Positions 1 to 64,000 of a stretch of DNA of 64,000 nucleotides are shown one piece after another. The notes under the pieces were generated by a model. The model was not told the origin of the DNA and searched no databases. It was given only the letters and a program-made list of their open reading frames with translations. The first letter of the stretch is position 1. Every line of letters starts with the position of its first letter. A program made the position numbers and the translations under genes. Source of the stretch: Ensifer oleiphilus (GTDB taxonomy: Bacteria > Pseudomonadota > Alphaproteobacteria > Rhizobiales > Rhizobiaceae); NCBI RefSeq assembly GCF_013371465.1, contig NZ_JABWDU010000008.1, positions 124,001 through 188,000 of the forward strand, given 5' to 3'.

Positions 1-664
1 GGCGTGCCTGGGCCTCGAAAAAATCATCCGTCTGCTCGCCCGTGGTGACGTTGCCGATCAGCAGATTGAAACCATTCTCGCCAGCCCATCGGGCCGAACG
101 CAGGGAGCCGCCGCCGTACCAGAGACGGTCGGAAAGCCCCTTGGCATAGGGTTGCAACCGGGGCCGCTGCGGACCGAAAGGCGTCTTGATCACGGTGTGC
201 GCATCGCCGAGGAAATCCGCACGCAGATTATCGGCAAAACGCAGAACGCGCTGATGCGAGAAATCGTACGCCGACCAGTCGCCGTCGAACGCCAATGGCC
301 CGATCAGGTCGACATGCGGCGGGCGCCCCGCACTCAGGCCGATGTTCAGGCGGCCGCGCGACAACACGTCGACAGTCGAGAGGTCCTCGGCCAGCCGATA
401 GGGATTTTCATATCCGATCGGGATCACCGCAGTGCCGAGCTGGATGCGGTCGGTCCGCTGCGTCGCCGCCGCCAGGAAAGCGGCCGCCGACGATATGCCA
501 GGTTCCAGATGGCGCTGCCGCACCCAGGCGCTGGCGAAACCGAGCGTCTCACCATATTCGAGCAGGCGCAGCGTCTGCTCCAGCCCCGCCAAGGGATCAT
601 CGCCCGCATAGTTGCCGGGGGTCAGAAAGCCGAGATGATCGATCGCGATCTTGTAGTTCGTCAT
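1..664 (-). CDS. LLM-class flavin-dependent oxidoreductase, 3'-truncated by the window edge
   Basis: The reverse strand opens with MTNYKIAIDHLGFLTPGNYA and runs 221 codons off the left edge without a stop. The stretch LGTAVIPIGYENPYRLAEDL followed by LSRGRLNIGLSAGR is the typical TIM-barrel core of bacterial luciferase-like (LLM) monooxygenases, which use reduced FMN and oxygen. The ATG at 662-664 lies 12 bases after the stop of the neighbouring transporter gene, so it is the downstream member of the same leftward operon. In this setting it probably oxidises a sulfur compound, but the substrate cannot be read from the sequence. The C-terminal half is missing from the window. Confidence 0.85.
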   Translation of the reverse strand, partial: MTNYKIAIDHLGFLTPGNYAGDDPLAGLEQTLRLLEYGETLGFASAWVRQRHLEPGISSAAAFLAAATQRTDRIQLGTAVIPIGYENPYRLAEDLSTVDVLSRGRLNIGLSAGRPPHVDLIGPLAFDGDWSAYDFSHQRVLRFADNLRADFLGDAHTVIKTPFGPQRPRLQPYAKGLSDRLWYGGGSLRSARWAGENGFNLLIGNVTTGEQTDDFFEAQAR

Positions 665-676
665 CGTTGCGCGTCC

Positions 677-1615
677 TCAGGATTTCGGCAGACCGGGAGG
701 ATTGGTCTCAGACTTAGGCAGTGCCTCTTCAGACAACTGCCAGCGATCTAGGATTTTGGCGTAGGTGCCACTTTCGATGAGGCCATTGGTGGCGACGGTC
801 AGCGCATCGGCAAGGCCGCTGCCCTTGCGGGTGGTGATCGCCACATCGGAGCGCTCCGGCCACCCCGCGCTCAAGGTGCCGACGCGCTTGATGTTCTGGT
901 CGCGGGCGGCGATGAAGACAAGCTGCGCATGCGGCTGCACGATAACGTCGGCGCGGCCCGAAGCCAGCGCCACAAGGCTCGTCGCCTCGTCGTCATAATA
1001 TTGCAGCTCGAGTGGCTTCAGGCCGGCGGCGACGTTTTCGTCGTTCCATTTGAGAAGAATGCGCTCCTGATTGGTGCCGGCTCCAACGATGATCCGGAGG
1101 CCCGCCGCATTCTTCGGCTCCTTGATCGAGGTGACCGCACTGTCGGTCTTGACGAAGAAGCCGTGCAGACCCTGGCGGTAGCTCGAAAAATCGAACTTCT
1201 CCTTGCGTTGTTCCGTGACGCCGACATTGGAAATGACTGCATCGTATTTGCCCGACGTCAGCCCAAGCGGCCAATCGATCCAGGCGATCGGCACGAGTTC
1301 TAGCGTCAGCCCGAGACTGTCGGCGACCGCAAGCGCATAGTCCGGATCCGCACCGATCACGGTCTTCGCATCGGTCGCATAGGTCGCAAGCGGCGGTCCG
1401 CCGGGGCTGACGGCGACGGTGAATTTGCCCGGCGTCACGAACTTGAAGCCCGGCGATATCGCCGCGATGGCCGCATCGTTGCGCTCAGTACGGATGCGCC
1501 CCGGTTGTTCCGGGCTGAAATCGAAGCCGTCGGCTGCCTGAGCTGGACCGAGATGAAGAAGCGCCGTCGCAAAAGCGGCGAAAATTGCAAGGCGTAAAGC
1601 GGCTGGACCGAACAT
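677..1615 (-). CDS. Amino-acid-type ABC transporter substrate-binding protein (copy 2)
   Basis: A 312-residue periplasmic binding protein of the SBP_bac_3 family (cystine/polar amino acid type). The N-terminus has a hydrophobic signal segment ending near AQAADGF. The body has the family signatures GADPDYALAVADSLGL, KYDAVISNVGVTEQRKEKFD and VGAGTNQE. It is a close paralogue of the next gene upstream (1686-2630): long blocks such as RTERN, DWPLG, GLKPLE and TNPPGLPKS recur in the same order, so the pair looks like a tandem duplication. Both probably feed the fused permease-ATPase at 2707-4482. The ligand is inferred from context to be a modified cysteine or cystine-like compound. Confidence 0.9.
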   Translation of the reverse strand: MFGPAALRLAIFAAFATALLHLGPAQAADGFDFSPEQPGRIRTERNDAAIAAISPGFKFVTPGKFTVAVSPGGPPLATYATDAKTVIGADPDYALAVADSLGLTLELVPIAWIDWPLGLTSGKYDAVISNVGVTEQRKEKFDFSSYRQGLHGFFVKTDSAVTSIKEPKNAAGLRIIVGAGTNQERILLKWNDENVAAGLKPLELQYYDDEATSLVALASGRADVIVQPHAQLVFIAARDQNIKRVGTLSAGWPERSDVAITTRKGSGLADALTVATNGLIESGTYAKILDRWQLSEEALPKSETNPPGLPKS

Positions 1616-1685
1616 GTCTGTCGTCTCCGGATGGGAGGGGGAAGGAGCGGGCCGGCAACGAACCGACCCGCGATATCAGCGCGAT

Positions 1686-2630
1686 TTATGAGCCGCTCTT
1701 CGGCAGGCCAGGAGGGTTGGTCTGCGACGCGTCGACGGCCTCGTCGGTCAGGCTCCAGCGCTTCAAGACCTCGCCGTATTTGCCGTTCTTGATCAGATCA
1801 TTGATGGCAAGGGTGATCGCGTCGGCAAGCCCGCCACCCTTGCGGGTTGTCACGGCAATCTCGGCGGTCAGCGGCCAGCCGCCGCTGGCGATGCCGACGA
1901 CCTTGGTATCGTTGCGGATCGAGGCGGCGTAGGCACGCGTCGCGTTCGGATTGAATTCGACATCGGCCCGGCCGGATTGCAGCGCCAGATCGCCGGCCGC
2001 GCGGTCGTCATAATACTGCACTTCGATCGGCTTCAGCCCGACGGCAACGTTCTGCCGGTCCCATTCCAGAATGATCTTTTCCTGGTTGGTGCCAGCGCCG
2101 GTGATCACCTTCAGGCCGGCCACGTCCTTGGGCTCCTTGATCGAGGTGATCGGGCTGTCGGACTTGACGAAGAAACCGAGCACGTCGCGTCGGTAGGTCG
2201 AGAAATCGAACTTCTCCTTGCGCTCCTCGGTGACGGTGACGTTGCTGATCACCGCGTCATACTTGCCCGAGGCAACGCCGAGCGGCCAGTCGGCCCAGGC
2301 AACCGCCACGAGATCCAGCTCAAGGCCGAGGGAATCGGCAATAAGCGAGGCGAGATCGGGATCGGCGCCAACGACGGTCTTCGAGTCAGACGCGTAGGTA
2401 GCGATCGGCGGATCCCACGGGTTGACGGCCACGGTAAACTTGCCGGGATTGACGAACTTGAAGTCGGGTGCGATCGCCTTGATCGCCGCTTCGTTGCGCT
2501 CAGTGCGCACGCGGTTGGACGTATCCGGGCTGAGATCGAACTTTTCCTGGGCCTGGACTGAGGCTGTACCGAGCGTCGCGATGGCGACCGCCCCTGCCAA
2601 AAGCAGCTTTGCTCTGTCGAAGAATGCCAT
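1686..2630 (-). CDS. Amino-acid-type ABC transporter substrate-binding protein (copy 1)
   Basis: An SBP_bac_3 family periplasmic binding protein of 314 residues when read from MAFFDRAKLLLAGAVAIATL. An in-frame ATG five codons earlier (2645) is possible, but the chosen start has a GGAG nine bases in front of it. A signal peptide ends near SVQAQEKFD. Core motifs are GADPDLASLIADSLGLELDL, VTVTEERKEKFDFSTYRR and GAGTNQEKIILEWD. The gene follows the permease-ATPase gene in the same leftward run, as expected for an ABC importer. The paralogue at 677-1615 shares most conserved blocks. Ligand assignment to an S-modified cysteine is inference from the neighbouring monooxygenase, acetyltransferase and deacylase genes. 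Confidence 0.9.
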   Translation of the reverse strand: MAFFDRAKLLLAGAVAIATLGTASVQAQEKFDLSPDTSNRVRTERNEAAIKAIAPDFKFVNPGKFTVAVNPWDPPIATYASDSKTVVGADPDLASLIADSLGLELDLVAVAWADWPLGVASGKYDAVISNVTVTEERKEKFDFSTYRRDVLGFFVKSDSPITSIKEPKDVAGLKVITGAGTNQEKIILEWDRQNVAVGLKPIEVQYYDDRAAGDLALQSGRADVEFNPNATRAYAASIRNDTKVVGIASGGWPLTAEIAVTTRKGGGLADAITLAINDLIKNGKYGEVLKRWSLTDEAVDASQTNPPGLPKSGS

Positions 2631-2706
2631 GTGCTTAATCTCCATTTCACCTTAAGGTTGCAGTTGCTGTCGATCGGATCCGCGTGCCCATGCACGCGTG
2701 GAAATT

Positions 2707-4482
2707 TCAGAGGACCTTGGCGAGGAATTCGCGGGTGCGAGGATGTTCCGCGGCGGTGAAGATGCGGGACGGCGGCCCGGCTTCGAGGATACGTCCCGCC
2801 TCCATGAAGACGACGGTATCGGCGACCTCACGGGCGAAACCAACCTCGTGGGTGACGATCACCAGCGTCGTGCCGGTGCGGGCCAGCTCCTTGATGACAT
2901 CGAGCACTTCGCCGACCAGTTCCGGATCGAGCGCCGAGGTCGGCTCGTCGAAGAGCAGTACCTTTGGCCGCAATGCCAGGGCACGGGCAATCGCCACGCG
3001 CTGCTGCTGGCCGCCCGAAAGCTGCCGGGGATAGGCGTTGATCTTGTCGCTCAAGCCCACTCGCGCCAAGAGATCCTGCGCCAGCCGCACGGCATCGTCG
3101 CGCTTCAGGCCGCGAACCTGGATCGGCGCCTCTATAAGGTTTTCCAGGACCGTCAGGTGTGGGAAGAGATTGAAGTTCTGGAACACCATGCCGATGTCGG
3201 CGCGGCGCTTCAAGATGTCTTTCTCCTTCAGTTCATAGAGCGTGCTGCCCTTCTGGCTGTAGCCGACGAGATCGCCGTCGATCGAGATGAAGCCGTCATC
3301 GACCCGCTCCAGATGATTGATGGCGCGCAGCAGCGTCGACTTGCCCGAGCCAGATGGCCCGAGGATCGCCGTAACGCTGCCTGCCGGCAGGCTTAGCTCG
3401 ACATCATCAAGCACTTTCAGCGGACCAAAACTCTTGGAGATACCGTGGATGCGGACGGCACCGCCGGCGCGAAAGGCGGTTGCGTCATGAAAGCCGGCCT
3501 TGCGCACGACAGCGCCATTGCCCGCAATCTCGCTCAGCGGGCGACGGAAGCGCGCGAAGAAGGCCTGGAAGGGCAGCGGCACCGGATTGCGAACCGCACC
3601 CTTGGAAAAATGCCGCTCGATATAATACTGGGCGATCGACAGGCCGGTCATGATCACCAGGTACCAGACGGTCGCAACCATCAAGAGCGGGATGACTTCG
3701 AGATTGCGGCGGTAGATGACCTGAACGGTGTAGAAGAGTTCCGGCAGCGCCAGCACGTAGACCATCGACGTGCTCTTGGCGAGACCGATGATCTCGTTGA
3801 AGCCTGTCGGCAGGATCGACCGCATCGCCTGCGGCAGAACGATGCGAAAGGCCTGGCGATGACGCGGCAGGCCGAGTGCTGCGGCGGCCTCGTGCTGCCC
3901 GTGGTCGACCGAGAGAATGCCGCCGCGCACGATCTCGGCAAAGAAGGCCGACTGGTTGAGCGTGAGCCCGAGGAAGGCAGCCGCAAAAGGTGTCAGCAGC
4001 TGGGTGGTCGGATAGTTGAAGAACGTGGTGTCGGTGAAGGGAATGCCAACCGAGATCGTCTCGTAGAGATAGCCGAGATTGTTGAGGACGAGCAGCAGCA
4101 CGATCAGCGGAATAGAGCGCAGCAGCCAGATGTAGCCGAAGGAAAGACCACCCAGCAGCGGCGACTTCGATACCCGGGCGAGTGCCAGCGCCGTTCCGAG
4201 CAGCGAGCCGGAAACCGTTGCCAGTGCCGTCAGCAGCAAGGTCCGTCCGAGGCCCGCGAGCACCGGCTCGGCGAAGAACCACTCGGCAAAGACCGGCCAG
4301 CCCCAGCGCGGATTGGTCAGCACCGAATAGAGGACGCCGGCAATCACGATTGCCGCAAACAGCGTGCCGAGCGCGCGGCCCGGATGGCGCGCAGGCACGA
4401 CGCGATAGTGGGCATAAGCCGGATTGGGTTCGCTCGTTCGCGCGGCGCCGGCAACGCCGGCGTAATCGGTCAGAATGGCCAT
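2707..4482 (-). CDS. Amino-acid ABC transporter, permease and ATPase fused in one chain
   Basis: A 591-residue fusion. Residues about 35-300 form a HisM/GlnP-type permease with several membrane segments and the EAA coupling loop (EAAAALGLPRHRQAFRIVLP, 198-217). Residues about 342-591 form the ATPase with Walker A GPSGSGKST (375-383), Q-loop MVFQNFNLFP, signature LSGGQQQR and Walker B VLLFDEPTSALD. Polar amino acid importers usually keep these on two genes; a fused form is known in the B. subtilis-type and rhizobial sulfur amino acid systems as far as I recall. It is the only membrane component for the two adjoining binding proteins and should import their ligand across the inner membrane. Confidence 0.93.
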   Translation of the reverse strand: MAILTDYAGVAGAARTSEPNPAYAHYRVVPARHPGRALGTLFAAIVIAGVLYSVLTNPRWGWPVFAEWFFAEPVLAGLGRTLLLTALATVSGSLLGTALALARVSKSPLLGGLSFGYIWLLRSIPLIVLLLVLNNLGYLYETISVGIPFTDTTFFNYPTTQLLTPFAAAFLGLTLNQSAFFAEIVRGGILSVDHGQHEAAAALGLPRHRQAFRIVLPQAMRSILPTGFNEIIGLAKSTSMVYVLALPELFYTVQVIYRRNLEVIPLLMVATVWYLVIMTGLSIAQYYIERHFSKGAVRNPVPLPFQAFFARFRRPLSEIAGNGAVVRKAGFHDATAFRAGGAVRIHGISKSFGPLKVLDDVELSLPAGSVTAILGPSGSGKSTLLRAINHLERVDDGFISIDGDLVGYSQKGSTLYELKEKDILKRRADIGMVFQNFNLFPHLTVLENLIEAPIQVRGLKRDDAVRLAQDLLARVGLSDKINAYPRQLSGGQQQRVAIARALALRPKVLLFDEPTSALDPELVGEVLDVIKELARTGTTLVIVTHEVGFAREVADTVVFMEAGRILEAGPPSRIFTAAEHPRTREFLAKVL

Positions 4483-4529
4483 GATGCATCCTCTCTGGAA
4501 GTGGTTCGTGCGCCCGTGGGACGCTGGCG

Positions 4530-5081
4530 CTACGGGTGATGAGCTGCCTGCGGATGCGATGGATGCGGGTCTCCGAGAAGTGCCAGCGATGCGACGAGAT
4601 GGGTGATGTCCTTCTCGAACGGCAGCGTCTTGTAGACTTCCGGATCGGCGTCGATGTCGAATAGCGCCGTGTAGCCGTTGACGAGATAGAGGCCGACGGC
4701 CTCCGGCTGCCGGAAACCGGTCGTCAGATAGATCCGGGAGTAACCCTGCCTTGCGGCCTGCGCTTCGAGCTCGAGCAGAACCTTGCGGGCCAGTCCCTGG
4801 CGGCGCAGGTCGGAGCGGGTCCAGATGCGTTTGAACTCGGCAGTGCGGTCGTCATAATGCTTGAAAGCGCCGCCGCCGATGGTCTCGCCGTTGCGCGTCA
4901 GCAGCACGAAGTTGCCGTGCGGCGGCGCAAATGCCTCCGGTGGGTAGCGGTTGAGTTCTGCCGCAGCACCCTCGTCGCTGAAGTAATTGCCGTAGCGGCT
5001 ATCATATTCGAAGATCAATTCGTCGATCAGCGGCTTGGCACGCGGGTCGAGGGGGGTGGTGTAGAGAAACGTATCACTCAT
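4530..5081 (-). CDS. GNAT family N-acetyltransferase, probable S-modified cysteine N-acetylase
   Basis: A 183-residue GNAT protein read from MSDTFLYTTPLDPRAKPLID. The acetyl-CoA binding motif A is RSDLRRQGLARKVLLELEA (RxxGxA) and motif B follows as YLVNGYTALFDID. In the B. subtilis ytm/yxe systems an acetyltransferase of this kind (Sna) acetylates S-alkyl or S-succinyl cysteine before oxidation. The gene sits between the transporter and the M20 deacylase, as expected for that pathway. A longer reading frame upstream of the chosen ATG overlaps the neighbour and has no GNAT character, so it was not used. Family assignment is firm; the substrate is inference from context. Confidence 0.85.
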   Translation of the reverse strand: MSDTFLYTTPLDPRAKPLIDELIFEYDSRYGNYFSDEGAAAELNRYPPEAFAPPHGNFVLLTRNGETIGGGAFKHYDDRTAEFKRIWTRSDLRRQGLARKVLLELEAQAARQGYSRIYLTTGFRQPEAVGLYLVNGYTALFDIDADPEVYKTLPFEKDITHLVASLALLGDPHPSHPQAAHHP

Positions 5082-5106
5082 GGTTTCGCCAATCCCGTTG
5101 TCGTCA

Positions 5107-6294
5107 TCATGCGAGGAAGGTTTCGACCAGCCGCACCCAGTAGCGGGCGGCAGGCGCAATGATTGCGTCGTTGAAGTCGTAGCTGGCGCTGTGGAGCGGC
5201 GCGCTGTCGCCATTGCCGACGAAGAGGTAGCTGCCGGCCTTCTCCTCGAGCATGAAGGCAAAGTCCTCGCTCGCCGTACGCGGCTTGAAGTCCGAGACGA
5301 CCTGGCCCTCACCGAAGGCTTCCAGGGCGACGTTGCGGGCAAACTCCGTCTCGGCGCGATGATTGATCAGCGCAGGGAAGCCGCGGCGGTAATCCACCTG
5401 CGCGGTGGCTCCGAAGCTTTCCGCCTGCGCGCGAGCCAGTGCCGGAACGCGCTCGCCCAAAAGTCCACGGGTATTCTCGTTGAAGGCCCGCATGGTCAGC
5501 TTCAGCGCCACGCTTTCGGGAATGACGTTGGAGGCAGAACCGCCGTGTATGGAGCCGACGGTGACGACAGCCATTTCCTGCGGATCGACATTGCGCGACA
5601 CCACGCTTTGCAGCGCCGTGATCAGCGAGGCCGTTGCCAGCACCGGGTCGACGGTCGATTGCGGTTCCGCACCATGGCCACCCTTGCCGACGATCTTGAT
5701 ATTGCACTGATCGACCGAAGCCATCGCAGGGCCGGCGACAAAGCCGAACTGCCCCGATGGAACGCCCGGCCAGTTGTGCAGGCCGAAGACGGCATCGACA
5801 GGAAAACGCTCGAACAACCCTTCCGACAGCATCTTGCGCGCGCCCGCGCCGATTTCCTCGGCCGGCTGGAAGATCAGGCTGAGCGTGCCGTCGAAACGGC
5901 CAGCCTCCGCCAGATAGCGAGCAGCGGCCAGCAGGATCGCCGTATGACCATCGTGACCGCAGGCATGCATGACGCCGCGATTGGTGCTGGCATGGGCAAG
6001 GCCCGTCGCCTCCTCGATCGGCAAGGCATCCATGTCGGCACGAATGCCGATGCGGCGCGCTCCCTCACCACGGCGCAAGGTCGCGACAACGCCGGTCCCG
6101 GCGATCCCGGTTTCCACCTCATACCCCCAGGACTTGAGCCGTGTGGCGACGATGTCGCTCGTGCGGTGTTCGTGAAACGACAGCTCCGGGTGGCGGTGCA
6201 GGTCATGCCTCAGCGCAACGATCTCATCGAGATAGGCGCCAATGCCTCGCTCGACTGCGTCCCTTGACTGTGCGTCCTTGACGATCATGTTCAT
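5107..6294 (-). CDS. M20 family amidohydrolase (hippurate hydrolase/N-acyl amino acid deacetylase type)
   Basis: A 395-residue M20D peptidase-like amidohydrolase from MNMIVKDAQSRDAVERGIGA. Metal-site motifs are visible: DMDALPIEE, HACGHDGHTAILL and FQPAEEIGAGARKML, plus ASEDFAFMLEEKAG near the C-terminus. Members remove acyl groups from amino acids. In the S-modified cysteine salvage pathway known from Bacillus (SndA/YxeP) such an enzyme deacetylates the N-acetylcysteine released after oxidation, which fits the acetyltransferase and monooxygenases on either side. An in-frame ATG 35 codons upstream was rejected because that segment overlaps the end region of the preceding gene and lacks homology character. 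Confidence 0.9.
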   Translation of the reverse strand: MNMIVKDAQSRDAVERGIGAYLDEIVALRHDLHRHPELSFHEHRTSDIVATRLKSWGYEVETGIAGTGVVATLRRGEGARRIGIRADMDALPIEEATGLAHASTNRGVMHACGHDGHTAILLAAARYLAEAGRFDGTLSLIFQPAEEIGAGARKMLSEGLFERFPVDAVFGLHNWPGVPSGQFGFVAGPAMASVDQCNIKIVGKGGHGAEPQSTVDPVLATASLITALQSVVSRNVDPQEMAVVTVGSIHGGSASNVIPESVALKLTMRAFNENTRGLLGERVPALARAQAESFGATAQVDYRRGFPALINHRAETEFARNVALEAFGEGQVVSDFKPRTASEDFAFMLEEKAGSYLFVGNGDSAPLHSASYDFNDAIIAPAARYWVRLVETFLA

Positions 6295-6313
6295 GGGCGG
6301 CTCCCTCGACGCC

Positions 6314-7663
6314 TCAGGCGCCGACGGCCCTTCCCTGCTCGATGTCTTCGTCCTGCGCGGCATAGCGGCTTTCGCGGTAAGGCAGCCCCAGATGCTCACG
6401 CAGCGTCTCGCCCTTCAGGTGCGGGTCGAAGTAGCCGCGCTTTTCGAGGATTGGCAGCACGTGCGCGATAAAATCCTGAAGGCCTTCGGCAATAACGGGG
6501 AAACCGAGGATGAATCCGTCGGCCGCCTCGGTATCGACCCAGCGGATGATCTCGTCGGCAATGTGCTCGGCGGTGCCGATGAAGGCGGTTCGCGGCGTTG
6601 CGACATCGAGCGCGATCTCGCGCAGTGTCTGGCCGGTATCGCGCGCCGTCTTCTTGATGCGATCCGTCGTTGCGCGAAAGCTGTTCTTGCCGATATCGCC
6701 AATGTCGGGAAACGGTTCGTCCAGCGGGTAGACGCTGAAATCGTGGTGATCGAAGAACCGACCGAGATAGAGCAGCGCCTCCTCGACCGTGACCAGAGCA
6801 CGGATCGCCTGGTATTTGGCTTCCGCCTCCTCGCTCGTCGCGCCGACGATCGGGGCGATACCGGGGAAGAGGCCGATATCGGCCGCCCTTCGCCCCTGCG
6901 CGATCGCGCTCTGCTTGATCTGCTTGTAGAAGGTTCGGGCGTCCTCGACCGGGCCGCCATTGGTAAAGACCGCATCGGCGTGCTTGCCGGCAAGACGAAT
7001 GCCGGAATCGGAGGCTCCCGCCTGGAAAACGACCGGCTGTCCCTGGCGTGACCGGCTGATATTGAGCGGTCCTTCGATGCGGAAGAAGCGACCCTTGTGG
7101 TTCAACCGGTGCAATTTGGTCTTGTCGACGTAGACGCCCGCCTGGCGATCACGGACAAAGGCATCATCGTCCCAGGAGTCCCAAAGGCCCTTGGTCGCAT
7201 CTAGATATTCGTCGGCGATCTCGTAGCGCAACTCGTGTTCTGGATGCTCGCGCCCGTAGTTGCGGCCGGAGCCCTCCAGCGGCGACGTCACCGCGTTCCA
7301 CCCAGCCCGCCCGCCGCTGATGAGATCGAGCGAGGCGAACTGCCGGGCGATGGTGAAAGGGTCGCTGTAGGAGGTCGAAACGGTGCCGACCAACCCGATC
7401 TTCGAGGTCGACGCCGCAAGCGCCGACAGAATGGTCAGCGGCTCGAAGCGGTTGAGGAAATGCGGGATCGACTGTTCGTTGATATAGAGGCCGTCGGCGA
7501 CGAAGGCGAAGGCGATACCGGCGGCTTCCGCCTTGCGCGCGGTGTCGACGAAGAAGCCGAAATTGACGCTGGCGTCGGCTGGACCGCTCGGATGCTTCCA
7601 TGCATTCATGTGGCCGCCGGGGCCTTGCAGCATGATACCGAAGGTGACGCTTTTCTGGGGCAT
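6314..7663 (-). CDS. NtaA/SnaA/DszA-type FMN-dependent monooxygenase
   Basis: A 449-residue member of the nitrilotriacetate monooxygenase group of LLM flavoproteins. It starts [20 protein letters not shown] and has the typical blocks [30 protein letters not shown] (as [20 protein letters not shown]), [11 protein letters not shown] and [20 protein letters not shown]. These enzymes use FMNH2 from a separate reductase to oxidise C-N or C-S bonds. In the Bacillus yxe/ytm operons the homologous enzyme oxidises N-acetylated S-substituted cysteine. It lies 19 bases upstream of the M20 gene in the same direction. No flavin reductase gene is present in the window. Confidence 0.9.
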
Positions 7664-7686
7664 GGACGAGATCCTTCTGCGGATGT

Positions 7687-8682
7687 TCAGGCGACGAGCG
7701 AAAGCCGCTCTCTTGCGATGAGTTCGATCGATGCGAAGCGCTCGGCTGCGGGGAGCGCCGGCGTGTCGATCACGAATTCCTTGACGCCGTAGCGGCGATG
7801 AAGCGCATCGAGCTCCTGGCGGACCTGGCGCGGCGTTCCGTGCAGCACGCTCGGGCTCTTCTCTTCGACCCGGTAGTCGCTGACGCCGGCCTGGCGCGCG
7901 AATTCGGCCGCCTGCTCCTCGCTGCCGACATTGACGCTCTGACCGTTGCCGAGGAAAACCTTGAAAATACGAAGGCCTGCGACGCGCTCGCGTGCGCGCT
8001 CCTCGCTTTCGGCCGCCAGTGCTGCGACCGCCAGGATCGGCCGTCCGCCGCCCGTCGCACGCTCGTAAGCTGCAACCGTTCGCTCGAGGTTTTCCGGATC
8101 GCCGTTGAGATGCGCGGCAAACACCAGCTGCCAGCCTTTCGCTGCGGCAAGTTCGGCGCTTTCGACGCTCGCCCCAAGCAGAAACCGCTCCGGCGGATGC
8201 GTCGGCAAGGGCGTTGCCAGCAACGTAGCCTCGTCATTCTCGCCGGGCGCAAGGTAGCGGTTGATGTCACTCAGCTGTTCGGCAAAACCCGGTTTGTGCT
8301 CGGGATCGGTTCCGATCTGCAGCGCCCGCGTCGAGAGAGGAAAACCGCCGGGTGCCTTGCCGACGCCGAGATCGACCCGCCCTGGCGCTGGCGACGCCAG
8401 CAGGTTGAAAGTTTCGGCGACCTTGTAGGCGCTGTAGTGCTGCAGCATGACGCCGCCGGATCCGATGCGGATCTTGGATGTGCGCGCCAGGAGATAGGCG
8501 ATCAGCGTTTCGGGGGCCGAGCTTGCGAGGCCGGTCATGTTGTGATGCTCGGCCAGCCAGAATCGGTGATAGCCCCACTCTTCGGCTTTCGTCGCCAGCC
8601 GGGCGGTCGCCTGCAGCGCGTCGGTGGCGGTATTGCCGGGGTCGATGGGGCTCTTGTCGAGAAGGCTGAGAAGATAGGACAT
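7687..8682 (-). CDS. LLM-class flavin-dependent oxidoreductase, MsnO8-like; first gene of the leftward operon
   Basis: A 331-residue luciferase-like monooxygenase starting [20 protein letters not shown]. The block [20 protein letters not shown] and the following [20 protein letters not shown] are characteristic of the MsnO8 subgroup. The gene is closely spaced (23 bases) to the next monooxygenase and is the first of the run, so the promoter should lie in 8683-9049. It would act on the same imported sulfur compound or a by-product of its breakdown; this is inference from operon context only. Confidence 0.88.
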
Positions 8683-9049
8683 GCCATGTGTTCCAGATTG
8701 TCTCGGCGCCGCCGTCGGTCGCCATTAATCTATAAAACACATAGACAATATGCATTATAAGAAATGCATTTCTATTTCGCACCGGTTTGAGAGAAAAACC
8801 CGCCCGCGCTTCAGACCGCGCCTTGCAATCGAAAACAACGAAACGCCACGCACGATCTGCGTCAACAAGCTCGAAGCTCGCGCGTAGTGCCGAGAGCGCG
8901 CAAATTGGGTAAGGGGGTGAGATGTCTTGGTATCCGGGAGGACCAGCGCTCAAGCACCGTCGCACGGGGGTGTTACCGTCAGACGCTTCAGCAGGGGACG
9001 CCGAACAAACATCGGCGCGCAGCAGAGCCGCGCGCCGATCAAAACAAGA
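8683..9049. promoter_or_regulatory. Intergenic promoter region of the sulfur-compound operon with a perfect 14-bp palindrome
   Basis: There is no convincing gene in these 367 bases. The part next to the operon start (about 8725-8775) is clearly AT-richer than its surroundings, as expected of a promoter. It contains the perfect palindrome AGAAATGCATTTCT at 8760-8773, a plausible binding site for a dimeric regulator. No regulator gene is adjacent in the window. The remainder (about 8780-9049) shows only a short open frame on the plus strand without coding character. Confidence 0.4.
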
Positions 9050-9577
9050 TCAGTTCACTGAGGTGAGCGTCATTGATGTGCCGGTGGCAGCAACATTGAG
9101 ACCGAGCTGGCCCGTGACGCTGACCGTCTGCAGATGGATGGCACCGGCCGTGCCGCCGATGAGGATGTTGGCCCCGACGCCGGCGCCGAGCGTTGCTTCG
9201 GCCGTCGCCCCCTTGTAGATGCCGCTGAGCGCACCCTTGTGGTAGCCGGCCGTCGGCGCGAACACAGCCCAGATCAGCCGGCTACGGGTGGTGAAGCCGA
9301 CATCCACGCCGAGCTTGCGGATCGCGCCAGCATACTGATCGGAAGCTTCGGCACCGACGGTCGAACGGAAGACGCACTCGACTTCCTTGGCAGATCCCAG
9401 CACATAGCCGGCACCGCCGGCTATGTTGCAATCGAGGTAACCGATCTTCACGCCGTTGCGGGCATCCGGCTCCCTGTAGGTTTCCTTGTAGGTCGGCAGG
9501 TCGGCAGCATTGACAGCCCACGCAACAGCAGACGCCAGGGAGGCGGCGGCAAGCGCCATCGCAAGAGTCTTTTTCAT
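9050..9577 (-). CDS. DUF992 family exported protein
   Basis: A 175-residue protein starting MKKTLAMALAAASLASAVAW, with a clear signal peptide. The mature part has the DUF992 pattern: KIGYLDCNIAGGAGYVLGSA, CVFRSTV, YAGAIRKLGVDVGF and repeated glycine-alanine stretches (GALSGIYKGATAEATLGAG). The ATG has an AAGGAG eight bases upstream, which decides the start over a longer frame. DUF992 proteins are widespread in Rhizobiales and their function is unknown; probable location is the periplasm or outer membrane. It stands alone between the sulfur operon and the polysaccharide locus. Confidence 0.88.
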   Translation of the reverse strand: MKKTLAMALAAASLASAVAWAVNAADLPTYKETYREPDARNGVKIGYLDCNIAGGAGYVLGSAKEVECVFRSTVGAEASDQYAGAIRKLGVDVGFTTRSRLIWAVFAPTAGYHKGALSGIYKGATAEATLGAGVGANILIGGTAGAIHLQTVSVTGQLGLNVAATGTSMTLTSVN

Positions 9578-9885
9578 ATGTTCGCTCCTTTTCGGGTCGT
9601 TATTGATCAACAGCACTCGCTCTTCCGGCAAACGAATCGAGCTGCAGAGACGCCACAGTTGGACGCCGATCGGACATTTCGAAGGCACCGCGCCGGACGC
9701 AGGGCCTAGCACGGAATTTTACAGTGGGCTGTTGCTCGGAGAGAACACCCGGCGCCGGTGGACACCTGCCCAAAGGAAGCCCGACAGAACAGACACAGGA
9801 TTGCTGACGCAAAGGACCAGTGGGCCGAGTGGACCTCACCGCACGGTGGCCTGGAATTAGGAATCACCTGCTATTCTCCCCCGGT
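9578..9885. other. Intergenic stretch without recognised gene
   Basis: About 300 bases upstream of the DUF992 gene and downstream of a small membrane protein gene, both leftward. It should hold the DUF992 promoter. Short open frames on both strands lack ribosome binding sites and recognisable composition. I see no repeat, hairpin or RNA gene that I can support. Confidence 0.4.
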
Positions 9886-10113
9886 TCAAAAGCCCGGGCG
9901 CGAGGGCATCTTGCGGTCGAGGCCAGCCACCCACCCGATCGCCATCAACAGGACGATCGCGGCAAGGGCAACCAACCCGATGGCGTACATCATCAGGAGT
10001 TCGACGAGACGCGGCACGAACAGCACGGTCTTGGTCAATAGCGGCTGAGCGCCACCCCATGCGGACAACGCATCCCGATTGAAGGCCTCCAGTCGACGAA
10101 CAAGGAAACGCAT
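9886..10113 (-). CDS. Small hydrophobic membrane protein, unknown function
   Basis: A 75-residue protein starting MRFLVRRLEAFNRDALSAWG behind a GAGGTGAGC ribosome binding site. Residues about 28-64 are strongly hydrophobic (LFVPRLVELLMMYAIGLVAL then AAIVLLMAIGWVAG), which could be one long or two short membrane helices, flanked by a basic N-terminus and a basic tail (DRKMPSRPGF). No family is recognised. It is on the same strand as, and 111 bases downstream of, the glycosyltransferase gene at 10225-11403 and might be cotranscribed with it. The good ribosome site and the membrane-protein composition favour a real gene. Confidence 0.55.
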   Translation of the reverse strand: MRFLVRRLEAFNRDALSAWGGAQPLLTKTVLFVPRLVELLMMYAIGLVALAAIVLLMAIGWVAGLDRKMPSRPGF

Positions 10114-10224
10114 GCTCACCTCTTCCGGCCGACAGCAAGCCCATGCGGCGCGTCGGCAACTGTCGTTTGAACGTCGCACGCCAGTCGTTGCCGGCTGGCG
10201 GCCAATCCGTCGTGCCGCGCGGCA

Positions 10225-11403
10225 TCAATGCAATGGCGTGGCGCTTTCCGGCTCACGCATCTGGAATCCGCCGATCGAAAGCTTTCCATCACCGAACGGC
10301 AGCGCACGGCGCAGGCGAAGCTCGTCGTCAATGACCGTCTGCATGCCGGCCTTGAATTTCCTGATGCTGAACTGCGCCGTGTGCGCCCTGATAACGTCGG
10401 GCCGGAACGCGTCTTCCCGCGCCTCGAAGGCGTAGATCGCCTTGATCAGCGCGTCGACGCTCTGCTGTTCGAAGAGCATGCCAGTCAGATTGGGCACGAC
10501 GGTCTCGAGCGCGCCGCCAGCGCCAAAGGCGATGACCGGACGGCCGCTCGCCATGGCTTCGACCGGCACGATGCCGAAGTCTTCCTCGCCGGGAAAAACC
10601 AGGGCACGACAGCGGGCGAGCTTCTCCTTCAGCACCGCAAAGGGTGCGCGACCAAGGAACGTCACGGTCGGGCCGGCCATGCGCTTGAGCCTGGCGATAT
10701 CCTGTTCCTTGCCGTCGCCTATCACGACCAGGTTCTTGCCCATTTTCGTGAAGGCTTCCACGGCCAGGTCGATCCGCTTGTAGGGAACGATCTGGCCGGC
10801 GCAGAGGTAAAAGTCCTCGATTTGGGTCGAAGGTGCGAAGTCCTCGGTGCTGACGGGGGGATAGACCACGGTTGCCGGGCGCCGATAGTATTTGCTGATG
10901 CGTGCTGCCACGTGATGCGAGTTGGCGACAAAGCGGTCCACCCGCATGCTGGTGTTGACGTCCCAGGTCCGCAGCATCGGCGCCAGCACCGGCATCATCA
11001 TCCGCGACAGGAGGCCAGCACTCGACCGATAGGCGTGATAGTGATCCCAGAGGTAACGCATGGGCGAATGGCAATAGCAGATATGGGCCGCATGCGGCGG
11101 CGGAATGATCCCCTTCGCCGGTCCGGATTCGCTTGAGATGATCAGGTCGTAACCGCTGAGATCAAGACTTTCGAGCGCGAAGGGCATCAGCGGCAACAGC
11201 GACTGATAATGTCCGATGGCGCCGGGAATGCGCTGCAGGAACGACGAGGTGACCTTGTGCTTCTTGATCGTATCGGACACGCGGCCCGGATCATAAACCA
11301 AGGTGAAGATGTCGGCCTCGGGATAGAGATCGCATAGCGCCTCGATCACCTTCTCCCCACCCCGCATCGATACCAGCCAGTAATGAACGATTGCGACGCG
11401 CAT
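10225..11403 (-). CDS. Glycosyltransferase family 4 (WbaZ/mannosyltransferase-like)
   Basis: A 392-residue GT-B fold transferase. The N-terminus MRVAIVHYWLVSMRGGEKVI is the hallmark of the WbaZ-like group, followed by HICYCHSPMRYLWDHYHAYR. The C-terminal donor domain shows AGQIVPYKRIDLAVEAF, VVIGDGKE and FPGEEDFGIVPVEAMASGRP (the E-x7-E type site). It would add a sugar from a nucleotide donor onto the lipid-linked repeat unit at the cytoplasmic face of the inner membrane. It is divergent from the export gene at 11735, sharing the 331-base promoter region, which ties it to the polysaccharide locus. Confidence 0.9.
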   Translation of the reverse strand: MRVAIVHYWLVSMRGGEKVIEALCDLYPEADIFTLVYDPGRVSDTIKKHKVTSSFLQRIPGAIGHYQSLLPLMPFALESLDLSGYDLIISSESGPAKGIIPPPHAAHICYCHSPMRYLWDHYHAYRSSAGLLSRMMMPVLAPMLRTWDVNTSMRVDRFVANSHHVAARISKYYRRPATVVYPPVSTEDFAPSTQIEDFYLCAGQIVPYKRIDLAVEAFTKMGKNLVVIGDGKEQDIARLKRMAGPTVTFLGRAPFAVLKEKLARCRALVFPGEEDFGIVPVEAMASGRPVIAFGAGGALETVVPNLTGMLFEQQSVDALIKAIYAFEAREDAFRPDVIRAHTAQFSIRKFKAGMQTVIDDELRLRRALPFGDGKLSIGGFQMREPESATPLH

Positions 11404-11734
11404 GGCGCTCCCCTACTGCAACGATCCTGCCGCAGCATGGGACAGAGGGACCTCGCGTGCACAGCGCCAAGATCGGTCCGGCAGTGCATCCGAAGGAACG
11501 ATCGTCCTACTCGAAAGGTTTAGGGGCCGGTGCCGGCCAACCGGGGTTTATCCATCGGCCGGGGCAATCCTATCCGATGGTGCCGCCGGTTTAGAAATTC
11601 TCCCCTAAAGGGATTAGCCGCGATTAGACCGCAGGGAATTTACCTCGAACGTTTTGGGCCGACAATCAATCCGACGCGCCACGCCAAGCTGAACTGTCCA
11701 GCACCGCGGCGCGCAGGAACATCTGCGAGGCCCC
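11404..11734. promoter_or_regulatory. Divergent promoter region of the polysaccharide locus with CCCCTAAA and TTAG repeats
   Basis: This 331-base gap separates the leftward glycosyltransferase gene from the rightward export operon. It carries TTTAGGGG at 11519-11526 and its reverse complement CCCCTAAA at 11602-11609. Directly after the second copy come two TTAG boxes with six bases between them (TTAGccgcgaTTAG, 11614-11627) preceded by AAAGGGA. The same AAAGG...TTAG-N6-TTAG arrangement occurs before the PKS-NRPS operon (39901-39919). I propose it as an operator shared by both operons; no coding sequence was found here. Confidence 0.45.
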
Positions 11735-13060
11735 ATGCCCCATGCCGATCACAGTCTTTCCTATCGCCTGTCGTGCCTTGGCCGTGCCTCGACCCTGTGT
11801 CTTGCGATCGGCCTGAGCGCGCTTGCTCCACTCCATCAGGCGCAAGCGGAGCCGGTGTTCCGCCTGCAGCCTCAAACGAGGGTCAAGGTCGCGATCGTCG
11901 AGTGGGTCGCCTCGACAGGAGAATACAAGGAGTGGACCGCGCTCAACGGCGAATATGTCGTCTCTCCCGCCGGCACGATCTCGGTTCCGCTGGTTGGCGA
12001 AGTCAAGGCCAGGGATAGAACGCCCGCGGAACTGGCGGCCACCATCGCCGATCTCCTGAAGGAGCGTACAGGACTCAGCAAGGCGCCGGAGACATCCGTC
12101 GAAGTTGTTCGTTACCCGATGATCTACGTCACGGGCCTGGTCGATCGGCCGAGCGAACTCGAATTCCGGCCCGGCATGACGGTGATGCAGGCGGTGGCGA
12201 TGGCCGGCGGACGCGAACGCCGCACGAACCCTGCCGGCGGCTACTCGGACATGGAGCAGATTCGCTACACCGGCGAATTGAACCGGATGGAACTCGAGAT
12301 GATGCAACTGGCCGCCCGTCGCGCCCGACTGAGGGCCGAGTTCACCGACAGCACCAAAATCGAATTTCCCCAGGCGCTCAAGGCGGCCACTGGCGCCGCC
12401 ATACAGCAGATCGTGCGCGACGAGAGCACCCTCTTCGACGCCCGGGTCGAGGCCATGCGCCGCCAGCTTGATTCCCTTGCCGAACTCGGCACGCTTTTGA
12501 AGAACGAGATCGACGTGCTCGACGAAAAGACGGCGGTGCAGCAACGTCAGATCGAGATCGCCCAGGATGAGCTCAAGGGCATCTCGAAGCTGGTGAATGA
12601 CCAGACCGTGACGAAGTCGCGGCAGACATCGCTGGAACGGATCGTCGCCGAACTGCAAAGCGATAAGCTCGACCTGCAGGTCGCCGCCATGCGCGCCAAG
12701 CAGAAGCTCAGCGAAACCGAACGCGATGCGGTGACCTTGCAGGGTCAGCGCCGCACAGAGGCCGGCCGCGATCTGCAGACGACGGAAGCCGCGATCGAGG
12801 ATCTGAAGCTCAAGCGCAGCACGACGCTGCAACTGCTGCAGATCAACGGTGCGTCCCTCTCCCGCTTTGCCGACATGAAGGCGATGGACCTCGAGCCGCT
12901 TGAATACTGGATCACCCATGGCGGCGGCACCGAACCGGCCGTGAAGGTCACGGAGGCAACGTTGCTCGTGCCGGGCGACGTGCTCGACGTACGCTCGGCG
13001 CTGACGGCGGCGCTGGACAAAAAACTTCTGACGTCGGTCGGCATCGAACAGTCCCAGTAG
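11735..13060 (+). CDS. Polysaccharide export protein, ExoF/Wza type with SLBB domain and long coiled coil
   Basis: A 441-residue secreted protein. Residues 1-38 form a signal peptide (LCLAIGLSALAPLHQAQA). Residues about 40-120 match the polysaccharide export (Poly_export) domain, with YVVSPAGTISVPLVGEVKA; an SLBB beta-grasp domain follows (IYVTGLVDRPSELEFRPGMT). Residues about 175-385 are heptad-rich and predicted coiled coil, as in ExoF of S. meliloti. It should form or gate the outer-membrane exit for the polymer. It is first in the rightward operon, 46 bases ahead of the co-polymerase gene. A purine-rich GCGAGG precedes the ATG. Confidence 0.88.
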   Translation: MPHADHSLSYRLSCLGRASTLCLAIGLSALAPLHQAQAEPVFRLQPQTRVKVAIVEWVASTGEYKEWTALNGEYVVSPAGTISVPLVGEVKARDRTPAELAATIADLLKERTGLSKAPETSVEVVRYPMIYVTGLVDRPSELEFRPGMTVMQAVAMAGGRERRTNPAGGYSDMEQIRYTGELNRMELEMMQLAARRARLRAEFTDSTKIEFPQALKAATGAAIQQIVRDESTLFDARVEAMRRQLDSLAELGTLLKNEIDVLDEKTAVQQRQIEIAQDELKGISKLVNDQTVTKSRQTSLERIVAELQSDKLDLQVAAMRAKQKLSETERDAVTLQGQRRTEAGRDLQTTEAAIEDLKLKRSTTLQLLQINGASLSRFADMKAMDLEPLEYWITHGGGTEPAVKVTEATLLVPGDVLDVRSALTAALDKKLLTSVGIEQSQ

Positions 13061-13106
13061 CAGCGGCAAATCGGTTGAAGCGCAGTGAATTTCGTGGGGA
13101 ACACAA

Positions 13107-15380
13107 ATGGTCGTGCATGACATCTCAAAAATCGTGATGGATGAGAATTTCGAGGCCAAGCGTTCGGCCGGCCAGGAGAGCATATCCTTCCGCGATGTTT
13201 CCGACTTCCTGCGGCGCCATCTCGTTCGCATCGGGATCTGTGGCGTGATCGGGCTTGCGCTCGGCGCCTTCTACATCCTCAACACGGCACCGACCTTTAC
13301 AGCGACCGTCCGTCTGGTGATCGACCCTGAACAGGGGCGCATCGCCTCGCAGGATGCCTCGACCGGAACAATCATCATCGAAGCGGCCGAGATCGCCAGC
13401 GAAGTCGAAATCGTCAAGTCCGAAGCGATCGCTCGTGCCGTCATCGAGCAGCTCGACCTGACCAATGACCCGGAGATTGTCGGCGGCGGCGTCTCGATCC
13501 GTGGCATGATCGGCTCGCTATTTTCCCCTGCCGCCAAGAACTCCGACAAAGATGCGGCCGACGACGAGTATCTGATGCGCCGCACCATGGCCGCGTTTCT
13601 CTCGCGCGTTACCGTGCGGCGCGTCGGCCAATCCTACGTGCTCGAGATCGGCTATTCTTCCACGGATCCCCAGAAAGCTGCGAAGACCGCCAACGCCATT
13701 GCCGGCGCCTACATCCGCACCGGCATGAACGAGAGATCCGACGCCGCAAGAAGCGGCGCCAAGTGGCTCGAAAGTCGCCTGATCGAAGTCGGCGCGCAGG
13801 CACGCGCAGCCGCCATGACCGTGGAAGAGTTTCGCGCCAAGAACGACATCACGACGGTCGGCACCGCGTCGACGCTCGACCAGCAGCAGCTTTCCGAACT
13901 CAGCAGCCAGATGCTCGCAGCGCGCGCTGCGACAGCGGCCGATACCGCTAAACTGATGACGCTGCAGCAGCTCATGTCGAACGACACGATGATCGGCAGT
14001 GTCAACGACAGCCTCGACAACCCGCAGATCCAGAAACTCAACGACGAAATGCGCCTGGCGAAAGCCAAGCTCGACAATCTCAAGACGCGATACGACAGCG
14101 GAAACCCTGCAATTGCCGCCGCCGAGGCCGACATCGCGCGGCTGGATGCTTCTCTTCGCAACGAATTCCTGCGCATCGAACAGTTCTACAAGTCCAATGT
14201 CGAGATCGCCAAGACCCGCGAAAAGTTGCTTGAGAGCGAGCTTGCCAATCTGACCGCGACGGGTGCCGGCAAGAACGTTGCGCGCGTCGAACTTTCCGAG
14301 ATGGAAAGCCGCGCGACGACCTATCGCAACATGTACGAGGGTATTCTTCAGCAGCTCATCGGCGCGCTGCAAAAGCAATCCTTTCCTCTGGGCAAAGCAC
14401 GCATCGTGACGGCGGCAACGGCGCCACTGGGAAAGACCTGGCCCAAACCTTCGACGATCTTGCCGTTCTCGCTGATGTTCGGATTGGCGACGGGGCTGAT
14501 GCTCTCGGTGCTGCGTGACGGTCTCGACCGCCGCGTCAGCTCCAGCGAACGCCTGCGTGCCGAACTCGGCATTACCTCGCTCGGCCACGTGCCGATGTTC
14601 AGAAGCAGCCCCCGTCCCCATCAGCCTCCGATCGCCTCCACGATGCTGCCGCTCAGATCGGTCCTGGACATGCCCTATTCGCGGTTCTCCGAGGCGTTAC
14701 GCGGCGTGAAGAACTCCGTCGATTCCGCGTTCCCCGCCAATGCATCGGCAGTGATCGGGGTGACCTCGGTCGGCCCGGGCGAAGGCAAGACCACGATCGC
14801 TGCCAATCTCGCCCAACTCTACATGAACGAAGGCACATCGGTCCTGCTCGTCGATGCGGATTTCATCGGCTCTCGCCTCAGCCGCGTCGCCACCGAGGAC
14901 GGCGCGGGCTTCGGCATGGAGAGCCTGCGGATCCTGGGCATTCCCGGCCAATATTCGAGACGCAGGTCGAGTGAGGGACAACAGCATGTCGAGGAATTCG
15001 ACGGCAAGGCGGTGCGCTGCGTTCCGGTTCTGACCGTCGAACAGACGCGCAAGGCCGCCGTCGGACATCAACGATACGGCCACCTGCCGGCGCTGAAATC
15101 GGAGCTGGAACTGCTGAGACAACGCTACAAGGTGATCATCGTTGACATGTCCGGCTTCGAAGATTCGGCCGACACGCGCGTGATCTGCACTTATCTCGAC
15201 GGCATTGTCGTGGTTCTCGGACAATCCGACAAGATGACTGTCGAACGGCTCGGCGAGGCCCTGTCGACATTCGGCAAATCGCGTGTCGCGTTGCTCGGTG
15301 TGATTTCCAACAGAAGCGACGGCCCTCGCCGGACCAACATTCGCTGGGACCGAAAACAATGGCGCAAGTTCAAGAAATGA
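13107..15380 (+). CDS. Polysaccharide co-polymerase/ATPase, ExoP/Wzc type, without Tyr-rich tail
   Basis: A 757-residue inner-membrane protein. Residues about 38-62 are the first membrane helix (RIGICGVIGLALGAFYIL), followed by a Wzz domain, a long coiled coil, and a second helix (ILPFSLMFGLATGLMLSVL) with the Pro-rich approach TWPKPSTILPF. The C-terminal ATPase domain has Walker A GPGEGKTT (about 551-560), Walker A' VLLVDADF and a Walker B IIVDMS. It controls chain length and couples polymerisation to export. The C-terminus (RRTNIRWDRKQWRKFKK) lacks the tyrosine cluster that bacterial tyrosine kinases of this family usually autophosphorylate. An alternative start lies 30 bases downstream at 13137. 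Confidence 0.9.
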   Translation: MVVHDISKIVMDENFEAKRSAGQESISFRDVSDFLRRHLVRIGICGVIGLALGAFYILNTAPTFTATVRLVIDPEQGRIASQDASTGTIIIEAAEIASEVEIVKSEAIARAVIEQLDLTNDPEIVGGGVSIRGMIGSLFSPAAKNSDKDAADDEYLMRRTMAAFLSRVTVRRVGQSYVLEIGYSSTDPQKAAKTANAIAGAYIRTGMNERSDAARSGAKWLESRLIEVGAQARAAAMTVEEFRAKNDITTVGTASTLDQQQLSELSSQMLAARAATAADTAKLMTLQQLMSNDTMIGSVNDSLDNPQIQKLNDEMRLAKAKLDNLKTRYDSGNPAIAAAEADIARLDASLRNEFLRIEQFYKSNVEIAKTREKLLESELANLTATGAGKNVARVELSEMESRATTYRNMYEGILQQLIGALQKQSFPLGKARIVTAATAPLGKTWPKPSTILPFSLMFGLATGLMLSVLRDGLDRRVSSSERLRAELGITSLGHVPMFRSSPRPHQPPIASTMLPLRSVLDMPYSRFSEALRGVKNSVDSAFPANASAVIGVTSVGPGEGKTTIAANLAQLYMNEGTSVLLVDADFIGSRLSRVATEDGAGFGMESLRILGIPGQYSRRRSSEGQQHVEEFDGKAVRCVPVLTVEQTRKAAVGHQRYGHLPALKSELELLRQRYKVIIVDMSGFEDSADTRVICTYLDGIVVVLGQSDKMTVERLGEALSTFGKSRVALLGVISNRSDGPRRTNIRWDRKQWRKFKK

Positions 15381-16297
15381 TGCCGGCAACGGACAAGCAT
15401 CCCGGCGGTCGCCCGGTAACGGTTGCCATCGGCATACCGAGTTGCGGGCGAAGAGACATTCTCTCCGCTGTCCTGCCGCTCATCGCCCGGCAGTCCCGGC
15501 AACCGGACGCGATCTATGTCTGCCTGTCGTCGCCCGAGGATATGGACCCTCGCTGTGTCGAGGGGCTCGCCTGCCCTGTCACCGTAATCCTGTCGGAACG
15601 TGGCCTGTGCCGCCAACGCAACCGGATACTGGCGGAAGTAAGCACCGATATCATTCTGTTCCTCGACGATGATTTCCTGATGGCGCCGTCCTATGTCGAT
15701 GAACTCGTGGCGCTGTTCGTCAGCCAGCCCGACGTCGCCATGTGCACCGGCACCGTCATCGCCGACGGCATCATCGGTCCCGGCATCGCAATCGATGATG
15801 GGCTTGAGATGATAGAGGCCGGCTTGTCTCGGGCGGATCTTCCGACGACCTTCTCGCCGATTTACAGCGCCTACGGCTGCAACATGGCCGCAAGGACTGC
15901 CGCGATCCGGCGCTCAGGGTTACGCTTTGACGAAAATCTGCCGCTCTACGGCTGGCTCGAAGATGTCGATTTCAGCCGCCTGGTCGCCGAGCATGGGCGT
16001 GTCGTTCGGTCGAGCCGACTGCTGGGTGTCCACCTTGGAACGAAGAAGGCCCGCACCCCTGGCATCAAGTTCGGCTACTCGCAGATCGCCAACCCGATCT
16101 ACCTGATGCGCAAACACACGATGAGCATCCGTCACGCCACCGTCCAGATGGCGCGAAACCTGATCGCGAACATGGTCAAGGTCTGGAACCCGGAGCCGTG
16201 GGTCGATCGGAAAGGGCGCCTGCGCGGCAATGCCCGCGCGGTGATGGATCTGCTGACCGGTCGGCTCGCACCGCAGAACGTCGAAAGGCTCGAGTAA
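15377..16297 (+). CDS. Glycosyltransferase family 2
   Basis: A 306-residue GT-A fold transferase. It starts at an ATGA junction: its ATG overlaps the TGA of the preceding co-polymerase gene, implying translational coupling; an in-frame ATG six codons earlier is also possible. The N-terminus has VTVAIGIPSCGRRDILSAVL, then GLCRQRNRILAEVSTDIILF and the metal-binding LDDDF, followed by the acceptor-side motif GWLEDVDFSRLVAEHG. It should add one sugar to the lipid-linked repeat unit in the cytoplasm. The next gene begins five bases after its stop. Confidence 0.9.
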   Translation: MMPATDKHPGGRPVTVAIGIPSCGRRDILSAVLPLIARQSRQPDAIYVCLSSPEDMDPRCVEGLACPVTVILSERGLCRQRNRILAEVSTDIILFLDDDFLMAPSYVDELVALFVSQPDVAMCTGTVIADGIIGPGIAIDDGLEMIEAGLSRADLPTTFSPIYSAYGCNMAARTAAIRRSGLRFDENLPLYGWLEDVDFSRLVAEHGRVVRSSRLLGVHLGTKKARTPGIKFGYSQIANPIYLMRKHTMSIRHATVQMARNLIANMVKVWNPEPWVDRKGRLRGNARAVMDLLTGRLAPQNVERLE

Positions 16298-16301
16298 CAT
16301 C

Positions 16302-17609
16302 ATGGCTCCCCTGCCGCCCGACCGCGTCGTCGTCATAAACGATCGCTCCACCAAGGTCGGTGGCGCCACGAACCTCGCCATCCTGTCGGCAGAGCTGCTT
16401 CAGCAGCGCGGCATACCGGTGACGTTCTTTGCCGGCGACGGCGCGCCAACCAACAAACCGTCGGATGATACGATCAATCTCGACGCCGTTCCCCTGATGG
16501 AACGGCGGCGGAGCGACGCACTGCGTTTCGGCCTATACGATCCGCCCGTCTATGAGAGACTGAGCGGGTTGATCTCCAGTCGCGACACGCCGTCGACGAT
16601 CTACCATGTCCATGGCTGGTCGAAGATCCTTTCGCCGGCGATCTTTCGGGCACTCGCGCCTGTGCGCGATCGCGTCGTTCTCCACGCTCACGATTACTTC
16701 CTCGCCTGCCCCAATGGTGGCTTCGTCAATTACCAGACCCATCGTGTCTGCGAGTTGAAGCCGATGTCGGGTCGTTGCCTCACAACGCAATGCGACAAAC
16801 GCGGTCTGCACGAGAAGGCCTGGCGCACGGCGCGGCATATGCTGCGGGAGCAGCTCTTTCCAACCAAGCGAATGGCCGCAAACATCATCGTCGTGCACGA
16901 GAGGATGCGCGCTTACTTCGAGCGCGCCGGCATAGATGGCACCCAGATCGAAACGATCCGCAATCCAGTCCTTCCCTTTGTCGCCCCAGGGCTCCAGCCC
17001 TGGACAAACCGCAACTTCGTGTTCGTCGGCCGATTGGAACCCGAAAAGGGGTTCGAGGATGCGGCGAAGGCGGCCAAGCTTGCCGGGCTGCCCCTTCACT
17101 TCGTCGGCGACGGTGCCGGGCGCGCGCTCATCGAAACACGGTTTCCCGATGCCACGGTTCACGGTTGGAAGACCAAGGACGAGATGCGGGATATCATTCG
17201 CAGTGCACGCGCCGTCGTGGTTTCCTCGCGTGTGCCGGAACCGTTCGGGCTCGCCGCGCTCGAAGCCGTTTCATGCGGCATACCGGTCATCCTGCCTGAC
17301 GCCGCCTTGCTCGCGGACGAAATCGTCGCCCTGGGCTGTGGGCTCAAGTTCCGGATTGCCGATGTCGAACATCTCGCAGCCGCGATGCGGTCCATCGCCG
17401 CAGACGACGCATGGGTGCATCGGATGAGCGACAACTGCCTGAGAGAGGCAGCCAGGCTTGCGCATTCGCCGGAAACCTGGGCGGACGAGTTGATCGCTCT
17501 CTATGGCCGCGTGCTGCAACGCGCCAACCGGGCCCCGAGCGATGTTGTGCCAACGCACATGGCCCCATCTGGGACCGCATACGATCTGCAAGATGGAGGT
17601 GTTCGATGA
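16302..17609 (+). CDS. Glycosyltransferase family 4
   Basis: A 435-residue GT-B glycosyltransferase. The N-terminal acceptor domain contains VVINDRSTKVGGATNLAILS and the HAHDYFLACPNGGFVNYQ segment with several nearby cysteines (CELKPMSGRCLTTQC). The donor domain has FVFVGRLEPEKGFEDAAKAA, HFVGDGAGRALIE and VVSSRVPEPFGLAALEAVSC, which carries the conserved glutamates. It belongs to the rightward export operon, five bases after the GT2 gene, and should extend the repeat unit. The donor sugar cannot be told from sequence. Confidence 0.9.
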   Translation: MAPLPPDRVVVINDRSTKVGGATNLAILSAELLQQRGIPVTFFAGDGAPTNKPSDDTINLDAVPLMERRRSDALRFGLYDPPVYERLSGLISSRDTPSTIYHVHGWSKILSPAIFRALAPVRDRVVLHAHDYFLACPNGGFVNYQTHRVCELKPMSGRCLTTQCDKRGLHEKAWRTARHMLREQLFPTKRMAANIIVVHERMRAYFERAGIDGTQIETIRNPVLPFVAPGLQPWTNRNFVFVGRLEPEKGFEDAAKAAKLAGLPLHFVGDGAGRALIETRFPDATVHGWKTKDEMRDIIRSARAVVVSSRVPEPFGLAALEAVSCGIPVILPDAALLADEIVALGCGLKFRIADVEHLAAAMRSIAADDAWVHRMSDNCLREAARLAHSPETWADELIALYGRVLQRANRAPSDVVPTHMAPSGTAYDLQDGGVR

Positions 17610-17698
17610 AACGGCATCGATCGCCGCTGCAAACCAACGGTGGGCAAGGGGCATGCCCACCTGGCGAAACCTGCGAGCAGACTGGCCCTTCGCGATTA

Positions 17699-17729
17699 GC
17701 AGGTTTACCCGGCTGCGCTTTAAACCTGC
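17699..17729. promoter_or_regulatory. Perfect 9-bp inverted repeat before the initiating sugar transferase gene
   Basis: GCAGGTTTA (17699-17707) and TAAACCTGC (17721-17729) are exact reverse complements separated by 13 bases. They lie in the 229-base gap between a glycosyltransferase gene and the sugar transferase start at 17839. The arrangement fits a dimeric regulator site or the stem of a weak mRNA hairpin; there is no T-run after it, so a classical terminator is unlikely. A single TTAGC box overlaps the left arm. Confidence 0.4.
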
Positions 17730-17838
17730 CTGGGGCGTACCTCCATTGGACTAGGCCCTGCCCATCAGGATCGATTGTAAATCCAGGCGCTCGCTGGCAG
17801 CCTGTTAAAGGCGAACGGTGTTGGGAGGGGTGAGAGAT

Positions 17839-18516
17839 ATGCTGTCTGTTTCTGATGGCGCTGCACGTCAAGGACACTCCGCGCGCGGAACCATCGCAGC
17901 ACGACGCGGCAGCAGATCCAAGCGATTGGTCGACGTGACCGTATCCGTCATGGCGCTCGTCTTCCTTGCGCCGGCACTTGCGCTGATCGCGATAGCCCTT
18001 GTCATGGTCGATGGCGGACCGATCATCTTCCGACAAGCCCGCGTGGGTGCGCAGGGCAAGATGTTCGAGTGCCTCAAATTCAGGACCATGCGCCGCGATG
18101 CGGCGGAAAGGCTTGCCGAGCTTCTGGCCACCGACCCCGAGCGAAACCGGGAATGGATGGAAAAGCGCAAGCTCGTTGGCGACCCGCGCGTCCATTGGCT
18201 AGGCAAGATCCTCAGGATGACCTGTCTCGACGAGTTGCCGCAGTTCTACAACGTGCTGCGTGGCGACATGAGCCTTGTCGGGCCTCGCCCGATCTCGCTG
18301 GAAGAAACGGAAAAGTACGGCCCGAACCTGCACTACTACACGGCGCTGAAGCCCGGCATCACCGGCATGTGGCAGGTGCGAAGACGGCCGGAGACCACCT
18401 ATGACGAGCGGGTTCAGTTCGACATCGACTACTATCAGTCCCGGTCGATCTACCTCGACATCGTGATCATCGTAAAAACGGTGGGCGTCGTCCTCTTTGC
18501 AACAAACGAGATCTGA
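17839..18516 (+). CDS. Initiating sugar transferase, ExoY/WbaP type (polyprenyl-phosphate hexose-1-P transferase)
   Basis: A 225-residue bacterial sugar transferase. One N-terminal hydrophobic helix (VTVSVMALVFLAPALALIAI) precedes the catalytic part with IIFRQARVGAQGKMFECLKF and RTMRRDA, then LDELPQFYNVLRGDMSLVGP and RP, GITGMWQV, and DYYQSRSIYLDIVIIVKT. It should transfer a sugar-1-phosphate to undecaprenyl phosphate, the first step of the repeat unit. Start 17839 is preferred over an ATG 21 bases earlier because a GGGAGGGG lies just before it. Its own upstream gap suggests an internal promoter within the export operon. Confidence 0.92.
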   Translation: MLSVSDGAARQGHSARGTIAARRGSRSKRLVDVTVSVMALVFLAPALALIAIALVMVDGGPIIFRQARVGAQGKMFECLKFRTMRRDAAERLAELLATDPERNREWMEKRKLVGDPRVHWLGKILRMTCLDELPQFYNVLRGDMSLVGPRPISLEETEKYGPNLHYYTALKPGITGMWQVRRRPETTYDERVQFDIDYYQSRSIYLDIVIIVKTVGVVLFATNEI

Positions 18517-18527
18517 AGGGTGGCGTT

Positions 18528-18629
18528 TTACCAGATGAAAAAGATCACGGCCGCCCAGAAGACAAGGCACAACACGACCACAAACCAGCGAATGGCCAGC
18601 TTCGTGTTCCATGAAGACCGATTGGTCAC
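18528..18629 (-). CDS. Very small membrane protein (33 residues), unknown
   Basis: A GTG start on the minus strand with AGAGG nearby opens a 33-codon frame: MTNRSSWNTKLAIRW then FVVVLCLVFWAAVIFFIW. The first half is polar and basic, the second half is a single hydrophobic helix ending in tryptophan right before TAA, a layout common in small single-pass membrane proteins. It lies antisense to nothing, in the gap between the sugar transferase stop (18516) and the flippase gene. No family is recognised. It would be missed by gene callers with a 100-residue cut-off. Evidence is compositional only. Confidence 0.45.
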   Translation of the reverse strand: MTNRSSWNTKLAIRWFVVVLCLVFWAAVIFFIW

Positions 18630-18956
18630 GGCGCCCTCTTTGTCCAACGAGATCCGTCTCAACATCGACTGCGAGTTCCCCTCTCCCGCGTGTATCCCCG
18701 ACGTCTGCGTGTCAGCAACACGCCGTCGAATTATGGCGAACGGCGGGTACCAAAGTCCGTGCCATCGCGCACCCTACCGCAAGAACCGGGCAAGACCCGA
18801 ATCACGGTTTCAACGCACACCATACCGTACGAGTTTCGAATTTTCAGCCGACCGGGGTTTTTTCCCGAAAGTCGGCAGGCAAACGTCCGCCGGCCCGATC
18901 GAACCGCTCCCGCCCCCGTCTCACCCTCAATGCCGCTTACCGCCAGTCGTGGTGCA
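18630..18956. promoter_or_regulatory. Intergenic region before the flippase gene
   Basis: About 327 bases between the small membrane protein (leftward) and the flippase gene (rightward). An open frame in phase with the flippase starts at 18690, but its residues (basic, Pro/Arg-rich, no membrane segment) do not look like part of a flippase. The region probably holds a promoter for the flippase-methyltransferase pair. A short run CCGGGGTTTTTTCCCG near 18852 is weakly palindromic. No other signal could be supported. Confidence 0.35.
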
Positions 18957-20480
18957 ATGATGCCCCACTGGTTCGAGACCGCAAAGCTCCCACTGCGACG
19001 GGTGTCTTCCGCCTTCCCCAGTTCATTGCGCTTACCGCATCTGATCGGTGACGGCTTTGCCGCTCTATCCGCCAAAGTCATCTCACAGGCCGCACAGCTG
19101 TCGATCTTCATCGTGGCGGCGCATGTGCTTGCGGCCGCCGAATTCGGCTTCTTTGCCTTCGCATCCTCCTTTGCCATTTTCGTTCTTGTCGTCGCCGAGG
19201 GGGGATGGGGCGAGTTCATCATGAAGGGCGGCGCCGACAAGACGGACGTCGATCAGCTTGCGACCCTGTCGATGCTATCAGGGCTTGTCGCCACGATCCT
19301 CGGCCTTTCCACCTCTGCAGCGATGTTCATGCTGGGGCACGGCTCGAACGCGCTGCTGGTCGCCCTCTTCAGTACCTGGTACCTGCCGGCCTCGCTATCG
19401 ACCGTTTACGACGGTATTCTCATTTCGCAAGGGCGCTTGAAGAGCCAATCCTTCATCCGGATTGCGGCCGAAATCATCGGGCTGTTCGTGGCGATCGGCG
19501 GGCTTTGGCTGGGATGGAACATCGTGGCGCTCATCTGCGGACGATTAGCGCAACAACTGACGATCCTTGCCGCATCGATGATCATGCTGCGGTGGCTGCC
19601 ACGCTTGCGTCTGCACCGCGCATATGCCTCACAAGTGCTGGAGTTTTCACGCCATATCGTCGCCAACCGGCTCGTGGTGTTCTTTCGTTCCTACGCCGGC
19701 ACGCTGGTCGTCGGCAGCTTCCTCGGCCTGGCCGAGGCGGGCTACTACCGCGCCGCCGAACGGATCGTTGCCGCCTTCTCCGAGCTCATGGGCGAACCGG
19801 CCCGGATGCTCGCCTGGATCCTGTTTGGCCGCGCCGCGGGCAAAGACAAGGGCGATGTCGACCGGGCGGCGATCGGGGCGACAGCCACGACCTTCATGAC
19901 GGTGCTGATGGCGATCTCGACGCCGATCTATCTCGGTCTCGCGCTGATCTCGGCAGAACTCATCGACGTCGTCCTGGGTGACAAATGGGCGCCTGCAGCG
20001 ATCCTCGTTGCAATTCTCGCCGCAAAACAGACACTTCTGATCCCGGGCTATGTCACGGAGCCGTTGCTGTCGCTGAGCGGCAACATTCACAGGATGCCGA
20101 AAGCGGTGATGTTGAACGGCGCGATCTCCGTCGGGCTGATCATTCTGCTGACCCCGTTCGGCGCGGTTGCGACAGCGTTGGGTCAATGCGTCGCCGCGGT
20201 GTTCTCGTTCAACATTTCGATGCGGCTGCAGTCACGCGAGGGTGAACTTGCGTGGAACCGCGTCCTTCGCGACTGCGGCCTGGTGGCAATCGCCGTCTGC
20301 GCCATGGCGGCCGCCGTCTTTCTGTTCGGCCGGATAGCCGAAGCGTCGTCGCTGAGGCAGATGTCGACGATCGCCCTGCAGGTGGTCGCCGGCGCGGCGA
20401 TCTATGTGGCGGCGCTCGCCATCCTGCAGCGATGGAGCGATGCCTTGCGGCCCATCTTCGCGTTCGGCCGTCACGGATGA
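18957..20480 (+). CDS. Oligosaccharide flippase, Wzx family
   Basis: About 507 residues with a dozen or more hydrophobic segments typical of the MOP/PST flippase family, for example LSIFIVAAHVLAAAEFGFFA, GLVATILGLSTSAAMFML and LVVGSFLGLAEAGYYRAAER. The GDGFAALSAKVISQAAQLSI start and the AEFGFFAFASSFA motif are typical of polysaccharide transporters. It should flip the lipid-linked repeat unit to the periplasmic face for polymerisation. The start is uncertain: tandem ATGs at 18957/18960 and another at 18930 are possible and none has a strong ribosome site. It is followed after 46 bases by a putative methyltransferase gene. Confidence 0.88.
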   Translation: MMPHWFETAKLPLRRVSSAFPSSLRLPHLIGDGFAALSAKVISQAAQLSIFIVAAHVLAAAEFGFFAFASSFAIFVLVVAEGGWGEFIMKGGADKTDVDQLATLSMLSGLVATILGLSTSAAMFMLGHGSNALLVALFSTWYLPASLSTVYDGILISQGRLKSQSFIRIAAEIIGLFVAIGGLWLGWNIVALICGRLAQQLTILAASMIMLRWLPRLRLHRAYASQVLEFSRHIVANRLVVFFRSYAGTLVVGSFLGLAEAGYYRAAERIVAAFSELMGEPARMLAWILFGRAAGKDKGDVDRAAIGATATTFMTVLMAISTPIYLGLALISAELIDVVLGDKWAPAAILVAILAAKQTLLIPGYVTEPLLSLSGNIHRMPKAVMLNGAISVGLIILLTPFGAVATALGQCVAAVFSFNISMRLQSREGELAWNRVLRDCGLVAIAVCAMAAAVFLFGRIAEASSLRQMSTIALQVVAGAAIYVAALAILQRWSDALRPIFAFGRHG

Positions 20481-20526
20481 GGGACAAACCAAACAACACA
20501 AGCGCGACAATCAGGGGAGATGCATC

Positions 20527-21348
20527 GTGCTGACCAGCGACATCAAGAACACTGCCTACCCGCTTTTGCGCAGCGCCGTGCGCGGCCTCAACCGTTCCCT
20601 GACGCCGTTGAAGGCGGCGAGCGGTCGGCTGCGCTACCTCTCGCCTTTCCCTCAACGCTTCACCGGCGCCTACGGGTCGTTCGAAGACGCCATCGCCGCT
20701 GCCCGCTCCAATGGCCTCGCCGGCTATGACCACGAGGAAATCGCTGAAGTCGCCTTCGACAAGATGTGCCAGGTGGCGCCCTGGGATTACCCCGTGCTCT
20801 TCTGGATGCGGCAGGTGATGGGTGAGGTTGACGGTCTCGTCGATGCCGGCGGACATATGGGCACGAAATACCGGGCATTCCGCGACCTTCTCTCCCTCGA
20901 AGGGTCCTTCCGCTGGGTGGTCTACGATCTGCCGGCCATCGTGCAAGCGGGCCGGCGCAGGGCCGAGCAGGACAAGCTCGACAATCTGCATTTCGTTGAC
21001 CGTATCGCCGATGCCGGCCCTGTGCCGTTGTTTCTGGGCTCCGGACTGCTGCAATATCTCGATATTCAGTTGTCCGACCTGTTGGGGCGGATGCCCGCCC
21101 TGCCCCGCCACCTCCTGCTCAACAAGGTGGCGCTGCGAAAGGGCAGCCCCGTCGTGACGCTGGAGCGCATCGGCAAGGCGATCGTGCCCTACCAGATGCG
21201 CAACGAAGATGTCTTTTGCAGTGACGTCGAAAGACTCGGCTATCGCCTTGTCGACCGCTGGTCGATCCCGTCACTCGCACATGTGATCGAGACACATCCC
21301 GAGTTGGGGCCAAGCGAAAGCGCCGGCTTCTATTTCCGTCTGCCGTAA
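20527..21348 (+). CDS. Putative methyltransferase, TIGR04325 family
   Basis: A 273-residue protein from a GTG start with AGGGGAGA seven bases upstream. It shows SPFPQRFTGAYGSFEDAIAA, PWDYPVLFWMRQVMGEVDGL, VDAGGHMGTKYRAFRDLL and WVVYDLPAIVQAGRRRAEQ, the pattern of the TIGR04325 family (named putative methyltransferase, usually found in polysaccharide loci). The DAGGHMG segment corresponds to the S-adenosylmethionine binding loop, and YDLPAIV to the acidic second strand. It may methylate a sugar of the repeat unit or a precursor. No biochemical role is proven for the family to my knowledge. Confidence 0.8.
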   Translation: MLTSDIKNTAYPLLRSAVRGLNRSLTPLKAASGRLRYLSPFPQRFTGAYGSFEDAIAAARSNGLAGYDHEEIAEVAFDKMCQVAPWDYPVLFWMRQVMGEVDGLVDAGGHMGTKYRAFRDLLSLEGSFRWVVYDLPAIVQAGRRRAEQDKLDNLHFVDRIADAGPVPLFLGSGLLQYLDIQLSDLLGRMPALPRHLLLNKVALRKGSPVVTLERIGKAIVPYQMRNEDVFCSDVERLGYRLVDRWSIPSLAHVIETHPELGPSESAGFYFRLP

Positions 21349-21381
21349 AGTTCCAGCGTCGACCGGCAATGGGACAGGGTG

Positions 21382-23118
21382 TCAAAGCCCGTCTACGGGT
21401 GCAGGCGCGGCTACCGCCTCCTGCGCCACCAGGCGAGGCGTCAGCGTCGCCACCGAACGCTTTTCCAGCAGCGTCTTCAGATGATCGGCGAGGCGTATCG
21501 CCAGGCCAAGCGTCATCAGCGTCGGATTGGCGTGACCGGGGGTAGGAAAGATCGAGCTGCCAGCGACAAAAAGCCCGTCCACCCCATGAACCATGGCATT
21601 CGCGTCGACTACGCTGGTCGCCGGATCGCTTCCCATTCGCGTCGTACAGGACGGGTGCGCCATGTCGGTGAACGCAGCCTTGCTATCATCATCCGCGGCG
21701 ATCCAGTCGGCCAGATTCGGCCGTGGAAAGCCATTGCGCACGAACTCGGCGGACAGTGCCCGCGCCAGCCGCTTGACGCTCTGCACCTCTGTGGGGCCGA
21801 TTCTCCAGGCGACGCGCGGCAGCGGCACGCCGTTCCGGTCTCTCTGATCCGACAGAGTGACACGGCTTTCCGCGTCGAGCTTCTGCTCGGCCATGACGTC
21901 GAAACGCAGCGTATCGGATCGATGCATCATTCCCCGCTTTTGGACCACCCTGCGAAAGGTGCCCTTCGCCAGGAACGCAGGCGATCCCACGGCGACAGCA
22001 AGATCGCTCGCAAGCCGCGTGCAATCTCCCCGCATCAGCCGCTTCAGCGCTGCCCAAGGATCGGCCGGCGAATGGATCTGCACGGGATAGGCGGCGCAGT
22101 TGACAAGCTCCTCGCGTCTCTGCACGTCCGGGCTGAGGCACAGGCCGTGCAGATAGAACCGCGTCACCCCCTCGTCGGACAGGCCGTAGAAATTGAAGTG
22201 CCTCGCCACGATGTCGATGTCCCTCCGATCAAACTGGAGAAGCGTCGAGCGCGGGTGATCGGCGAGGTAGCGACCAACGACATCTCTGCCATTGCCGATA
22301 CCGCCCGTCATGACGGACGTCGAAGCCAGCAGCAGCCGTGCATTTTCGATGCCGCCCGCGCACAGAACGACTATCTCCGGCCGTACGCATGCACGGACCC
22401 CGTCAACGCTTCGCAGATCGAGCGACGCGACGCGCCTGCCGCTCTCGTCGAGATGGATCGCGGTAACGGTCGCATCGGTCAGAATATCGATGTTTGGGGC
22501 GACCAACTCGGCAGCCACACGGCCAAACCGCATGGGCTCGCCGCGCTGATCCCGTTCATGGCTGAACTGCCAGAAGAAGGGGCGAAGCAGATCACGGTCG
22601 AAGCCGAGTTCGTCCGGAGGCGAATGCAACCGGCCAAAGAGCCTCTCGTCGTAGAAATTGGGTCCGAGATTGAGCAGGCGTGCCGCGCGATCGAGCGCCG
22701 GCGTCAGGCTTTCGCGGGTCATCGGCCAACCGGACACCGGCAGCCAGGACCGGCGCTCAAAGTCGATTTCGTCGAAACTTGCGCATTTGCCGATCCAGGT
22801 ATGCGTGCTGCCGCCGAGCCCGCGGTTGCGCAACTCGAAAGGCGCTATGTCATTCAGCCATGAGAGGCTGCCGTTATATCCCCGACCCGGACTTTCGACG
22901 CCATTACGGGCAATCGGCTCGCCGACATTCTCAACGGCATTCAAGCTCTGCTGCGCGGCCTCGAAGTCGGCACCGCCGCTTTCGATGATCAGCACCCGGC
23001 AACGGCTGTTGGCCAGCTCGCGCGCGATCGTCAGGCCGACGGGACCGCCGCCGACGATGGCCACATCAGGACGAAACTCGGTGCCTGTAGGGGCTGATCG
23101 GAGATCACGGATCGGCAT
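21382..23118 (-). CDS. GMC family oxidoreductase
   Basis: A 578-residue FAD-dependent glucose-methanol-choline oxidoreductase. The N-terminal dinucleotide motif is VAIVGGGPVGLTIARELA (about 19-36) with the matching acidic strand LIIESGG; RGLGGSTHTWIG is the FAD-contact loop. The C-terminal part has HPSCTTRMG and VAGSSIFPTPGHANPTLMTL, which place the catalytic His and Asn. It resembles bacterial sugar or cyclitol oxidising members. It is convergent with the methyltransferase gene (33-base gap) and divergent from the DegT aminotransferase gene. An oxidation to a keto-sugar or keto-cyclitol that the aminotransferase then aminates would be a natural pairing, but this is inference. Confidence 0.88.
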   Translation of the reverse strand: MPIRDLRSAPTGTEFRPDVAIVGGGPVGLTIARELANSRCRVLIIESGGADFEAAQQSLNAVENVGEPIARNGVESPGRGYNGSLSWLNDIAPFELRNRGLGGSTHTWIGKCASFDEIDFERRSWLPVSGWPMTRESLTPALDRAARLLNLGPNFYDERLFGRLHSPPDELGFDRDLLRPFFWQFSHERDQRGEPMRFGRVAAELVAPNIDILTDATVTAIHLDESGRRVASLDLRSVDGVRACVRPEIVVLCAGGIENARLLLASTSVMTGGIGNGRDVVGRYLADHPRSTLLQFDRRDIDIVARHFNFYGLSDEGVTRFYLHGLCLSPDVQRREELVNCAAYPVQIHSPADPWAALKRLMRGDCTRLASDLAVAVGSPAFLAKGTFRRVVQKRGMMHRSDTLRFDVMAEQKLDAESRVTLSDQRDRNGVPLPRVAWRIGPTEVQSVKRLARALSAEFVRNGFPRPNLADWIAADDDSKAAFTDMAHPSCTTRMGSDPATSVVDANAMVHGVDGLFVAGSSIFPTPGHANPTLMTLGLAIRLADHLKTLLEKRSVATLTPRLVAQEAVAAPAPVDGL

Positions 23119-23176
23119 GAAAAGGACTCCCGCGTGCTACATACCGGTCGTAGCATCAGCGCTTTCGCACCGAAAT

Positions 23177-23226
23177 CTCCCAATATGCATAGGGGAGTAG
23201 GGCAACTACTGATTTCGGCTAGTTGC
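23177..23226. promoter_or_regulatory. Two inverted repeats in the GMC/DegT divergent promoter
   Basis: In the 275-base divergent gap, CTCCC (23177-23181) pairs with GGGAG (23193-23197) across an 11-base spacer, and GCAACTA (23202-23208) pairs exactly with TAGTTGC (23220-23226), also across 11 bases. The equal spacers suggest two sites for the same or related dimeric regulators controlling the divergent genes. The TAGGGG inside the first repeat resembles the CCCCTA elements before the export operon. Confidence 0.4.
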
Positions 23227-23393
23227 AGCCTGCACACTTTGTTCAGGCGCTGACCGGATGTCCATTTTGAAACGGTGCCGTGAGGCGACTAGGCTTGATC
23301 ATTGGGGCCGGTACCCAGCAGGCGATTTGTCCTTATCCCTGGACGCCGATGGTCGGCGAACGCGGAGAGCCGGCAAAGATCGGAGACTAAGGC

Positions 23394-24575
23394 ATGGCGC
23401 GTGTAGGTATCAGAGAATGGCTGGCACTTGCTCCTGTATTTGCGTCGGGAAAGCTGGCCCGCTTCAGCAGCGACGGCAACGGGCCTCTCACCCGTTTCGA
23501 AGCGGATTTCTCCGCCAAGTTCGGCGTCGAGCATGTCCTGACGGTCAGCAGTGGCACCGGCGCGCTGATAGCAGCCCTTGCGGCAGCCGGCGTCGGACCG
23601 GGCGATGAGGTGCTGGTGCCTGCCTACACCTGGATTGCAACGGCGGGCGCGGCACTTGCCGTCGGCGCGGTCCCCATCATCGTCGATATCGACGAGACCT
23701 TGACGATGGATCCGGCAGATATCCTGCGAAAGATAACCCCCTATACGCGCGCCATCGTTCCCGTGCACATGGCCAATATGGTGTGCGACATGGAGCGAAT
23801 CATGCAGATCGCCCGCGACCACCGGCTCATCGTCGTCGAGGATGCCTGCCAGGCGGTCGGCCTGCCCTACAAGGGCGTGCGCGTCGGCACGATCGGCGAT
23901 GCCGGCGCCTTCAGCTTCAACCAGTTCAAGAACATCAACATCGGCGAAGGCGGCGCAGTCGTGACCAACGATGCCAGGCTCTTCGCCAGGGCGCGCATGT
24001 ACCACGATATCGGCGCGCTGTTTCGCGGCCACCTCGACAATGCCAACGAGCCGCCCATGCTCGGCATCAATCTCAAGGCCAGCCAGATCCAGGGCGCCAT
24101 GCTCAACGTGCAGCTGAAGAAGCTGGATCCGATGATCCGCCGCTTGCGCCGTCGCTACGATGCGATCGCCGAAATCCTGTCGTCCAGCAACGCGATGCGC
24201 ATCGGTCCGCACAACGATCCGGAGCATGCCGCCGGCCTGCATGTGATCTTCGATACGGCCGAGGAAGCGCAGGCCTTTGCCGCCGAAAACAAGCGCGGCG
24301 TCTACCGCCTCTACGATTCCAGCCGCCACGTCTACAGCAACTGGCTGCCGGTGCTCGAACAACGCACGGCAAATCCCAAGATGAACCCCTATGCCTGGAC
24401 CTCCCGCAAGATCGAATACGCGCCGGACATGTGCCCGCGGTCGCTCGATATTCTCAAGAGGACATGCCGCATCGGGCTCGGCGAAAACTATCCGTTGCCG
24501 CTCATGACCTATTTCGCCCGACGCATGGCGCGCCAGCGACCCGCCCCCAAAGGGAACCTCGTCTATGCGACCTAG
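23394..24575 (+). CDS. DegT/DnrJ/EryC1/StrS family PLP aminotransferase
   Basis: A 393-residue fold-type I aminotransferase of the sugar/cyclitol group. Visible features are SSGTGALIAALAAAGVGPGD, VPAYTWIATAGAAL, VVEDACQAVGLPYKG and FSFNQFKNINIGEGGAVVTN, where Lys179 is the likely PLP lysine and GEGGA matches the cyclitol/AHBA-like subgroup more than classic 4-keto-sugar enzymes. It should transfer an amino group from glutamate or glutamine to a keto-sugar or keto-cyclitol. Its 3' end overlaps the PPTase gene by 11 bases, linking amino-sugar formation to the NRPS machinery. Confidence 0.9.
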   Translation: MARVGIREWLALAPVFASGKLARFSSDGNGPLTRFEADFSAKFGVEHVLTVSSGTGALIAALAAAGVGPGDEVLVPAYTWIATAGAALAVGAVPIIVDIDETLTMDPADILRKITPYTRAIVPVHMANMVCDMERIMQIARDHRLIVVEDACQAVGLPYKGVRVGTIGDAGAFSFNQFKNINIGEGGAVVTNDARLFARARMYHDIGALFRGHLDNANEPPMLGINLKASQIQGAMLNVQLKKLDPMIRRLRRRYDAIAEILSSSNAMRIGPHNDPEHAAGLHVIFDTAEEAQAFAAENKRGVYRLYDSSRHVYSNWLPVLEQRTANPKMNPYAWTSRKIEYAPDMCPRSLDILKRTCRIGLGENYPLPLMTYFARRMARQRPAPKGNLVYAT

Positions 24576-25365
24576 CCTCGACCGTATCGGTCCCAACTTC
24601 ATCGATATCTGGCGCTGGAACCTCGACCAGGACGAACGCGAAATCGATCGCCTGTTCCCGTTATTGAGCGGCGAGGAAAGGGCGCGAGCCTCGCGTTTCG
24701 TCTATCCGGAACATCGACAACGCTTCATTGCCGGCCGCGCCGGCCTGCGCCTCGTGCTCGGCCACTACCTCCACCTTCCTCCGCACCGCATCGGTCTCGC
24801 CTGCAACGTCTTCGGCAAGCCGCGCATCGCCGGCGCGTCGGAGTTGCTGCAGTTCAATCTCAGCCACAGCGCCGACGTGGCGATGCTGGCGATTTCCGAC
24901 CATTACCCCGTCGGCATCGACGTTGAAGCGATCAAGCCTCTGAAGGAGGATATTGCCGGGCATTTCTTCTCGAAGCGCGAGTGCGACGCTCTGGCCGCAT
25001 TCGACGGCGATGACTACATGCGCGCGTTTTATCGCTGCTGGACGCGCAAGGAAGCCTTCGTGAAGGCTCATGGCGCCGGACTGTCGCTACCGCTCGCTTC
25101 CTTCGACGTCACCGTCGACGCGACATCCCGTCCGAAGCTCGAATCGCTGGATGGTGATCATGACGCGCCACTGAACTGGAGCCTGTTCGATCTCGCGACA
25201 CCGCCTGGTTTCGCCGGCACGCTGGCGGCGCTCACCCTCGGCAACGCGGTGCATCTTCGTTATTGGAATGACGATGTGCTCGCGCTCAAAGCGTCAGTCG
25301 CGCATCCAGCACATAACGATCCCCGGCCGCGTCAAAGTGGTGGCAACCGAGCAAGCCCGGCTTGA
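24565..25365 (+). CDS. 4'-phosphopantetheinyl transferase, Sfp type
   Basis: A 266-residue PPTase. Sfp-type motifs are present: FNLSHSADVAMLAIS (97-111), VGIDVEAIKP (116-125, Mg-binding Asp and Glu) and WTRKEAFVKAHGAG (159-172). It converts apo carrier domains to holo forms by attaching the CoA phosphopantetheine arm to the conserved serines. The four carrier domains encoded at 26897-39731 are the obvious clients. It is translationally coupled to the DegT gene and its last 80 bases overlap the 3' end of the convergent gene at 25286-26872. Confidence 0.93.
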   Translation: MRPSLDRIGPNFIDIWRWNLDQDEREIDRLFPLLSGEERARASRFVYPEHRQRFIAGRAGLRLVLGHYLHLPPHRIGLACNVFGKPRIAGASELLQFNLSHSADVAMLAISDHYPVGIDVEAIKPLKEDIAGHFFSKRECDALAAFDGDDYMRAFYRCWTRKEAFVKAHGAGLSLPLASFDVTVDATSRPKLESLDGDHDAPLNWSLFDLATPPGFAGTLAALTLGNAVHLRYWNDDVLALKASVAHPAHNDPRPRQSGGNRASPA

Positions 25366-26872
25366 AATCGGGCTTGATCGTCCTGATGCACCGTTCTCGG
25401 TAGTTCTCCAGGTCCAGTTGCTCGATCTCCATGATGTTCAGCCCATAGCCGTAGATCCCGTGCGCGTTGTGCTGCGACGGGCGGAAGACCCGTCCTTCCC
25501 GCGCGAAGATCCGGCCGGCATTGCGCGCAACCGTGCTGCCGAGAACCACCGGATTGCGTTTGTGCGGCGTGATGCGTGCCAGCCCCGGGCCATCGACTTC
25601 AAAGACATGAAGTTCGCTGCAATGATCCTCGTAGGCGTGAAACTCCGACAGGTTCGTAAACAGCCACCACCGCCCTTCGTGCCGTGTGAGTATGCTGTCG
25701 GCGGCGGACAAACCGTTCAGTGCCGTTGCATGCAGCTCCCACTTCAAGGGAAACTCGACGCAGCGCCAGATCTCGATGCGCTTGGATTGATGCGTCTCGG
25801 GCATCATGAAGATGTCGTCGCCGTCGCGAAAAACGAACGGATAGGACAGATGGTAGTCGCAGTTCAGCGCCACGCCCACCGGCTCGAGCCGGTCACCGTC
25901 AAAACGGCCGACCGCGATATGCGCCTTGCGGTCGCCATCCGCGTAGGCTTCGTAGAACAAATAGCATTCGTCCTCATGCTGGAGCAGAAACGGATCCGCC
26001 TTGATATCCGTCGCCGTCGGAGGGATCTCGACGGAGCCGCCCGGCTCGAAATCGTCGATCCGGCCGCTGCCGGTAAAGAGTGTCCAGACAGCAGCCCCTG
26101 TCCCGGCCTTGTGCTGCACGGCCTTCTTCACCCGTCCGACAAGGTGACCACTCAGGATGCCGAGATATCGAGTCAATTCGTCGATCGACGGCGGCGAGGC
26201 TTGGCTGCGCGCCGGAAGCGGCGTGGTGATCAGCTCGCCCGTATCGGCCAACCGCGAGAGTTCGCGCAAGAGAAGCGTGGCCGCCCGCTCCTTGACGAAG
26301 TTGATGTTCCTGACCGCGCTGAACTTGATGTTGAAGGACGACGAAGCAATCGCAACGGACGAGGCAGACACGCCGAGCCGAACATAGAGCGCCAGGTCCA
26401 CGGACGGCGCGCCGGTTGCCACCTCGAGATAGCTGAACCACTCGCCTGCTCCGGATTTCTGATCGGAGAAGGACAGGGCCCATTCGCCATAGGACAGCTC
26501 GCGCACGGCGTCGTCAGGCAGGCCATTCGGCGTCATGCGGATCACCAGGTCGAGACCAAGCTCCGCCACTTGCGCCTGCGCCGCACCTGGTTCGGCCGAT
26601 GCCAATGGCACGATGCGTTGCTTGTGCGCATCGAAGTTGCATGGATTGTACGGCGCCTGGCGGCCTAACGCCGTCTGCTCCAGCCGATGAGCAAGCTTGA
26701 AAAACACGGACCTTCGACCGGCCCCGTAGGGTGCCGGATGAACGAGCAAGGCAGTCAGGGCATATCTCGGATCCGCAACGATCCGGTCAAAGACCATCAG
26801 TTGCCAATTCTCGAAGCTCTCGTTCTGCTCGACCAGAATGCCGATGCGCAAGGGGAGGCTTGTGACACGCAT
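25286..26872 (-). CDS. Formyltransferase-like domain fused to a GINT1-type beta-propeller domain
   Basis: A 528-residue protein. Residues about 5-215 resemble a formyltransferase-like domain but the expected catalytic HxGD-type patch reads LSFSD (133-137), suggesting it is degenerate. Residues about 255-528 form repeated blade-like units with ADPFL, SYPFVF and ADSIL, plus LFYEAYADGDRKAHIAVG and WWLFTNLSE; this resembles the N-terminal domain of glucosamine inositolphosphorylceramide transferase 1, a glycan-associated five-bladed fold related to GH43-like propellers. It is 24 bases after the terminal NRPS gene and on the same strand, so probably the last gene of that operon. A role in joining or modifying a glycan is inferred. 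Confidence 0.6.
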   Translation of the reverse strand: MRVTSLPLRIGILVEQNESFENWQLMVFDRIVADPRYALTALLVHPAPYGAGRRSVFFKLAHRLEQTALGRQAPYNPCNFDAHKQRIVPLASAEPGAAQAQVAELGLDLVIRMTPNGLPDDAVRELSYGEWALSFSDQKSGAGEWFSYLEVATGAPSVDLALYVRLGVSASSVAIASSSFNIKFSAVRNINFVKERAATLLLRELSRLADTGELITTPLPARSQASPPSIDELTRYLGILSGHLVGRVKKAVQHKAGTGAAVWTLFTGSGRIDDFEPGGSVEIPPTATDIKADPFLLQHEDECYLFYEAYADGDRKAHIAVGRFDGDRLEPVGVALNCDYHLSYPFVFRDGDDIFMMPETHQSKRIEIWRCVEFPLKWELHATALNGLSAADSILTRHEGRWWLFTNLSEFHAYEDHCSELHVFEVDGPGLARITPHKRNPVVLGSTVARNAGRIFAREGRVFRPSQHNAHGIYGYGLNIMEIEQLDLENYRERCIRTIKPDFKPGLLGCHHFDAAGDRYVLDARLTL

Positions 26873-26896
26873 GGATGTTGCCTTCGCACGCCGCGT

Positions 26897-29701
26897 TCAG
26901 CCCTCGTGATGAGAGCGGAATCTGTTGATGACAATCGTCGCCAGGGCCTGAATGCTGTTGCTGTTGAGGCTATCCTCATGCCAGCCCTCCAGGTCGAAGA
27001 CCTCGGTGTCCGCCGCGATTGCTCCCCCCCAGCCGAAGAGCAGCTTGCGGGCGCGGCGATGGGTGGCTTCGCTTCGAAAAAGCAGAACGGACTTCTCGTT
27101 GGTCGCTGGAGGCCGGTAGCGACGCGCTGCGTTGACCAGCAGATCGGTAACATCGGCATTGACTTCTTCTTCCCGGGAATAGGTCCCAGCCCGCACGCCC
27201 AGGCGCTGGAGGAAGGCCAGCGTGAAGCTGAACTCTCTTAGATAGTCGACAAAACTGAGGCGGCCGGAAAAGAGCTTGCGGGTGAAGTAGCCGATGCGCT
27301 TCAGGCGGCGCTCACCGTTCCAACGCAGGCGCCGCAGCCGGGACTGCGACCTGACATAGCCCGGCGCCCAGGCATCGATGACCGCTGCGAACCGCAGATC
27401 TGCGCCGCGCTGGCGCAGCTGACGGGCAATTTCGACCGCCAGCACACCGTTGACGCAAAGCCCCATGACGCCAACCGGCCCTTTGAGAATGTCTGCGCCC
27501 ATGCTGTCGACGGCATGCCCGGCGATCTCCTCAAGTGACATAGAGGCGAGATCGCCGGTGAGGTCCGCATGGAACATGTTGGCGTTGTAGACCGACACGG
27601 TATCACCGAGGTCGGTGGCAAGTTTGTAGTAGAGGAACGGATGGTTGAGGGTGTAGAGCGTATAGGGCGCATCGGTGCGCCCGCAAGCACTGACGGACCA
27701 GGGGCTTGCACTCGGGCCTTCCAGTTCCGTCCCTCTCGGTTCCGTTCCGCCGAACAGCGCCTTGGCAAAGCCGCCAAACGTCGGCTCCTTGAAGAGCAAC
27801 TCCAGGTCGGCCTTCGCACCAAGCTTCGATCGGGCGCCGGAGAGCATGCGCAATGCCAGAAGCGAGTGGCCGCCCAGCGCGAAGAAGTTATCGTGCGGCG
27901 CGATCGTCGGGACACCGAGCACCTCTGCCCAGATCGCCGCAAGCGCCCTGGTCTGGTCGGGTTGCGCCGGGGCCGGCGCCGGAGTGTTCGCCGGCTCGAG
28001 GCGGTCGGCGACCACCTTGGCGACAGCGGTCGGCTGGACGGGAATGCGCAACGCGGTGCGATCGACGGTGCCGCTGGCATCGCGCGGCAAATTGAGGAGC
28101 ACGCTGATGCCGCCGGGCATGGCGGATTGGGACAGTTGCCGGCCCAGATAGTCCATCAAATGCTCCGGCAGGCGATCGAGCGGTTCCGTGGTCGTCGGGG
28201 CCGGTGTGACGAAGGCATGGGCGCGTTTTCCATCTTCTTCGAGCAGGACCACAGCCGAACCGACGGATGGATGGGCGGCCAGCATCTGTTCGATCGCCGT
28301 CGCGCGCCCCGTCTCGACAGGCTGCGTCTTGATCTCCCGCGGTGGGATGGTCAATGCGGAGAGCGGAGCTGTGGGCTGCTCCAGCGCCATTTCGTAGGCT
28401 TCCTGCCAGAGCCGCAGCAGGGATTCGATCGTCGCCTTTTCGAACAGATCGGCATTGTATTCGATGGACATGCGCCATCCGCTCGGCCTGCCGATCATGA
28501 TGAAGCTCAGATCGTAGATGACGCCAGGGGATTGCGACGGAGCGCTGAGCAACTCGAAACCACCGTACTGATGGTCTTCGAGGAAGGCCTTCTGAAGGTT
28601 GAAGTTCACTGAGATCAGCGGATTGCGCGAGGGGTCGCGGACCGGATTGACCAGTTCCACCAGCTTGTTGAACGGCATTCTGTGGTGATTGAGCGCAGCG
28701 GTCACCGTTGCGCTTGCCGAACGCACATGCTCGGCAAAGGTAATGTCGCGCCCCATGTCGAAGCGCAGAACGACATTGTTGATGAAGACCCCGATGAGGT
28801 TCTCCAGGTCCGTCTCGTCGCGCCCGGCGACCTGCGAGCCGAACATGACGGTATTCTTCCCGGTGTAGCGCTGCAGCAAGGCGCTAACGACGGCAGCTCC
28901 GAAACTGTAGAGCGACACCCGGTGAGCGCGTGCGGCAGCGTCGATCCGCTCGCTGAAATCGCCGGTATTGTTGACAGAGAGGATGTTGCCGCGGCTGGTT
29001 TTGACCGGCCCACGCGGTGTATCCGGAACAACCTCGAAATACGGTGCGCCGGTCAATTGCTCGCGCCAGAACGACTTCTCGGTCTCGAAGCCATAGCTGC
29101 CCAGATACTCCTGCTGCCACAGCGAAAAGTCACCGTATTGCAGCGGCAGTTCGGGTACGGCCGGCTGCCGCCCGGCATCCAGCGCCGAAGCGATCTCGCC
29201 GACCTCGCGGCCCAGCACGCGGATCGACCAGCCGTCAAAGCAGCTCTGGTGGGCCGTGATCAGCAGAAAGCCCCGTTCGTTCTCCACCATCAGCAGCGAG
29301 ACGCGGAAGAGGTAGGGACTGCTGAGATCAAAAGGCGCGCGCGCAGTTTCCTCGCCGATCGACAGGATGCGCTGATCGCGCTGATCAGCGGGCACGTTGC
29401 GCAGGTCGATCACCGACATCCTGAAGTCGACCTGATCAACGACCTGCTGGCAGGGCCTGCCGCCCACCTCGACGAACCGGGTGCGCAGGATCTCATGGCG
29501 CTGGATCACCGTGCGAAACGCCGCCTCCAGCGTCGACGATCGGAAGGCGCCACGGATCTCCCAGCGGACCGCGACGTTGAGCGCCGGATTGCCCGGCTTC
29601 AATTGGTCGAGAATCCAGCAGCGCAACTGGGTCTGGGAACAGGGGAACTCCGCAATCACGGTGGCTTCGGCGGCAGGTGCAGTGTTGTTCGTCTCTTTCA
29701 T
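26897..29701 (-). CDS. Terminal NRPS: variant C domain, A-domain remnant, T domain, Cys-type thioesterase
   Basis: A 934-residue protein. Residues about 15-455 are a condensation domain whose core motif reads HQSCFDG (151-157) instead of HHxxxDG, so the second, catalytic His is Gln152. Residues about 463-552 look like only the C-terminal subdomain of an adenylation domain (IEQMLAAHPSVGSAVVLLEE, then SGTVDRTAL); the large N-terminal core is absent. Residues 575-650 are a carrier domain with Ser613 in LGGHSLLAL. Residues about 678-930 are an alpha/beta-hydrolase thioesterase with Cys749 in GLCVNG where GxSxG is usual, Asp776 and His908. ATG overlaps the stop of the upstream gene (ATGA), so it is translationally coupled. 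It probably releases or transfers the finished acyl chain. Confidence 0.88.
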   Translation of the reverse strand: MKETNNTAPAAEATVIAEFPCSQTQLRCWILDQLKPGNPALNVAVRWEIRGAFRSSTLEAAFRTVIQRHEILRTRFVEVGGRPCQQVVDQVDFRMSVIDLRNVPADQRDQRILSIGEETARAPFDLSSPYLFRVSLLMVENERGFLLITAHQSCFDGWSIRVLGREVGEIASALDAGRQPAVPELPLQYGDFSLWQQEYLGSYGFETEKSFWREQLTGAPYFEVVPDTPRGPVKTSRGNILSVNNTGDFSERIDAAARAHRVSLYSFGAAVVSALLQRYTGKNTVMFGSQVAGRDETDLENLIGVFINNVVLRFDMGRDITFAEHVRSASATVTAALNHHRMPFNKLVELVNPVRDPSRNPLISVNFNLQKAFLEDHQYGGFELLSAPSQSPGVIYDLSFIMIGRPSGWRMSIEYNADLFEKATIESLLRLWQEAYEMALEQPTAPLSALTIPPREIKTQPVETGRATAIEQMLAAHPSVGSAVVLLEEDGKRAHAFVTPAPTTTEPLDRLPEHLMDYLGRQLSQSAMPGGISVLLNLPRDASGTVDRTALRIPVQPTAVAKVVADRLEPANTPAPAPAQPDQTRALAAIWAEVLGVPTIAPHDNFFALGGHSLLALRMLSGARSKLGAKADLELLFKEPTFGGFAKALFGGTEPRGTELEGPSASPWSVSACGRTDAPYTLYTLNHPFLYYKLATDLGDTVSVYNANMFHADLTGDLASMSLEEIAGHAVDSMGADILKGPVGVMGLCVNGVLAVEIARQLRQRGADLRFAAVIDAWAPGYVRSQSRLRRLRWNGERRLKRIGYFTRKLFSGRLSFVDYLREFSFTLAFLQRLGVRAGTYSREEEVNADVTDLLVNAARRYRPPATNEKSVLLFRSEATHRRARKLLFGWGGAIAADTEVFDLEGWHEDSLNSNSIQALATIVINRFRSHHEG

Positions 29702-32700
29702 GCTCGTGATACCTGCTCAAACCGGCGCCGCGCGCCATTGCGGAAATCTCTCAGCGAAGGAACTTGCGGCTGGGTGCCGCTCAGTTCGCCGTCGTCGCGG
29801 GTCTCGGCGAAGGTGGCGAGTTCAGCGATGGAGGGATGCATCATCAGGTGTTTGGCCTCCAGCTGCAGGCCACTGTCCAGCATGCGGGCAGCAATGCGGA
29901 AGATGATCAAAGAATCTGCACCAAGCGCGTAGAGATTGTCCTCGACGCCGATCTCCTGCGCGTTCAGCACGTCGCGCCAGATCTCGCAGAGCCGTGTTTC
30001 CATGGCAGTGCGCGGCGGCACCCGGATGGCCGCGACCTCCCGTTGCGGCAGGCCACGCTGTTCGAGGGTCTTGCGGTCCAGCTTGCCGTTGGCCGTCTGG
30101 GGAAGAGCCTCTTCCAGCACCCAGAAACTGGGGACCATATGCGCCGGCAGGTTGGCCTCAGCATGGGCCGCGAGCATGGATGTCGTCGGCTTGCTGTTCT
30201 CGTTTTCCGGGATCACGTAGCAGACGAGCTGTTTGTCGCCGTTGCTGTTTTCGGCAGCGACGACGGCACATTGGCGAACGCCTTCTGCGCTGGAGATCGC
30301 AGCCTCGATGTCGCCAAGCTCGATGCGGAAGCCACGCAGCTTGATCTGCTGATCGCGCCGGCCGAGCAATTGCAACGAACCATCCGCCAGCCGCCGGCCG
30401 ACATCACCCGTCTTGTAGAGACGCTGAACAACTCCTGTGCCGATGTCGATATCGGTGAAGGCCTTCTCGGTAAGGTCGAGGCGGGCGAAGTAGCCGTTGG
30501 CGAGGCCCTCGCCACCGATATGCAATTCACCCGTGACGCCGATGGCGGCGACGCGGCCCGCCTTGTCGAGGATGAGAAGTTGCGTGTTGGCGATGGGATG
30601 GCCGATGGTGATCGGCTTTTCGCCATCCTCGATCCGCTGGACGGACGACCAGATCGTCGTCTCGGTCGGGCCGTACATGTTCCACAGCTCGCCCCCGAGG
30701 CCGAGCAACGAGGACGCGAGCGCCTTGGGAAGCGGCTCGCCACCGCACAGCATCTTGAGGCCCGGGCGGCTAAGACCTGCCTCAACCAACATCTGCCAGA
30801 GTGTCGGCGTCGCCTGAAGCACCGTCGCACCGCAGCTTTCGATGAGCCTGACGAGAGCGAAACCGTCGCGCACCGTGTGCCGGCCGGCAAGCACGACCTT
30901 CGCGCCTGTGACGAGCGGCAGGTAGAGTTCGAGGCCGGCGATGTCGAAGGAGATCGTCGTTACCGCGACGATGGTGTCGCGATCGGTGAGCCCCGGCTCC
31001 CGCGCCATCGACGTGAGGAAATTGACGAGCGCACGATGGGAAACCTCGACCCCCTTCGGTGCTCCGGTCGATCCCGAGGTGAAGATGATATAGGCGGGCG
31101 TCGCTGCGTCCGTCGGCAATTGCGGCAGCGCCGCGGCCGGGCTGGTCGCGCCTTGTTCACCGTCGACGCGGATGATCGCGATGTCCTTGCCGGCCAGAGC
31201 TTCTGCGCGGTCGCTGTCGCAGATCATTCCGGCAACACTCGCAACCGCCAGTGTCTGGGACAGACGCGTCTCCGGATGGGCTGGGTCGAGCGGCACGTAA
31301 GCGTGTCCCGATTTCATGATCGCCAGCAGCGCGACCACCATCTCAAGCGACCGTTCGACCAGAAGCGCGATGCGTTGCCCCGGCTTCGGCACGGCTTTCT
31401 GGATCCGGCAGGCCAATTGGTTGGATCGAGTTTCGAGCTCGGCATAGGTCATCGTCTGGCCGTCGAGTTCGACGGCGATGGCCGTCGGCCGCTCGGAAGC
31501 CTTGCGGGCAAACAGCGAGAAGACGAATGCGTCGCGATCGTAGGCGGCGGCGGTGTCGTTCAGCTCCTGTGCAAGCCAGGTCTGTTCGGCTTCAGACAGG
31601 AGCGGCAGGTCGGTGATCGGCCGGGCAATATCGACGGCCAACGCCGCAACCAGTGTCGCGAAGTGGCCAATCCAGCGTTCGATCGTGCTGCGTTCGAAGA
31701 CCTCGGCATTGTAGTCGACGTCGATGCGAACGCCCCCGGGGCTTTCGGTCAGGTTGAAGAACATGTCGAAGTTTGAGAACGCCTTGGCGTTCGAGGAAAT
31801 CTTGGTCTGCAGGCCGCCGAAATCCAGATTGTCCGGCACCCGCTCCAGGTTGAACTGGATCTCCGTCAGAGGCAGGCGATGCGTGTCGCGCTTGACGCCA
31901 AGTTTGCGCACCAGCGTGCCGTAGGTGTAGTCTTGGTGCTCGAACGCGCCGAGCACGAGCTGTTGTGTGGCTTTGAGATGTTCGTCGAAACGCCCGTCCG
32001 ACATGACCGTCTGGCGAAGCGGCAGAAGATTGACGCAGTGGCCGACGAGCGTCTGGCCGTCGAGCAGGCTCTGCCCGGCCGAAGGTATGGCAACGACGAT
32101 GTCCTCCTGGCCGGAGAGGCGGGATATCATGATCTGCAGCGCCGCCAGCAAGGTGGAGAACAGCGTCGCACCGGACTTTGCCCCCGCCTTCTTCAGCGCT
32201 TTGTGGGTTTCTGCCTCGATATGTCCGGTCACGGTCCCGCCGGCAAAGCTGCGGCGTTCCGACCGTGGCCGATCCAGCGGCATATCCGGCAGATCGGGAA
32301 CGTTCTTGTACTGGTCGAGCCAGAACTGTTCGGTCGCGCCGGCTATCTCCGCATTGGGTGCCAGGTCAGTCGCGTAGGTGGCAAAGGACAGCGGCGGCGC
32401 AAGATCGGCTTCGGTGTTGTGGGCATAGGCCGAGTAGATCGCGGCGAGTTCTTCGATCACGACATTCACCGACCAGCCATCGCAGATGATGTGGTGCGCC
32501 GTGAAGACCAGGCGGTGACTGTCGGGAGCCATCCTGACGATGGAAGCCCTGACGAGCGGCCCGTTGGCAAGGTCGAAGGGGGTCCGGGCATCCTCATCGA
32601 TCAGCTGCCGGAACAACACCTCGCCATCGCTCTCGCCAGCAAGGTCGATCTCGGCGACATCGAGCTCGAAATCGGGAATGAATTCGAAATGATCGCCCGC

Positions 32701-35700
32701 ACGTGCGAACCGGATCTGCAGCGCGTCGTGCCTCGCAACGACGGCATCGAGTGCCCGGCCAAGGCGCTCCCGGTCGAGCGGCCCGTCCAAGACCATTGTG
32801 AAGGACTCGTTGAAGGAGCAGGAGGCTTCATCGCCGGCCTGGGCGGCAAGCCAGATTTCCTTTTGCGCTTCCGTCAGCGGCGCCGTCGACGGCCGGACAA
32901 ATTTTACGCCGGCGGACGCTGGCACGATTTCCTCTGGCTGGCTTTGCGTGCCGAGAATTCCGACCGATTGAAGTGCATCGAGGCTGGTGCGGAAGGCGGC
33001 GGCGATCGCCTGGAAATCCGCTTCGCTGTGGGCGGTCGTCAGGAAGCAGGGATAGCCGTCCTGGATATGGATGCCTTGCATGCGCATCTTGGCATAGAGA
33101 AGCGAACCGAGCGGATCGTCGCTGCCAAACTCGGTGAAGAACCAGCTCTTGTAGCCGTTGACGGACCTGGCGATCCCGCGCCGGGCGAGATCCGCGTTGA
33201 TCTCGGCGACCAGAGCCTGCGTGCGCTCGGCGACCGCACCATAGAGTGCCGCCCCCTCACCCTTGATGTGCTGGAGAACGGCGCGCGCCGCAGCCAGCAC
33301 CAACGGATGGCGCACGAATGTCCCGGCAAAGAAGGTCGGCGCCGTCATCGGAACGCTGTCGTCGCCGTAGTTCCAGCAGCCGCCGTCGAGCGCATCCATG
33401 AAGCGGCTGTCGCCGACCAGGACGCCGATCGGCATGCCGCCGCCGATGACCTTGCCATAGGTGGCCATGTCGCCCTTGATGCCCCAGATCGCCTGCATAC
33501 CGCCGGGATCGACACGAAAGCCTGTGACGACCTCGTCGAAGACCAGCGCGAACTCGGATTTCGTCGCGATATCGCGCAGTGCGCGCACGAACTCGACAGG
33601 CCGCAACTCCGGATGACGGCTCTGAACCGGCTCGATGATAACAGCGGCGATATCGCCGGCATTGGCTTTGATCCAGTCAAGGCTTTCGGGATCGCCGTAG
33701 CGAAGCACCGTCATGTTGGCGACGGAGGCGGCCGGGATACCGGCGGCGACCGGTATTGCGACCGGTGCGCCTGCCCGGTTCTTGCCCTTGACCAAAACTT
33801 CGTCGAACTGCCCGTGGTAGTCGTTGCCGAAAATCACGATCCGATCCCGGCCGGTGACCGTGCGCGCCACGCGCATAGCCGCCATCACCGCTTCCGAGCC
33901 GGTATTGCAGAAGGTCACGCGCTCGTGGCCGGTCATCTCCGCGATCATTTCCGCGACCTCGCCGGCAAGCGGCGTTTGCGGTCCGATGGCAAAGCCGGCG
34001 TCCGCCTGCGCCTTCACCGCCTCCACGACGAAGTCGGGCGCATGCCCGAAGGCCGTCTGGCCCATGCCATTGACGAGATCGATATACTCGTTGCCGTCGA
34101 CATCCCAGATGCGCGACCCCTTCGACCGATCTGAGACGACAGGGAAGACGATCTCCTTCCAGTCCTGACGGAAGCCGGCAGCTGTGCGCGGATCGGCTAG
34201 CCACTTCCGGTTCTGGCCGGTGAAGCTCTTCGACTTTCCGTTCCGTGCCTCGTAGGCTGCAATCAGGTTGGCGACGAACGCCTGTTTTTCAGGGGTCATC
34301 TCTGGCGCGAGGCTCTTGGCACCCGGACGATAGAGCTTGATACGGCCCGCTCCGATTTCACCGTCGGCAGTGGGATCAACCAAATCCTTGGCCAGCGGCT
34401 GCGGCTCAGGCGTCGCAGCCGGATTGGCAATCGCTGCCGCCGCAACGGTCGCCGTCACCGGCGGGGCGGCGGCGGAGCCTGCTGCCTGTAGCACCTGGAG
34501 CTGCTGCGAAACGACCGCCTGCAACATCTGCAACTGCGACTGCAGGACGGCCTCGATGCCGGCAACTGGCGCAGCCATGGTGACAGGGGCAACCGGAAGA
34601 GGCGGGAGAACCGGTGCTGCGACTGGCGGGGCGGATGCGGCGGTAAGCGGCAGGGTGACTTCAGCTCCAGCGGCCACTGACGCCGGCGCCTGCTGCGGCT
34701 CGGGCGGCAGCTGCCGATCGAGATGCGCGGCCAGATCCTGGATGGTGGGAATGTTGCTCAACAGTTCCCGGAACGAGAGCTTGATCTTGTAATCCTTCTC
34801 GATCCTCTGGGCGAACTGGCCGATGAAGAGCGAGTCAAAACCGAGTTCAAGGAATGTCGCACCCGCTTCGCCGGGCCCAAGCGCCTCTCCCGACATGTCG
34901 CTGAGCAAAGTGATGAGCGAGGTTTGCAATGCAGGGATACGGCTTGCAACAACGGCCGGTGTAGCAACATTCATGATTTTCATCCCGTCAGACGATTGCA
35001 CTTGAGTGTCGATGGAAGACGGCTCGGCGGCGAAGAGCTGCGCGACCGGTGATGCCGGCCGGCTTTCGCCGCGCCGCGTGGAGGCAGGCGCGTCGATCCA
35101 ATGGCGCTGCCGCTGGAACGGATAGGTGGGTAGAATGAGGGGCGCGGTGCCGGCTGCCAGCGACGCCGGCCAGTTGAGGTCGCAGCCCGACATCCACAGC
35201 TTGCCATGGGCTTCGGCAAGCGTGTCGCCTGCGGCATGCGCACGATCATGCTCCGGCAGCGACTGGACGACGGCGCTGACCGCATCGCGGCCGAGCGTCT
35301 GTGCAGCGAAGACCGACAGGGTGCGACCCGGCCCAACCTCCAGCAAGACAGGTTTCCGCCCGTCGCAAAGGGTCGCCAGTCCGTCGGAAAACCGGACGGC
35401 GGCACGGCAATGTTTCGCCCAATAGTCGGGCGACATGCCTTGCTCGCCCGTCTGCCAGGCGCCGGTGACGCAGGAGATGTAAGGCGTAATCGCCGTGCCG
35501 TAGGTGACCTTTGCGGTCTCCTCGCGCAGGGCATCGGTGACGCCGTCCATCATTGCCGAATGAAATGCATGTGAGGTGTGAAGCCGGCTGAAGGCGACAC
35601 CGGCGCGCTCCATCGCCGCGCACGCCGCATCGACCGCATCGAAAGTTCCGGAAATCACGCAGAGTTTCGGCGCGTTGACCGCGGCGACCTCGACCCCGTC

Positions 35701-37788
35701 GCCGAGATAGGCCGTGACCGTCTCCACATCGGCGCGCACGGAAACCATTGCGCCCTGAGGCTGCGACTGCATCAAGCGTCCGCGCGCAGCGACGAGCCGC
35801 ACTCCGTCCTCGAAGGAGATGACATTGGCCAGTGTCGCGGCGACGAATTCGCCAACGCTGTGGCCGATCATCGCGTCGGGCTTCAAGCCGCGGCTCATCC
35901 AAAGGCGCGCCAGCGCGTATTCGACGAGATAGAGGCAAGGCTGGGCGATGCGGGTTTCGCGCTGCTCGTCGGCCATCGCCTGACTGACGGTGCCACTGTG
36001 GCAGATGAAATCGCGCAGGTCCGTCTTCAACGGCGCCCGGAGCAGATCGGCGCCCCGATCGATCCAACGGGTGAATTCCGGTTCGCGGCTGTAGAGTGCG
36101 GCTCCCATGCCGACATATTGCGAGCCCTGGCCGGGGAACATAAAAGCGAGCGGCGGACGGTCGGTCGCAACCGCGCTTGCCACCCTTTCATCGCCGAGGC
36201 GCTCGATCGCCTGCTCGATATCGTTGACGGCAATCGCGGTGCGATGGCTGAAGGCGCGCCGTCCGGTCTGCAGCGTGTTGGCAACCTGTGCCAGCGGCAA
36301 TGCCGGGTTTGCCTGCAGATGATCGCGCAGGTTCGTCCGCATGGCTGCAAGCGCGGCCTCGTTGCGGGCGGACAACGGCAGGATAAACGGCCCCCGCGCC
36401 ATAGCGTCGGTATCCCCCCGCGATGCCGGCGCCTGCTCCAGTACGAGGTGCACATTGGTACCTCCGACGCCGAACGAGCTGATGCCGGCGCGGCGCGGAC
36501 CCTCGGTAACCGGCCAGTCGGTGGTGCTGGCGGGAATATAGAAGGGGGTCTCATCGAGATTGATGCGCGGGTTTGGCCTTTGATAGTTCGCCATTCCCGG
36601 GATCTTGGCGTGATAGAGCGCCAGCGTCGTCTTGATCAAGCCGCAGACACCGGCGGCGGCGTCGAGGTGACCGACATTGCCCTTGACGGAGCCCAATGCG
36701 CAATGCTGCCGCATGTCGCCAGCATCGGCGAAGGCGGCGCGCAATCCGCCGAACTCGATGGGGTCACCGAGCGGCGTCGCTGTGCCGTGGCATTCGACAT
36801 AACCGATCGTCTGGGGATCGACACCGGCATTTGCCAGCGCCGACGAAATCGCATCCGCCTGCCCCTCGACGCTCGGTGCGGTAAACCCGATCTTGTCCGA
36901 ACCGTCATTGTTGATGCCGTAGCCGCGAATGACCGCGAAGATCCGGTCTCCATCCTCAAGGGCGTCTTCCAACCGCTTCAAAAGCACGATGCCGGCGCCG
37001 CTGCCGAAAACCGTTCCGGCCGCCTGCGCGTCGAACGGCCGGCAGACGCCATCGGGAGAGACCATGCCGCCCTCCTGGTAGATGTAGCCACGCCGCTGTG
37101 GAATGGTGATCGACACCCCTCCGGCAAGCGCCATGTCGCAGCTATAGGTCAGAAGGTTCTGGCAGGCCTGGGACACCGCCAGAAGCGAGGTCGAGCAGGC
37201 CGACTGGATCGCGATTGCCGGCCCGCGCAGATTGAACTTATAGGCGATGCGGGTCGCCAGCACGTCCGTCAGCGAGCCGACGATCTGCTGAAAGCAGCCG
37301 ATCTGATAGTTTGAGGTGAACTCCTCGGCCTTCGCCCGTTCGCCCAGCACATTGTTGATGAGATAGGTCGGCATCGACGCCCCGGCGAAAACGCCGATCA
37401 GACCGGGATAGCGATGGGGATCGTACCCGGCCCGCTCCAGCGCTTCCCAGCAGACTTCCAGGAAGACCCGGTGCTGCGGGTCGGTAACCGCGGCCTCGCG
37501 CGGGAACATGCCGAAGAACTCGGCGTCGAACATGTCGATATCAGGAAGCTGCGGTCGGGCCGGGACATAGTTCGCCGCAGCGCGTTCCTCGTCGGTAAAA
37601 GAGTCCTCGATCTCGTCCGGCCTCAGCTTCGAAAACGCGTGCCGCCCCTCGCAGACCAGGTCCCAGAGAGCCTCGACCGACGGAGCGCCCGGAAAGCGAC
37701 CGGACATGCCGATGATCGCAATGCCAGTCACGTCCTGGTCGTTGCGATCGGAACCGCGCGCGTCGTCCGAACCATTGAAAACCGTCAT
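29698..37788 (-). CDS. Hybrid PKS-NRPS: KS-AT-ACP-aminotransferase-C-A(Gly)-T
   Basis: A 2696-residue megasynthase. Ketosynthase at about 21-450 with Cys198 (SACSTS), His334 and His374. Malonyl-type acyltransferase at about 546-860 with GHSVGE (Ser644) and HAFH (740-743). ACP at about 953-1026 with Ser986 in GFDSL, then an Ala/Pro-rich linker. Class III PLP aminotransferase at about 1160-1610 with Lys1446 in YGKVIGGG. Condensation at about 1636-2075 with intact HHIICDG (1765-1771). Adenylation at about 2092-2570, specificity residues read as DILQLGMIWK, a glycine-type code. Carrier at about 2595-2665 with Ser2626. No ketoreductase is present, so the beta-keto thioester is probably aminated directly, as in the iturin/mycosubtilin and microcystin synthases. 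Both ends overlap neighbours by 4 bases. Confidence 0.93.
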   Translation of the reverse strand: MTVFNGSDDARGSDRNDQDVTGIAIIGMSGRFPGAPSVEALWDLVCEGRHAFSKLRPDEIEDSFTDEERAAANYVPARPQLPDIDMFDAEFFGMFPREAAVTDPQHRVFLEVCWEALERAGYDPHRYPGLIGVFAGASMPTYLINNVLGERAKAEEFTSNYQIGCFQQIVGSLTDVLATRIAYKFNLRGPAIAIQSACSTSLLAVSQACQNLLTYSCDMALAGGVSITIPQRRGYIYQEGGMVSPDGVCRPFDAQAAGTVFGSGAGIVLLKRLEDALEDGDRIFAVIRGYGINNDGSDKIGFTAPSVEGQADAISSALANAGVDPQTIGYVECHGTATPLGDPIEFGGLRAAFADAGDMRQHCALGSVKGNVGHLDAAAGVCGLIKTTLALYHAKIPGMANYQRPNPRINLDETPFYIPASTTDWPVTEGPRRAGISSFGVGGTNVHLVLEQAPASRGDTDAMARGPFILPLSARNEAALAAMRTNLRDHLQANPALPLAQVANTLQTGRRAFSHRTAIAVNDIEQAIERLGDERVASAVATDRPPLAFMFPGQGSQYVGMGAALYSREPEFTRWIDRGADLLRAPLKTDLRDFICHSGTVSQAMADEQRETRIAQPCLYLVEYALARLWMSRGLKPDAMIGHSVGEFVAATLANVISFEDGVRLVAARGRLMQSQPQGAMVSVRADVETVTAYLGDGVEVAAVNAPKLCVISGTFDAVDAACAAMERAGVAFSRLHTSHAFHSAMMDGVTDALREETAKVTYGTAITPYISCVTGAWQTGEQGMSPDYWAKHCRAAVRFSDGLATLCDGRKPVLLEVGPGRTLSVFAAQTLGRDAVSAVVQSLPEHDRAHAAGDTLAEAHGKLWMSGCDLNWPASLAAGTAPLILPTYPFQRQRHWIDAPASTRRGESRPASPVAQLFAAEPSSIDTQVQSSDGMKIMNVATPAVVASRIPALQTSLITLLSDMSGEALGPGEAGATFLELGFDSLFIGQFAQRIEKDYKIKLSFRELLSNIPTIQDLAAHLDRQLPPEPQQAPASVAAGAEVTLPLTAASAPPVAAPVLPPLPVAPVTMAAPVAGIEAVLQSQLQMLQAVVSQQLQVLQAAGSAAAPPVTATVAAAAIANPAATPEPQPLAKDLVDPTADGEIGAGRIKLYRPGAKSLAPEMTPEKQAFVANLIAAYEARNGKSKSFTGQNRKWLADPRTAAGFRQDWKEIVFPVVSDRSKGSRIWDVDGNEYIDLVNGMGQTAFGHAPDFVVEAVKAQADAGFAIGPQTPLAGEVAEMIAEMTGHERVTFCNTGSEAVMAAMRVARTVTGRDRIVIFGNDYHGQFDEVLVKGKNRAGAPVAIPVAAGIPAASVANMTVLRYGDPESLDWIKANAGDIAAVIIEPVQSRHPELRPVEFVRALRDIATKSEFALVFDEVVTGFRVDPGGMQAIWGIKGDMATYGKVIGGGMPIGVLVGDSRFMDALDGGCWNYGDDSVPMTAPTFFAGTFVRHPLVLAAARAVLQHIKGEGAALYGAVAERTQALVAEINADLARRGIARSVNGYKSWFFTEFGSDDPLGSLLYAKMRMQGIHIQDGYPCFLTTAHSEADFQAIAAAFRTSLDALQSVGILGTQSQPEEIVPASAGVKFVRPSTAPLTEAQKEIWLAAQAGDEASCSFNESFTMVLDGPLDRERLGRALDAVVARHDALQIRFARAGDHFEFIPDFELDVAEIDLAGESDGEVLFRQLIDEDARTPFDLANGPLVRASIVRMAPDSHRLVFTAHHIICDGWSVNVVIEELAAIYSAYAHNTEADLAPPLSFATYATDLAPNAEIAGATEQFWLDQYKNVPDLPDMPLDRPRSERRSFAGGTVTGHIEAETHKALKKAGAKSGATLFSTLLAALQIMISRLSGQEDIVVAIPSAGQSLLDGQTLVGHCVNLLPLRQTVMSDGRFDEHLKATQQLVLGAFEHQDYTYGTLVRKLGVKRDTHRLPLTEIQFNLERVPDNLDFGGLQTKISSNAKAFSNFDMFFNLTESPGGVRIDVDYNAEVFERSTIERWIGHFATLVAALAVDIARPITDLPLLSEAEQTWLAQELNDTAAAYDRDAFVFSLFARKASERPTAIAVELDGQTMTYAELETRSNQLACRIQKAVPKPGQRIALLVERSLEMVVALLAIMKSGHAYVPLDPAHPETRLSQTLAVASVAGMICDSDRAEALAGKDIAIIRVDGEQGATSPAAALPQLPTDAATPAYIIFTSGSTGAPKGVEVSHRALVNFLTSMAREPGLTDRDTIVAVTTISFDIAGLELYLPLVTGAKVVLAGRHTVRDGFALVRLIESCGATVLQATPTLWQMLVEAGLSRPGLKMLCGGEPLPKALASSLLGLGGELWNMYGPTETTIWSSVQRIEDGEKPITIGHPIANTQLLILDKAGRVAAIGVTGELHIGGEGLANGYFARLDLTEKAFTDIDIGTGVVQRLYKTGDVGRRLADGSLQLLGRRDQQIKLRGFRIELGDIEAAISSAEGVRQCAVVAAENSNGDKQLVCYVIPENENSKPTTSMLAAHAEANLPAHMVPSFWVLEEALPQTANGKLDRKTLEQRGLPQREVAAIRVPPRTAMETRLCEIWRDVLNAQEIGVEDNLYALGADSLIIFRIAARMLDSGLQLEAKHLMMHPSIAELATFAETRDDGELSGTQPQVPSLRDFRNGARRRFEQVSRA

Positions 37789-39731
37789 GAGGCGCTCCTG
37801 CGGAAGTGGGACATGTTCTTTTTCTGGCGTGCCGCACGTTCGGCCGCCGTCATCGTGCGGGCACTGGCCGACGACTTTCCGTCAAGAAAACCAGCCAGTT
37901 CGCGAACGGTCGTATGCTTGAACAGCGCGACCACATCGATCGGTCGGGCGAGCTTTACCTCCAGCGCCGCATGCACCCGCATCAGCTGCAGCGATGTGCC
38001 GCCGAAATCGAAGAAGTTGCGATCGAGCTCTACGGCCTGAAGGCCGAGGACGCTGCACCAAAGTTCTTGCAAGACCGCCTCGGTTCGGCTGGCGACGGGC
38101 GCGTTTTCGGTGGGCAATGCGTCCACCGGCAGCGGTAGCCTGGCACGGTCGACCTTGCCCGACTGGTGCAGCGGCAACTGATCGAGCACGATCACTGCAC
38201 TCGGGATCATGTAGGCGGGAAGACTGTTGCGCAGCCTTTCCATCACACCGCGGATCAGCTCTGCATCGTCTGTCCGCGTCCCCTCGTGCGGGCACAGATA
38301 GCCGACGATCCGCTTATGGGACTGGTCCAGATGCTGGCAGATAACGACGCCATCGGCGAGCCGCGGATCACGCCGCAAGGCGGCCTCGATCTCATCAAGC
38401 TCGATGCGTTTTCCGTTCAACTTGATCTGCCGGTCCCGCCGGCCCCGAAAGAGGAGGATGCCGTCGTTGCCGAGCACGGACAGATCGCCCGTCAGATAGC
38501 CGCGCACATCGCCCTCGTCGGTACGGATCGTGACGAACCGCTCCGCCGTCAGTTCGGGACGCCGGAAGTAACCGATGGCGACCCCTTCGCCGGTGAGAAC
38601 CAGTTCCCCCTCCATGCCGCGCCCGACCGGGCGATGGTCCTCGTCGACAATCAGTATTCCGGTGTGACCGACGGCGCGGCCGATCGGCACATCCTTGCCG
38701 TCAAACCCGGCGGGGATGTCGAAGGCGGTGGCGATCACGGTGATTTCCGTCGGGCCGTAGCCGTTGGTCAGGCGGCACTCCGGATGCGCCTTCTGAAAAC
38801 GTTTGACATGTTCGGCCGAGGCGACTTCGCCGCCGAACATCAGGTGTCGCAACGTCGGCAGTTCGCCGCAGGAGAAATCGGCGAGCAGATTGAACAGACC
38901 CGTAGTGATCAGGGAGACAGTGACGCCGTTGTCGCGGATGACGTCCCGCAGCCGGCCGATCGAGAAATTTCCGTCCGGCAAACCGGCGATGGTGCCGCCA
39001 TTCGTCAACGTGCCCCAGACCTCGAAGGTGGCGATGTCGAACGCGATTGTGGCCGCGTGCAGCACGACGTCGCCGCTGCCGAGCTCGACATAGTTCTGAT
39101 CGAGCGCGAGCCGGGTGATGCCGCGATGCGGAATGGCGACGCCCTTCGGGCGGCCGGTCGAACCCGACGTATACATGACGTAGGCCATATCGCCACCGGC
39201 GACAGCCACCTGTTCGAATGGCTTCGCCTGAGCGTGCGCGAGATCGCCAACGAGGGCGTGGAGGTTGGCGATCGTGCCCTTGACGCTCGGAACCTGGCGC
39301 ATCGTAACAAGCGTGCAGGTATCGACAAAGACCACCTTCGGCTCGCAGTCGCCGATGACGTAGTCGAGGTGGTCGACGGGAAAGGTCGTGTCCAGGGGCA
39401 GATAGGCAGCGCCTGCCTTCAGGATGGCCAGCATGGCGACGATCGTCTCAAGGGACCGCGGAACGAAGAGGCAGACGATGTCGCCCTTTGTCACGCCCTG
39501 GTCCATCAGGTAGGCGGCGAGCGCATCGGAGAGCGTGTCAAGTTCGCCATAGGTGATCGAGTGATCGTCGAAGATGATTGCCGTCGCCTGCGGAGCCGCC
39601 TGAGCCTGCTGATGAACGATGGCATGAACCGAGCGCTCCGGATCGTAAGACACGGTTTCCTGCGAGCGACCCGTCGCGCGCGCCGGCATCACCGCCGAAC
39701 CGTCCGCTCCGGAAAATCGGAACTCAGCCAT
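37785..39731 (-). CDS. NRPS loading module: adenylation-carrier didomain
   Basis: A 648-residue A-T protein, first gene of the leftward PKS-NRPS operon. A-domain cores are MYTSGSTGRPKGVAIPHRG (A3), NGYGPTE (A5), YLTGDLSVLGNDGILLFRGR (A7/A8) and the A10 lysine Lys526 in QSGKVDR. Specificity residues read by alignment to GrsA are DIFLMGGVIK; Asp at the first position implies an alpha-amino acid substrate, but I do not recognise the code. Carrier domain at about 545-617 with Ser580 in FGGTS. The tail (ERAARQKKNMSHFRRSAS, 631-648) is helical and charged like a docking segment that meets the next ketosynthase. It should activate the starter for the KS of the downstream protein. Confidence 0.9.
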   Translation of the reverse strand: MAEFRFSGADGSAVMPARATGRSQETVSYDPERSVHAIVHQQAQAAPQATAIIFDDHSITYGELDTLSDALAAYLMDQGVTKGDIVCLFVPRSLETIVAMLAILKAGAAYLPLDTTFPVDHLDYVIGDCEPKVVFVDTCTLVTMRQVPSVKGTIANLHALVGDLAHAQAKPFEQVAVAGGDMAYVMYTSGSTGRPKGVAIPHRGITRLALDQNYVELGSGDVVLHAATIAFDIATFEVWGTLTNGGTIAGLPDGNFSIGRLRDVIRDNGVTVSLITTGLFNLLADFSCGELPTLRHLMFGGEVASAEHVKRFQKAHPECRLTNGYGPTEITVIATAFDIPAGFDGKDVPIGRAVGHTGILIVDEDHRPVGRGMEGELVLTGEGVAIGYFRRPELTAERFVTIRTDEGDVRGYLTGDLSVLGNDGILLFRGRRDRQIKLNGKRIELDEIEAALRRDPRLADGVVICQHLDQSHKRIVGYLCPHEGTRTDDAELIRGVMERLRNSLPAYMIPSAVIVLDQLPLHQSGKVDRARLPLPVDALPTENAPVASRTEAVLQELWCSVLGLQAVELDRNFFDFGGTSLQLMRVHAALEVKLARPIDVVALFKHTTVRELAGFLDGKSSASARTMTAAERAARQKKNMSHFRRSAS

Positions 39732-40181
39732 ACTTCGCCTCCTGTTCCTCTCGCTTCACTGCCTGGCGGAAAGACCCAGACGCCCTCCCGGCAACAGACG
39801 GCCGGCGAAATTTGCTGCAATGCCGTCGTCAGCCAGAATTCCATGGTGGCGAAAAATGAACAGCTGATCATTGGGATAGCCGCATCGATACCCGGCCATC
39901 AAAAGGGTTAGCTCCACTTAGTCCTTAGGGGGATGCGACCTGGGGAGATGCGCGGACAACCCCTCACGCCACGCAGGCAGAACCATTTGTTTTCGCTTTG
40001 TTTTCACGCGTTTCCAGATGTGCGCGCGGCAGTGGACCTTGAGGCGTGGGCGAGGCGAAAACGATCGACAGCGGCGCGCGTCCTGTCAGACGGACAAAGG
40101 CTGCTGCAGCACCGCGAATTGCGGGATGTTCTCACCCTTGAACTGGATGGACTTTGAGGAAACATGCAGTCCCCGCACGAC
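39732..40181. promoter_or_regulatory. Promoter region of the PKS-NRPS operon with AAAGGG-TTAG-N6-TTAG element
   Basis: A 450-base gap between the loading-module gene and the GH16 gene (both leftward). At 39901-39919 it carries AAAAGGGTTAGctccacTTAG, followed by CCTTAGGGGG at 39923-39932; three TTAG boxes occur within 26 bases. The first two have the same six-base spacing as the element before the export operon at 11614-11627. A 74-codon open frame at 39933-40157 lacks a ribosome site and was not accepted as a gene. The remaining sequence shows nothing that I can assign. Confidence 0.4.
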
Positions 40182-41039
40182 CTATGGAAGGTCGTAGGCC
40201 CGGACATAATCGATGAACATGTGGGAGGGATCAGGCGCCTGGTCCGCCGTCTTTTCGACCAGAGCGAGGTTGAGCAGCACATACATCGGCTGCCGGTGCT
40301 CGGGCCGTGTCTCTGCCTTCCAGACGAGTTTCCGGTCGAAATACATCCGGATGAACTCGGAATCGATCTTCACCCCATAGGTGTGAAAGTCCTGGGGATC
40401 GGCATCGCGAAACACCTCGATCCGGCTGAATTGGGAATCGTTCTTGTCGTCTCGATGCCAGACATGGATGACCGAGGAGTAACCGTCCGGCTTGTCGCCG
40501 TAAAATTCCATCACGTCTATTTCCGCCGTCGACTTCGAGCGATCCTTGCCAATCAACCAGAAGGCGGGCCATACCCCGGGACCGACCGGCAGTTGGGCGC
40601 GCATTTCAAAATAGCCGTATTGCTGGGCAAAGCCGTTGCCCTTGGGATCGACCGACGCGAGCAGGCCGGACTGCCAGTCTCCCTCCGGATCACGCTTCGC
40701 CTCGATCCTCAGGATGCCGTTCTCGGTCTTGAAAGGCGTGCGTTCGCCGGGATTGGCGAAGCGGGCACCGCCGAAATCCCCGGACCACGGCGTGTGCGCG
40801 ATCCAACGGGTGCCAGGCCCCCAGGCCGATACATCCAGCTCATCAAAGTTCTCATCGAAGGTCAGACGCATATCGTCGACCGGAAGCGCGTCGCCTGTGT
40901 CCCCGCCCGTGTATTCGTCAGCCGAGGCGCCGGACACGAGCATCAACATCCACAGACAACCGATGGCAGGTCGGACGAAGCGCCGAACTGACGGACGGCG
41001 GGTCAAGCAATGGCGCGGTTCGCGAACAGATGGGGTCAT
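40182..41039 (-). CDS. Secreted glycoside hydrolase family 16 (ExoK-like endoglycanase)
   Basis: A 285-residue GH16 protein with signal peptide (FVRPAIGCLWMLMLVSGASA, about 21-40). The active-site motif EIDVMEF places Glu173 (nucleophile), Asp175 and Glu178 (acid/base). Other family marks are YGYFEMRAQLPVGPGVWPAF and HTYGVKIDSEFIRMYFD. Enzymes of this type cut beta-1,3 or beta-1,3/1,4 glucans or galactans; in rhizobial EPS loci ExoK trims newly made polymer to adjust chain length. The placement beside the polymerase gene supports this role. The start is the only ATG giving a full signal peptide. Confidence 0.92.
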   Translation of the reverse strand: MTPSVREPRHCLTRRPSVRRFVRPAIGCLWMLMLVSGASADEYTGGDTGDALPVDDMRLTFDENFDELDVSAWGPGTRWIAHTPWSGDFGGARFANPGERTPFKTENGILRIEAKRDPEGDWQSGLLASVDPKGNGFAQQYGYFEMRAQLPVGPGVWPAFWLIGKDRSKSTAEIDVMEFYGDKPDGYSSVIHVWHRDDKNDSQFSRIEVFRDADPQDFHTYGVKIDSEFIRMYFDRKLVWKAETRPEHRQPMYVLLNLALVEKTADQAPDPSHMFIDYVRAYDLP

Positions 41040-41178
41040 GGTGAGAAACTAACGCGGCAGCCCACCGGGGGTCCATTACCGATTCAGGCCGGGGCGCTAT
41101 GCGAAAGGCTTAGCCGCAGGCGTAAATACGCGGCATGCCCCCTTTGATAGGATCGTTTCATGAACTGGAACGGGTGGC
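41040..41178. promoter_or_regulatory. Divergent promoter between GH16 and polymerase genes
   Basis: The 139-base gap contains AAAGGCTTAGCCGC (41104-41117), similar to AAAGGGATTAGCCGC before the export operon (11607-11621), and on the other strand GCCGCGTTAG (41053-41062 region). Only one TTAG is present on the plus strand here, so the full two-box pattern is not conserved. The region must hold promoters for both divergent genes. Confidence 0.35.
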
Positions 41179-42624
41179 ATGAGCTTTGAACTGATCGGCT
41201 TCGTTACCGTACTCGTGGGGTTGGGCGTGCTCATGGCGCCCATCCATTGGGCTTTGACGTTCATGGTCGTTTCCACCACGCTGGGCTCGGCGGCGGCGAT
41301 CAACCTTCCAGCCCTTGGCGGCGCGTCCATCCTTGTTCCCAATGTCTTCCTGCTGTTTTTCGGTGTCAGGATCCTGATGGCTTATGGCGAAGGCCCGGTG
41401 CTGGCAGCCTTCGCGCCGGCCGGCTCCGGCTTCTGGCTGATGGTGCTCACGCTTTTTGGCGTGCTGACCGCGATCCTGTCGCCTCGCTTGTTCCAGGGGG
41501 CCGTCGATGTAATGACGGTCGAACGATCTGTCGGTGCGAGAAGTTTCATAGCGCTGTCGCCGCTCAGGTCTTCATCCAACAACATAACGCAGGCCGTCTA
41601 CGCGCTTGGTGGGCTTGCCTGTTTCGGGTTCTGCCACGCCTATATGCGCCGCCCGGCGGCTCCCTCGCACCTCGTCAACGCCATCCTCATTACCGCAGCG
41701 GTCAATCTCGCCTTCGCGGCCGCCGACATCGTCACCTACTTCTCCGGCACAGAGTATCTGCTGAGCGTGGTGCGAACGGCCAACTACGCCCTTCTGACCG
41801 CGGCGGAAAAGGGCGGGCTGAAACGGATTTCCGGATCGTTCCCCGAGGCATCGGCCTTTGCCGACTACACTCTGGTGCTGTTTGCCGCGACAGCGAGCCT
41901 CTGGCTCGACCGGGTCCGCTCGCGGGTGACGGCAGCGTTGGCCCTTGCCTCGCTCGCGGGCCTTGTATTTTCGACGTCTGCGACCGCGCTGCTTGGGTTG
42001 GCCGTCGTCTTCCCGTTTCTCTGGATACGGTCGATCGTCACGGTCTTCCAAGGGAACAATTCCGGACGCCCCGTGTTTCTCGCCGCCCTTTTCCTCATCG
42101 TGCCGCTCGTCCTGCTCATGGTCGTCAACATGTTTCCGGAGATGGTGTCGACCGTTTACGACTTTCTCGATGAGATGCTCCTGTCAAAGGTCGACAGCCA
42201 GTCCGGCCGCGAGCGCGCCATGTGGAACGCGGCCGCCTATGAGGCGTTCGTCAACACTTTCGGCATGGGCGCGGGTCTGGGAAGCGCACGCGCCTCCAGC
42301 TATCTGCTGGTCCTCCTGTCGAATGTCGGTGTTCTCGGGCTGGTCATCTTCTGCATCTTCGTCGCAACCATCCTTTGCGCGCGCGTGCCGTCGGCGGCTC
42401 AGCGGCGTGTGGAAGGTCTTGCAGCGCTACGGGCAGCAAAAGCCGGAATTATCGCCGCTCTCAGCACGTCTCTCGTTTCCGGAACCGTCTATGACCTGGG
42501 CCTGCTGTTCTACATCCTCGCCGGCAGCGTGTCGGCGCTGACATGCCTGCAAATCGCCGAGACGGCAGCACCCCGACCACGACTGATCGCCGCGGCTGGC
42601 CCGCGCCGCATGGGAGGCTCCTGA
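41179..42624 (+). CDS. Polysaccharide polymerase, Wzy/O-antigen ligase-like membrane protein
   Basis: A 481-residue integral membrane protein with about ten or more hydrophobic segments, for example LIGFVTVLVGLGVLMAPIHW, VFLLFFGVRILMAY, LVLFAATASLWLD and VFLAALFLIVPLVLLMVVNM. The large periplasmic loop region has GGLKRISGSFPEASAFADYT and, later, SGRERAMWNAAAYEAFVNT then FGMGAGLGSARASSYLLVLL, the pattern of Wzy_C/O-antigen polymerases. It should join flipped repeat units. The stop TGA shares one base with the ATG of the pyruvyl transferase gene. Confidence 0.85.
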   Translation: MSFELIGFVTVLVGLGVLMAPIHWALTFMVVSTTLGSAAAINLPALGGASILVPNVFLLFFGVRILMAYGEGPVLAAFAPAGSGFWLMVLTLFGVLTAILSPRLFQGAVDVMTVERSVGARSFIALSPLRSSSNNITQAVYALGGLACFGFCHAYMRRPAAPSHLVNAILITAAVNLAFAAADIVTYFSGTEYLLSVVRTANYALLTAAEKGGLKRISGSFPEASAFADYTLVLFAATASLWLDRVRSRVTAALALASLAGLVFSTSATALLGLAVVFPFLWIRSIVTVFQGNNSGRPVFLAALFLIVPLVLLMVVNMFPEMVSTVYDFLDEMLLSKVDSQSGRERAMWNAAAYEAFVNTFGMGAGLGSARASSYLLVLLSNVGVLGLVIFCIFVATILCARVPSAAQRRVEGLAALRAAKAGIIAALSTSLVSGTVYDLGLLFYILAGSVSALTCLQIAETAAPRPRLIAAAGPRRMGGS

Positions 42625-43907
42625 TGAAGGTGGTCGTCTTCAACGTCAAATACAGCGAAAACCTCGGTGACGGCGTTCTTGCTCAGTGCCTTGAGACCGC
42701 ACTCGCTCGCGGCGCAAAAGGGCTGGAGGTCAAGACGATCGATCTCGCCGGCAGGACCGCTTTCGGCACCGGCGGTGGTGGGCGGCGCCGGCAATTGCTG
42801 AAGGTGCTGCAGGCACTGCCCGCATTTGCGCGCCGTCTGGTCGTCAGGCAGGCGCTTGCCCCGACACTGCGCCGATTGCAGGTCGAATGGCTCAAGGAGA
42901 TCGAGGCTGCCGATGCCGTCGTGATCGGCGGGGGAAACCTGTTTCAGGACGATGACCTGAACTTCCCGCTGAAGGTGGGAGCGGCGCTCGACTGTGTCAA
43001 ACGCAGCGGCAAGCCGCTCGCAATCTATGCCGTCGGCACCAGCCGGGATTGGTCGCCACAGGCAAGACAGCTCTTCGGCAGGATCGAGGAGAGCCAGCTG
43101 GTCCATGTCTCGGTCCGCGATACGATCGCCAGCCGCAACTGGTTCGGCCATTTTCCAGCCGGCCCGCACGCCCGGATACTGCCCGACCCCGGATTGCTCG
43201 TTCGGGAGATCGTCGCGAGCCACGCGCTCGAGCCGCTGAAGTCTGAGGACCGGGCGATCGGCATCTGCGTCACCGACCCGCTGATCCTGCGGCGTCACGC
43301 GGGCCACGGGTCGCACGGAATTCCGTTTAGGCATATCGAAGACTATCATCGGTTGCTGAGCATGCTACTCGAAGCCGGATATAGGATCTGTCTCTTCACC
43401 AATGGGGCGCAGGAAGACCAGATCTTTGCGCGGCGCATTCTCAGCGGTGACGGCCTCGCGGGGCAAATCGACAGCGGCAATCTCTATCTCGCCCCCCGCC
43501 CCAAAACGCCCGAGGAACTGGTCAACATTATCGCGTCGACGCAGGTTATCCTGGCGCATCGTCTGCACGCCTGCATCGCCGCCTATTCGCTCGGCGTGCC
43601 GCAGGTCGGTCTGGGTTGGGATCCGAAGGTCGACGGCTTCTTCCAGTTCGTCGGCCGGTCGGAGTATTTTGCCGGTGAAGCCGACGTCTCCGCACAACAT
43701 GTCGCCGCCTTGCTTGAGGACGCAGCCCGCAGGGGCATCGATCCCGAGACCCACGCCTCCATCCTCAATCAGGCCCGCGACGGCATCTCGCTGCTGCGAG
43801 AATGCCTTGAGAAGCACCAGAACCGCGGCGCGAACCGGAAGACCCAGCCTGCGGTTGTGCCGAATGAACAAGGCTTGGCCGGCTACGCCTGGTCGAGCGG
43901 CCTCTGA
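42624..43907 (+). CDS. Polysaccharide pyruvyl transferase family protein
   Basis: A 427-residue protein starting MKVVVFNVKYSENLGDGVLA, with a GGGAGG just upstream and TGATG overlap with the polymerase gene. Family marks are ADAVVIGGGNLFQDDDLNF, SVRDTIASRNWFG, DPGLLV and VILAHRLHACIAAYSLGVPQ, including the conserved histidine pair region. It should transfer pyruvate from phosphoenolpyruvate to a sugar of the repeat unit as a ketal, giving the polymer negative charge. CsaB/ExoV-like enzymes of this family are common in rhizobial EPS loci. Confidence 0.9.
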   Translation: MKVVVFNVKYSENLGDGVLAQCLETALARGAKGLEVKTIDLAGRTAFGTGGGGRRRQLLKVLQALPAFARRLVVRQALAPTLRRLQVEWLKEIEAADAVVIGGGNLFQDDDLNFPLKVGAALDCVKRSGKPLAIYAVGTSRDWSPQARQLFGRIEESQLVHVSVRDTIASRNWFGHFPAGPHARILPDPGLLVREIVASHALEPLKSEDRAIGICVTDPLILRRHAGHGSHGIPFRHIEDYHRLLSMLLEAGYRICLFTNGAQEDQIFARRILSGDGLAGQIDSGNLYLAPRPKTPEELVNIIASTQVILAHRLHACIAAYSLGVPQVGLGWDPKVDGFFQFVGRSEYFAGEADVSAQHVAALLEDAARRGIDPETHASILNQARDGISLLRECLEKHQNRGANRKTQPAVVPNEQGLAGYAWSSGL

Positions 43908-44039
43908 CCGTTGCGGGTTACCTGCTCCCCTCGTGAGGCGATTGGTACTACTCACAGCTAAAACCCAGGCGTTTCAGCTCCTTACCGCCCTGCCCACCCG
44001 GCCGGATTAAGCTGATATCGATGTGATTTCCCATCATTA

Positions 44040-44068
44040 CTAACCATCTTGGGTAATATTCCTAACCA
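44040..44068. promoter_or_regulatory. CTAACCA direct repeats before the Crp/Fnr-like gene
   Basis: CTAACCA occurs at 44040-44046 and 44062-44068, a period of 22 bases (two helical turns), within the AT-richer promoter region upstream of the regulator gene at 44128. Read on the opposite strand each is TGGTTAG, which again contains the TTAG core noted at the polysaccharide promoters. Suggests autoregulation or control by the neighbouring LuxR-like protein; not tested. Confidence 0.4.
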
Positions 44069-44127
44069 CCGGTTGTTTGCTATATACTTAAGTACAATCG
44101 AGTAGACCGAAGAGAGAGTGCACCTTT

Positions 44128-44844
44128 ATGGTGGGGCAACTTGGGGCATTTATAGGCTCGCAACAGCGCGGTGAAACGTCGAGTTTCGACACGAACCAAC
44201 ACAGGTCGGAACTCACTGTCGCGCGAAAGCGGGTGTTCCCGGCGGGCTCTATTCTGTTCGAGCCCGAGGGGAGGTCGTGCGTTCTGTTCTTCATCTCCGG
44301 CTGGAGTGTCAGTCGCAAGATTCTGGCGAACGGCACGCGGATCGTTGTCGAGTTCATGCTGCGCGGAGACATGGTTTGGACCTTGTCTTCCGAGCTGACG
44401 CAAGAGACCATCCAGGCCCTCTCGGACGTGACCGTCTATGAATTTGCCGTGCCACCCGGCACCGGTGGACCCAATCTTTCGACCAGGATCCAACAGAATT
44501 TCGTGCACGAGATGCTCAAACGTCAGGTGCGAATGACCGAGCGGCTGGCAAACATCGCGCGCCGCGACGCGCTGGAGCGCACCGGGCATCTGCTGCTCGA
44601 GCTGGCGGTGCGAGCCGGCAAGCCGAGCAGATCAGGCTTCGACGGTTTCGAATGCCCCCTGACGCAGTCCGACATCGGCGACGCTGTCGGGCTGTCGTCC
44701 GTACACATCAACCGCGTTTTGAAGGAGATGAGGTTGAAGGGGTTGTTATCTTTCAGGAATGGCATCGTCGAATTTCTCGATCGCCGACGACTGGCGGAAT
44801 TGGTTGATTTCGACCCGGGCTATCTCCGCACGGACCTCGGTTGA
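44128..44844 (+). CDS. Crp/Fnr family transcriptional regulator
   Basis: A 238-residue regulator. The cyclic-nucleotide-binding-like beta roll covers about 30-140 (RVFPAGSILFEPEGRSCVLF, then GTRIVVEFMLRGDMVWTLSS); the cAMP phosphate-binding RxxE segment of Crp is not evident and there is no N-terminal cysteine cluster, so neither classical cAMP nor Fe-S sensing is supported. The C-terminal helix-turn-helix is LTQSDIGDAVGLSSVHINRV. This shape is common in rhizobial Crp-like proteins of unknown ligand. Its position at the end of the polysaccharide locus, before a LuxR-type gene, suggests local control. Confidence 0.87.
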   Translation: MVGQLGAFIGSQQRGETSSFDTNQHRSELTVARKRVFPAGSILFEPEGRSCVLFFISGWSVSRKILANGTRIVVEFMLRGDMVWTLSSELTQETIQALSDVTVYEFAVPPGTGGPNLSTRIQQNFVHEMLKRQVRMTERLANIARRDALERTGHLLLELAVRAGKPSRSGFDGFECPLTQSDIGDAVGLSSVHINRVLKEMRLKGLLSFRNGIVEFLDRRRLAELVDFDPGYLRTDLG

Positions 44845-45013
44845 TTGATTGCGAATACGTTAACCTATGTTAATGCAGAGCAACAATATATGTGATCTGA
44901 TTGGCAATATATAATAACAAAATCATGAGAGGAACCCGAAGGTATATTAGTACTTATACTTGTATCTAGAATTTTTACACCTGACAAAATAAGAATAAAA
45001 AGGAGAAATTTCA
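44845..45013. promoter_or_regulatory. AT-rich promoter of the LuxR-like regulator gene
   Basis: This 169-base gap is far more AT-rich than the rest of the window. It contains TTAAC (44860-44864) and GTTAA (44869-44873) as a short inverted repeat, and AAAGGAG just before the ATG at 45014. The composition and low coding content suggest an extended regulatory region or a site bound by silencing proteins; no RNA gene is recognisable. Confidence 0.4.
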
Positions 45014-45781
45014 ATGGATATTCGTACAGCGACAATTGCAAGAAATTCCACAACGCGACCGACATCCTTCCCAAGCGCACTGGAACAATCCCTCCCCCAA
45101 GGCTTGAGCGGTTCGGACATGACGGATCAGGAAGAGGATTTCGACTACATCCTGCTGATCGATCCTCGCGCCCTCGACCGGGAATGCCTGTCGAAAAGCC
45201 TGACTGGCTACGATCCGGGCCTAACGATCGTTACCGTCGGATCCTTTGACGAGTGGCGCACCCGAAAGTTGCAGACCGACCCCTCGGCGGTTCTTCTGAT
45301 CGTCGGCGGCGGCAAAGTTGGCGACCTTGCCGTCTGCGAAAAAATCGAAGCACTGGTTGAAAAGTTCAAATACAGCCCGGTGATCGTGGTCGCCGAGACG
45401 GACGAACTCGGCCAGATTCTCAAAGCGCTGGAATGCGGTGCCCGTGGCTACATTCCAAGCAATGTCGGGATCAATGTCGCTGCCGAAGCGATCGCGCTTG
45501 CGCGCGCCGGCGGCGTCTTCGTTCCGGCGAGCAGCATCCTGACGATGAGGGAGGCAATCAACTCGGTCGTGAACGGCGCCCGATGCTCTGACAGCCTGTT
45601 CACGCCGCGGGAAATCGAGGTTGCCGAAGCCTTGCGCCGTGGAAAGGCCAACAAGATCATCGCCTACGAGATGGATCTGTGTGAAAGCACCGTGAAGGTC
45701 CACATCAGAAACATCATGAAAAAGCTAAACGCGACCAACCGTACCGAGGTCGCCTACAAGATCAGGGAGTTCATGAAGTAA
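45014..45781 (+). CDS. LuxR/FixJ-type transcriptional regulator with degenerate receiver domain
   Basis: A 255-residue protein. Residues about 43-165 resemble a receiver domain (DYILLIDPRALDRECLSKSL, then VIVVAETDE and ALECGARGYIPS), but the strand that should carry the phosphorylated Asp reads AVLLIVGGGKVGD (92-104) without that Asp. The C-terminal GerE/LuxR helix-turn-helix is LFTPREIEVAEALRRGKANK followed by MDLCESTVKVHIRNIMKKLN. It should bind DNA as a dimer independent of classical phosphorylation. It is the best local candidate to bind the repeats found in this locus. An AAGGAG lies just upstream of the ATG. Confidence 0.88.
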   Translation: MDIRTATIARNSTTRPTSFPSALEQSLPQGLSGSDMTDQEEDFDYILLIDPRALDRECLSKSLTGYDPGLTIVTVGSFDEWRTRKLQTDPSAVLLIVGGGKVGDLAVCEKIEALVEKFKYSPVIVVAETDELGQILKALECGARGYIPSNVGINVAAEAIALARAGGVFVPASSILTMREAINSVVNGARCSDSLFTPREIEVAEALRRGKANKIIAYEMDLCESTVKVHIRNIMKKLNATNRTEVAYKIREFMK

Positions 45782-46030
45782 GCCGGCCGAACAAACGAGC
45801 CGGAAGACGACGCGAACCACGAGAACCACGGCAGGCGCACCCGTTGACCACCGCCTGCTGACGGCGAATGCGAACGGCTGACATGTCACCTGTGCCCGGC
45901 AATGCTGCCGGCATGGGACGACATGTGGTTATCACCTTGCGCCTTTGCGGATGGCTTGTTTCAGCGCTTCTGTTGGCGATCAAATCGCCACGCCGATTGA
46001 ACCGGAAATGCGAGGACAAGCATGCGCCTC

Positions 46031-46642
46031 TCAGCGGCTTCCGGTACCATTGACGAGAGCGAGGATCAGCCGGTGGATGTTGCCGCCGTCGCTCAGTTCG
46101 ACCCGATCGAACTCCCGGCTTCTCTGACGCTGGGCAACAGATAGCTCTCCCAGACGTCTTGTCAGCTCCGTCCTGATTTTGCGGCAGTTGGGGTCAGCGT
46201 CTACCGAGAGCCCCACCGACGTACTCTCGATCGCCTTCACTAAATCCTTGATGAAGTCGCCGTGCACCAGTTCGTGGCTGCGAACGCCTGAGATGAAGGT
46301 TTCCCAATTCTGCGCCATGGCGCCCTGCAGCGGCTTTGACGGCTTGGGCAGCGTATAGGTGATGATGAGCTTCGGCTTTGCCGACACGAGCGTGCAGGCG
46401 TTGTTGCGTTGCGGCTCGTATTTCCTGGTCCAGGTCAGCTTGAAATCGGTGTGCGCGATGGCACGAACCAGCCCACCAACCTTTGGCCCACGCTCGCCGA
46501 TCGACGCGTAAAGTTCAGCTCCGGTCTGACCCGAAATAGCATAGGTGTGGGTCTTTTCCACCGCCTGCCATTCCGCATGCGCCATCGACGGCACCCAGAG
46601 TTTGCAGACCATCATGCTGCAGAAGAGAACGCTTGGCTTCAC
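46031..46642 (-). CDS. DUF922 family predicted secreted zinc protease
   Basis: A 203-residue protein starting MKPSVLFCSMMVCKLWVPSM with a probable signal peptide ending near MAHAEW. It has the DUF922 pattern YAISGQTGAELYASIGERGP and NWETFISGVRSHELVHGDF, where HELVH (123-127) is the HExxH zinc site. The two cysteines (83 and in DPNC) may form a disulfide. Members are predicted periplasmic metalloproteases of unknown substrate. It stands alone, 250 bases from the LuxR-type gene and 230 bases from the efflux genes. Confidence 0.85.
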   Translation of the reverse strand: MKPSVLFCSMMVCKLWVPSMAHAEWQAVEKTHTYAISGQTGAELYASIGERGPKVGGLVRAIAHTDFKLTWTRKYEPQRNNACTLVSAKPKLIITYTLPKPSKPLQGAMAQNWETFISGVRSHELVHGDFIKDLVKAIESTSVGLSVDADPNCRKIRTELTRRLGELSVAQRQRSREFDRVELSDGGNIHRLILALVNGTGSR

Positions 46643-46871
46643 CCGAATCCCCTGAAAGTCACCTGAACGCCGGCGACCCTACTGCATAATGCCCTGAGGA
46701 GCATCGGTTTGTGGCGAAAGCAGCGGCACCTTTTCACGGTCCCCCGCCCACCTCCGCCAACCACTCCTTCCGGGGCCGCCGCCGAGCTCGCAAGTAGCCA
46801 TGACGGCGCCCCTTTCATGCAATCGTCCTTATCGCCTCCCGCCGGTATCGGATATCTGCCCGCCGGCTCAG

Positions 46872-49800
46872 CTATTCGGCTGCAACGGCTGGGGGATAGA
46901 TGATCGCCGCTGCCGGTTCGGCATCGTCCGCTTCAATGGTTTCCGGCTCGGTTTCCTGCCGCTTCGGCTCTCGGCCGAAGAACAGCGCGTAGCCGGCCGG
47001 CAGCACCAGGATCGTCAGAACGGTGGCGACAAGGATGCCGCCCATCATCGCATAGGCCAAAGGCCCCCAGAAGACACCGCGCGAGATCGGGATCAGCGCC
47101 AGAACCGCGGTCAGCGCCGTCAGCATGATCGGACGGAACCGGCGCACGGCCGAGCCGATGATGGCTTCGGAGCGATCCATGCCAGCGGCAATGTCCTGGT
47201 CGATCTGGTCCACCAGGATGATCGAGTTGCGCATGATGATGCCGAGCAGCGCGATAACGCCGAGGATCGCGACGAAACCGAAGGGCGCCCCGCTGATCAA
47301 CAGTGCTGCGGCAGCCCCGATAATCCCGAGCGGACCGGTTGCCAGAACCAGCATAGCCTTGCCGAAATGCTGGAGCTGGACCATCAGCAACACGACGATG
47401 ACCGCCAGCATGATCGGCGCTTTGGCGGCGATCGAGCCCTGGCTTTCGGCCGCGTCTTCCGCCCCACCCTGGATGCTGACGCTATAGCCGGGGGCGAGGC
47501 TATCGCGCAGCGTCTGCATCTCGCCATACATCTTCAACGCCACGTCATTCGGCTGAACACCATCGGGCAAGGTGCCGCGAACGGTGATCGTCGGCAGGCG
47601 ATCCCTGCGCCATTCGATGCCCTGCTCAAGCACGGGCACCACCTTGGCGACCTGCGAGAGCGGAACGAAGCTGCCGAAATCGGTCGGGATATAGATCGAT
47701 TCCACCGATGACAGCAGCGCGCGGGTCGCATCTGGCTCGCGGGCGACGATCGAGACGGTTTCTTCGCCATCGCGGAAATTTTCGAGCGGCACCCCGGACA
47801 TGGTCGCCTGCAGCATCTGCCGGACGCGTTGCGAGGTGACGCCGAGCGCGCGGGCGCGATCCTGGTCGATCACCAGCTTCATCGCCGTCACCGGCTCCAG
47901 CCAATCGTCATGCACCGCACCGAGTTGCGGGTTTTCCGCGAACTTCGCCTTCACCTGGTCGGCGATGCGGCGCACCTCCTGGCGATCCGGTCCCATGATG
48001 CGCATCTGCACAGGCCAGCCGGTCGGCGGGCCGAGGAAGAGACGATCGACCTTGGAGCGGATCGAGGGAAAATCCTCCGCAAGGATCTTGCGCAGTTTGA
48101 CGATCAGCCGTTCGCGCGCCGGCTCGTCGTTGGCCATGATGAGAAGCTGGGCGAAGTTCGGATTGCGCAGCTGCTGGTCGAGCGGCAGGAAGAACCGCGG
48201 CGCACCTTCGCCGATGTAGGTCGCGATGAAACGCTTGTCCGCATCGTCCATCATCCGGGCTTCGAGCTCTTTTGCCTCACTCTCGACTTGCTTGATGCTG
48301 GTGCCTTCCGGCAGCCAGAGATCGACGAGGATTTCCGGGCGGGAGGACTGCGGGAAGAAGTTCTTCGGAATGAACTGGAACGCCCACAGGCTGACGAAGA
48401 AGGCGACGAGCGTCATCGACAGCACGATGACGCGGTGATGCACCGCCCAGGACACCGTCGAGCGCAGGCGGCGATAGAAGCGGGTATCGAAGACATCGTG
48501 ATGGCCGCCGGCATGGGCGCGCTGCTTCAGGATCATGTTGCCGAGCCAGGGCGTGAAATAGACGGCGACGAACCACGACACCACCAGAGCGATACCGACC
48601 ACATAAAACAGCGAGCGTACATATTCGCCCGCCGTCGAGGCGGCAAAGCCGACCGGAATGAACCCGGCGGTGGTGATGAGCGTGCCCGTCAGCATCGGGA
48701 AAGCCGTCGAGGTATAAGCAAAGCTGGCGGCCTCGACCTTGACGAGCCCTTCCTCCAGCTTGCGTTCCATCATCTCGACGACAATCATGGCGTCGTCGAC
48801 CAGAAGCCCGAGCGCGATGATCAGCGCGCCAAGCGATATGCGCTGCAGGTCGATGCCAAGTTCGTACATGATGGCAAAAGTGGCAGCCAGCACCAGCGGG
48901 ATGGTGATGGCGATCACCAGGCCCGAGCGCCAGCCGATCGACAGGAACGAAACGACGAGCACGATCACCAGCGCCTCGCCGAGCGCCTTCATGAATTCGC
49001 CAACGGCTTCGGTGACCACTTCCGGCTGGTTGGAGATCTGATCGACAACGACACCATAGGGCAGAGACGCCTCAAAACGCTTGTAGGTCTCCTCGACGGC
49101 GGCGCCGACATCGGTGACCTTGAAGCCCTTGGCCATCACCACGCCGATCTGCACGCTGTCCTGTCCGTTGAAACGGAACTTGCGCGAGTAGGGATCCTCC
49201 AGCCCTGAGGAGACTGTGGCGATATCGCCGAGACGGGTGACCTCCCCGCCGGCCCGCAGACTCAGGTTTCTGAGATCCTCGACCTTGTCGAGGCCACCCT
49301 CGACGGAAATGCGCACCGAGCGCGAGCTGGTGTCGACCGAACCTGCCGGATCGACATTGTTCTGACCGGCGATGGTGTTTCTGAGATCGTTGAGCGTCAG
49401 CCCACGCGCGGCCAGCACGTTCGAGGAGACGTCGATGTAGATCTTCTCGGGCTGGTCACCGAGAATGACCGCCTTCTCGACGCCGGGCGTCGTCAAGAGC
49501 ATGTCGCGCGCCTGGATCGCGAACTTCTTCAGTTCGGGATAGCTGTAACCGTCGCCGCTCAGCGAATTGAGAGTTATGAAGGTGTCGCCGAACTCGTCGT
49601 TGAAATAGGGCCCAAGCAGCCCTTCCGGCAACTCGTTGGCGATATCGCCGACTTTCTTGCGGACCTGATAGAACGCGTCGGCCACCTCTTGGGCATTGGT
49701 GTCGCCCTCGACCTGCAGCGTGATGATCGCGCTTCCGGCGCGCGTGTAGGAGCGGACGAAATCAAGATGCGGGGTCTCCTGCAGCTTGCGCTCGATCTTG

Positions 49801-50033
49801 TTGACGACCTGGTCCTCCATCTCCTGAATCGAGGCGCCCGGCCAGAAAGCCTGCACCACCATGACGCGGAAGGTGAAGTCGGGGTCCTCCTTCTGACCCA
49901 TGCGCATCAGACCGAGCGCACCGGTGATGATGATCAGGCCGAACAGGAACCGCGCGATGCTGGGATGGGCGATCGCCCAGCGCGAAAGATTGAAAGGCCG
50001 CTTTTCTTCGGTGGACTGGGACATCGGCATCAT
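46872..50033 (-). CDS. RND efflux transporter permease
   Basis: A 1053-residue inner-membrane pump of the RND superfamily, full length. The first membrane helix (SIARFLFGLIIITGALGLMR) is followed by a large periplasmic porter domain; IALGLLVDDAMIVVEMMERK carries the TM4 proton-relay aspartates. The second half begins near VIVLSMTLVAFFVSLWAFQF and ends with SAVRRFRPIMLTALTAVLAL and further helices. It should expel drugs or other amphiphiles with the adaptor encoded 17 bases upstream. No outer-membrane channel gene is adjacent, so a TolC-like partner elsewhere is likely. Confidence 0.95.
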   Translation of the reverse strand: MMPMSQSTEEKRPFNLSRWAIAHPSIARFLFGLIIITGALGLMRMGQKEDPDFTFRVMVVQAFWPGASIQEMEDQVVNKIERKLQETPHLDFVRSYTRAGSAIITLQVEGDTNAQEVADAFYQVRKKVGDIANELPEGLLGPYFNDEFGDTFITLNSLSGDGYSYPELKKFAIQARDMLLTTPGVEKAVILGDQPEKIYIDVSSNVLAARGLTLNDLRNTIAGQNNVDPAGSVDTSSRSVRISVEGGLDKVEDLRNLSLRAGGEVTRLGDIATVSSGLEDPYSRKFRFNGQDSVQIGVVMAKGFKVTDVGAAVEETYKRFEASLPYGVVVDQISNQPEVVTEAVGEFMKALGEALVIVLVVSFLSIGWRSGLVIAITIPLVLAATFAIMYELGIDLQRISLGALIIALGLLVDDAMIVVEMMERKLEEGLVKVEAASFAYTSTAFPMLTGTLITTAGFIPVGFAASTAGEYVRSLFYVVGIALVVSWFVAVYFTPWLGNMILKQRAHAGGHHDVFDTRFYRRLRSTVSWAVHHRVIVLSMTLVAFFVSLWAFQFIPKNFFPQSSRPEILVDLWLPEGTSIKQVESEAKELEARMMDDADKRFIATYIGEGAPRFFLPLDQQLRNPNFAQLLIMANDEPARERLIVKLRKILAEDFPSIRSKVDRLFLGPPTGWPVQMRIMGPDRQEVRRIADQVKAKFAENPQLGAVHDDWLEPVTAMKLVIDQDRARALGVTSQRVRQMLQATMSGVPLENFRDGEETVSIVAREPDATRALLSSVESIYIPTDFGSFVPLSQVAKVVPVLEQGIEWRRDRLPTITVRGTLPDGVQPNDVALKMYGEMQTLRDSLAPGYSVSIQGGAEDAAESQGSIAAKAPIMLAVIVVLLMVQLQHFGKAMLVLATGPLGIIGAAAALLISGAPFGFVAILGVIALLGIIMRNSIILVDQIDQDIAAGMDRSEAIIGSAVRRFRPIMLTALTAVLALIPISRGVFWGPLAYAMMGGILVATVLTILVLPAGYALFFGREPKRQETEPETIEADDAEPAAAIIYPPAVAAE

Positions 50034-50050
50034 TCCGCGGTTGGGTTGGT

Positions 50051-51208
50051 TCAGCGCACGATTTCGGCGGCTGCAGTCTTGTCGGCGGCAGCAGACTGGC
50101 GGTCGACATCGCCCGAAATCGCGACCTTGAGGTTTTCGGTCATGAACTGCGTGCCGGCGGCCACCACCAGGTCGCCGTGCTTCAGCCCGTCGACCACGCG
50201 CACGCCCTCACCGGTAAAGTCGGCAACGGTGATCATCCGGCTCTTCACGGTCTGGCTGTCGCGATCGACAACCCATACCGTTGTCCCGCCGTCCTTTTGT
50301 GCCAGAGCGCTCAGGGGCACCGAGATGCGGCGTTCGGCGTTGTCAGCCGACGCCAGGATCGTTGCGGTCATGCCAAGCAGGACGCGGGGATCGTTGGGCA
50401 GGCTGACGCGCACCGCAAAGGTTCGCGACGGCTGTTCGGCACTGCCGGCCACCTCGCGCACCTTGCCATCGAGCATCAGTCCCTGATCCGACCAGAAGCC
50501 GGCCTTGACCGCCATGCCCGGCTTGAAATTGGCAACATCGACCTCCGGGACGGCGATCAGCACTTCCTTTTCGCCATCGACGGCGACGGTGGCGACAGGG
50601 GTGCCGGAGCCGACGACCTGACCGACATCGGCGGAGATTGCCGCGACGATGCCGCCGCGGTCGGCCACCAGCTGGGTGTAGGTCACCTGGTTTTTCGCCT
50701 GCGAGAGCGCCGAGCTTGCGGCGTCGCGCGTGGCAACCGCCTGGTTATGGCCGAGTGTCGCCTGATCCAGTTGTGCCTTGGAGGCGACTTTCCTGGCAAA
50801 GAGCTGTTCGGCGCGCGCGCGCACCAATGCAGTCGTCTCGACCTGACGCTCGGCGGCCTCGAGGTTTGCGGCCGCACTCTTGACCGATAGCTCATAGTCC
50901 GTCGCGTCAATGCGGGCGAGCGGATCACCTGATTTCACCCGATCGCCGACATTGACCAGCCGCTCGGTGATCTTGCCGTTGACGCGAAAGCCGAGATTCA
51001 TCTCCGTACGAGCGCGCACAATGCCGGAGTAGCTCATCTGACGTGCTTGGCCGACATCGCCGATTTCGACCACCTTGACCGGACGCACGACCGGCTTGGC
51101 TTCCTCGGCTTCCTCGGAGCAGGCTGCAAGCACGAGAGAGATCGCGGCAAGAAAGACGATCCTTCCGCTCCGTGCGAAGCGAAGACGGGTTTGAACGGGC
51201 AAGGGCAT
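50051..51208 (-). CDS. RND efflux periplasmic adaptor (membrane fusion lipoprotein)
   Basis: A 385-residue HlyD/MFP-type adaptor starting MPLPVQTRLRFARSGRIVFL. A lipobox VLAAC puts the lipidated Cys at position 30. A biotinyl-lipoyl-like segment appears as GFRVNGKITERLVNVGDRVK, followed by an alpha-hairpin (AAANLEAAERQVETTALVRA) and beta-barrel domains. It connects the RND pump to an outer-membrane channel. An in-frame ATG 60 codons upstream was rejected because it reads through the promoter region and would bury the lipobox. Confidence 0.93.
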   Translation of the reverse strand: MPLPVQTRLRFARSGRIVFLAAISLVLAACSEEAEEAKPVVRPVKVVEIGDVGQARQMSYSGIVRARTEMNLGFRVNGKITERLVNVGDRVKSGDPLARIDATDYELSVKSAAANLEAAERQVETTALVRARAEQLFARKVASKAQLDQATLGHNQAVATRDAASSALSQAKNQVTYTQLVADRGGIVAAISADVGQVVGSGTPVATVAVDGEKEVLIAVPEVDVANFKPGMAVKAGFWSDQGLMLDGKVREVAGSAEQPSRTFAVRVSLPNDPRVLLGMTATILASADNAERRISVPLSALAQKDGGTTVWVVDRDSQTVKSRMITVADFTGEGVRVVDGLKHGDLVVAAGTQFMTENLKVAISGDVDRQSAAADKTAAAEIVR

Positions 51209-51264
51209 TTCCGCACTCCTAGGGTGGCAGCAGCCATACGGCTCACATGAGGGCCGCAGTTTGG

Positions 51265-51870
51265 TCAGTTTTTCAGGGCCTTGATCGCAAACTCGATCAA
51301 TTGCTCGGGTGTCGCCCGATTGGCCTTCGAGAGGCATTGCGCCACCATCTGCGGATGACAGAGGGTCACTGTGGCTGCCCCGAAACATCGGGAGGCGATG
51401 TCGACGTCCTGCTCGGGGAATTCCCCCGCTTCAATCCCCTCGCGGATCACGTCGGCGAAAAGGGCATGCAGACGGTCGATGTGCATGTCGATCACGTGCC
51501 AGTCCCGCTCCATGGCGATCACCACCATTTCATGGACCTTCTGGTCGTCGAGCATGACCTCGACGGTCAGTTGGTACTGTGCGTGCAAATATCGCCGCAA
51601 GCGCTCGACGGCGCTTACAGGAAGCCGACAGATCTCGGCCGCCTGCTGGTAGCTCGCATCCAGCAGGCGACCGCAGATCGCTTGATGGATCTCAGCCTTG
51701 GAGGCGAAGAAGCGGTAGATGTTGGCCGGCGACATGCCGAGATCGCGGGCGATATCGGCGACATTGGTCTTCGAATAGCCGAAATGTCGAAACAGTCGCT
51801 CGGCAGATTCCAGAATCCGAAAAACGTTTTCCTGATGCGCGGCATTCAGCTGGTCGATGCTGTCGTCCAT
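51265..51870 (-). CDS. TetR/AcrR family repressor of the efflux operon
   Basis: A 201-residue TetR regulator starting MDDSIDQLNAAHQENVFRIL. The N-terminal helix-turn-helix is NVADIARDLGMSPANIYRFF; the rest is the alpha-helical ligand domain. It is the first gene of the leftward set and lies 57 bases before the adaptor gene. A perfect 16-bp inverted repeat sits 12 bases upstream of its ATG, so it very probably represses itself and the pump genes. An in-frame ATG at 51945 would place the operator within the coding region and was not used. Confidence 0.9.
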   Translation of the reverse strand: MDDSIDQLNAAHQENVFRILESAERLFRHFGYSKTNVADIARDLGMSPANIYRFFASKAEIHQAICGRLLDASYQQAAEICRLPVSAVERLRRYLHAQYQLTVEVMLDDQKVHEMVVIAMERDWHVIDMHIDRLHALFADVIREGIEAGEFPEQDVDIASRCFGAATVTLCHPQMVAQCLSKANRATPEQLIEFAIKALKN

Positions 51871-51881
51871 AGAGTTTTGCC

Positions 51882-51929
51882 TTCGATTTACGACTGACGA
51901 TTTTCGTATTTCATCAGTCGTAAATCGAA
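51882..51929. promoter_or_regulatory. Perfect 16-bp inverted repeat, likely TetR operator
   Basis: TTCGATTTACGACTGA (51882-51897) and TCAGTCGTAAATCGAA (51914-51929) are exact reverse complements with a 16-base AT-rich spacer. The site lies immediately upstream of the TetR-type gene, in the position of its promoter, and would let two dimers bind side by side or one dimer bind each arm. Confidence 0.8.
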
Positions 51930-52093
51930 ATTCGTCAAACGTCAATGAAGGAGATGCCCTTTTCGCCTCACGAAGTGGTGTTCGAAACCGCAGGTCTTGG
52001 CATGTCGTTGACTCGACACGCCACGGTGGTTACTGCCGAAGCCTTGAGGAGCAACCGCTCGAACCGAATTCCAGCACAAAGGCTTAGCGTTCA

Positions 52094-53062
52094 ATGGCTA
52101 CTGGTCTCATCGCCCTGCTCGACGATATCGCGGCCATCGCCAAAATGGCGGCTGCCTCGCTCGACGACGTCGCCGCGCAGACCGCAAAGGCTGGCGCCAA
52201 GGCGGCGGGTGTGGTCATCGACGACGCGGCTGTGACGCCGCGCTACGTCGTCGGCTTGACGCCTGAACGCGAACTGCCGATCATCGGCCGCATTGCGCTC
52301 GGCTCGCTGAAGAACAAGCTCCTGTTCCTTTTGCCCGGTGCGCTGCTGCTCGGCTATTTCGCCCCTTGGGCGATCACGCCCCTGTTGATGCTGGGCGGCA
52401 TCTACCTGTGCTACGAGGGCGCCGAGAAGCTCTATGGGGTCTTCTTTCCGCACGCGGCCCACGAACACGAAACTGCCGTGCTCGGGCACAAGACCGACCC
52501 GGTCGCGCTTGAAAACGAGAAGGTCGCCGGCGCCGTGCGCACAGATTTCATCCTGTCGGCGGAGATCATGGCGCTCACCCTGTCAACCGTCGCCGATGCC
52601 AGCATCTACATGCAGGGTGCCGTGCTTGCCGCGGTCGGCATTGCCATCACGCTTGCCGTCTATGGCGTCGTCGGCCTGATCGTCAAAGCCGACGATGCCG
52701 GCGTCGCGCTGGCCAAAACCTCCGTTTCAGCGCTGCGGGCCATCGGTCGCGGTCTGGTCATCGGCATGCCGGTCTTTCTGAAATTTCTCGCGGCCATCGG
52801 CACTGCGGCAATGCTCTGGGTCGGGGGCAGCATTCTCGTCCATGGCCTTGCCCAGATGGGATATGCCGGCCCAGAACATATCATCCACGACATTTCCGAA
52901 GTCGTGACCCACGCGGTGGCTTTTGCCCCGGGCCTTGTCGGCTGGATCGCCACGTCCGCGCAACAGGCACTGCTCGCGATCGTCGTCGGTGCCGTGACCA
53001 TTGCCGTCATGGGCAACATCGTCGGCCCGATCTGGAGCCGCCTGAGACCCGCAAGCCACTGA
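52094..53062 (+). CDS. DUF808 family membrane protein
   Basis: A 322-residue DUF808 (YedI-like) protein. It begins MATGLIALLDDIAAIAKMAA and has the family pattern LDDVAAQTAKAGAKAAGVVI, DDAAVTPRYVVGL, PIIGRIALGSLKNKLLFLLP and GGIYLCYEGAEKLYGVFFPH. Several hydrophobic segments in the second half (VLAAVGIAITLAVYGVVGLI, FLAAIGTAAMLWVGGSILVH) indicate an inner-membrane protein. Function is unknown. It is transcribed away from the TetR gene, with its own gap of about 160 bases that holds the TetR operator at one end. Confidence 0.92.
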   Translation: MATGLIALLDDIAAIAKMAAASLDDVAAQTAKAGAKAAGVVIDDAAVTPRYVVGLTPERELPIIGRIALGSLKNKLLFLLPGALLLGYFAPWAITPLLMLGGIYLCYEGAEKLYGVFFPHAAHEHETAVLGHKTDPVALENEKVAGAVRTDFILSAEIMALTLSTVADASIYMQGAVLAAVGIAITLAVYGVVGLIVKADDAGVALAKTSVSALRAIGRGLVIGMPVFLKFLAAIGTAAMLWVGGSILVHGLAQMGYAGPEHIIHDISEVVTHAVAFAPGLVGWIATSAQQALLAIVVGAVTIAVMGNIVGPIWSRLRPASH

Positions 53063-53088
53063 TCGCGCCAGGTGCCAGCGCGTCCAAA

Positions 53089-53111
53089 CTCTGGCCCCGA
53101 ATGGGCCAGAG
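53089..53111. terminator. Hairpin between convergent DUF808 and transpeptidase genes
   Basis: CTCTGGCCC (53089-53097) and GGGCCAGAG (53103-53111) form a perfect 9-bp stem with a 5-base loop in the gap between two convergent genes. There is no strong T-run on either side, so termination efficiency is uncertain. A second palindrome, GACGGTCGACCGTC, follows at 53128-53141. Confidence 0.55.
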
Positions 53112-53161
53112 ACGGTTAAGTTCGCCGGACGGTCGACCGTCGCTGGCGCGCCAAGCCGCAA

Positions 53162-53923
53162 TCAGCTCTTGGCGAGATGCGCTTTCGACGGGTCGGGGAT
53201 GACGACAATCGGGCTGCCGTCGCGGACCTGATCGTGCAGATAGACCACATCCTGATTGAGCATGCGAATACAGCCGGACGAGACGGCCTTGCCGATCGAG
53301 CGCGCTTCGGGGCTCCCATGGATACGGTAAAGCGTATCCTTGCCGTCCTTGTGGATATAGAGCGCCCGTGCGCCGAGCGGGTTCTTCAGGCCCGGCCCCA
53401 TACCGCCGTTCTTGATGCTGTAGGGTTCGAGCTTCGGCTGCCGCGCCACCATTTCGTCCGGCGGCGTCCAGCGCGGCCACTTGCGTTTGTAAGCGACGAC
53501 CGCCCGCCCGGACCAGGCGAAACCCTCTCGACCGACGCCGATGCCGTAGCGCATGGCGCGCTGCCCGGGCAGCACGTGGTAGAGATACTTCGCCGGCGTA
53601 TCGACGATGATCGTGCCGGGGCGCTCCTGCGTCGGATAATCGACTTCCTGGCGCCAGAACTTCGGATCGACCTCGGAGACGTTGACCTCGGGAATGGGAA
53701 ACGGCTCGTTCGGCATCGCTTGATACATTGCCGGAACGCTGCCCTTGACCGGAGGCGGCGGCTCGACCACCACTGGCTTCGGTGTTGGGCGCGCCGTTGC
53801 CGCGCAACCCGACAGCAGGATGGCGGTTGCGCCGACGAAAAGGCTGCGGCGCGTCAGCGTGCCGCCGACGCTCATATGGGTTGTCGCTGACGGCAATGGG
53901 TTCGGCTGGTCTTTATCGGACAT
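53162..53923 (-). CDS. L,D-transpeptidase (YkuD/ErfK type), putative lipoprotein
   Basis: A 253-residue YkuD-fold enzyme. A twin-arginine-like start TLTRRSLFVGATAILLSGC ends in a lipobox with Cys40; a Pro-rich linker follows (PTPKPVVVEPPPPVKGSVPA). The catalytic site is IHGSPEARSIGKAVSSGCIR with His202 and Cys218. Such enzymes make 3-3 cross-links in peptidoglycan or attach proteins to it, in the periplasm. It is divergent from the response regulator gene across a 111-base gap that holds the CTTAAG repeats, so it may belong to that regulon. Confidence 0.93.
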   Translation of the reverse strand: MSDKDQPNPLPSATTHMSVGGTLTRRSLFVGATAILLSGCAATARPTPKPVVVEPPPPVKGSVPAMYQAMPNEPFPIPEVNVSEVDPKFWRQEVDYPTQERPGTIIVDTPAKYLYHVLPGQRAMRYGIGVGREGFAWSGRAVVAYKRKWPRWTPPDEMVARQPKLEPYSIKNGGMGPGLKNPLGARALYIHKDGKDTLYRIHGSPEARSIGKAVSSGCIRMLNQDVVYLHDQVRDGSPIVVIPDPSKAHLAKS

Positions 53924-53972
53924 TCATCGACTCGAAGGGGTTGTTACGATGACCCCCAAAGGAATGCGCTAC

Positions 53973-53989
53973 CTTAAGGCTGCCTTAAG
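53973..53989 (+). promoter_or_regulatory. CTTAAG-N5-CTTAAG box (PmrA/QseB type)
   Basis: CTTAAG at 53973-53978 and 53984-53989 with exactly five bases between is the published consensus layout of PmrA/BasR boxes. It lies 46 bases upstream of the response regulator GTG start, in the divergent gap shared with the L,D-transpeptidase gene. The adjacent response regulator belongs to the same PmrA/QseB branch, so autoregulation is likely. Confidence 0.7.
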
Positions 53990-54034
53990 GGACGTGCTAA
54001 ACAACCCTGGCCGATTATGTCGTGGAGATCTTGA

Positions 54035-54697
54035 GTGCGGGTACTGATTGTCGAAGACGATGACATTTTGCGGGATGGGCTGAAGGTCGGGCTGGCGCTT
54101 GCCGGTTTCACCACCGATGCCGTCGCCACCCGCGAGAGTGCCGAAGCAGCACTTGCGGCAGGCAGCTTCGACGCTGTCGTCCTTGATCTCATGCTGCCTG
54201 ATGGTTCCGGCACCGACGTCCTGAAAAAGCTGCGCGATGCGCGCAACGACACGCCCGTGCTTTTGCTGACGGCCCGCGACACGGTCGCCGATCGCGTCAG
54301 CGGGCTCGACATGGGCGCAGACGACTATCTCGGCAAGCCCTTCGATCTCGATGAGGTGGCCGCACGGCTGCGCGCGCTCGCGCGCCGCTCCGCCGGCCGC
54401 TCGACCGCCCTTATCGAATGGGCGACGATCCGGCTTGATCCGGCCCGGCAATCGGTGGAGAAGGCCGGCACCCCGGTGCGGCTTTCGCGCCGGGAATACG
54501 CGGTCCTGCATGCGTTGATGTCGCAACCCGGCGCGATCTTTTCCAAGGCGACGCTGGAGGACAAGCTCTACGGCTGGCAGGAAGAGGTCGAAAGCAACGC
54601 CGTCGAGGTGCATATCCATCACCTGCGCAACAAGCTCGGCCCCGGCCTGATCGAAACCGTCAGAGGCATCGGCTACCGTCTCGGCGGCGACAGCTGA
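54035..54697 (+). CDS. OmpR-family response regulator, QseB/PmrA-like
   Basis: A 220-residue response regulator from a GTG start behind GGAG. The receiver has the acidic pair EDDD (7-10), Asp51 in VVLDLMLPDG and Lys in GKPFDLDE. The winged-helix effector ends EVESNAVEVHIHHLRNKLGP and VRGIGYRLGG, the signature of the QseB/PmrA subgroup. Its gene is coupled to the sensor kinase gene by a one-base TGATG overlap. It should bind the CTTAAG repeat pair upstream. Confidence 0.93.
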   Translation: MRVLIVEDDDILRDGLKVGLALAGFTTDAVATRESAEAALAAGSFDAVVLDLMLPDGSGTDVLKKLRDARNDTPVLLLTARDTVADRVSGLDMGADDYLGKPFDLDEVAARLRALARRSAGRSTALIEWATIRLDPARQSVEKAGTPVRLSRREYAVLHALMSQPGAIFSKATLEDKLYGWQEEVESNAVEVHIHHLRNKLGPGLIETVRGIGYRLGGDS

Positions 54698-56052
54698 TGC
54701 GATCGATCCGCGCCCGCCTCTTCTTCATCCTGCTCGTCACCACCGGGCTCATGTGGTTGTCAGCCACTCTCTGGATCTTCTTCAGCACCCGCGCCGAGGT
54801 CGAACAGGTGCTCGACGCCCGGCTGATGGAAGCGGCGAAGATGGTGAGTTCGCTCGTGGTCAACCAGGAAATCGACCCGGACAGGCCGGCGCAGACGAAG
54901 GCGAAGATACCGGTGCTCGACCATCCGCATTACGACCGCCAACTCTCCTGCCAGATCTGGTCGCTGGACGGCACACTGATCGGCAAGTCGGAAAGCGCAC
55001 CGGACACGACCCTGTCGGCGCATGCGACCGGCCTTTCCGAAACGGTGATCAATGGCGAGACATGGCGGGTCTACGCGGTCGAAAACGCCGAGCTTGGTGT
55101 GCGCGTGCTCGTCGGCGACAACCTTCGTATTCGCGACAGGCTGGTCAACGACGTCGTAAAGGGCCTGCTCTTTCCGGCCCTCCTGATCATACCGCTGCTT
55201 GCGACGCTCATCTGGCTAAGCGTCGGGCGTGGACTGGCGCCGCTCAGAAAGCTGGCAGGCGATCTTTCCGCGCGCGATGCTTCGGACCTGCACCCCATCA
55301 AGGAAACAGCGACGCCGAGCGAGATCAGCCCGGTGCTTGGCGCACTCAACGGTCTCTTCGGCCGCGTCGCCGGCGCGCGTCAGCGCGAACAGAATTTTAT
55401 CGCCTTTGCCGCCCATGAGCTCAGAACGCCGCTTGCCGGGCTGAAGACCCAGGCCCAGGTGGCGCTTGCCAGCAACGATGCCGAAATCCGCGAAAAGGCG
55501 CTTGGCCAAATCGTCGCCGGCGTCGACCGAACGGGACGGCTTGTCCGGCAATTGCTCGACATCGCCTCGGTCGAAGCGTCGGTAGCGACGCGAGCAACGG
55601 GCGACGTCAATCCGGGCGAGATGCTGATTTCGCTCCGGAACGAACTGCTCGGCCACACCGGCAGCGCGGCCACAGTCGCAATCGATCCCTGCCTCGTCCA
55701 TCTGCGGGTGAGCATCAATGCGGATCTGCTGCGGCTTGCCGCGCGCAATCTGATGGAAAACGCACTGCATCATTCGCCGGCCGGCGGTGCGATCCATTGC
55801 TCGCTGGAAACCGATGAGGGCACCGTGGCGATCACGATCAATGATGACGGCCCCGGCATCCCGGCGGAAGAAATGCCGCACGTCACTGAGCGCTTCTTCC
55901 GCGGCCGCTTCAAGGCGGCAATCGGCAGCGGTCTCGGTCTCAGCATCGCCGAACTCGCACTCGATCACGCCGGCGCGACGTTGGAACTGCAAAATCGGGT
56001 TACAGGCGGGCTATCCGCCAGGATCGTCCTGCCCGTTGGCCTCATCGCATGA
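54697..56052 (+). CDS. Sensor histidine kinase, QseC/PmrB-like
   Basis: A 451-residue membrane sensor kinase. First helix LFFILLVTTGLMWLSATLWI (about 9-28), a periplasmic sensor region, second helix LLFPALLIIPLLATLIWLSV (about 152-171), then a HAMP-like segment. The phosphoacceptor box is FAAHELRTPLAGLKTQAQVA with His240. ATP-binding motifs are RNLMENALHH (N box), INDDGPGIP (G1) and GSGLGLSIAE (G2). The truncated QseC-like periplasmic domain and the partner identity suggest sensing of cations or envelope stress; the signal is unknown. Confidence 0.93.
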   Translation: MRSIRARLFFILLVTTGLMWLSATLWIFFSTRAEVEQVLDARLMEAAKMVSSLVVNQEIDPDRPAQTKAKIPVLDHPHYDRQLSCQIWSLDGTLIGKSESAPDTTLSAHATGLSETVINGETWRVYAVENAELGVRVLVGDNLRIRDRLVNDVVKGLLFPALLIIPLLATLIWLSVGRGLAPLRKLAGDLSARDASDLHPIKETATPSEISPVLGALNGLFGRVAGARQREQNFIAFAAHELRTPLAGLKTQAQVALASNDAEIREKALGQIVAGVDRTGRLVRQLLDIASVEASVATRATGDVNPGEMLISLRNELLGHTGSAATVAIDPCLVHLRVSINADLLRLAARNLMENALHHSPAGGAIHCSLETDEGTVAITINDDGPGIPAEEMPHVTERFFRGRFKAAIGSGLGLSIAELALDHAGATLELQNRVTGGLSARIVLPVGLIA

Positions 56053-56268
56053 GCTGACGTGACGCCGAATCATTGCAACAGCGCTGGGCCGACGCCATCG
56101 CGCCGCGCGACCAGCCAGGTTCAGATACCTTTATATCCACCCTCTTAACGTGTATCGAAGCGCTGCGACCGCGGACGGCTTTCGCCGGGTTCCGGAGCGA
56201 CGCGGTTGCCCCGCACTCGGCTGGTCACCCGGGCGAGAAGGTGGGAAAACTCTGACTTTGGCTTTCGA

Positions 56269-57048
56269 ATGACGGCATCTCTTCGCTACACCGAACTCCC
56301 CGCACTTGCCGACCATGAGAGCGGGTTCGAGGCCGTCTGGGTTTCGACCAGCGATCGCAACGGGACGTACCGTGTCTTGCCGGACGGGCGTTGCGACATC
56401 ATCCTGCGGTTTGACGCACGGCTGACGCCGCTCAAGGCCATCACGGTTGTGGTGACGGGACCGACGACACGGTTCTACGACGTTGCGCTGGAGCCGGGCA
56501 TGGGATTTGTCGGTATTCGCATGCGCCCCGGCTTCTTCGAGAGAATTCTTGGATTTGCTCCTGCAACATTGGCTGATGACAACCTTGTTGGCGACGACGC
56601 GTTCGCTGCTCTGCCCGTTTTGAAGGACCTCTGCAGCCCAGCCCTCAACCATGCCGAACTGGCCGCACGTCTGACTGCCTTCGTCCGTCAGCGCAGCATT
56701 GGCAGCCGCCTCGAGCCCGCACCGATTAGTGCGAGCGTGATCAGCGCCTTCCATGCGGCCGGCGGTCGTCTCCGCGTCGGGGACGTCGCTGCCATGCACA
56801 AGATCAGCGAACGCACTGTCCAGCGTATCTTCCTCAAGGCGATCGGTTTGAAGCCGAAGGCTTTTGCGGCCATCCTGCAGTTCCACCGCGCCCTGCGCCT
56901 CCTTCGGGACCACCGGCTGAGCCCGACCGAGGCAGCGCTGGAGGCCGGCTACGCCGATCAGGCGCACATGAACCGCGCCTTTCGCCGAATGGGCGGCTTC
57001 TCACCGGCCCGTCTCCCCGACGTCACGCTCGTTACACTCGGCGAGTAA
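56269..57048 (+). CDS. AraC family regulator with N-terminal DUF6597-like domain
   Basis: A 259-residue protein from MTASLRYTELPALADHESGF. Residues about 1-120 match the DUF6597-type sensor domain (VLPDGRCDIILRFDAR, VVVTGPTTRFYDVAL, GIRMRPGFF). The C-terminal AraC helix-turn-helix pair includes VGDVAAMHKISERTVQRIFL and PTEAALEAGYADQAHMNRAF. The family often regulates small-molecule detoxification genes next to it. Here two VOC proteins and a DUF1801 protein follow on the same strand. A longer frame from 56206 is possible but less likely. Confidence 0.85.
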   Translation: MTASLRYTELPALADHESGFEAVWVSTSDRNGTYRVLPDGRCDIILRFDARLTPLKAITVVVTGPTTRFYDVALEPGMGFVGIRMRPGFFERILGFAPATLADDNLVGDDAFAALPVLKDLCSPALNHAELAARLTAFVRQRSIGSRLEPAPISASVISAFHAAGGRLRVGDVAAMHKISERTVQRIFLKAIGLKPKAFAAILQFHRALRLLRDHRLSPTEAALEAGYADQAHMNRAFRRMGGFSPARLPDVTLVTLGE

Positions 57049-57142
57049 TGTCCGATTTGTTCAAGATTGCGCCGCCGACAACAGCTATCTAGACCGACGA
57101 AAGCGCGCAGTAGACAACACGCGAAACCATGCAGAACAGGAC

Positions 57143-57538
57143 GTGACGGCAACCCTTGGCTATTCCATTCTTTACGTTGCCGATGTGGTGGCGACCGTTT
57201 CCTTCTACGAGGCCGCCTTCGGTCTCAAGCGCAAGTTCGTCCACGAAAGCAATCTCTATGCCGAAATGGAGACGGGCCAGACGACGCTTGCCTTTGCCGG
57301 CGAAGCGATGGCCGAGATGAACGGCTTTGCCATCCGCGCCAACCGCAGGACCGATCTGGCGGCGGGATTCGAGCTGGTTCTGATCTTCGCCGATCCTCAT
57401 GAGGCCTATCGCAATGCCGTCGCTGCGGGTGCGAGCCCCTTGAAGCCGCCAGAGGAAAAGCCCTGGGGCCAGATCGTCGGCTATGTCCGCGACATCAATG
57501 GCTGCCTGGTCGAGATCGCCTCGGTCATGCCCTCCTGA
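57143..57538 (+). CDS. VOC (glyoxalase/bleomycin resistance) family protein, first copy
   Basis: A 131-residue VOC protein from a GTG start preceded by ACAGGA. It has YSILYVADVVATVSFYEAAF, LAFAGEAMAEMN and the C-terminal PWGQIVGYVRDINGCLVEIA pattern, giving the paired beta-alpha-beta-beta-beta units that bind a metal. Members include glyoxalases, dioxygenases and antibiotic-binding proteins; the substrate is unknown. It is the first of three small genes after the AraC regulator. Confidence 0.85.
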   Translation: MTATLGYSILYVADVVATVSFYEAAFGLKRKFVHESNLYAEMETGQTTLAFAGEAMAEMNGFAIRANRRTDLAAGFELVLIFADPHEAYRNAVAAGASPLKPPEEKPWGQIVGYVRDINGCLVEIASVMPS

Positions 57539-57591
57539 GCCGTTTGCTGAAATGCAGACGCTTCATGAGCCACGCCGAATTGGAGAAACGA

Positions 57592-57984
57592 ATGCGACCC
57601 ATGACCGCCTCCCCCTGCATCACCACGCAGCGGATCGACAAAACAAGAGACTTCTACACAAACCACCTCGGCGCAAAGGTTGTCTTTGATTGCGGCTGGT
57701 ACATCAGTCTTGAATTCGAGGGCGGGCAATCGCTGCAGTTCATGGAGCCGCAGGCGGGGCAGGCTTTGTGCAACCCTGCCGGCCTGACCTACAATTTTTG
57801 CGTTTCCGATGTCGACGCGGACTACGCTCAGATCACCGCATCGAGCCTGGAACCGAGTGCTGCGATCGAAGATCATCCGTGGGGCGACCGCGGCTTTGCG
57901 ATCAAGGATCCGAACGGCATCATCCTTTACATCTATTCCGACCGGGAACCGGCGCCGGAATTCAAGCCGTTTTTCAAGGCGTAA
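57592..57984 (+). CDS. VOC (glyoxalase) family protein, second copy
   Basis: A 130-residue VOC protein from MRPMTASPCITTQRIDKTRD, with GGAGAAACG directly upstream deciding the start. Motifs are DFYTNHLGAKVVFDCGWYIS, GQSLQFMEP and DHPWGDRGFAIKDPNGIILY, which carries the metal-site glutamate-type end strand. It is not a close copy of the preceding VOC gene. Spacing of 53 bases to that gene and 7 bases to the next suggests one transcript. Confidence 0.87.
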   Translation: MRPMTASPCITTQRIDKTRDFYTNHLGAKVVFDCGWYISLEFEGGQSLQFMEPQAGQALCNPAGLTYNFCVSDVDADYAQITASSLEPSAAIEDHPWGDRGFAIKDPNGIILYIYSDREPAPEFKPFFKA

Positions 57985-57991
57985 ACCAAGC

Positions 57992-58345
57992 ATGATGGAA
58001 AAGCGTGTCGAAGCGTTTCTGGCCGATATCCGCGACCGTGGCGATAATCAGTTCGCGATCGTTTCAGCGCTGCGCGAGATCGTGCTGGCATCCGGGTCCG
58101 ATATTTCGGAAGAGATCAAATATGGCGGCCTGCTGTTTTCGGCCGCGCGGCCGTTCTGCGGCATCTTTCCCTATTCCGCGCATGTCACTCTGGAGTTCAG
58201 CGAAGGCGCCGCACTGCCCGACGCCCATCGCGTGCTGATCGGTAAAGGCAAGGGGCGTCGGCACATCAAGATGCAATCCGTCTCCGACATCGCAGAAAAG
58301 CAAGTCGCAACCTATGTCGACCTGGCTTTCGACGCCGCCCGCTGA
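57992..58345 (+). CDS. DUF1801 family protein
   Basis: A 117-residue protein from MMEKRVEAFLADIRDRGDNQ, seven bases after the VOC gene. It shows the DUF1801 pattern REIVLASGSDISEEIKYGGL, LFSAARPFCGIFPYSAHVTL and VLIGKGKGRRHIKMQSVSDI. The family is a small YdhG/YjdI-like fold of unknown function, often near VOC proteins. An upstream extension of the frame overlaps the VOC gene and is rejected. Confidence 0.87.
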   Translation: MMEKRVEAFLADIRDRGDNQFAIVSALREIVLASGSDISEEIKYGGLLFSAARPFCGIFPYSAHVTLEFSEGAALPDAHRVLIGKGKGRRHIKMQSVSDIAEKQVATYVDLAFDAAR

Positions 58346-58363
58346 TTAGGATGGGGCGGCACG

Positions 58364-59323
58364 TCAGCGCCCCACCGCGCTCGGCATACTGACCTTCTCG
58401 ACATAATAACGCGGGATGCCTGTGCGCTCGCGATCGCGATAAAAGTCGATGCAGAATTCGACGAAAGCCTTGAAGCGCTTCGACACGTGCCGCCGGCGCG
58501 AATAGATGAGGTTGATCGCCGTTTTCGGCGAGCGCCACTCCGCCAGCACCGGCTGAAGCAATCCCGCCTGTCGCTCCGTTTCCACGAAGAATTCCGGCAG
58601 GTAGGCGATCCCCTCACCGGCAACCGCGAAGTATTTGATCGTCCAGTAATCGTTGGTCGTGCAGGTGGCCGTCGGCAGCAGATCGATCTCTGTGTCGCCA
58701 TCCCTTGTCAGATACCAGGACTGCAGCCGCGTCGGCTGGCGAAAGACGAGGCCGCGGTGACCGGCGAGCTCGTCGGGCGTCGACGGCTGGCCATGCCGGG
58801 CAATATAGTCGGCGCTGGCAAACAGGCCGTAGGACGAGACCGAGAGCCGCCGACTGATGTAGTCGACATCAGAAGGCTCGCCCCAGTGGAAAATGCCGTC
58901 GAGCGCCTGTTCGGTGACATCGGAGAACGGCTGCCGCGAGCTCAGGAAAACGACGTCGAGATTGACCTGCGGATATTGTTGCCGAAACGCATAGAGCAGT
59001 TCGGATGTGATCGTCGTGCCGAACTCGCCGGTCGAGCCGACGCGCAGGGTGCCCGCCACCTCCTGGCGCATCTCGGCCATTGCCGTCGCCGCATCCTCGC
59101 AGTTCGACTGGATCAGGCGGGCATAGCGCAGGAACTCGGCGCCAGCGTCGGTCACATGCAGTTGATGCCCCTCGCGCACGAAGAGTTCGATCCCGAACTC
59201 ATCCTCCAACTGGCGGATCTTGTGGCTGAGGGTCGATTTCGGTAGTCGATGCAGGCGCGAAGCCGCTGAAATCGAACGGGAATCGGCAACTTTTACGAAG
59301 CAGTCGAGAAGCGAGAGATCCAT
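58364..59323 (-). CDS. LysR family transcriptional regulator
   Basis: A 319-residue LysR-type regulator from MDLSLLDCFVKVADSRSISA. The winged helix-turn-helix covers about 1-60 (SAASRLHRLPKSTLSHKIRQ), followed by the periplasmic-binding-like effector domain (GTLRVGSTGEFGTTITSELL, NLDVVFLSSRQPFSDV). It is divergent from the adenine deaminase gene with a 108-base gap, so it is the likely regulator of the purine cluster. An in-frame ATG at 59377 would extend past the promoter and was not used. Confidence 0.9.
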   Translation of the reverse strand: MDLSLLDCFVKVADSRSISAASRLHRLPKSTLSHKIRQLEDEFGIELFVREGHQLHVTDAGAEFLRYARLIQSNCEDAATAMAEMRQEVAGTLRVGSTGEFGTTITSELLYAFRQQYPQVNLDVVFLSSRQPFSDVTEQALDGIFHWGEPSDVDYISRRLSVSSYGLFASADYIARHGQPSTPDELAGHRGLVFRQPTRLQSWYLTRDGDTEIDLLPTATCTTNDYWTIKYFAVAGEGIAYLPEFFVETERQAGLLQPVLAEWRSPKTAINLIYSRRRHVSKRFKAFVEFCIDFYRDRERTGIPRYYVEKVSMPSAVGR

Positions 59324-59431
59324 GTTTCGTCCAAAATATTGGATGATATGTCCGAGAAATACGCCATTTCGGCCCATTGTACAAACGAAACCAAACTGGG
59401 AAACTTCATCAACGCTAAGGGAGTGGTTTCA

Positions 59432-61234
59432 GTGAGCAATATCAGAGAATTCATCCGGGCAGCCTCCGGCACCGGCAACAAGGCCACATTGGCGGTCCGC
59501 GGCGGCCGGCTGGTCAACGTCGTTTCAGAAGAGATCTATCAGGCCGATGTCGCGATCTATGGCGAGCGGATCATCGCCGTCGGCGACATCTCCGACTATG
59601 TCGGGCCGGAGACGAAGATCATCGACGCCACCGGCAAATACCTCGTCCCCGGGATGATCGACGGCCATCTGCATGTCGAATGCTCGAAGATGTCGCTGAC
59701 GAGCTTTGCCAAGGCGGTCGTTCCGCTCGGTACCACGTCGATCGTCACCGGCCTCGACCAGATCATCGTCGTCGGCGGGCCGGCGGCTGCGCGCGAATTC
59801 CTCGACGAGGCCAGGGATACGCCGCTCAAGGTGTTCTGGGGCGCGCCGTGCAAGACCCCCTACACCATGCCGCGCTCGACCGTCGGCCATTACTTCAGCC
59901 CGGCCGATCACCAGGCGACCCACCACTGGCCGGAATGCGTCGGCATCTGGGAAACCGTGCGCGAATTCATCCAGGAGGAAGACCCCGACGTGCTGGCAGC
60001 ACTGGAACTGGCGGAAAAGAGCCGGCTGCCGGTGCTCGGTTGCTGCCCGATGACGCGCGGCGCACGGCTGAACGGCTACCAACAGTCGGGCGTACGCGCC
60101 GACCACGAAAGCTATTCGCCGGAGGAAATGCTGGAGAAGCTCCGGGCCGGCATGCACGTCGTCGTGCGCGAATCCTCGATCTCCCACTTCCTCTCCGACA
60201 ATCTGCGCATCGTCACAGAGATGGGCGTGAAGGCCCTGCGCCGCATCAGCTTCTGCACCGACGACGTCGTTGCCAGCGATATTCTGAAGCGCGGCCACCT
60301 CGACAACATGGTGCGCATGGCGATCGCCATGGGCATCTCGCCGATGGCGGCCATCCAGATGGCGACGATCAACGGCGCCGATGCCCTTCGCATCGACGAC
60401 AAGGTCGGCTCGATTTCGCCGGGCCGCGCCGCGGACATCCTGCTCGTCAACGATCTGCGCGAGTTTCGCATCGACGCGGTCATCGCCAAGGGTGAGGAAG
60501 TCGCGCGTGACGGCCGCATGGCAGTCGACCTGGTGCCGCCGCCGCGCAGCGCCGAGCTGCTTACCTCGATGAAGGTCGCACCGCTCGAACTCGATGATTT
60601 GAAGCTGCGCTATGACGGCCAAGGCGACAGCGCTGCAGCGATGGCGATTGCCGTGACCCCCGAAAAGATCTTCGTGCGCACGCGCCGCGACGTCACCCTG
60701 CCGGTCAAGGACGGCTGCGTGCTCGCCGACCCGGCACAGGACATCCAGTATGTCACCGTGGTCGAGCGCTACGGCAAGACGAAGAACCGCCCGGTTGCCT
60801 TCACCTCAGGCTTCGGACTGCGCGAAGGTGCTATCGCCAGCTCGACCGCGCCCGACGACAACAACATCATCTGCATCGGCGCAAACCCGGAAGACATGCA
60901 GGTCGCCATCAACCACCTGATTGCCAACCACGGCGGCCAGGTCGTGGTCAGGGACGGCAAGGTCGTCTCCTTCCTGCATCTGCCGATCGGCGGCATCGTC
61001 TCCGATATCGAGCCATCGGAGATGGCGGCGCTGGAAGACGAGCTGGATGACGCAGCGCGAGCGCTCGGCTGCACCCTGCCCTGGCCGTTCATGTACATGT
61101 TCGTGCTTCAAATCACGGCGATCCCGGAATATGCCATCACCGATCTCGGGGTCGTCGATTGCGTCCAGCTGAAAGTCATCTCGCCGCTTCGTGGGAACGG
61201 TGGCGAGGGCGAACGCGCCGCAGCAGCGGAGTAA
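59432..61234 (+). CDS. ade: Adenine deaminase (first copy)
   Basis: A 600-residue amidohydrolase from a GTG start with AAGGGAG ahead of it. The metal site appears as GMIDGHLHVECSKMS; other family marks are GTTSIVTGLDQIIVVGGPAA, FCTDDVVASDILKRGHLDNM and GADALRIDDKVGSISPGRAA. The C-terminal part has SGFGLREGAIASSTAPDDNN and GGIVSDIEPSEM, as in adenine deaminases. It converts adenine to hypoxanthine and ammonia. It precedes a purine permease and a second deaminase copy, forming a purine salvage set. Confidence 0.92.
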   Translation: MSNIREFIRAASGTGNKATLAVRGGRLVNVVSEEIYQADVAIYGERIIAVGDISDYVGPETKIIDATGKYLVPGMIDGHLHVECSKMSLTSFAKAVVPLGTTSIVTGLDQIIVVGGPAAAREFLDEARDTPLKVFWGAPCKTPYTMPRSTVGHYFSPADHQATHHWPECVGIWETVREFIQEEDPDVLAALELAEKSRLPVLGCCPMTRGARLNGYQQSGVRADHESYSPEEMLEKLRAGMHVVVRESSISHFLSDNLRIVTEMGVKALRRISFCTDDVVASDILKRGHLDNMVRMAIAMGISPMAAIQMATINGADALRIDDKVGSISPGRAADILLVNDLREFRIDAVIAKGEEVARDGRMAVDLVPPPRSAELLTSMKVAPLELDDLKLRYDGQGDSAAAMAIAVTPEKIFVRTRRDVTLPVKDGCVLADPAQDIQYVTVVERYGKTKNRPVAFTSGFGLREGAIASSTAPDDNNIICIGANPEDMQVAINHLIANHGGQVVVRDGKVVSFLHLPIGGIVSDIEPSEMAALEDELDDAARALGCTLPWPFMYMFVLQITAIPEYAITDLGVVDCVQLKVISPLRGNGGEGERAAAAE

Positions 61235-61240
61235 AGCCTT

Positions 61241-61269
61241 GGAAGGGGCCGGCATCGCCGGCCCCTTCC
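61241..61269 (+). terminator. Strong hairpin between adenine deaminase and permease genes
   Basis: GGAAGGGGCCGGC (61241-61253) and GCCGGCCCCTTCC (61257-61269) form a perfect 13-bp stem with a three-base loop. No T-run follows directly, and the permease gene starts only 24 bases later, so it may act as an mRNA processing or stability element, or as a partial attenuator, rather than a full terminator. Confidence 0.6.
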
Positions 61270-61293
61270 TCACTTCAAAAAAAGGGGAACAAA

Positions 61294-62697
61294 ATGAACT
61301 ACCAACCCAAGGCCGTGGAGCCGGTCTCTGGCAAGGCCCAAGCCTCCTGGCTCGCAAACTTGCTCGACCGCTACTTCCAGATTTCCAAATTCGGCTCGAC
61401 CATCCGCACCGAAATCCTCGCCGGACTGACCACCTTCCTAGCCGCCTCCTATGTGATCGTCGTCAACCCATCGATCCTGTCCCATGCCGGCATTCCGTTT
61501 TCGGCGGGCGTCACGGCGACCGTGCTCGTCAGCTTCATCGGCAGTTGCGCCATGGGGCTTTATGCCCGAAGCCCGATCCTGGTCGCGCCGGGCATGGGCA
61601 TCAATGCGCTCTTTGCCTACACGATGGTCGTCGGCGCAAACGTGCCGCTCGAAATTGCGCTCGGCTGCGTCTTCTGGGCCGGCGTGCTCTTCACCGTCAT
61701 GGCCTTCTTCAACCTGCGCCAGACGATCATCGAGGCGATCCCGGTCGATCTGCGCTATGGCATTGCCTGCGGCATCGGCCTGTTCATCGCGCTGATCGGC
61801 TTTGAAAACGCCAAGTTCATCGTCGCCAATCCCGACACCATCGTCGGGCTGACGACGTTCAACCCGGTCACCCTCACCTTCATCGCCGGCTTTATCCTCA
61901 CCGTCGCGCTCGTCGTGCGCAGGGTGCCGGGCGCCATGATGGCCGGCATGATCCTAACCACCATCCTCTCGATCCCGATCGGCCGCTGGTGGGGTGACGG
62001 CAGCGCGTTTTCGCCGGAGACGCCTGATGTGCATACGCTGGTCAACTGGAGCGGCTTTTCCGCGGCACCCGACTTCAGCTTCGTCGGCCAGATCGATCTT
62101 GTCGGCGCCCTGAGCCTAATCTACGTGCCGTTCATCTTCGTCTTCCTGTTCACCAACTTCATCGAGGCGCTTTCGACCTTCCTCGGCCTGGCCGAAGCGG
62201 CCGACCTCAAGGACGAACAGGGACTGCCGCGCAACATCAAGCAGTCCATGCATGTCGACGCCGTCGCCGCCTTGATCTCGGCACCGCTCGGCACCAGCCC
62301 CGCCACCGTCTACCTGGAATCGGGCGCCGGCATCGCCCAGGGTGGTCGAACCGGGCTCGTCGCCCTCGTCGCCGGGCTGCTGTTCGTGCCGTTCCTGTTC
62401 CTGTCGCCGCTCCTGTCGCTGGTGCCGGCCGTTGCCACCGCGCCGGTGCTGATCCTCACCGGCCTCTTCATGTCCGAGCCTATGAGCAAGATCCGTTGGA
62501 CCGACCTAGACGAGGCGATCCCTGCCTTCCTCGCCATCGTGCTGATCCCGCTGACGTTCTCGATCACGCTCGGGCTGTCGCTGGCCATCATCGCCTATGT
62601 GCTGATCAAGCTGGTCTGCGGCCGGGCGGGTGATGTAAAGCCGGTCATGTGGTTCGTCGCCCTGCTTGCGGCAGCGCTCGTCGCTCAGACCCAGTAA
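61294..62697 (+). CDS. NCS2 family purine permease (adenine/guanine/hypoxanthine type)
   Basis: A 467-residue membrane transporter with AAAGGGG before its ATG. It starts with a cytosolic lead and RTEILAGLTTFLAASYVIVV, then VAPGMGINALFAYTMVVGAN, LRYGIACGIGLFIALIGFEN and LGTSPATVYLESGAGIAQGG, all typical of the AzgA/PbuG-type NCS2 group. About twelve membrane helices are expected. Placed between two adenine deaminase genes, it should import the purine base for deamination. Confidence 0.92.
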   Translation: MNYQPKAVEPVSGKAQASWLANLLDRYFQISKFGSTIRTEILAGLTTFLAASYVIVVNPSILSHAGIPFSAGVTATVLVSFIGSCAMGLYARSPILVAPGMGINALFAYTMVVGANVPLEIALGCVFWAGVLFTVMAFFNLRQTIIEAIPVDLRYGIACGIGLFIALIGFENAKFIVANPDTIVGLTTFNPVTLTFIAGFILTVALVVRRVPGAMMAGMILTTILSIPIGRWWGDGSAFSPETPDVHTLVNWSGFSAAPDFSFVGQIDLVGALSLIYVPFIFVFLFTNFIEALSTFLGLAEAADLKDEQGLPRNIKQSMHVDAVAALISAPLGTSPATVYLESGAGIAQGGRTGLVALVAGLLFVPFLFLSPLLSLVPAVATAPVLILTGLFMSEPMSKIRWTDLDEAIPAFLAIVLIPLTFSITLGLSLAIIAYVLIKLVCGRAGDVKPVMWFVALLAAALVAQTQ

Positions 62698-62705
62698 CGC
62701 CTCTC

Positions 62706-62739
62706 GGCGCCCTTTTTCTCCAGACGGAAAAAGGGCGCC
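62706..62739 (+). terminator. Hairpin between permease and second adenine deaminase genes
   Basis: GGCGCCCTTTTTC (62706-62718) and GAAAAAGGGCGCC (62727-62739) form a perfect 13-bp stem with an eight-base loop, directly after the permease stop. The internal T-run is part of the stem, so the hairpin could terminate in either direction only weakly; it resembles the 61241-61269 element in position and may serve the same purpose. Confidence 0.55.
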
Positions 62740-62768
62740 GGCATCGTCTCCATTCGAAGGAACCTGTC

Positions 62769-64000
62769 ATGCTTCAATCCTGGTCGAGGACCGCACCCGA
62801 GCTTGTCGACGTCGCCATGGGCCGGACGCCTGCCGACCTCGTGATCCGCAACGGCAAATGGGTCAACGTCTATTCCGGCGAGATCATTCCGCACACCGAC
62901 ATCGCCGTCAAAGCCGGTCGCTTCGCCTATGTCGGCGCCGACGCCAGCCATACGATCGGCGAAGGCACGAAGGTGGTCGATGCTGGCGGCCGCTATCTCG
63001 TGCCGGGGCTCTGCGACGCGCATATGCATGTCGAAAGCGGCCTCGTCACCGTCACCGAATTTGCCCGCGCCGTCATCCCGCACGGCACGACGACGATGTT
63101 CATCGACCCGCACGAGATCGCCAACGTGCTGGGCCTTGCCGGCGTCAAGCTGATGAACGACGAGGCGCAGAGCCTGCCGATCAACGTCTATGTCCAGGTG
63201 CCGAGTTGTGTGCCGAGCGCGCCCGGGCTCGAAACCGCCGGCGCCGAGCTTTCGGCCAAGGATGTGGCCGAAGCCCTGAGCTGGCCGAATATCATCGGCC
63301 TCGGCGAGATGATGAACTTCCCCGGTGTCGCCTTCAATGATGCGAAGATGGTGGCCGAGATCGCGGCCACCCAGGACGCGGGGCTGACTGTCGGCGGACA
63401 CTACGCCTCGCCGCATCTCGGTCGCGAGTTTCACGCTTACGCCGCCGGCGGCCCGGCCGACGACCATGAGGGAACGACCGTCGAGGATGCAATCGCCCGC
63501 GTCCGCCAAGGCATGCGCGCCATGCTTCGGCTCGGTTCCGCCTGGTTCGATGTTGCAGCCCAGGTCAAGGCGATCACCGAGGCTGGCGTCGATCCGCGCA
63601 ACTTCCTGCTCTGCACCGACGACAGCCACTCCGGCACGCTCGTGCATGACGGCCACATGAACCGTGTGGTGCGCCACGCCATCGCGCAAGGGCTGAAGCC
63701 GATCACCGCCATCCAGATGGCGACACTCAACACCGCCCAGCACTTCGGCGTCGAGCGCGAACTCGGCTCGATCGCGCCCGGAAGGCGCGCCGACTTGATC
63801 ATCACATCGGACCTTGCAGCCCTGCCGATCGAGATGGTGTTTGCGCGCGGTGAATTGCTGGCGGATTCCGGCGCTTTGGTGCGCGACATCCCGCCCTTCA
63901 TCTATCCCGCGAGTGCCCGCGATACGGTACATCTCGGCAAGACGCTGAAAACAGGCGACTTCGACATCGGCCTCAACTCCACCGAAAATCGCGCGCGCGT
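62769..64000 (+). CDS. ade: Adenine deaminase (second copy), 3'-truncated by the window edge
   Basis: The frame starts MLQSWSRTAPELVDVAMGRT and runs 410 codons to the right edge without a stop. It contains GLCDAHMHVESGLVTVTEFA (metal HxH), PHGTTTMFIDPHEIANVLGL, GHYASPHLG, LLCTDDSHSGTLVHDGHMNR and GSIAPGRRADLIITSDL, the adenine deaminase pattern. It differs clearly from the copy at 59432, so the two are divergent paralogues and may prefer different substrates. AAGGAACC precedes the ATG. Confidence 0.9.
   Translation, partial: MLQSWSRTAPELVDVAMGRTPADLVIRNGKWVNVYSGEIIPHTDIAVKAGRFAYVGADASHTIGEGTKVVDAGGRYLVPGLCDAHMHVESGLVTVTEFARAVIPHGTTTMFIDPHEIANVLGLAGVKLMNDEAQSLPINVYVQVPSCVPSAPGLETAGAELSAKDVAEALSWPNIIGLGEMMNFPGVAFNDAKMVAEIAATQDAGLTVGGHYASPHLGREFHAYAAGGPADDHEGTTVEDAIARVRQGMRAMLRLGSAWFDVAAQVKAITEAGVDPRNFLLCTDDSHSGTLVHDGHMNRVVRHAIAQGLKPITAIQMATLNTAQHFGVERELGSIAPGRRADLIITSDLAALPIEMVFARGELLADSGALVRDIPPFIYPASARDTVHLGKTLKTGDFDIGLNSTENRAR

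Follow-up and report, generated by a model that had tools for sequence, protein, structure and literature searches.

Hybrid PKS-NRPS lines with a built-in aminotransferase (AMT) are known from the biosynthesis of iturin/mycosubtilin and microcystin. Acyl groups also reach surface polymers and sugars by shorter routes: in the D-alanylation of teichoic acids (DltA/DltC), adenylation and a carrier protein put an amino-acyl group on a surface polymer, and in the butirosin side chain and the viosamine of Pseudomonas flagellin an ACP-borne acyl group is moved to the amine of an aminosugar, this amine being made by an aminotransferase. The capsule PKSs RkpA and WcbR contain reducing PKS domains. They are type I PKSs encoded in capsular polysaccharide clusters (PMC3557214, PMC3908369); RkpA is proposed to yield a lipophilic carrier or anchor, and KR, DH and ER are given for the comparator SwfA.

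The locus described here belongs to Ensifer oleiphilus, a soil bacterium related to the root-nodule rhizobia, and was analysed in a window of 64,000 nucleotides, by which the whole stretch of DNA is meant. Searches of openly licensed literature found no described system of this layout, a PKS-NRPS line within a Wzx/Wzy exopolysaccharide locus. The line resembles the iturin/mycosubtilin and microcystin systems in its KS-AT-ACP-AMT-C-A-PCP order and in an AMT nearest to MycA, but it begins with an amino-acid A-PCP, stops after glycine at a C-PCP-TE protein that lacks an A core, and sits among Wzx/Wzy genes. With RkpA/WcbR it shares the placement of a type I PKS beside polysaccharide genes in rhizobia, whereas it lacks reducing domains and has two condensation domains and glycine activation; an RkpA-like lipid PKS was rejected because KR, DH and ER are absent from the Pfam table of the PKS. 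Its adenylation/carrier-protein logic is that of Dlt, but the line is multi-module and TE-terminated, and no match to MBOAT (DltB-type) was found among the 30 window proteins scanned. The butirosin and viosamine systems employ single carrier proteins or a short chain, with neither a PKS-NRPS line nor a Wzx/Wzy polymer.

That the line has remained with polymer genes in many related bacteria suggests a polymer bearing a small, made-to-order peptide. In the reading that we prefer, and to which we give an even chance, the line is a PKS-NRPS cassette dedicated to a Wzx/Wzy exopolysaccharide and puts an aminoacyl-beta-amino-acyl-glycyl group on the glycan repeat before export. If this is true, non-ribosomal synthesis also writes groups onto exported polysaccharides, beyond the making of free small molecules; genome miners would wrongly list such lines among the orphan natural-product clusters, and amine-bearing groups on polymers from symbiotic and biofilm bacteria would have escaped carbohydrate chemists.

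The exopolysaccharide locus around the line

Re-annotation of open reading frames and domains in 21382..43907 reproduced the gene calls, gene order and coordinates of an earlier note made from the sequence. The exopolysaccharide locus recognised in that note is real and wider than it stated, Pfam and NCBIfam annotation extending it over window positions 10225-45781 with the PKS-NRPS line inside. The genes of the locus, and an RND set beyond it, are as follows.

10225..11403, minus strand: GT4a glycosyltransferase (Pfam PF00534)
11735..13060, plus: Wza-type export protein (PF02563, SLBB)
13107..15380, plus: Wzc/ExoP-type co-polymerase (PF02706, CbiA; TIGR01005 below its cut-off)
15359..16297, plus: GT2 glycosyltransferase (PF00535)
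16302..17609, plus: GT4b glycosyltransferase (PF00534)
17818..18516, plus: initiating sugar-phosphate transferase (PF02397, E 2e-60)
18690..20480, plus: Wzx-type flippase (PF13440)
20404..21348, plus: methyltransferase, TIGR04325 family (above cut-off)
21382..23118, minus: GMC oxidoreductase (PF05199)
23394..24575, plus: DegT/DnrJ/EryC1 sugar aminotransferase (PF01041, E 8e-77)
24565..25365, plus: Sfp-type phosphopantetheinyl transferase, PPTase (PF01648)
25286..26872, minus: formyltransferase-like fold plus five-bladed GH130/GH43-type propeller (fold comparison)
26897..29701, minus: C (HQxxxDG)-AMP_C remnant-PCP-TE (Cys) (Pfam, motifs, TE fold)
29698..37788, minus: KS-AT (malonyl-type)-ACP-AMT-C-A (Gly)-PCP, 2696 aa (Pfam, AMT comparison, motifs)
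37785..39731, minus: loading A-PCP (Pfam)
40182..41039, minus: GH16 glycoside hydrolase (PF00722)
41179..42624, plus: probable Wzy polymerase, a membrane protein (position and co-conservation)
42543..43907, plus: polysaccharide pyruvyl transferase (PF04230)
44128..44844, plus: Crp-type regulator (PF13545)
45014..45781, plus: LuxR-type regulator (PF00196)
46872-51945: RND pump, adaptor and TetR, 3 kb past the pyruvyl transferase

Pfam thus recognises the initiating transferase, Wzx, Wza and Wzc of a Wzx/Wzy pathway. The protein of 41179-42624 gave zero matches in Pfam or NCBIfam models and is probably Wzy, judged by its position and co-conservation. Within the wider exopolysaccharide family no gene is more conserved than GT4a, found at E<=1e-90 in 27 of the 297 family genomes. 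The Crp and LuxR regulators adjoin the block in seven of the eight core genomes, the contig of the eighth (G255) ending there.

Domain organisation of the line and its predicted product

The line is encoded by three minus-strand genes with the architecture A-PCP / KS-AT-ACP-AMT-C-A-PCP / C-PCP-TE, and the two PF00668 matches in the window's genome both lie within it. Pfam domains and active-site motifs place KS, AT, carrier, C and A domains together in the 2696-aa protein, which is thus a type I PKS-NRPS hybrid; its AMT follows the ACP, as in a mycosubtilin-type beta-aminoacyl module, and is nearest in the PDB to mycosubtilin synthase A (MycA), at 3e-110 against 2e-56 for the next family. The KS Cys (77/77 rows), the PLP Lys of the AMT (79/79), the glycine code of the second A domain (81/81) and the thioesterase nucleophile, a Cys within the motif GLCVNG (77/77), are conserved throughout. 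The first A domain, or loader, is variable, with 39 codes in 74 rows, A-domain codes being derived from alignments with the usual specificity rules. The loader code of the window, DIFLMGGVI, equals no specificity code known to us, and that of Methylocella and Methylocapsa equals what we take to be the valine code. In 11 of the 80 best loci (of 101 relatives) loader and KS are fused, and the A domain of the loader gives matches to DltA models too, below their cut-off.

The last module departs from a complete terminal NRPS module (C-A-PCP-TE with an A core and HHxxxDG): Pfam finds the AMP_C remnant alone and no A core, the condensation motif reads HQSCFDG in place of HHxxxDG, and the catalytic His of this C domain is missing in the window and from 73 of 81 rows. 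By structure comparison the TE has the fold of ordinary release domains (EntF, SulM, ObiF1), its sequence matches to solved structures being weak.

The choice of malonyl and glycine, the transamination and the order of modules are predicted from homology. The A-PCP protein would load a variable alpha-amino acid, the KS-AT module would extend it with malonate, the AMT would turn the beta-ketone into a beta-amine and the next module would append glycine, giving an aminoacyl-derived beta-amino (beta,gamma-diamino) acyl-glycyl thioester; the MycA-like AMT and the constant glycine code support the beta-amino-acyl-glycine core that had been predicted earlier. The C-PCP-TE protein, without an A domain of its own, would receive the chain, and the Cys thioesterase may pass it to a sugar amine or hydroxyl in the lipid-linked repeat or a precursor. 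In the clade of the window, GMC and DegT would create the acceptor amine by turning an alcohol into a ketone and the ketone into an amine. Export and polymerisation of the decorated repeat would fall to Wzx, Wzy, Wzc and Wza, so that a peptide exporter would be unnecessary. The earlier interpretation, a glycan decorated by the NRPS product, is supported as regards the linkage to export genes, the cassette and the core, and we infer the glycan transfer itself, the identity of the acceptor and what GMC, DegT and the propeller protein do.

The same reading may be stated more fully, although tentatively and at slightly less than an even chance: the assembly line offloads onto a lipid-linked glycan repeat an amine-rich peptidyl group with a lineage-variable first residue, forming a surface-antigen cassette of rhizobia, Rhodobacterales and other alphaproteobacteria that is partly carried on plasmids. 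The missing catalytic His of the last C domain counts against the preferred reading, which does not explain the last transfer. The peptide might instead serve as an anchor, cap or cross-link, present once per chain or joining chains and not on every repeat. Such a role has a precedent in the capsule-locus PKSs RkpA/WcbR, thought to make a lipid carrier or anchor, and the two free amines of the predicted product would suit cross-linking; it appears quite improbable here, the line having no reducing domains for lipid synthesis and its strongly variable starter being more in keeping with a surface group than with a fixed anchor.

Linkage to polysaccharide genes across relatives

A genome scan yielded 101 relatives of the line, of which the best 80 loci were retained; four were too short to judge (L063, L065, L084, L086), leaving 76 informative loci. 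Polysaccharide genes are linked to the line in 73 of these 76, and the linked loci span several alphaproteobacterial orders. The co-occurrence search suggested in the earlier note was thus answered positively, with a block order conserved across several genera, which is more than chance. Among the family genomes the order is conserved in eight, rearranged but still linked in G278, and different but linked in G052 and G198; one of 11 hits, G003, was dropped as another NRPS at 30% identity. In a control on the 20 hardest genomes, an initiating transferase lies within 30 kb of the line in 14/20 and within 30 kb of other condensation-domain groups in 0/11, one of these 11 (G297:C33) being a weak fragment and contig ends limiting the 30-kb test; G316:C243 was excluded since it may be the opposite end of the gene of the line itself. 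Four plasmid copies, from the four records read out of 19, likewise have the line amid polysaccharide genes in their published annotation. The tie between the line and polysaccharide export genes is strongly supported.

The tree of the last C domain tracks bacterial orders closely (three changes for three groups, the minimum possible being two), so that much of the linkage may be a single old inheritance. This is what would be expected if the line were a passenger, an unrelated biosynthetic cluster that arrived in the exopolysaccharide locus a single time and was passed on with it thereafter. We regard such an origin as very improbable: the linkage persists though gene order is very different among G278, G052, G198 and the Rhodobacterales, and in the core clade DegT and GMC enter and leave together with the line.

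The three unlinked loci are those of Methylocapsa and Methylocella, and they too weaken the preferred explanation. A line without polysaccharide genes and with its own transporter had been named beforehand as the refuting case; the former exists here, and no own transporter was found among the flanking genes annotated there. Of these, only Methylocapsa aurea and Methylocella tundrae were seen to have a RuBisCO-like neighbour; in Methylocella silvestris, with its flank annotated in small part, an alpha/beta-hydrolase is the next gene to the line. These loci favour the release by the TE of a free small molecule (a signal, chelator or matrix additive), the locus being shared through co-regulation with biofilm formation. 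The release-type fold of the TE, the Crp and LuxR regulators that go with the block, and the RND pump near the line in the window and G270 point in the same direction. We nevertheless consider a free product unlikely, as PPTase, DegT and GMC are interleaved with Wzx and Wzy genes, the great majority of informative loci retain polysaccharide genes despite rearrangement, and no exporter is conserved beside the line.

The last point upholds the earlier observation that a dedicated exporter is lacking, with a caveat for the RND pump at 46872-51945. The RND set is syntenic in G270, a sister that is 97% identical, and no RND match occurs in the stretch read for five of the six other family genomes with the block; G255 has a partial match 6 kb beyond GT4a, at the opposite end of the locus. 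Weak matches (22%) lie near L094, L096 and L098, and a Loktanella plasmid has an RND pair some 11 kb beyond the line, with pca genes between. The nearby pump was rejected as a dedicated exporter, its synteny being confined to G270 and the other matches being partial, weak or separated.

Companion genes and sibling loci without the line

Line-less Rhizobiaceae Wzx/Wzy loci (G137, G256, G250 and others) were compared in 14 of the 18 GT4a-bearing genomes that lack the line (G029, G128, G196 and G219 were left out); the genes of G063 were read by tblastn. GT4a, Wzy and Wzc (14/14) and GT2 (13/14) are shared with the line-bearing loci. DegT and PPTase are present in all eight core loci with the line and, like the PKS-NRPS itself, in 0/14 siblings; GMC is present in 8/8 and 1/14, respectively, absences being weaker in G174, G102 and G100, with 18-20 kb of sequence each. 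The assignment of DegT and GMC to the NRPS block, proposed from gene order, agrees with these counts, and it is strongly supported that DegT, GMC and PPTase travel with the line as a cassette. Neither DegT nor GMC lies beside the line in G052 and G198, in six of the 53 long-enough core loci (L092-L094, L096-L098; Agrobacterium/Peteryoungia-type) or in any of the 23 distant loci; this counts against the preferred reading, under which another acceptor must serve there. DegT-family genes occur somewhere in 19/19 distant genomes (Pfam), one of them about 35 kb from the line in G324.

Sugar N-formyltransferases such as ArnA and WbkC have a catalytic Asn-His-Asp. In the protein of 25286..26872 the propeller noted earlier is present, together with an N-terminal formyltransferase-like fold that had gone unmentioned (Foldseek, whole model); its Asn and His positions are not conserved in 41 rows, the alignment being judged by eye, and no solved structure matched it by sequence. 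It also occurs in three of the 14 sibling loci and is thus not specific to the line, for which reason it was rejected as an NRPS tailoring enzyme.

With sibling loci that have or lack the cassette, and with a loader that varies, the idea can be tested directly in harmless rhizobia. In the sibling G212 the corresponding space is filled by a different set of proteins for nitrogen and acyl handling, which speaks for the preferred reading: an amidotransferase resembling asparagine synthetase, an AMP-forming ligase and an NAD-synthase-like protein.

The exopolysaccharide locus and the PKS-NRPS line

The gene calls made in the earlier note from the sequence of the window were borne out by Pfam and NCBIfam scans, by which the exopolysaccharide locus was found to extend beyond the block described there. 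The main features are as follows:

10225-45781, exopolysaccharide locus: first part, GT4a, Wza, Wzc/ExoP-type, GT2, GT4b, initiating transferase, Wzx and TIGR04325 methyltransferase; middle, GMC, DegT, PPTase, propeller protein and three PKS-NRPS genes; end, GH16, probable Wzy, pyruvyl transferase, Crp and LuxR
25286-26872 (-), propeller protein: formyltransferase-like fold with a five-bladed GH130/GH43-type propeller
26897-29701, last protein of the line: C-PCP-TE
2707-8682, left of the locus: peptide-type ABC transporter, M20 peptidase and two luciferase-like monooxygenases

The 6.76-Mb genome of the strain encodes proteins closest to those of Sinorhizobium sp. A49 and Ensifer adhaerens; condensation domains were matched in it twice, both times within the line. 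The genes at 2707-8682 are conserved in the sister genome G270 and do not adjoin the block in other core (Rhizobiaceae-type) genomes.

Domain organisation and expected product

The domain order of the line in the window is A-PCP, then KS-AT-ACP-AMT-C-A-PCP, then C-PCP-TE. The 80 loci fetched from relatives show an identical order where the sequence retrieved is of sufficient length; BLASTP picked up the ACP in just some of them, and a few are interrupted, in the piece or in a reading frame, by contig ends. In 11 of the 80 loci, from Rhodobacterales or from unplaced bins of alphaproteobacteria, a single protein contains both loader and KS, and the sequence of the first two steps is thereby fixed. 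Key residues were assessed in alignment rows that include the window sequence. The AT motifs GHSVGE (77/78 rows, the remaining row being a gap) and HAFH (78/78) are presumably of the malonyl type, and the KS Cys (77/77), the AMT Lys (79/79) and HHxxxDG of the first C domain (80/80) are intact throughout. The loader A-domain code begins with Asp in 74/74 rows, as for an alpha-amino acid substrate, with 39 variants among them, while the A domain before the second PCP carries a glycine-type code, DILQLG, with small changes after it, in 81/81 rows (6 variants). The closest AMT is that of mycosubtilin synthase A. Because of the domain order, the motifs and this likeness, the product expected from homology would be an amino acid with a two-carbon extension bearing a beta-amine, followed by glycine.

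The last module lacks an A core in the Pfam scan of the window. The catalytic His of its C domain is replaced by Gln in 73 of 81 rows (HQxxxDG; HHxxxDG in the other 8), with at least six changes on the tree. The TE has a Cys nucleophile in 77/77 rows, the matching Asp in 75/77 and a His in 59/77 (12 gaps, 6 other residues), and its predicted model (pLDDT 81) resembles the PCP-TE pairs of EntF and SulM, as well as ObiF1 and Pks13. The TE of Pks13 transfers an acyl group onto a sugar.

Linkage of the line to polysaccharide genes

A relative of the last line protein was detected at E<=1e-60 in 11 of the 297 family genomes, one of which (G003) carries a different NRPS. Eight have the block complete or for the most part, in a single gene order or rearranged (G278); G052 and G198 combine the line with genes for transferase, GT, Wzx, Wzy and Wzc, arranged differently.

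A scan of named genomes yielded 101 relatives, of which 80 were retained, and nine polysaccharide markers were scored within the stretch available. At least two markers are present in 39 of the 57 core loci; the remaining 18 comprise four short pieces, L051, in which Wzy and pyruvyl transferase are visible in a wider stretch, and 13 loci with the initiating transferase 16-28 kb from the line (three of these gone through in full). The line is thus linked to polysaccharide genes in 53/53 informative core loci. Among the distant loci (other clades), 19/23 have at least one marker and 17/23 at least two, and L099 has an initiating transferase at 23 kb together with GTs and a UDP-sugar dehydrogenase. 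As a control, in the 20 hardest genomes the initiating transferase lies within 30 kb of the line in 14/20, as against 0/11 for other condensation-domain groups. Relatives of the line were also found in 19 plasmid records, and polysaccharide genes surround it, by published annotation, in all four examined (Jannaschia, Rhodobacter, Loktanella, Rhizobium). The locus is often borne on plasmids or megaplasmids (NZ_CP081160.1, L169; NZ_CP072995.1, L171; NZ_CP083371.1), one Jannaschia plasmid being 71.7 kb.

In total, linkage, which the earlier note proposed to check by co-occurrence, was observed in 73 of the 76 informative loci. On the best reading, the glycan repeat would receive a peptidyl group from the line; the leading alternative is that the line makes a product that is released free. 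The three exceptions, L102, L104 and L121 (Methylocapsa, Methylocella), have none of the polysaccharide genes near the line. This is part of what the note had held to count against a peptidyl-decorated polysaccharide, the other part being a transporter of the line's own, and no transporter was seen among the flanking genes annotated in these genera.

The line resembles RkpA and WcbR, type I PKS genes reported from capsule clusters (PMC3557214, PMC3908369), in the pairing of a type I PKS with surface-polysaccharide genes. The main text of the genome paper on Rhizobium sp. PRF 81, taken as the R. freirei strain of L076, never uses the terms nonribosomal, NRPS or polyketide, and searches of openly licensed papers turned up none that describes this layout. 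Surface polymers are known to be decorated with acyl and aminoacyl groups, and there is a chance that the present case is categorically new.

Cassette structure and other neighbours

GT4a, a marker of the wider exopolysaccharide family, is present in 27/297 genomes, nine with the line and 18 without, and sibling loci from 14 of the latter were compared with eight core loci.

Genes in exopolysaccharide loci with and without the line
Without the line (n=14): GT4a 14, Wzy 14, Wzc 14, GT2 13, DegT 0, PPTase 0, methyltransferase 0, GMC 1, propeller protein 3
With the line (n=8): DegT 8, PPTase 8, GMC 8, propeller protein 8, methyltransferase 6

The line and its accompanying genes form a cassette. 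However, the association does not follow a simple rule, as the line occurs without DegT or GMC in G052 and G198, and DegT is missing from six core loci (L092-L094, L096-L098) and all 23 distant loci. Three siblings that belong to a single genus, G212, G063 and G266, retain the propeller protein. At the place of the line, G212 has an asparagine-synthetase-like protein, an AMP-forming ligase (best model TIGR03098, score below cut-off) and an NAD-synthase-like protein, and the ORF pattern of G266 matches it; the line cassette and a different nitrogen- and acyl-handling cassette appear to have been exchanged. An ABC exporter gene and large Gly/Asp/Gln-rich proteins adjoin the sibling exopolysaccharide genes in G212 (L141-L142) and G266 (L145-L146).

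In Methylocapsa aurea and Methylocella tundrae (L131, L132, L133, L134), the three-gene line and a RuBisCO-like gene are flanked on one side by genes of cytochrome c oxidase (COX1, UbiA; also COX3 in L133) and on the other by SURF1/threonine synthase, and polysaccharide genes were not found near the line. An S15/PepX (CocE-type) hydrolase gene lies immediately downstream of the line in 8/80 loci (L103, L105, L106, L107, L112, L113, L118, L119; Rhodobacterales and two unplaced bins), adjoining the PPTase gene where that is seen, and is likewise annotated in two plasmid copies; it might serve in trimming or transfer of amino-acyl groups. In L101 (Consotaella), L111 (Methylobacterium) and L121/L138 (Methylocella silvestris), the gene right after the last one of the line encodes an alpha/beta-hydrolase (PETase/PAF-AH-like).
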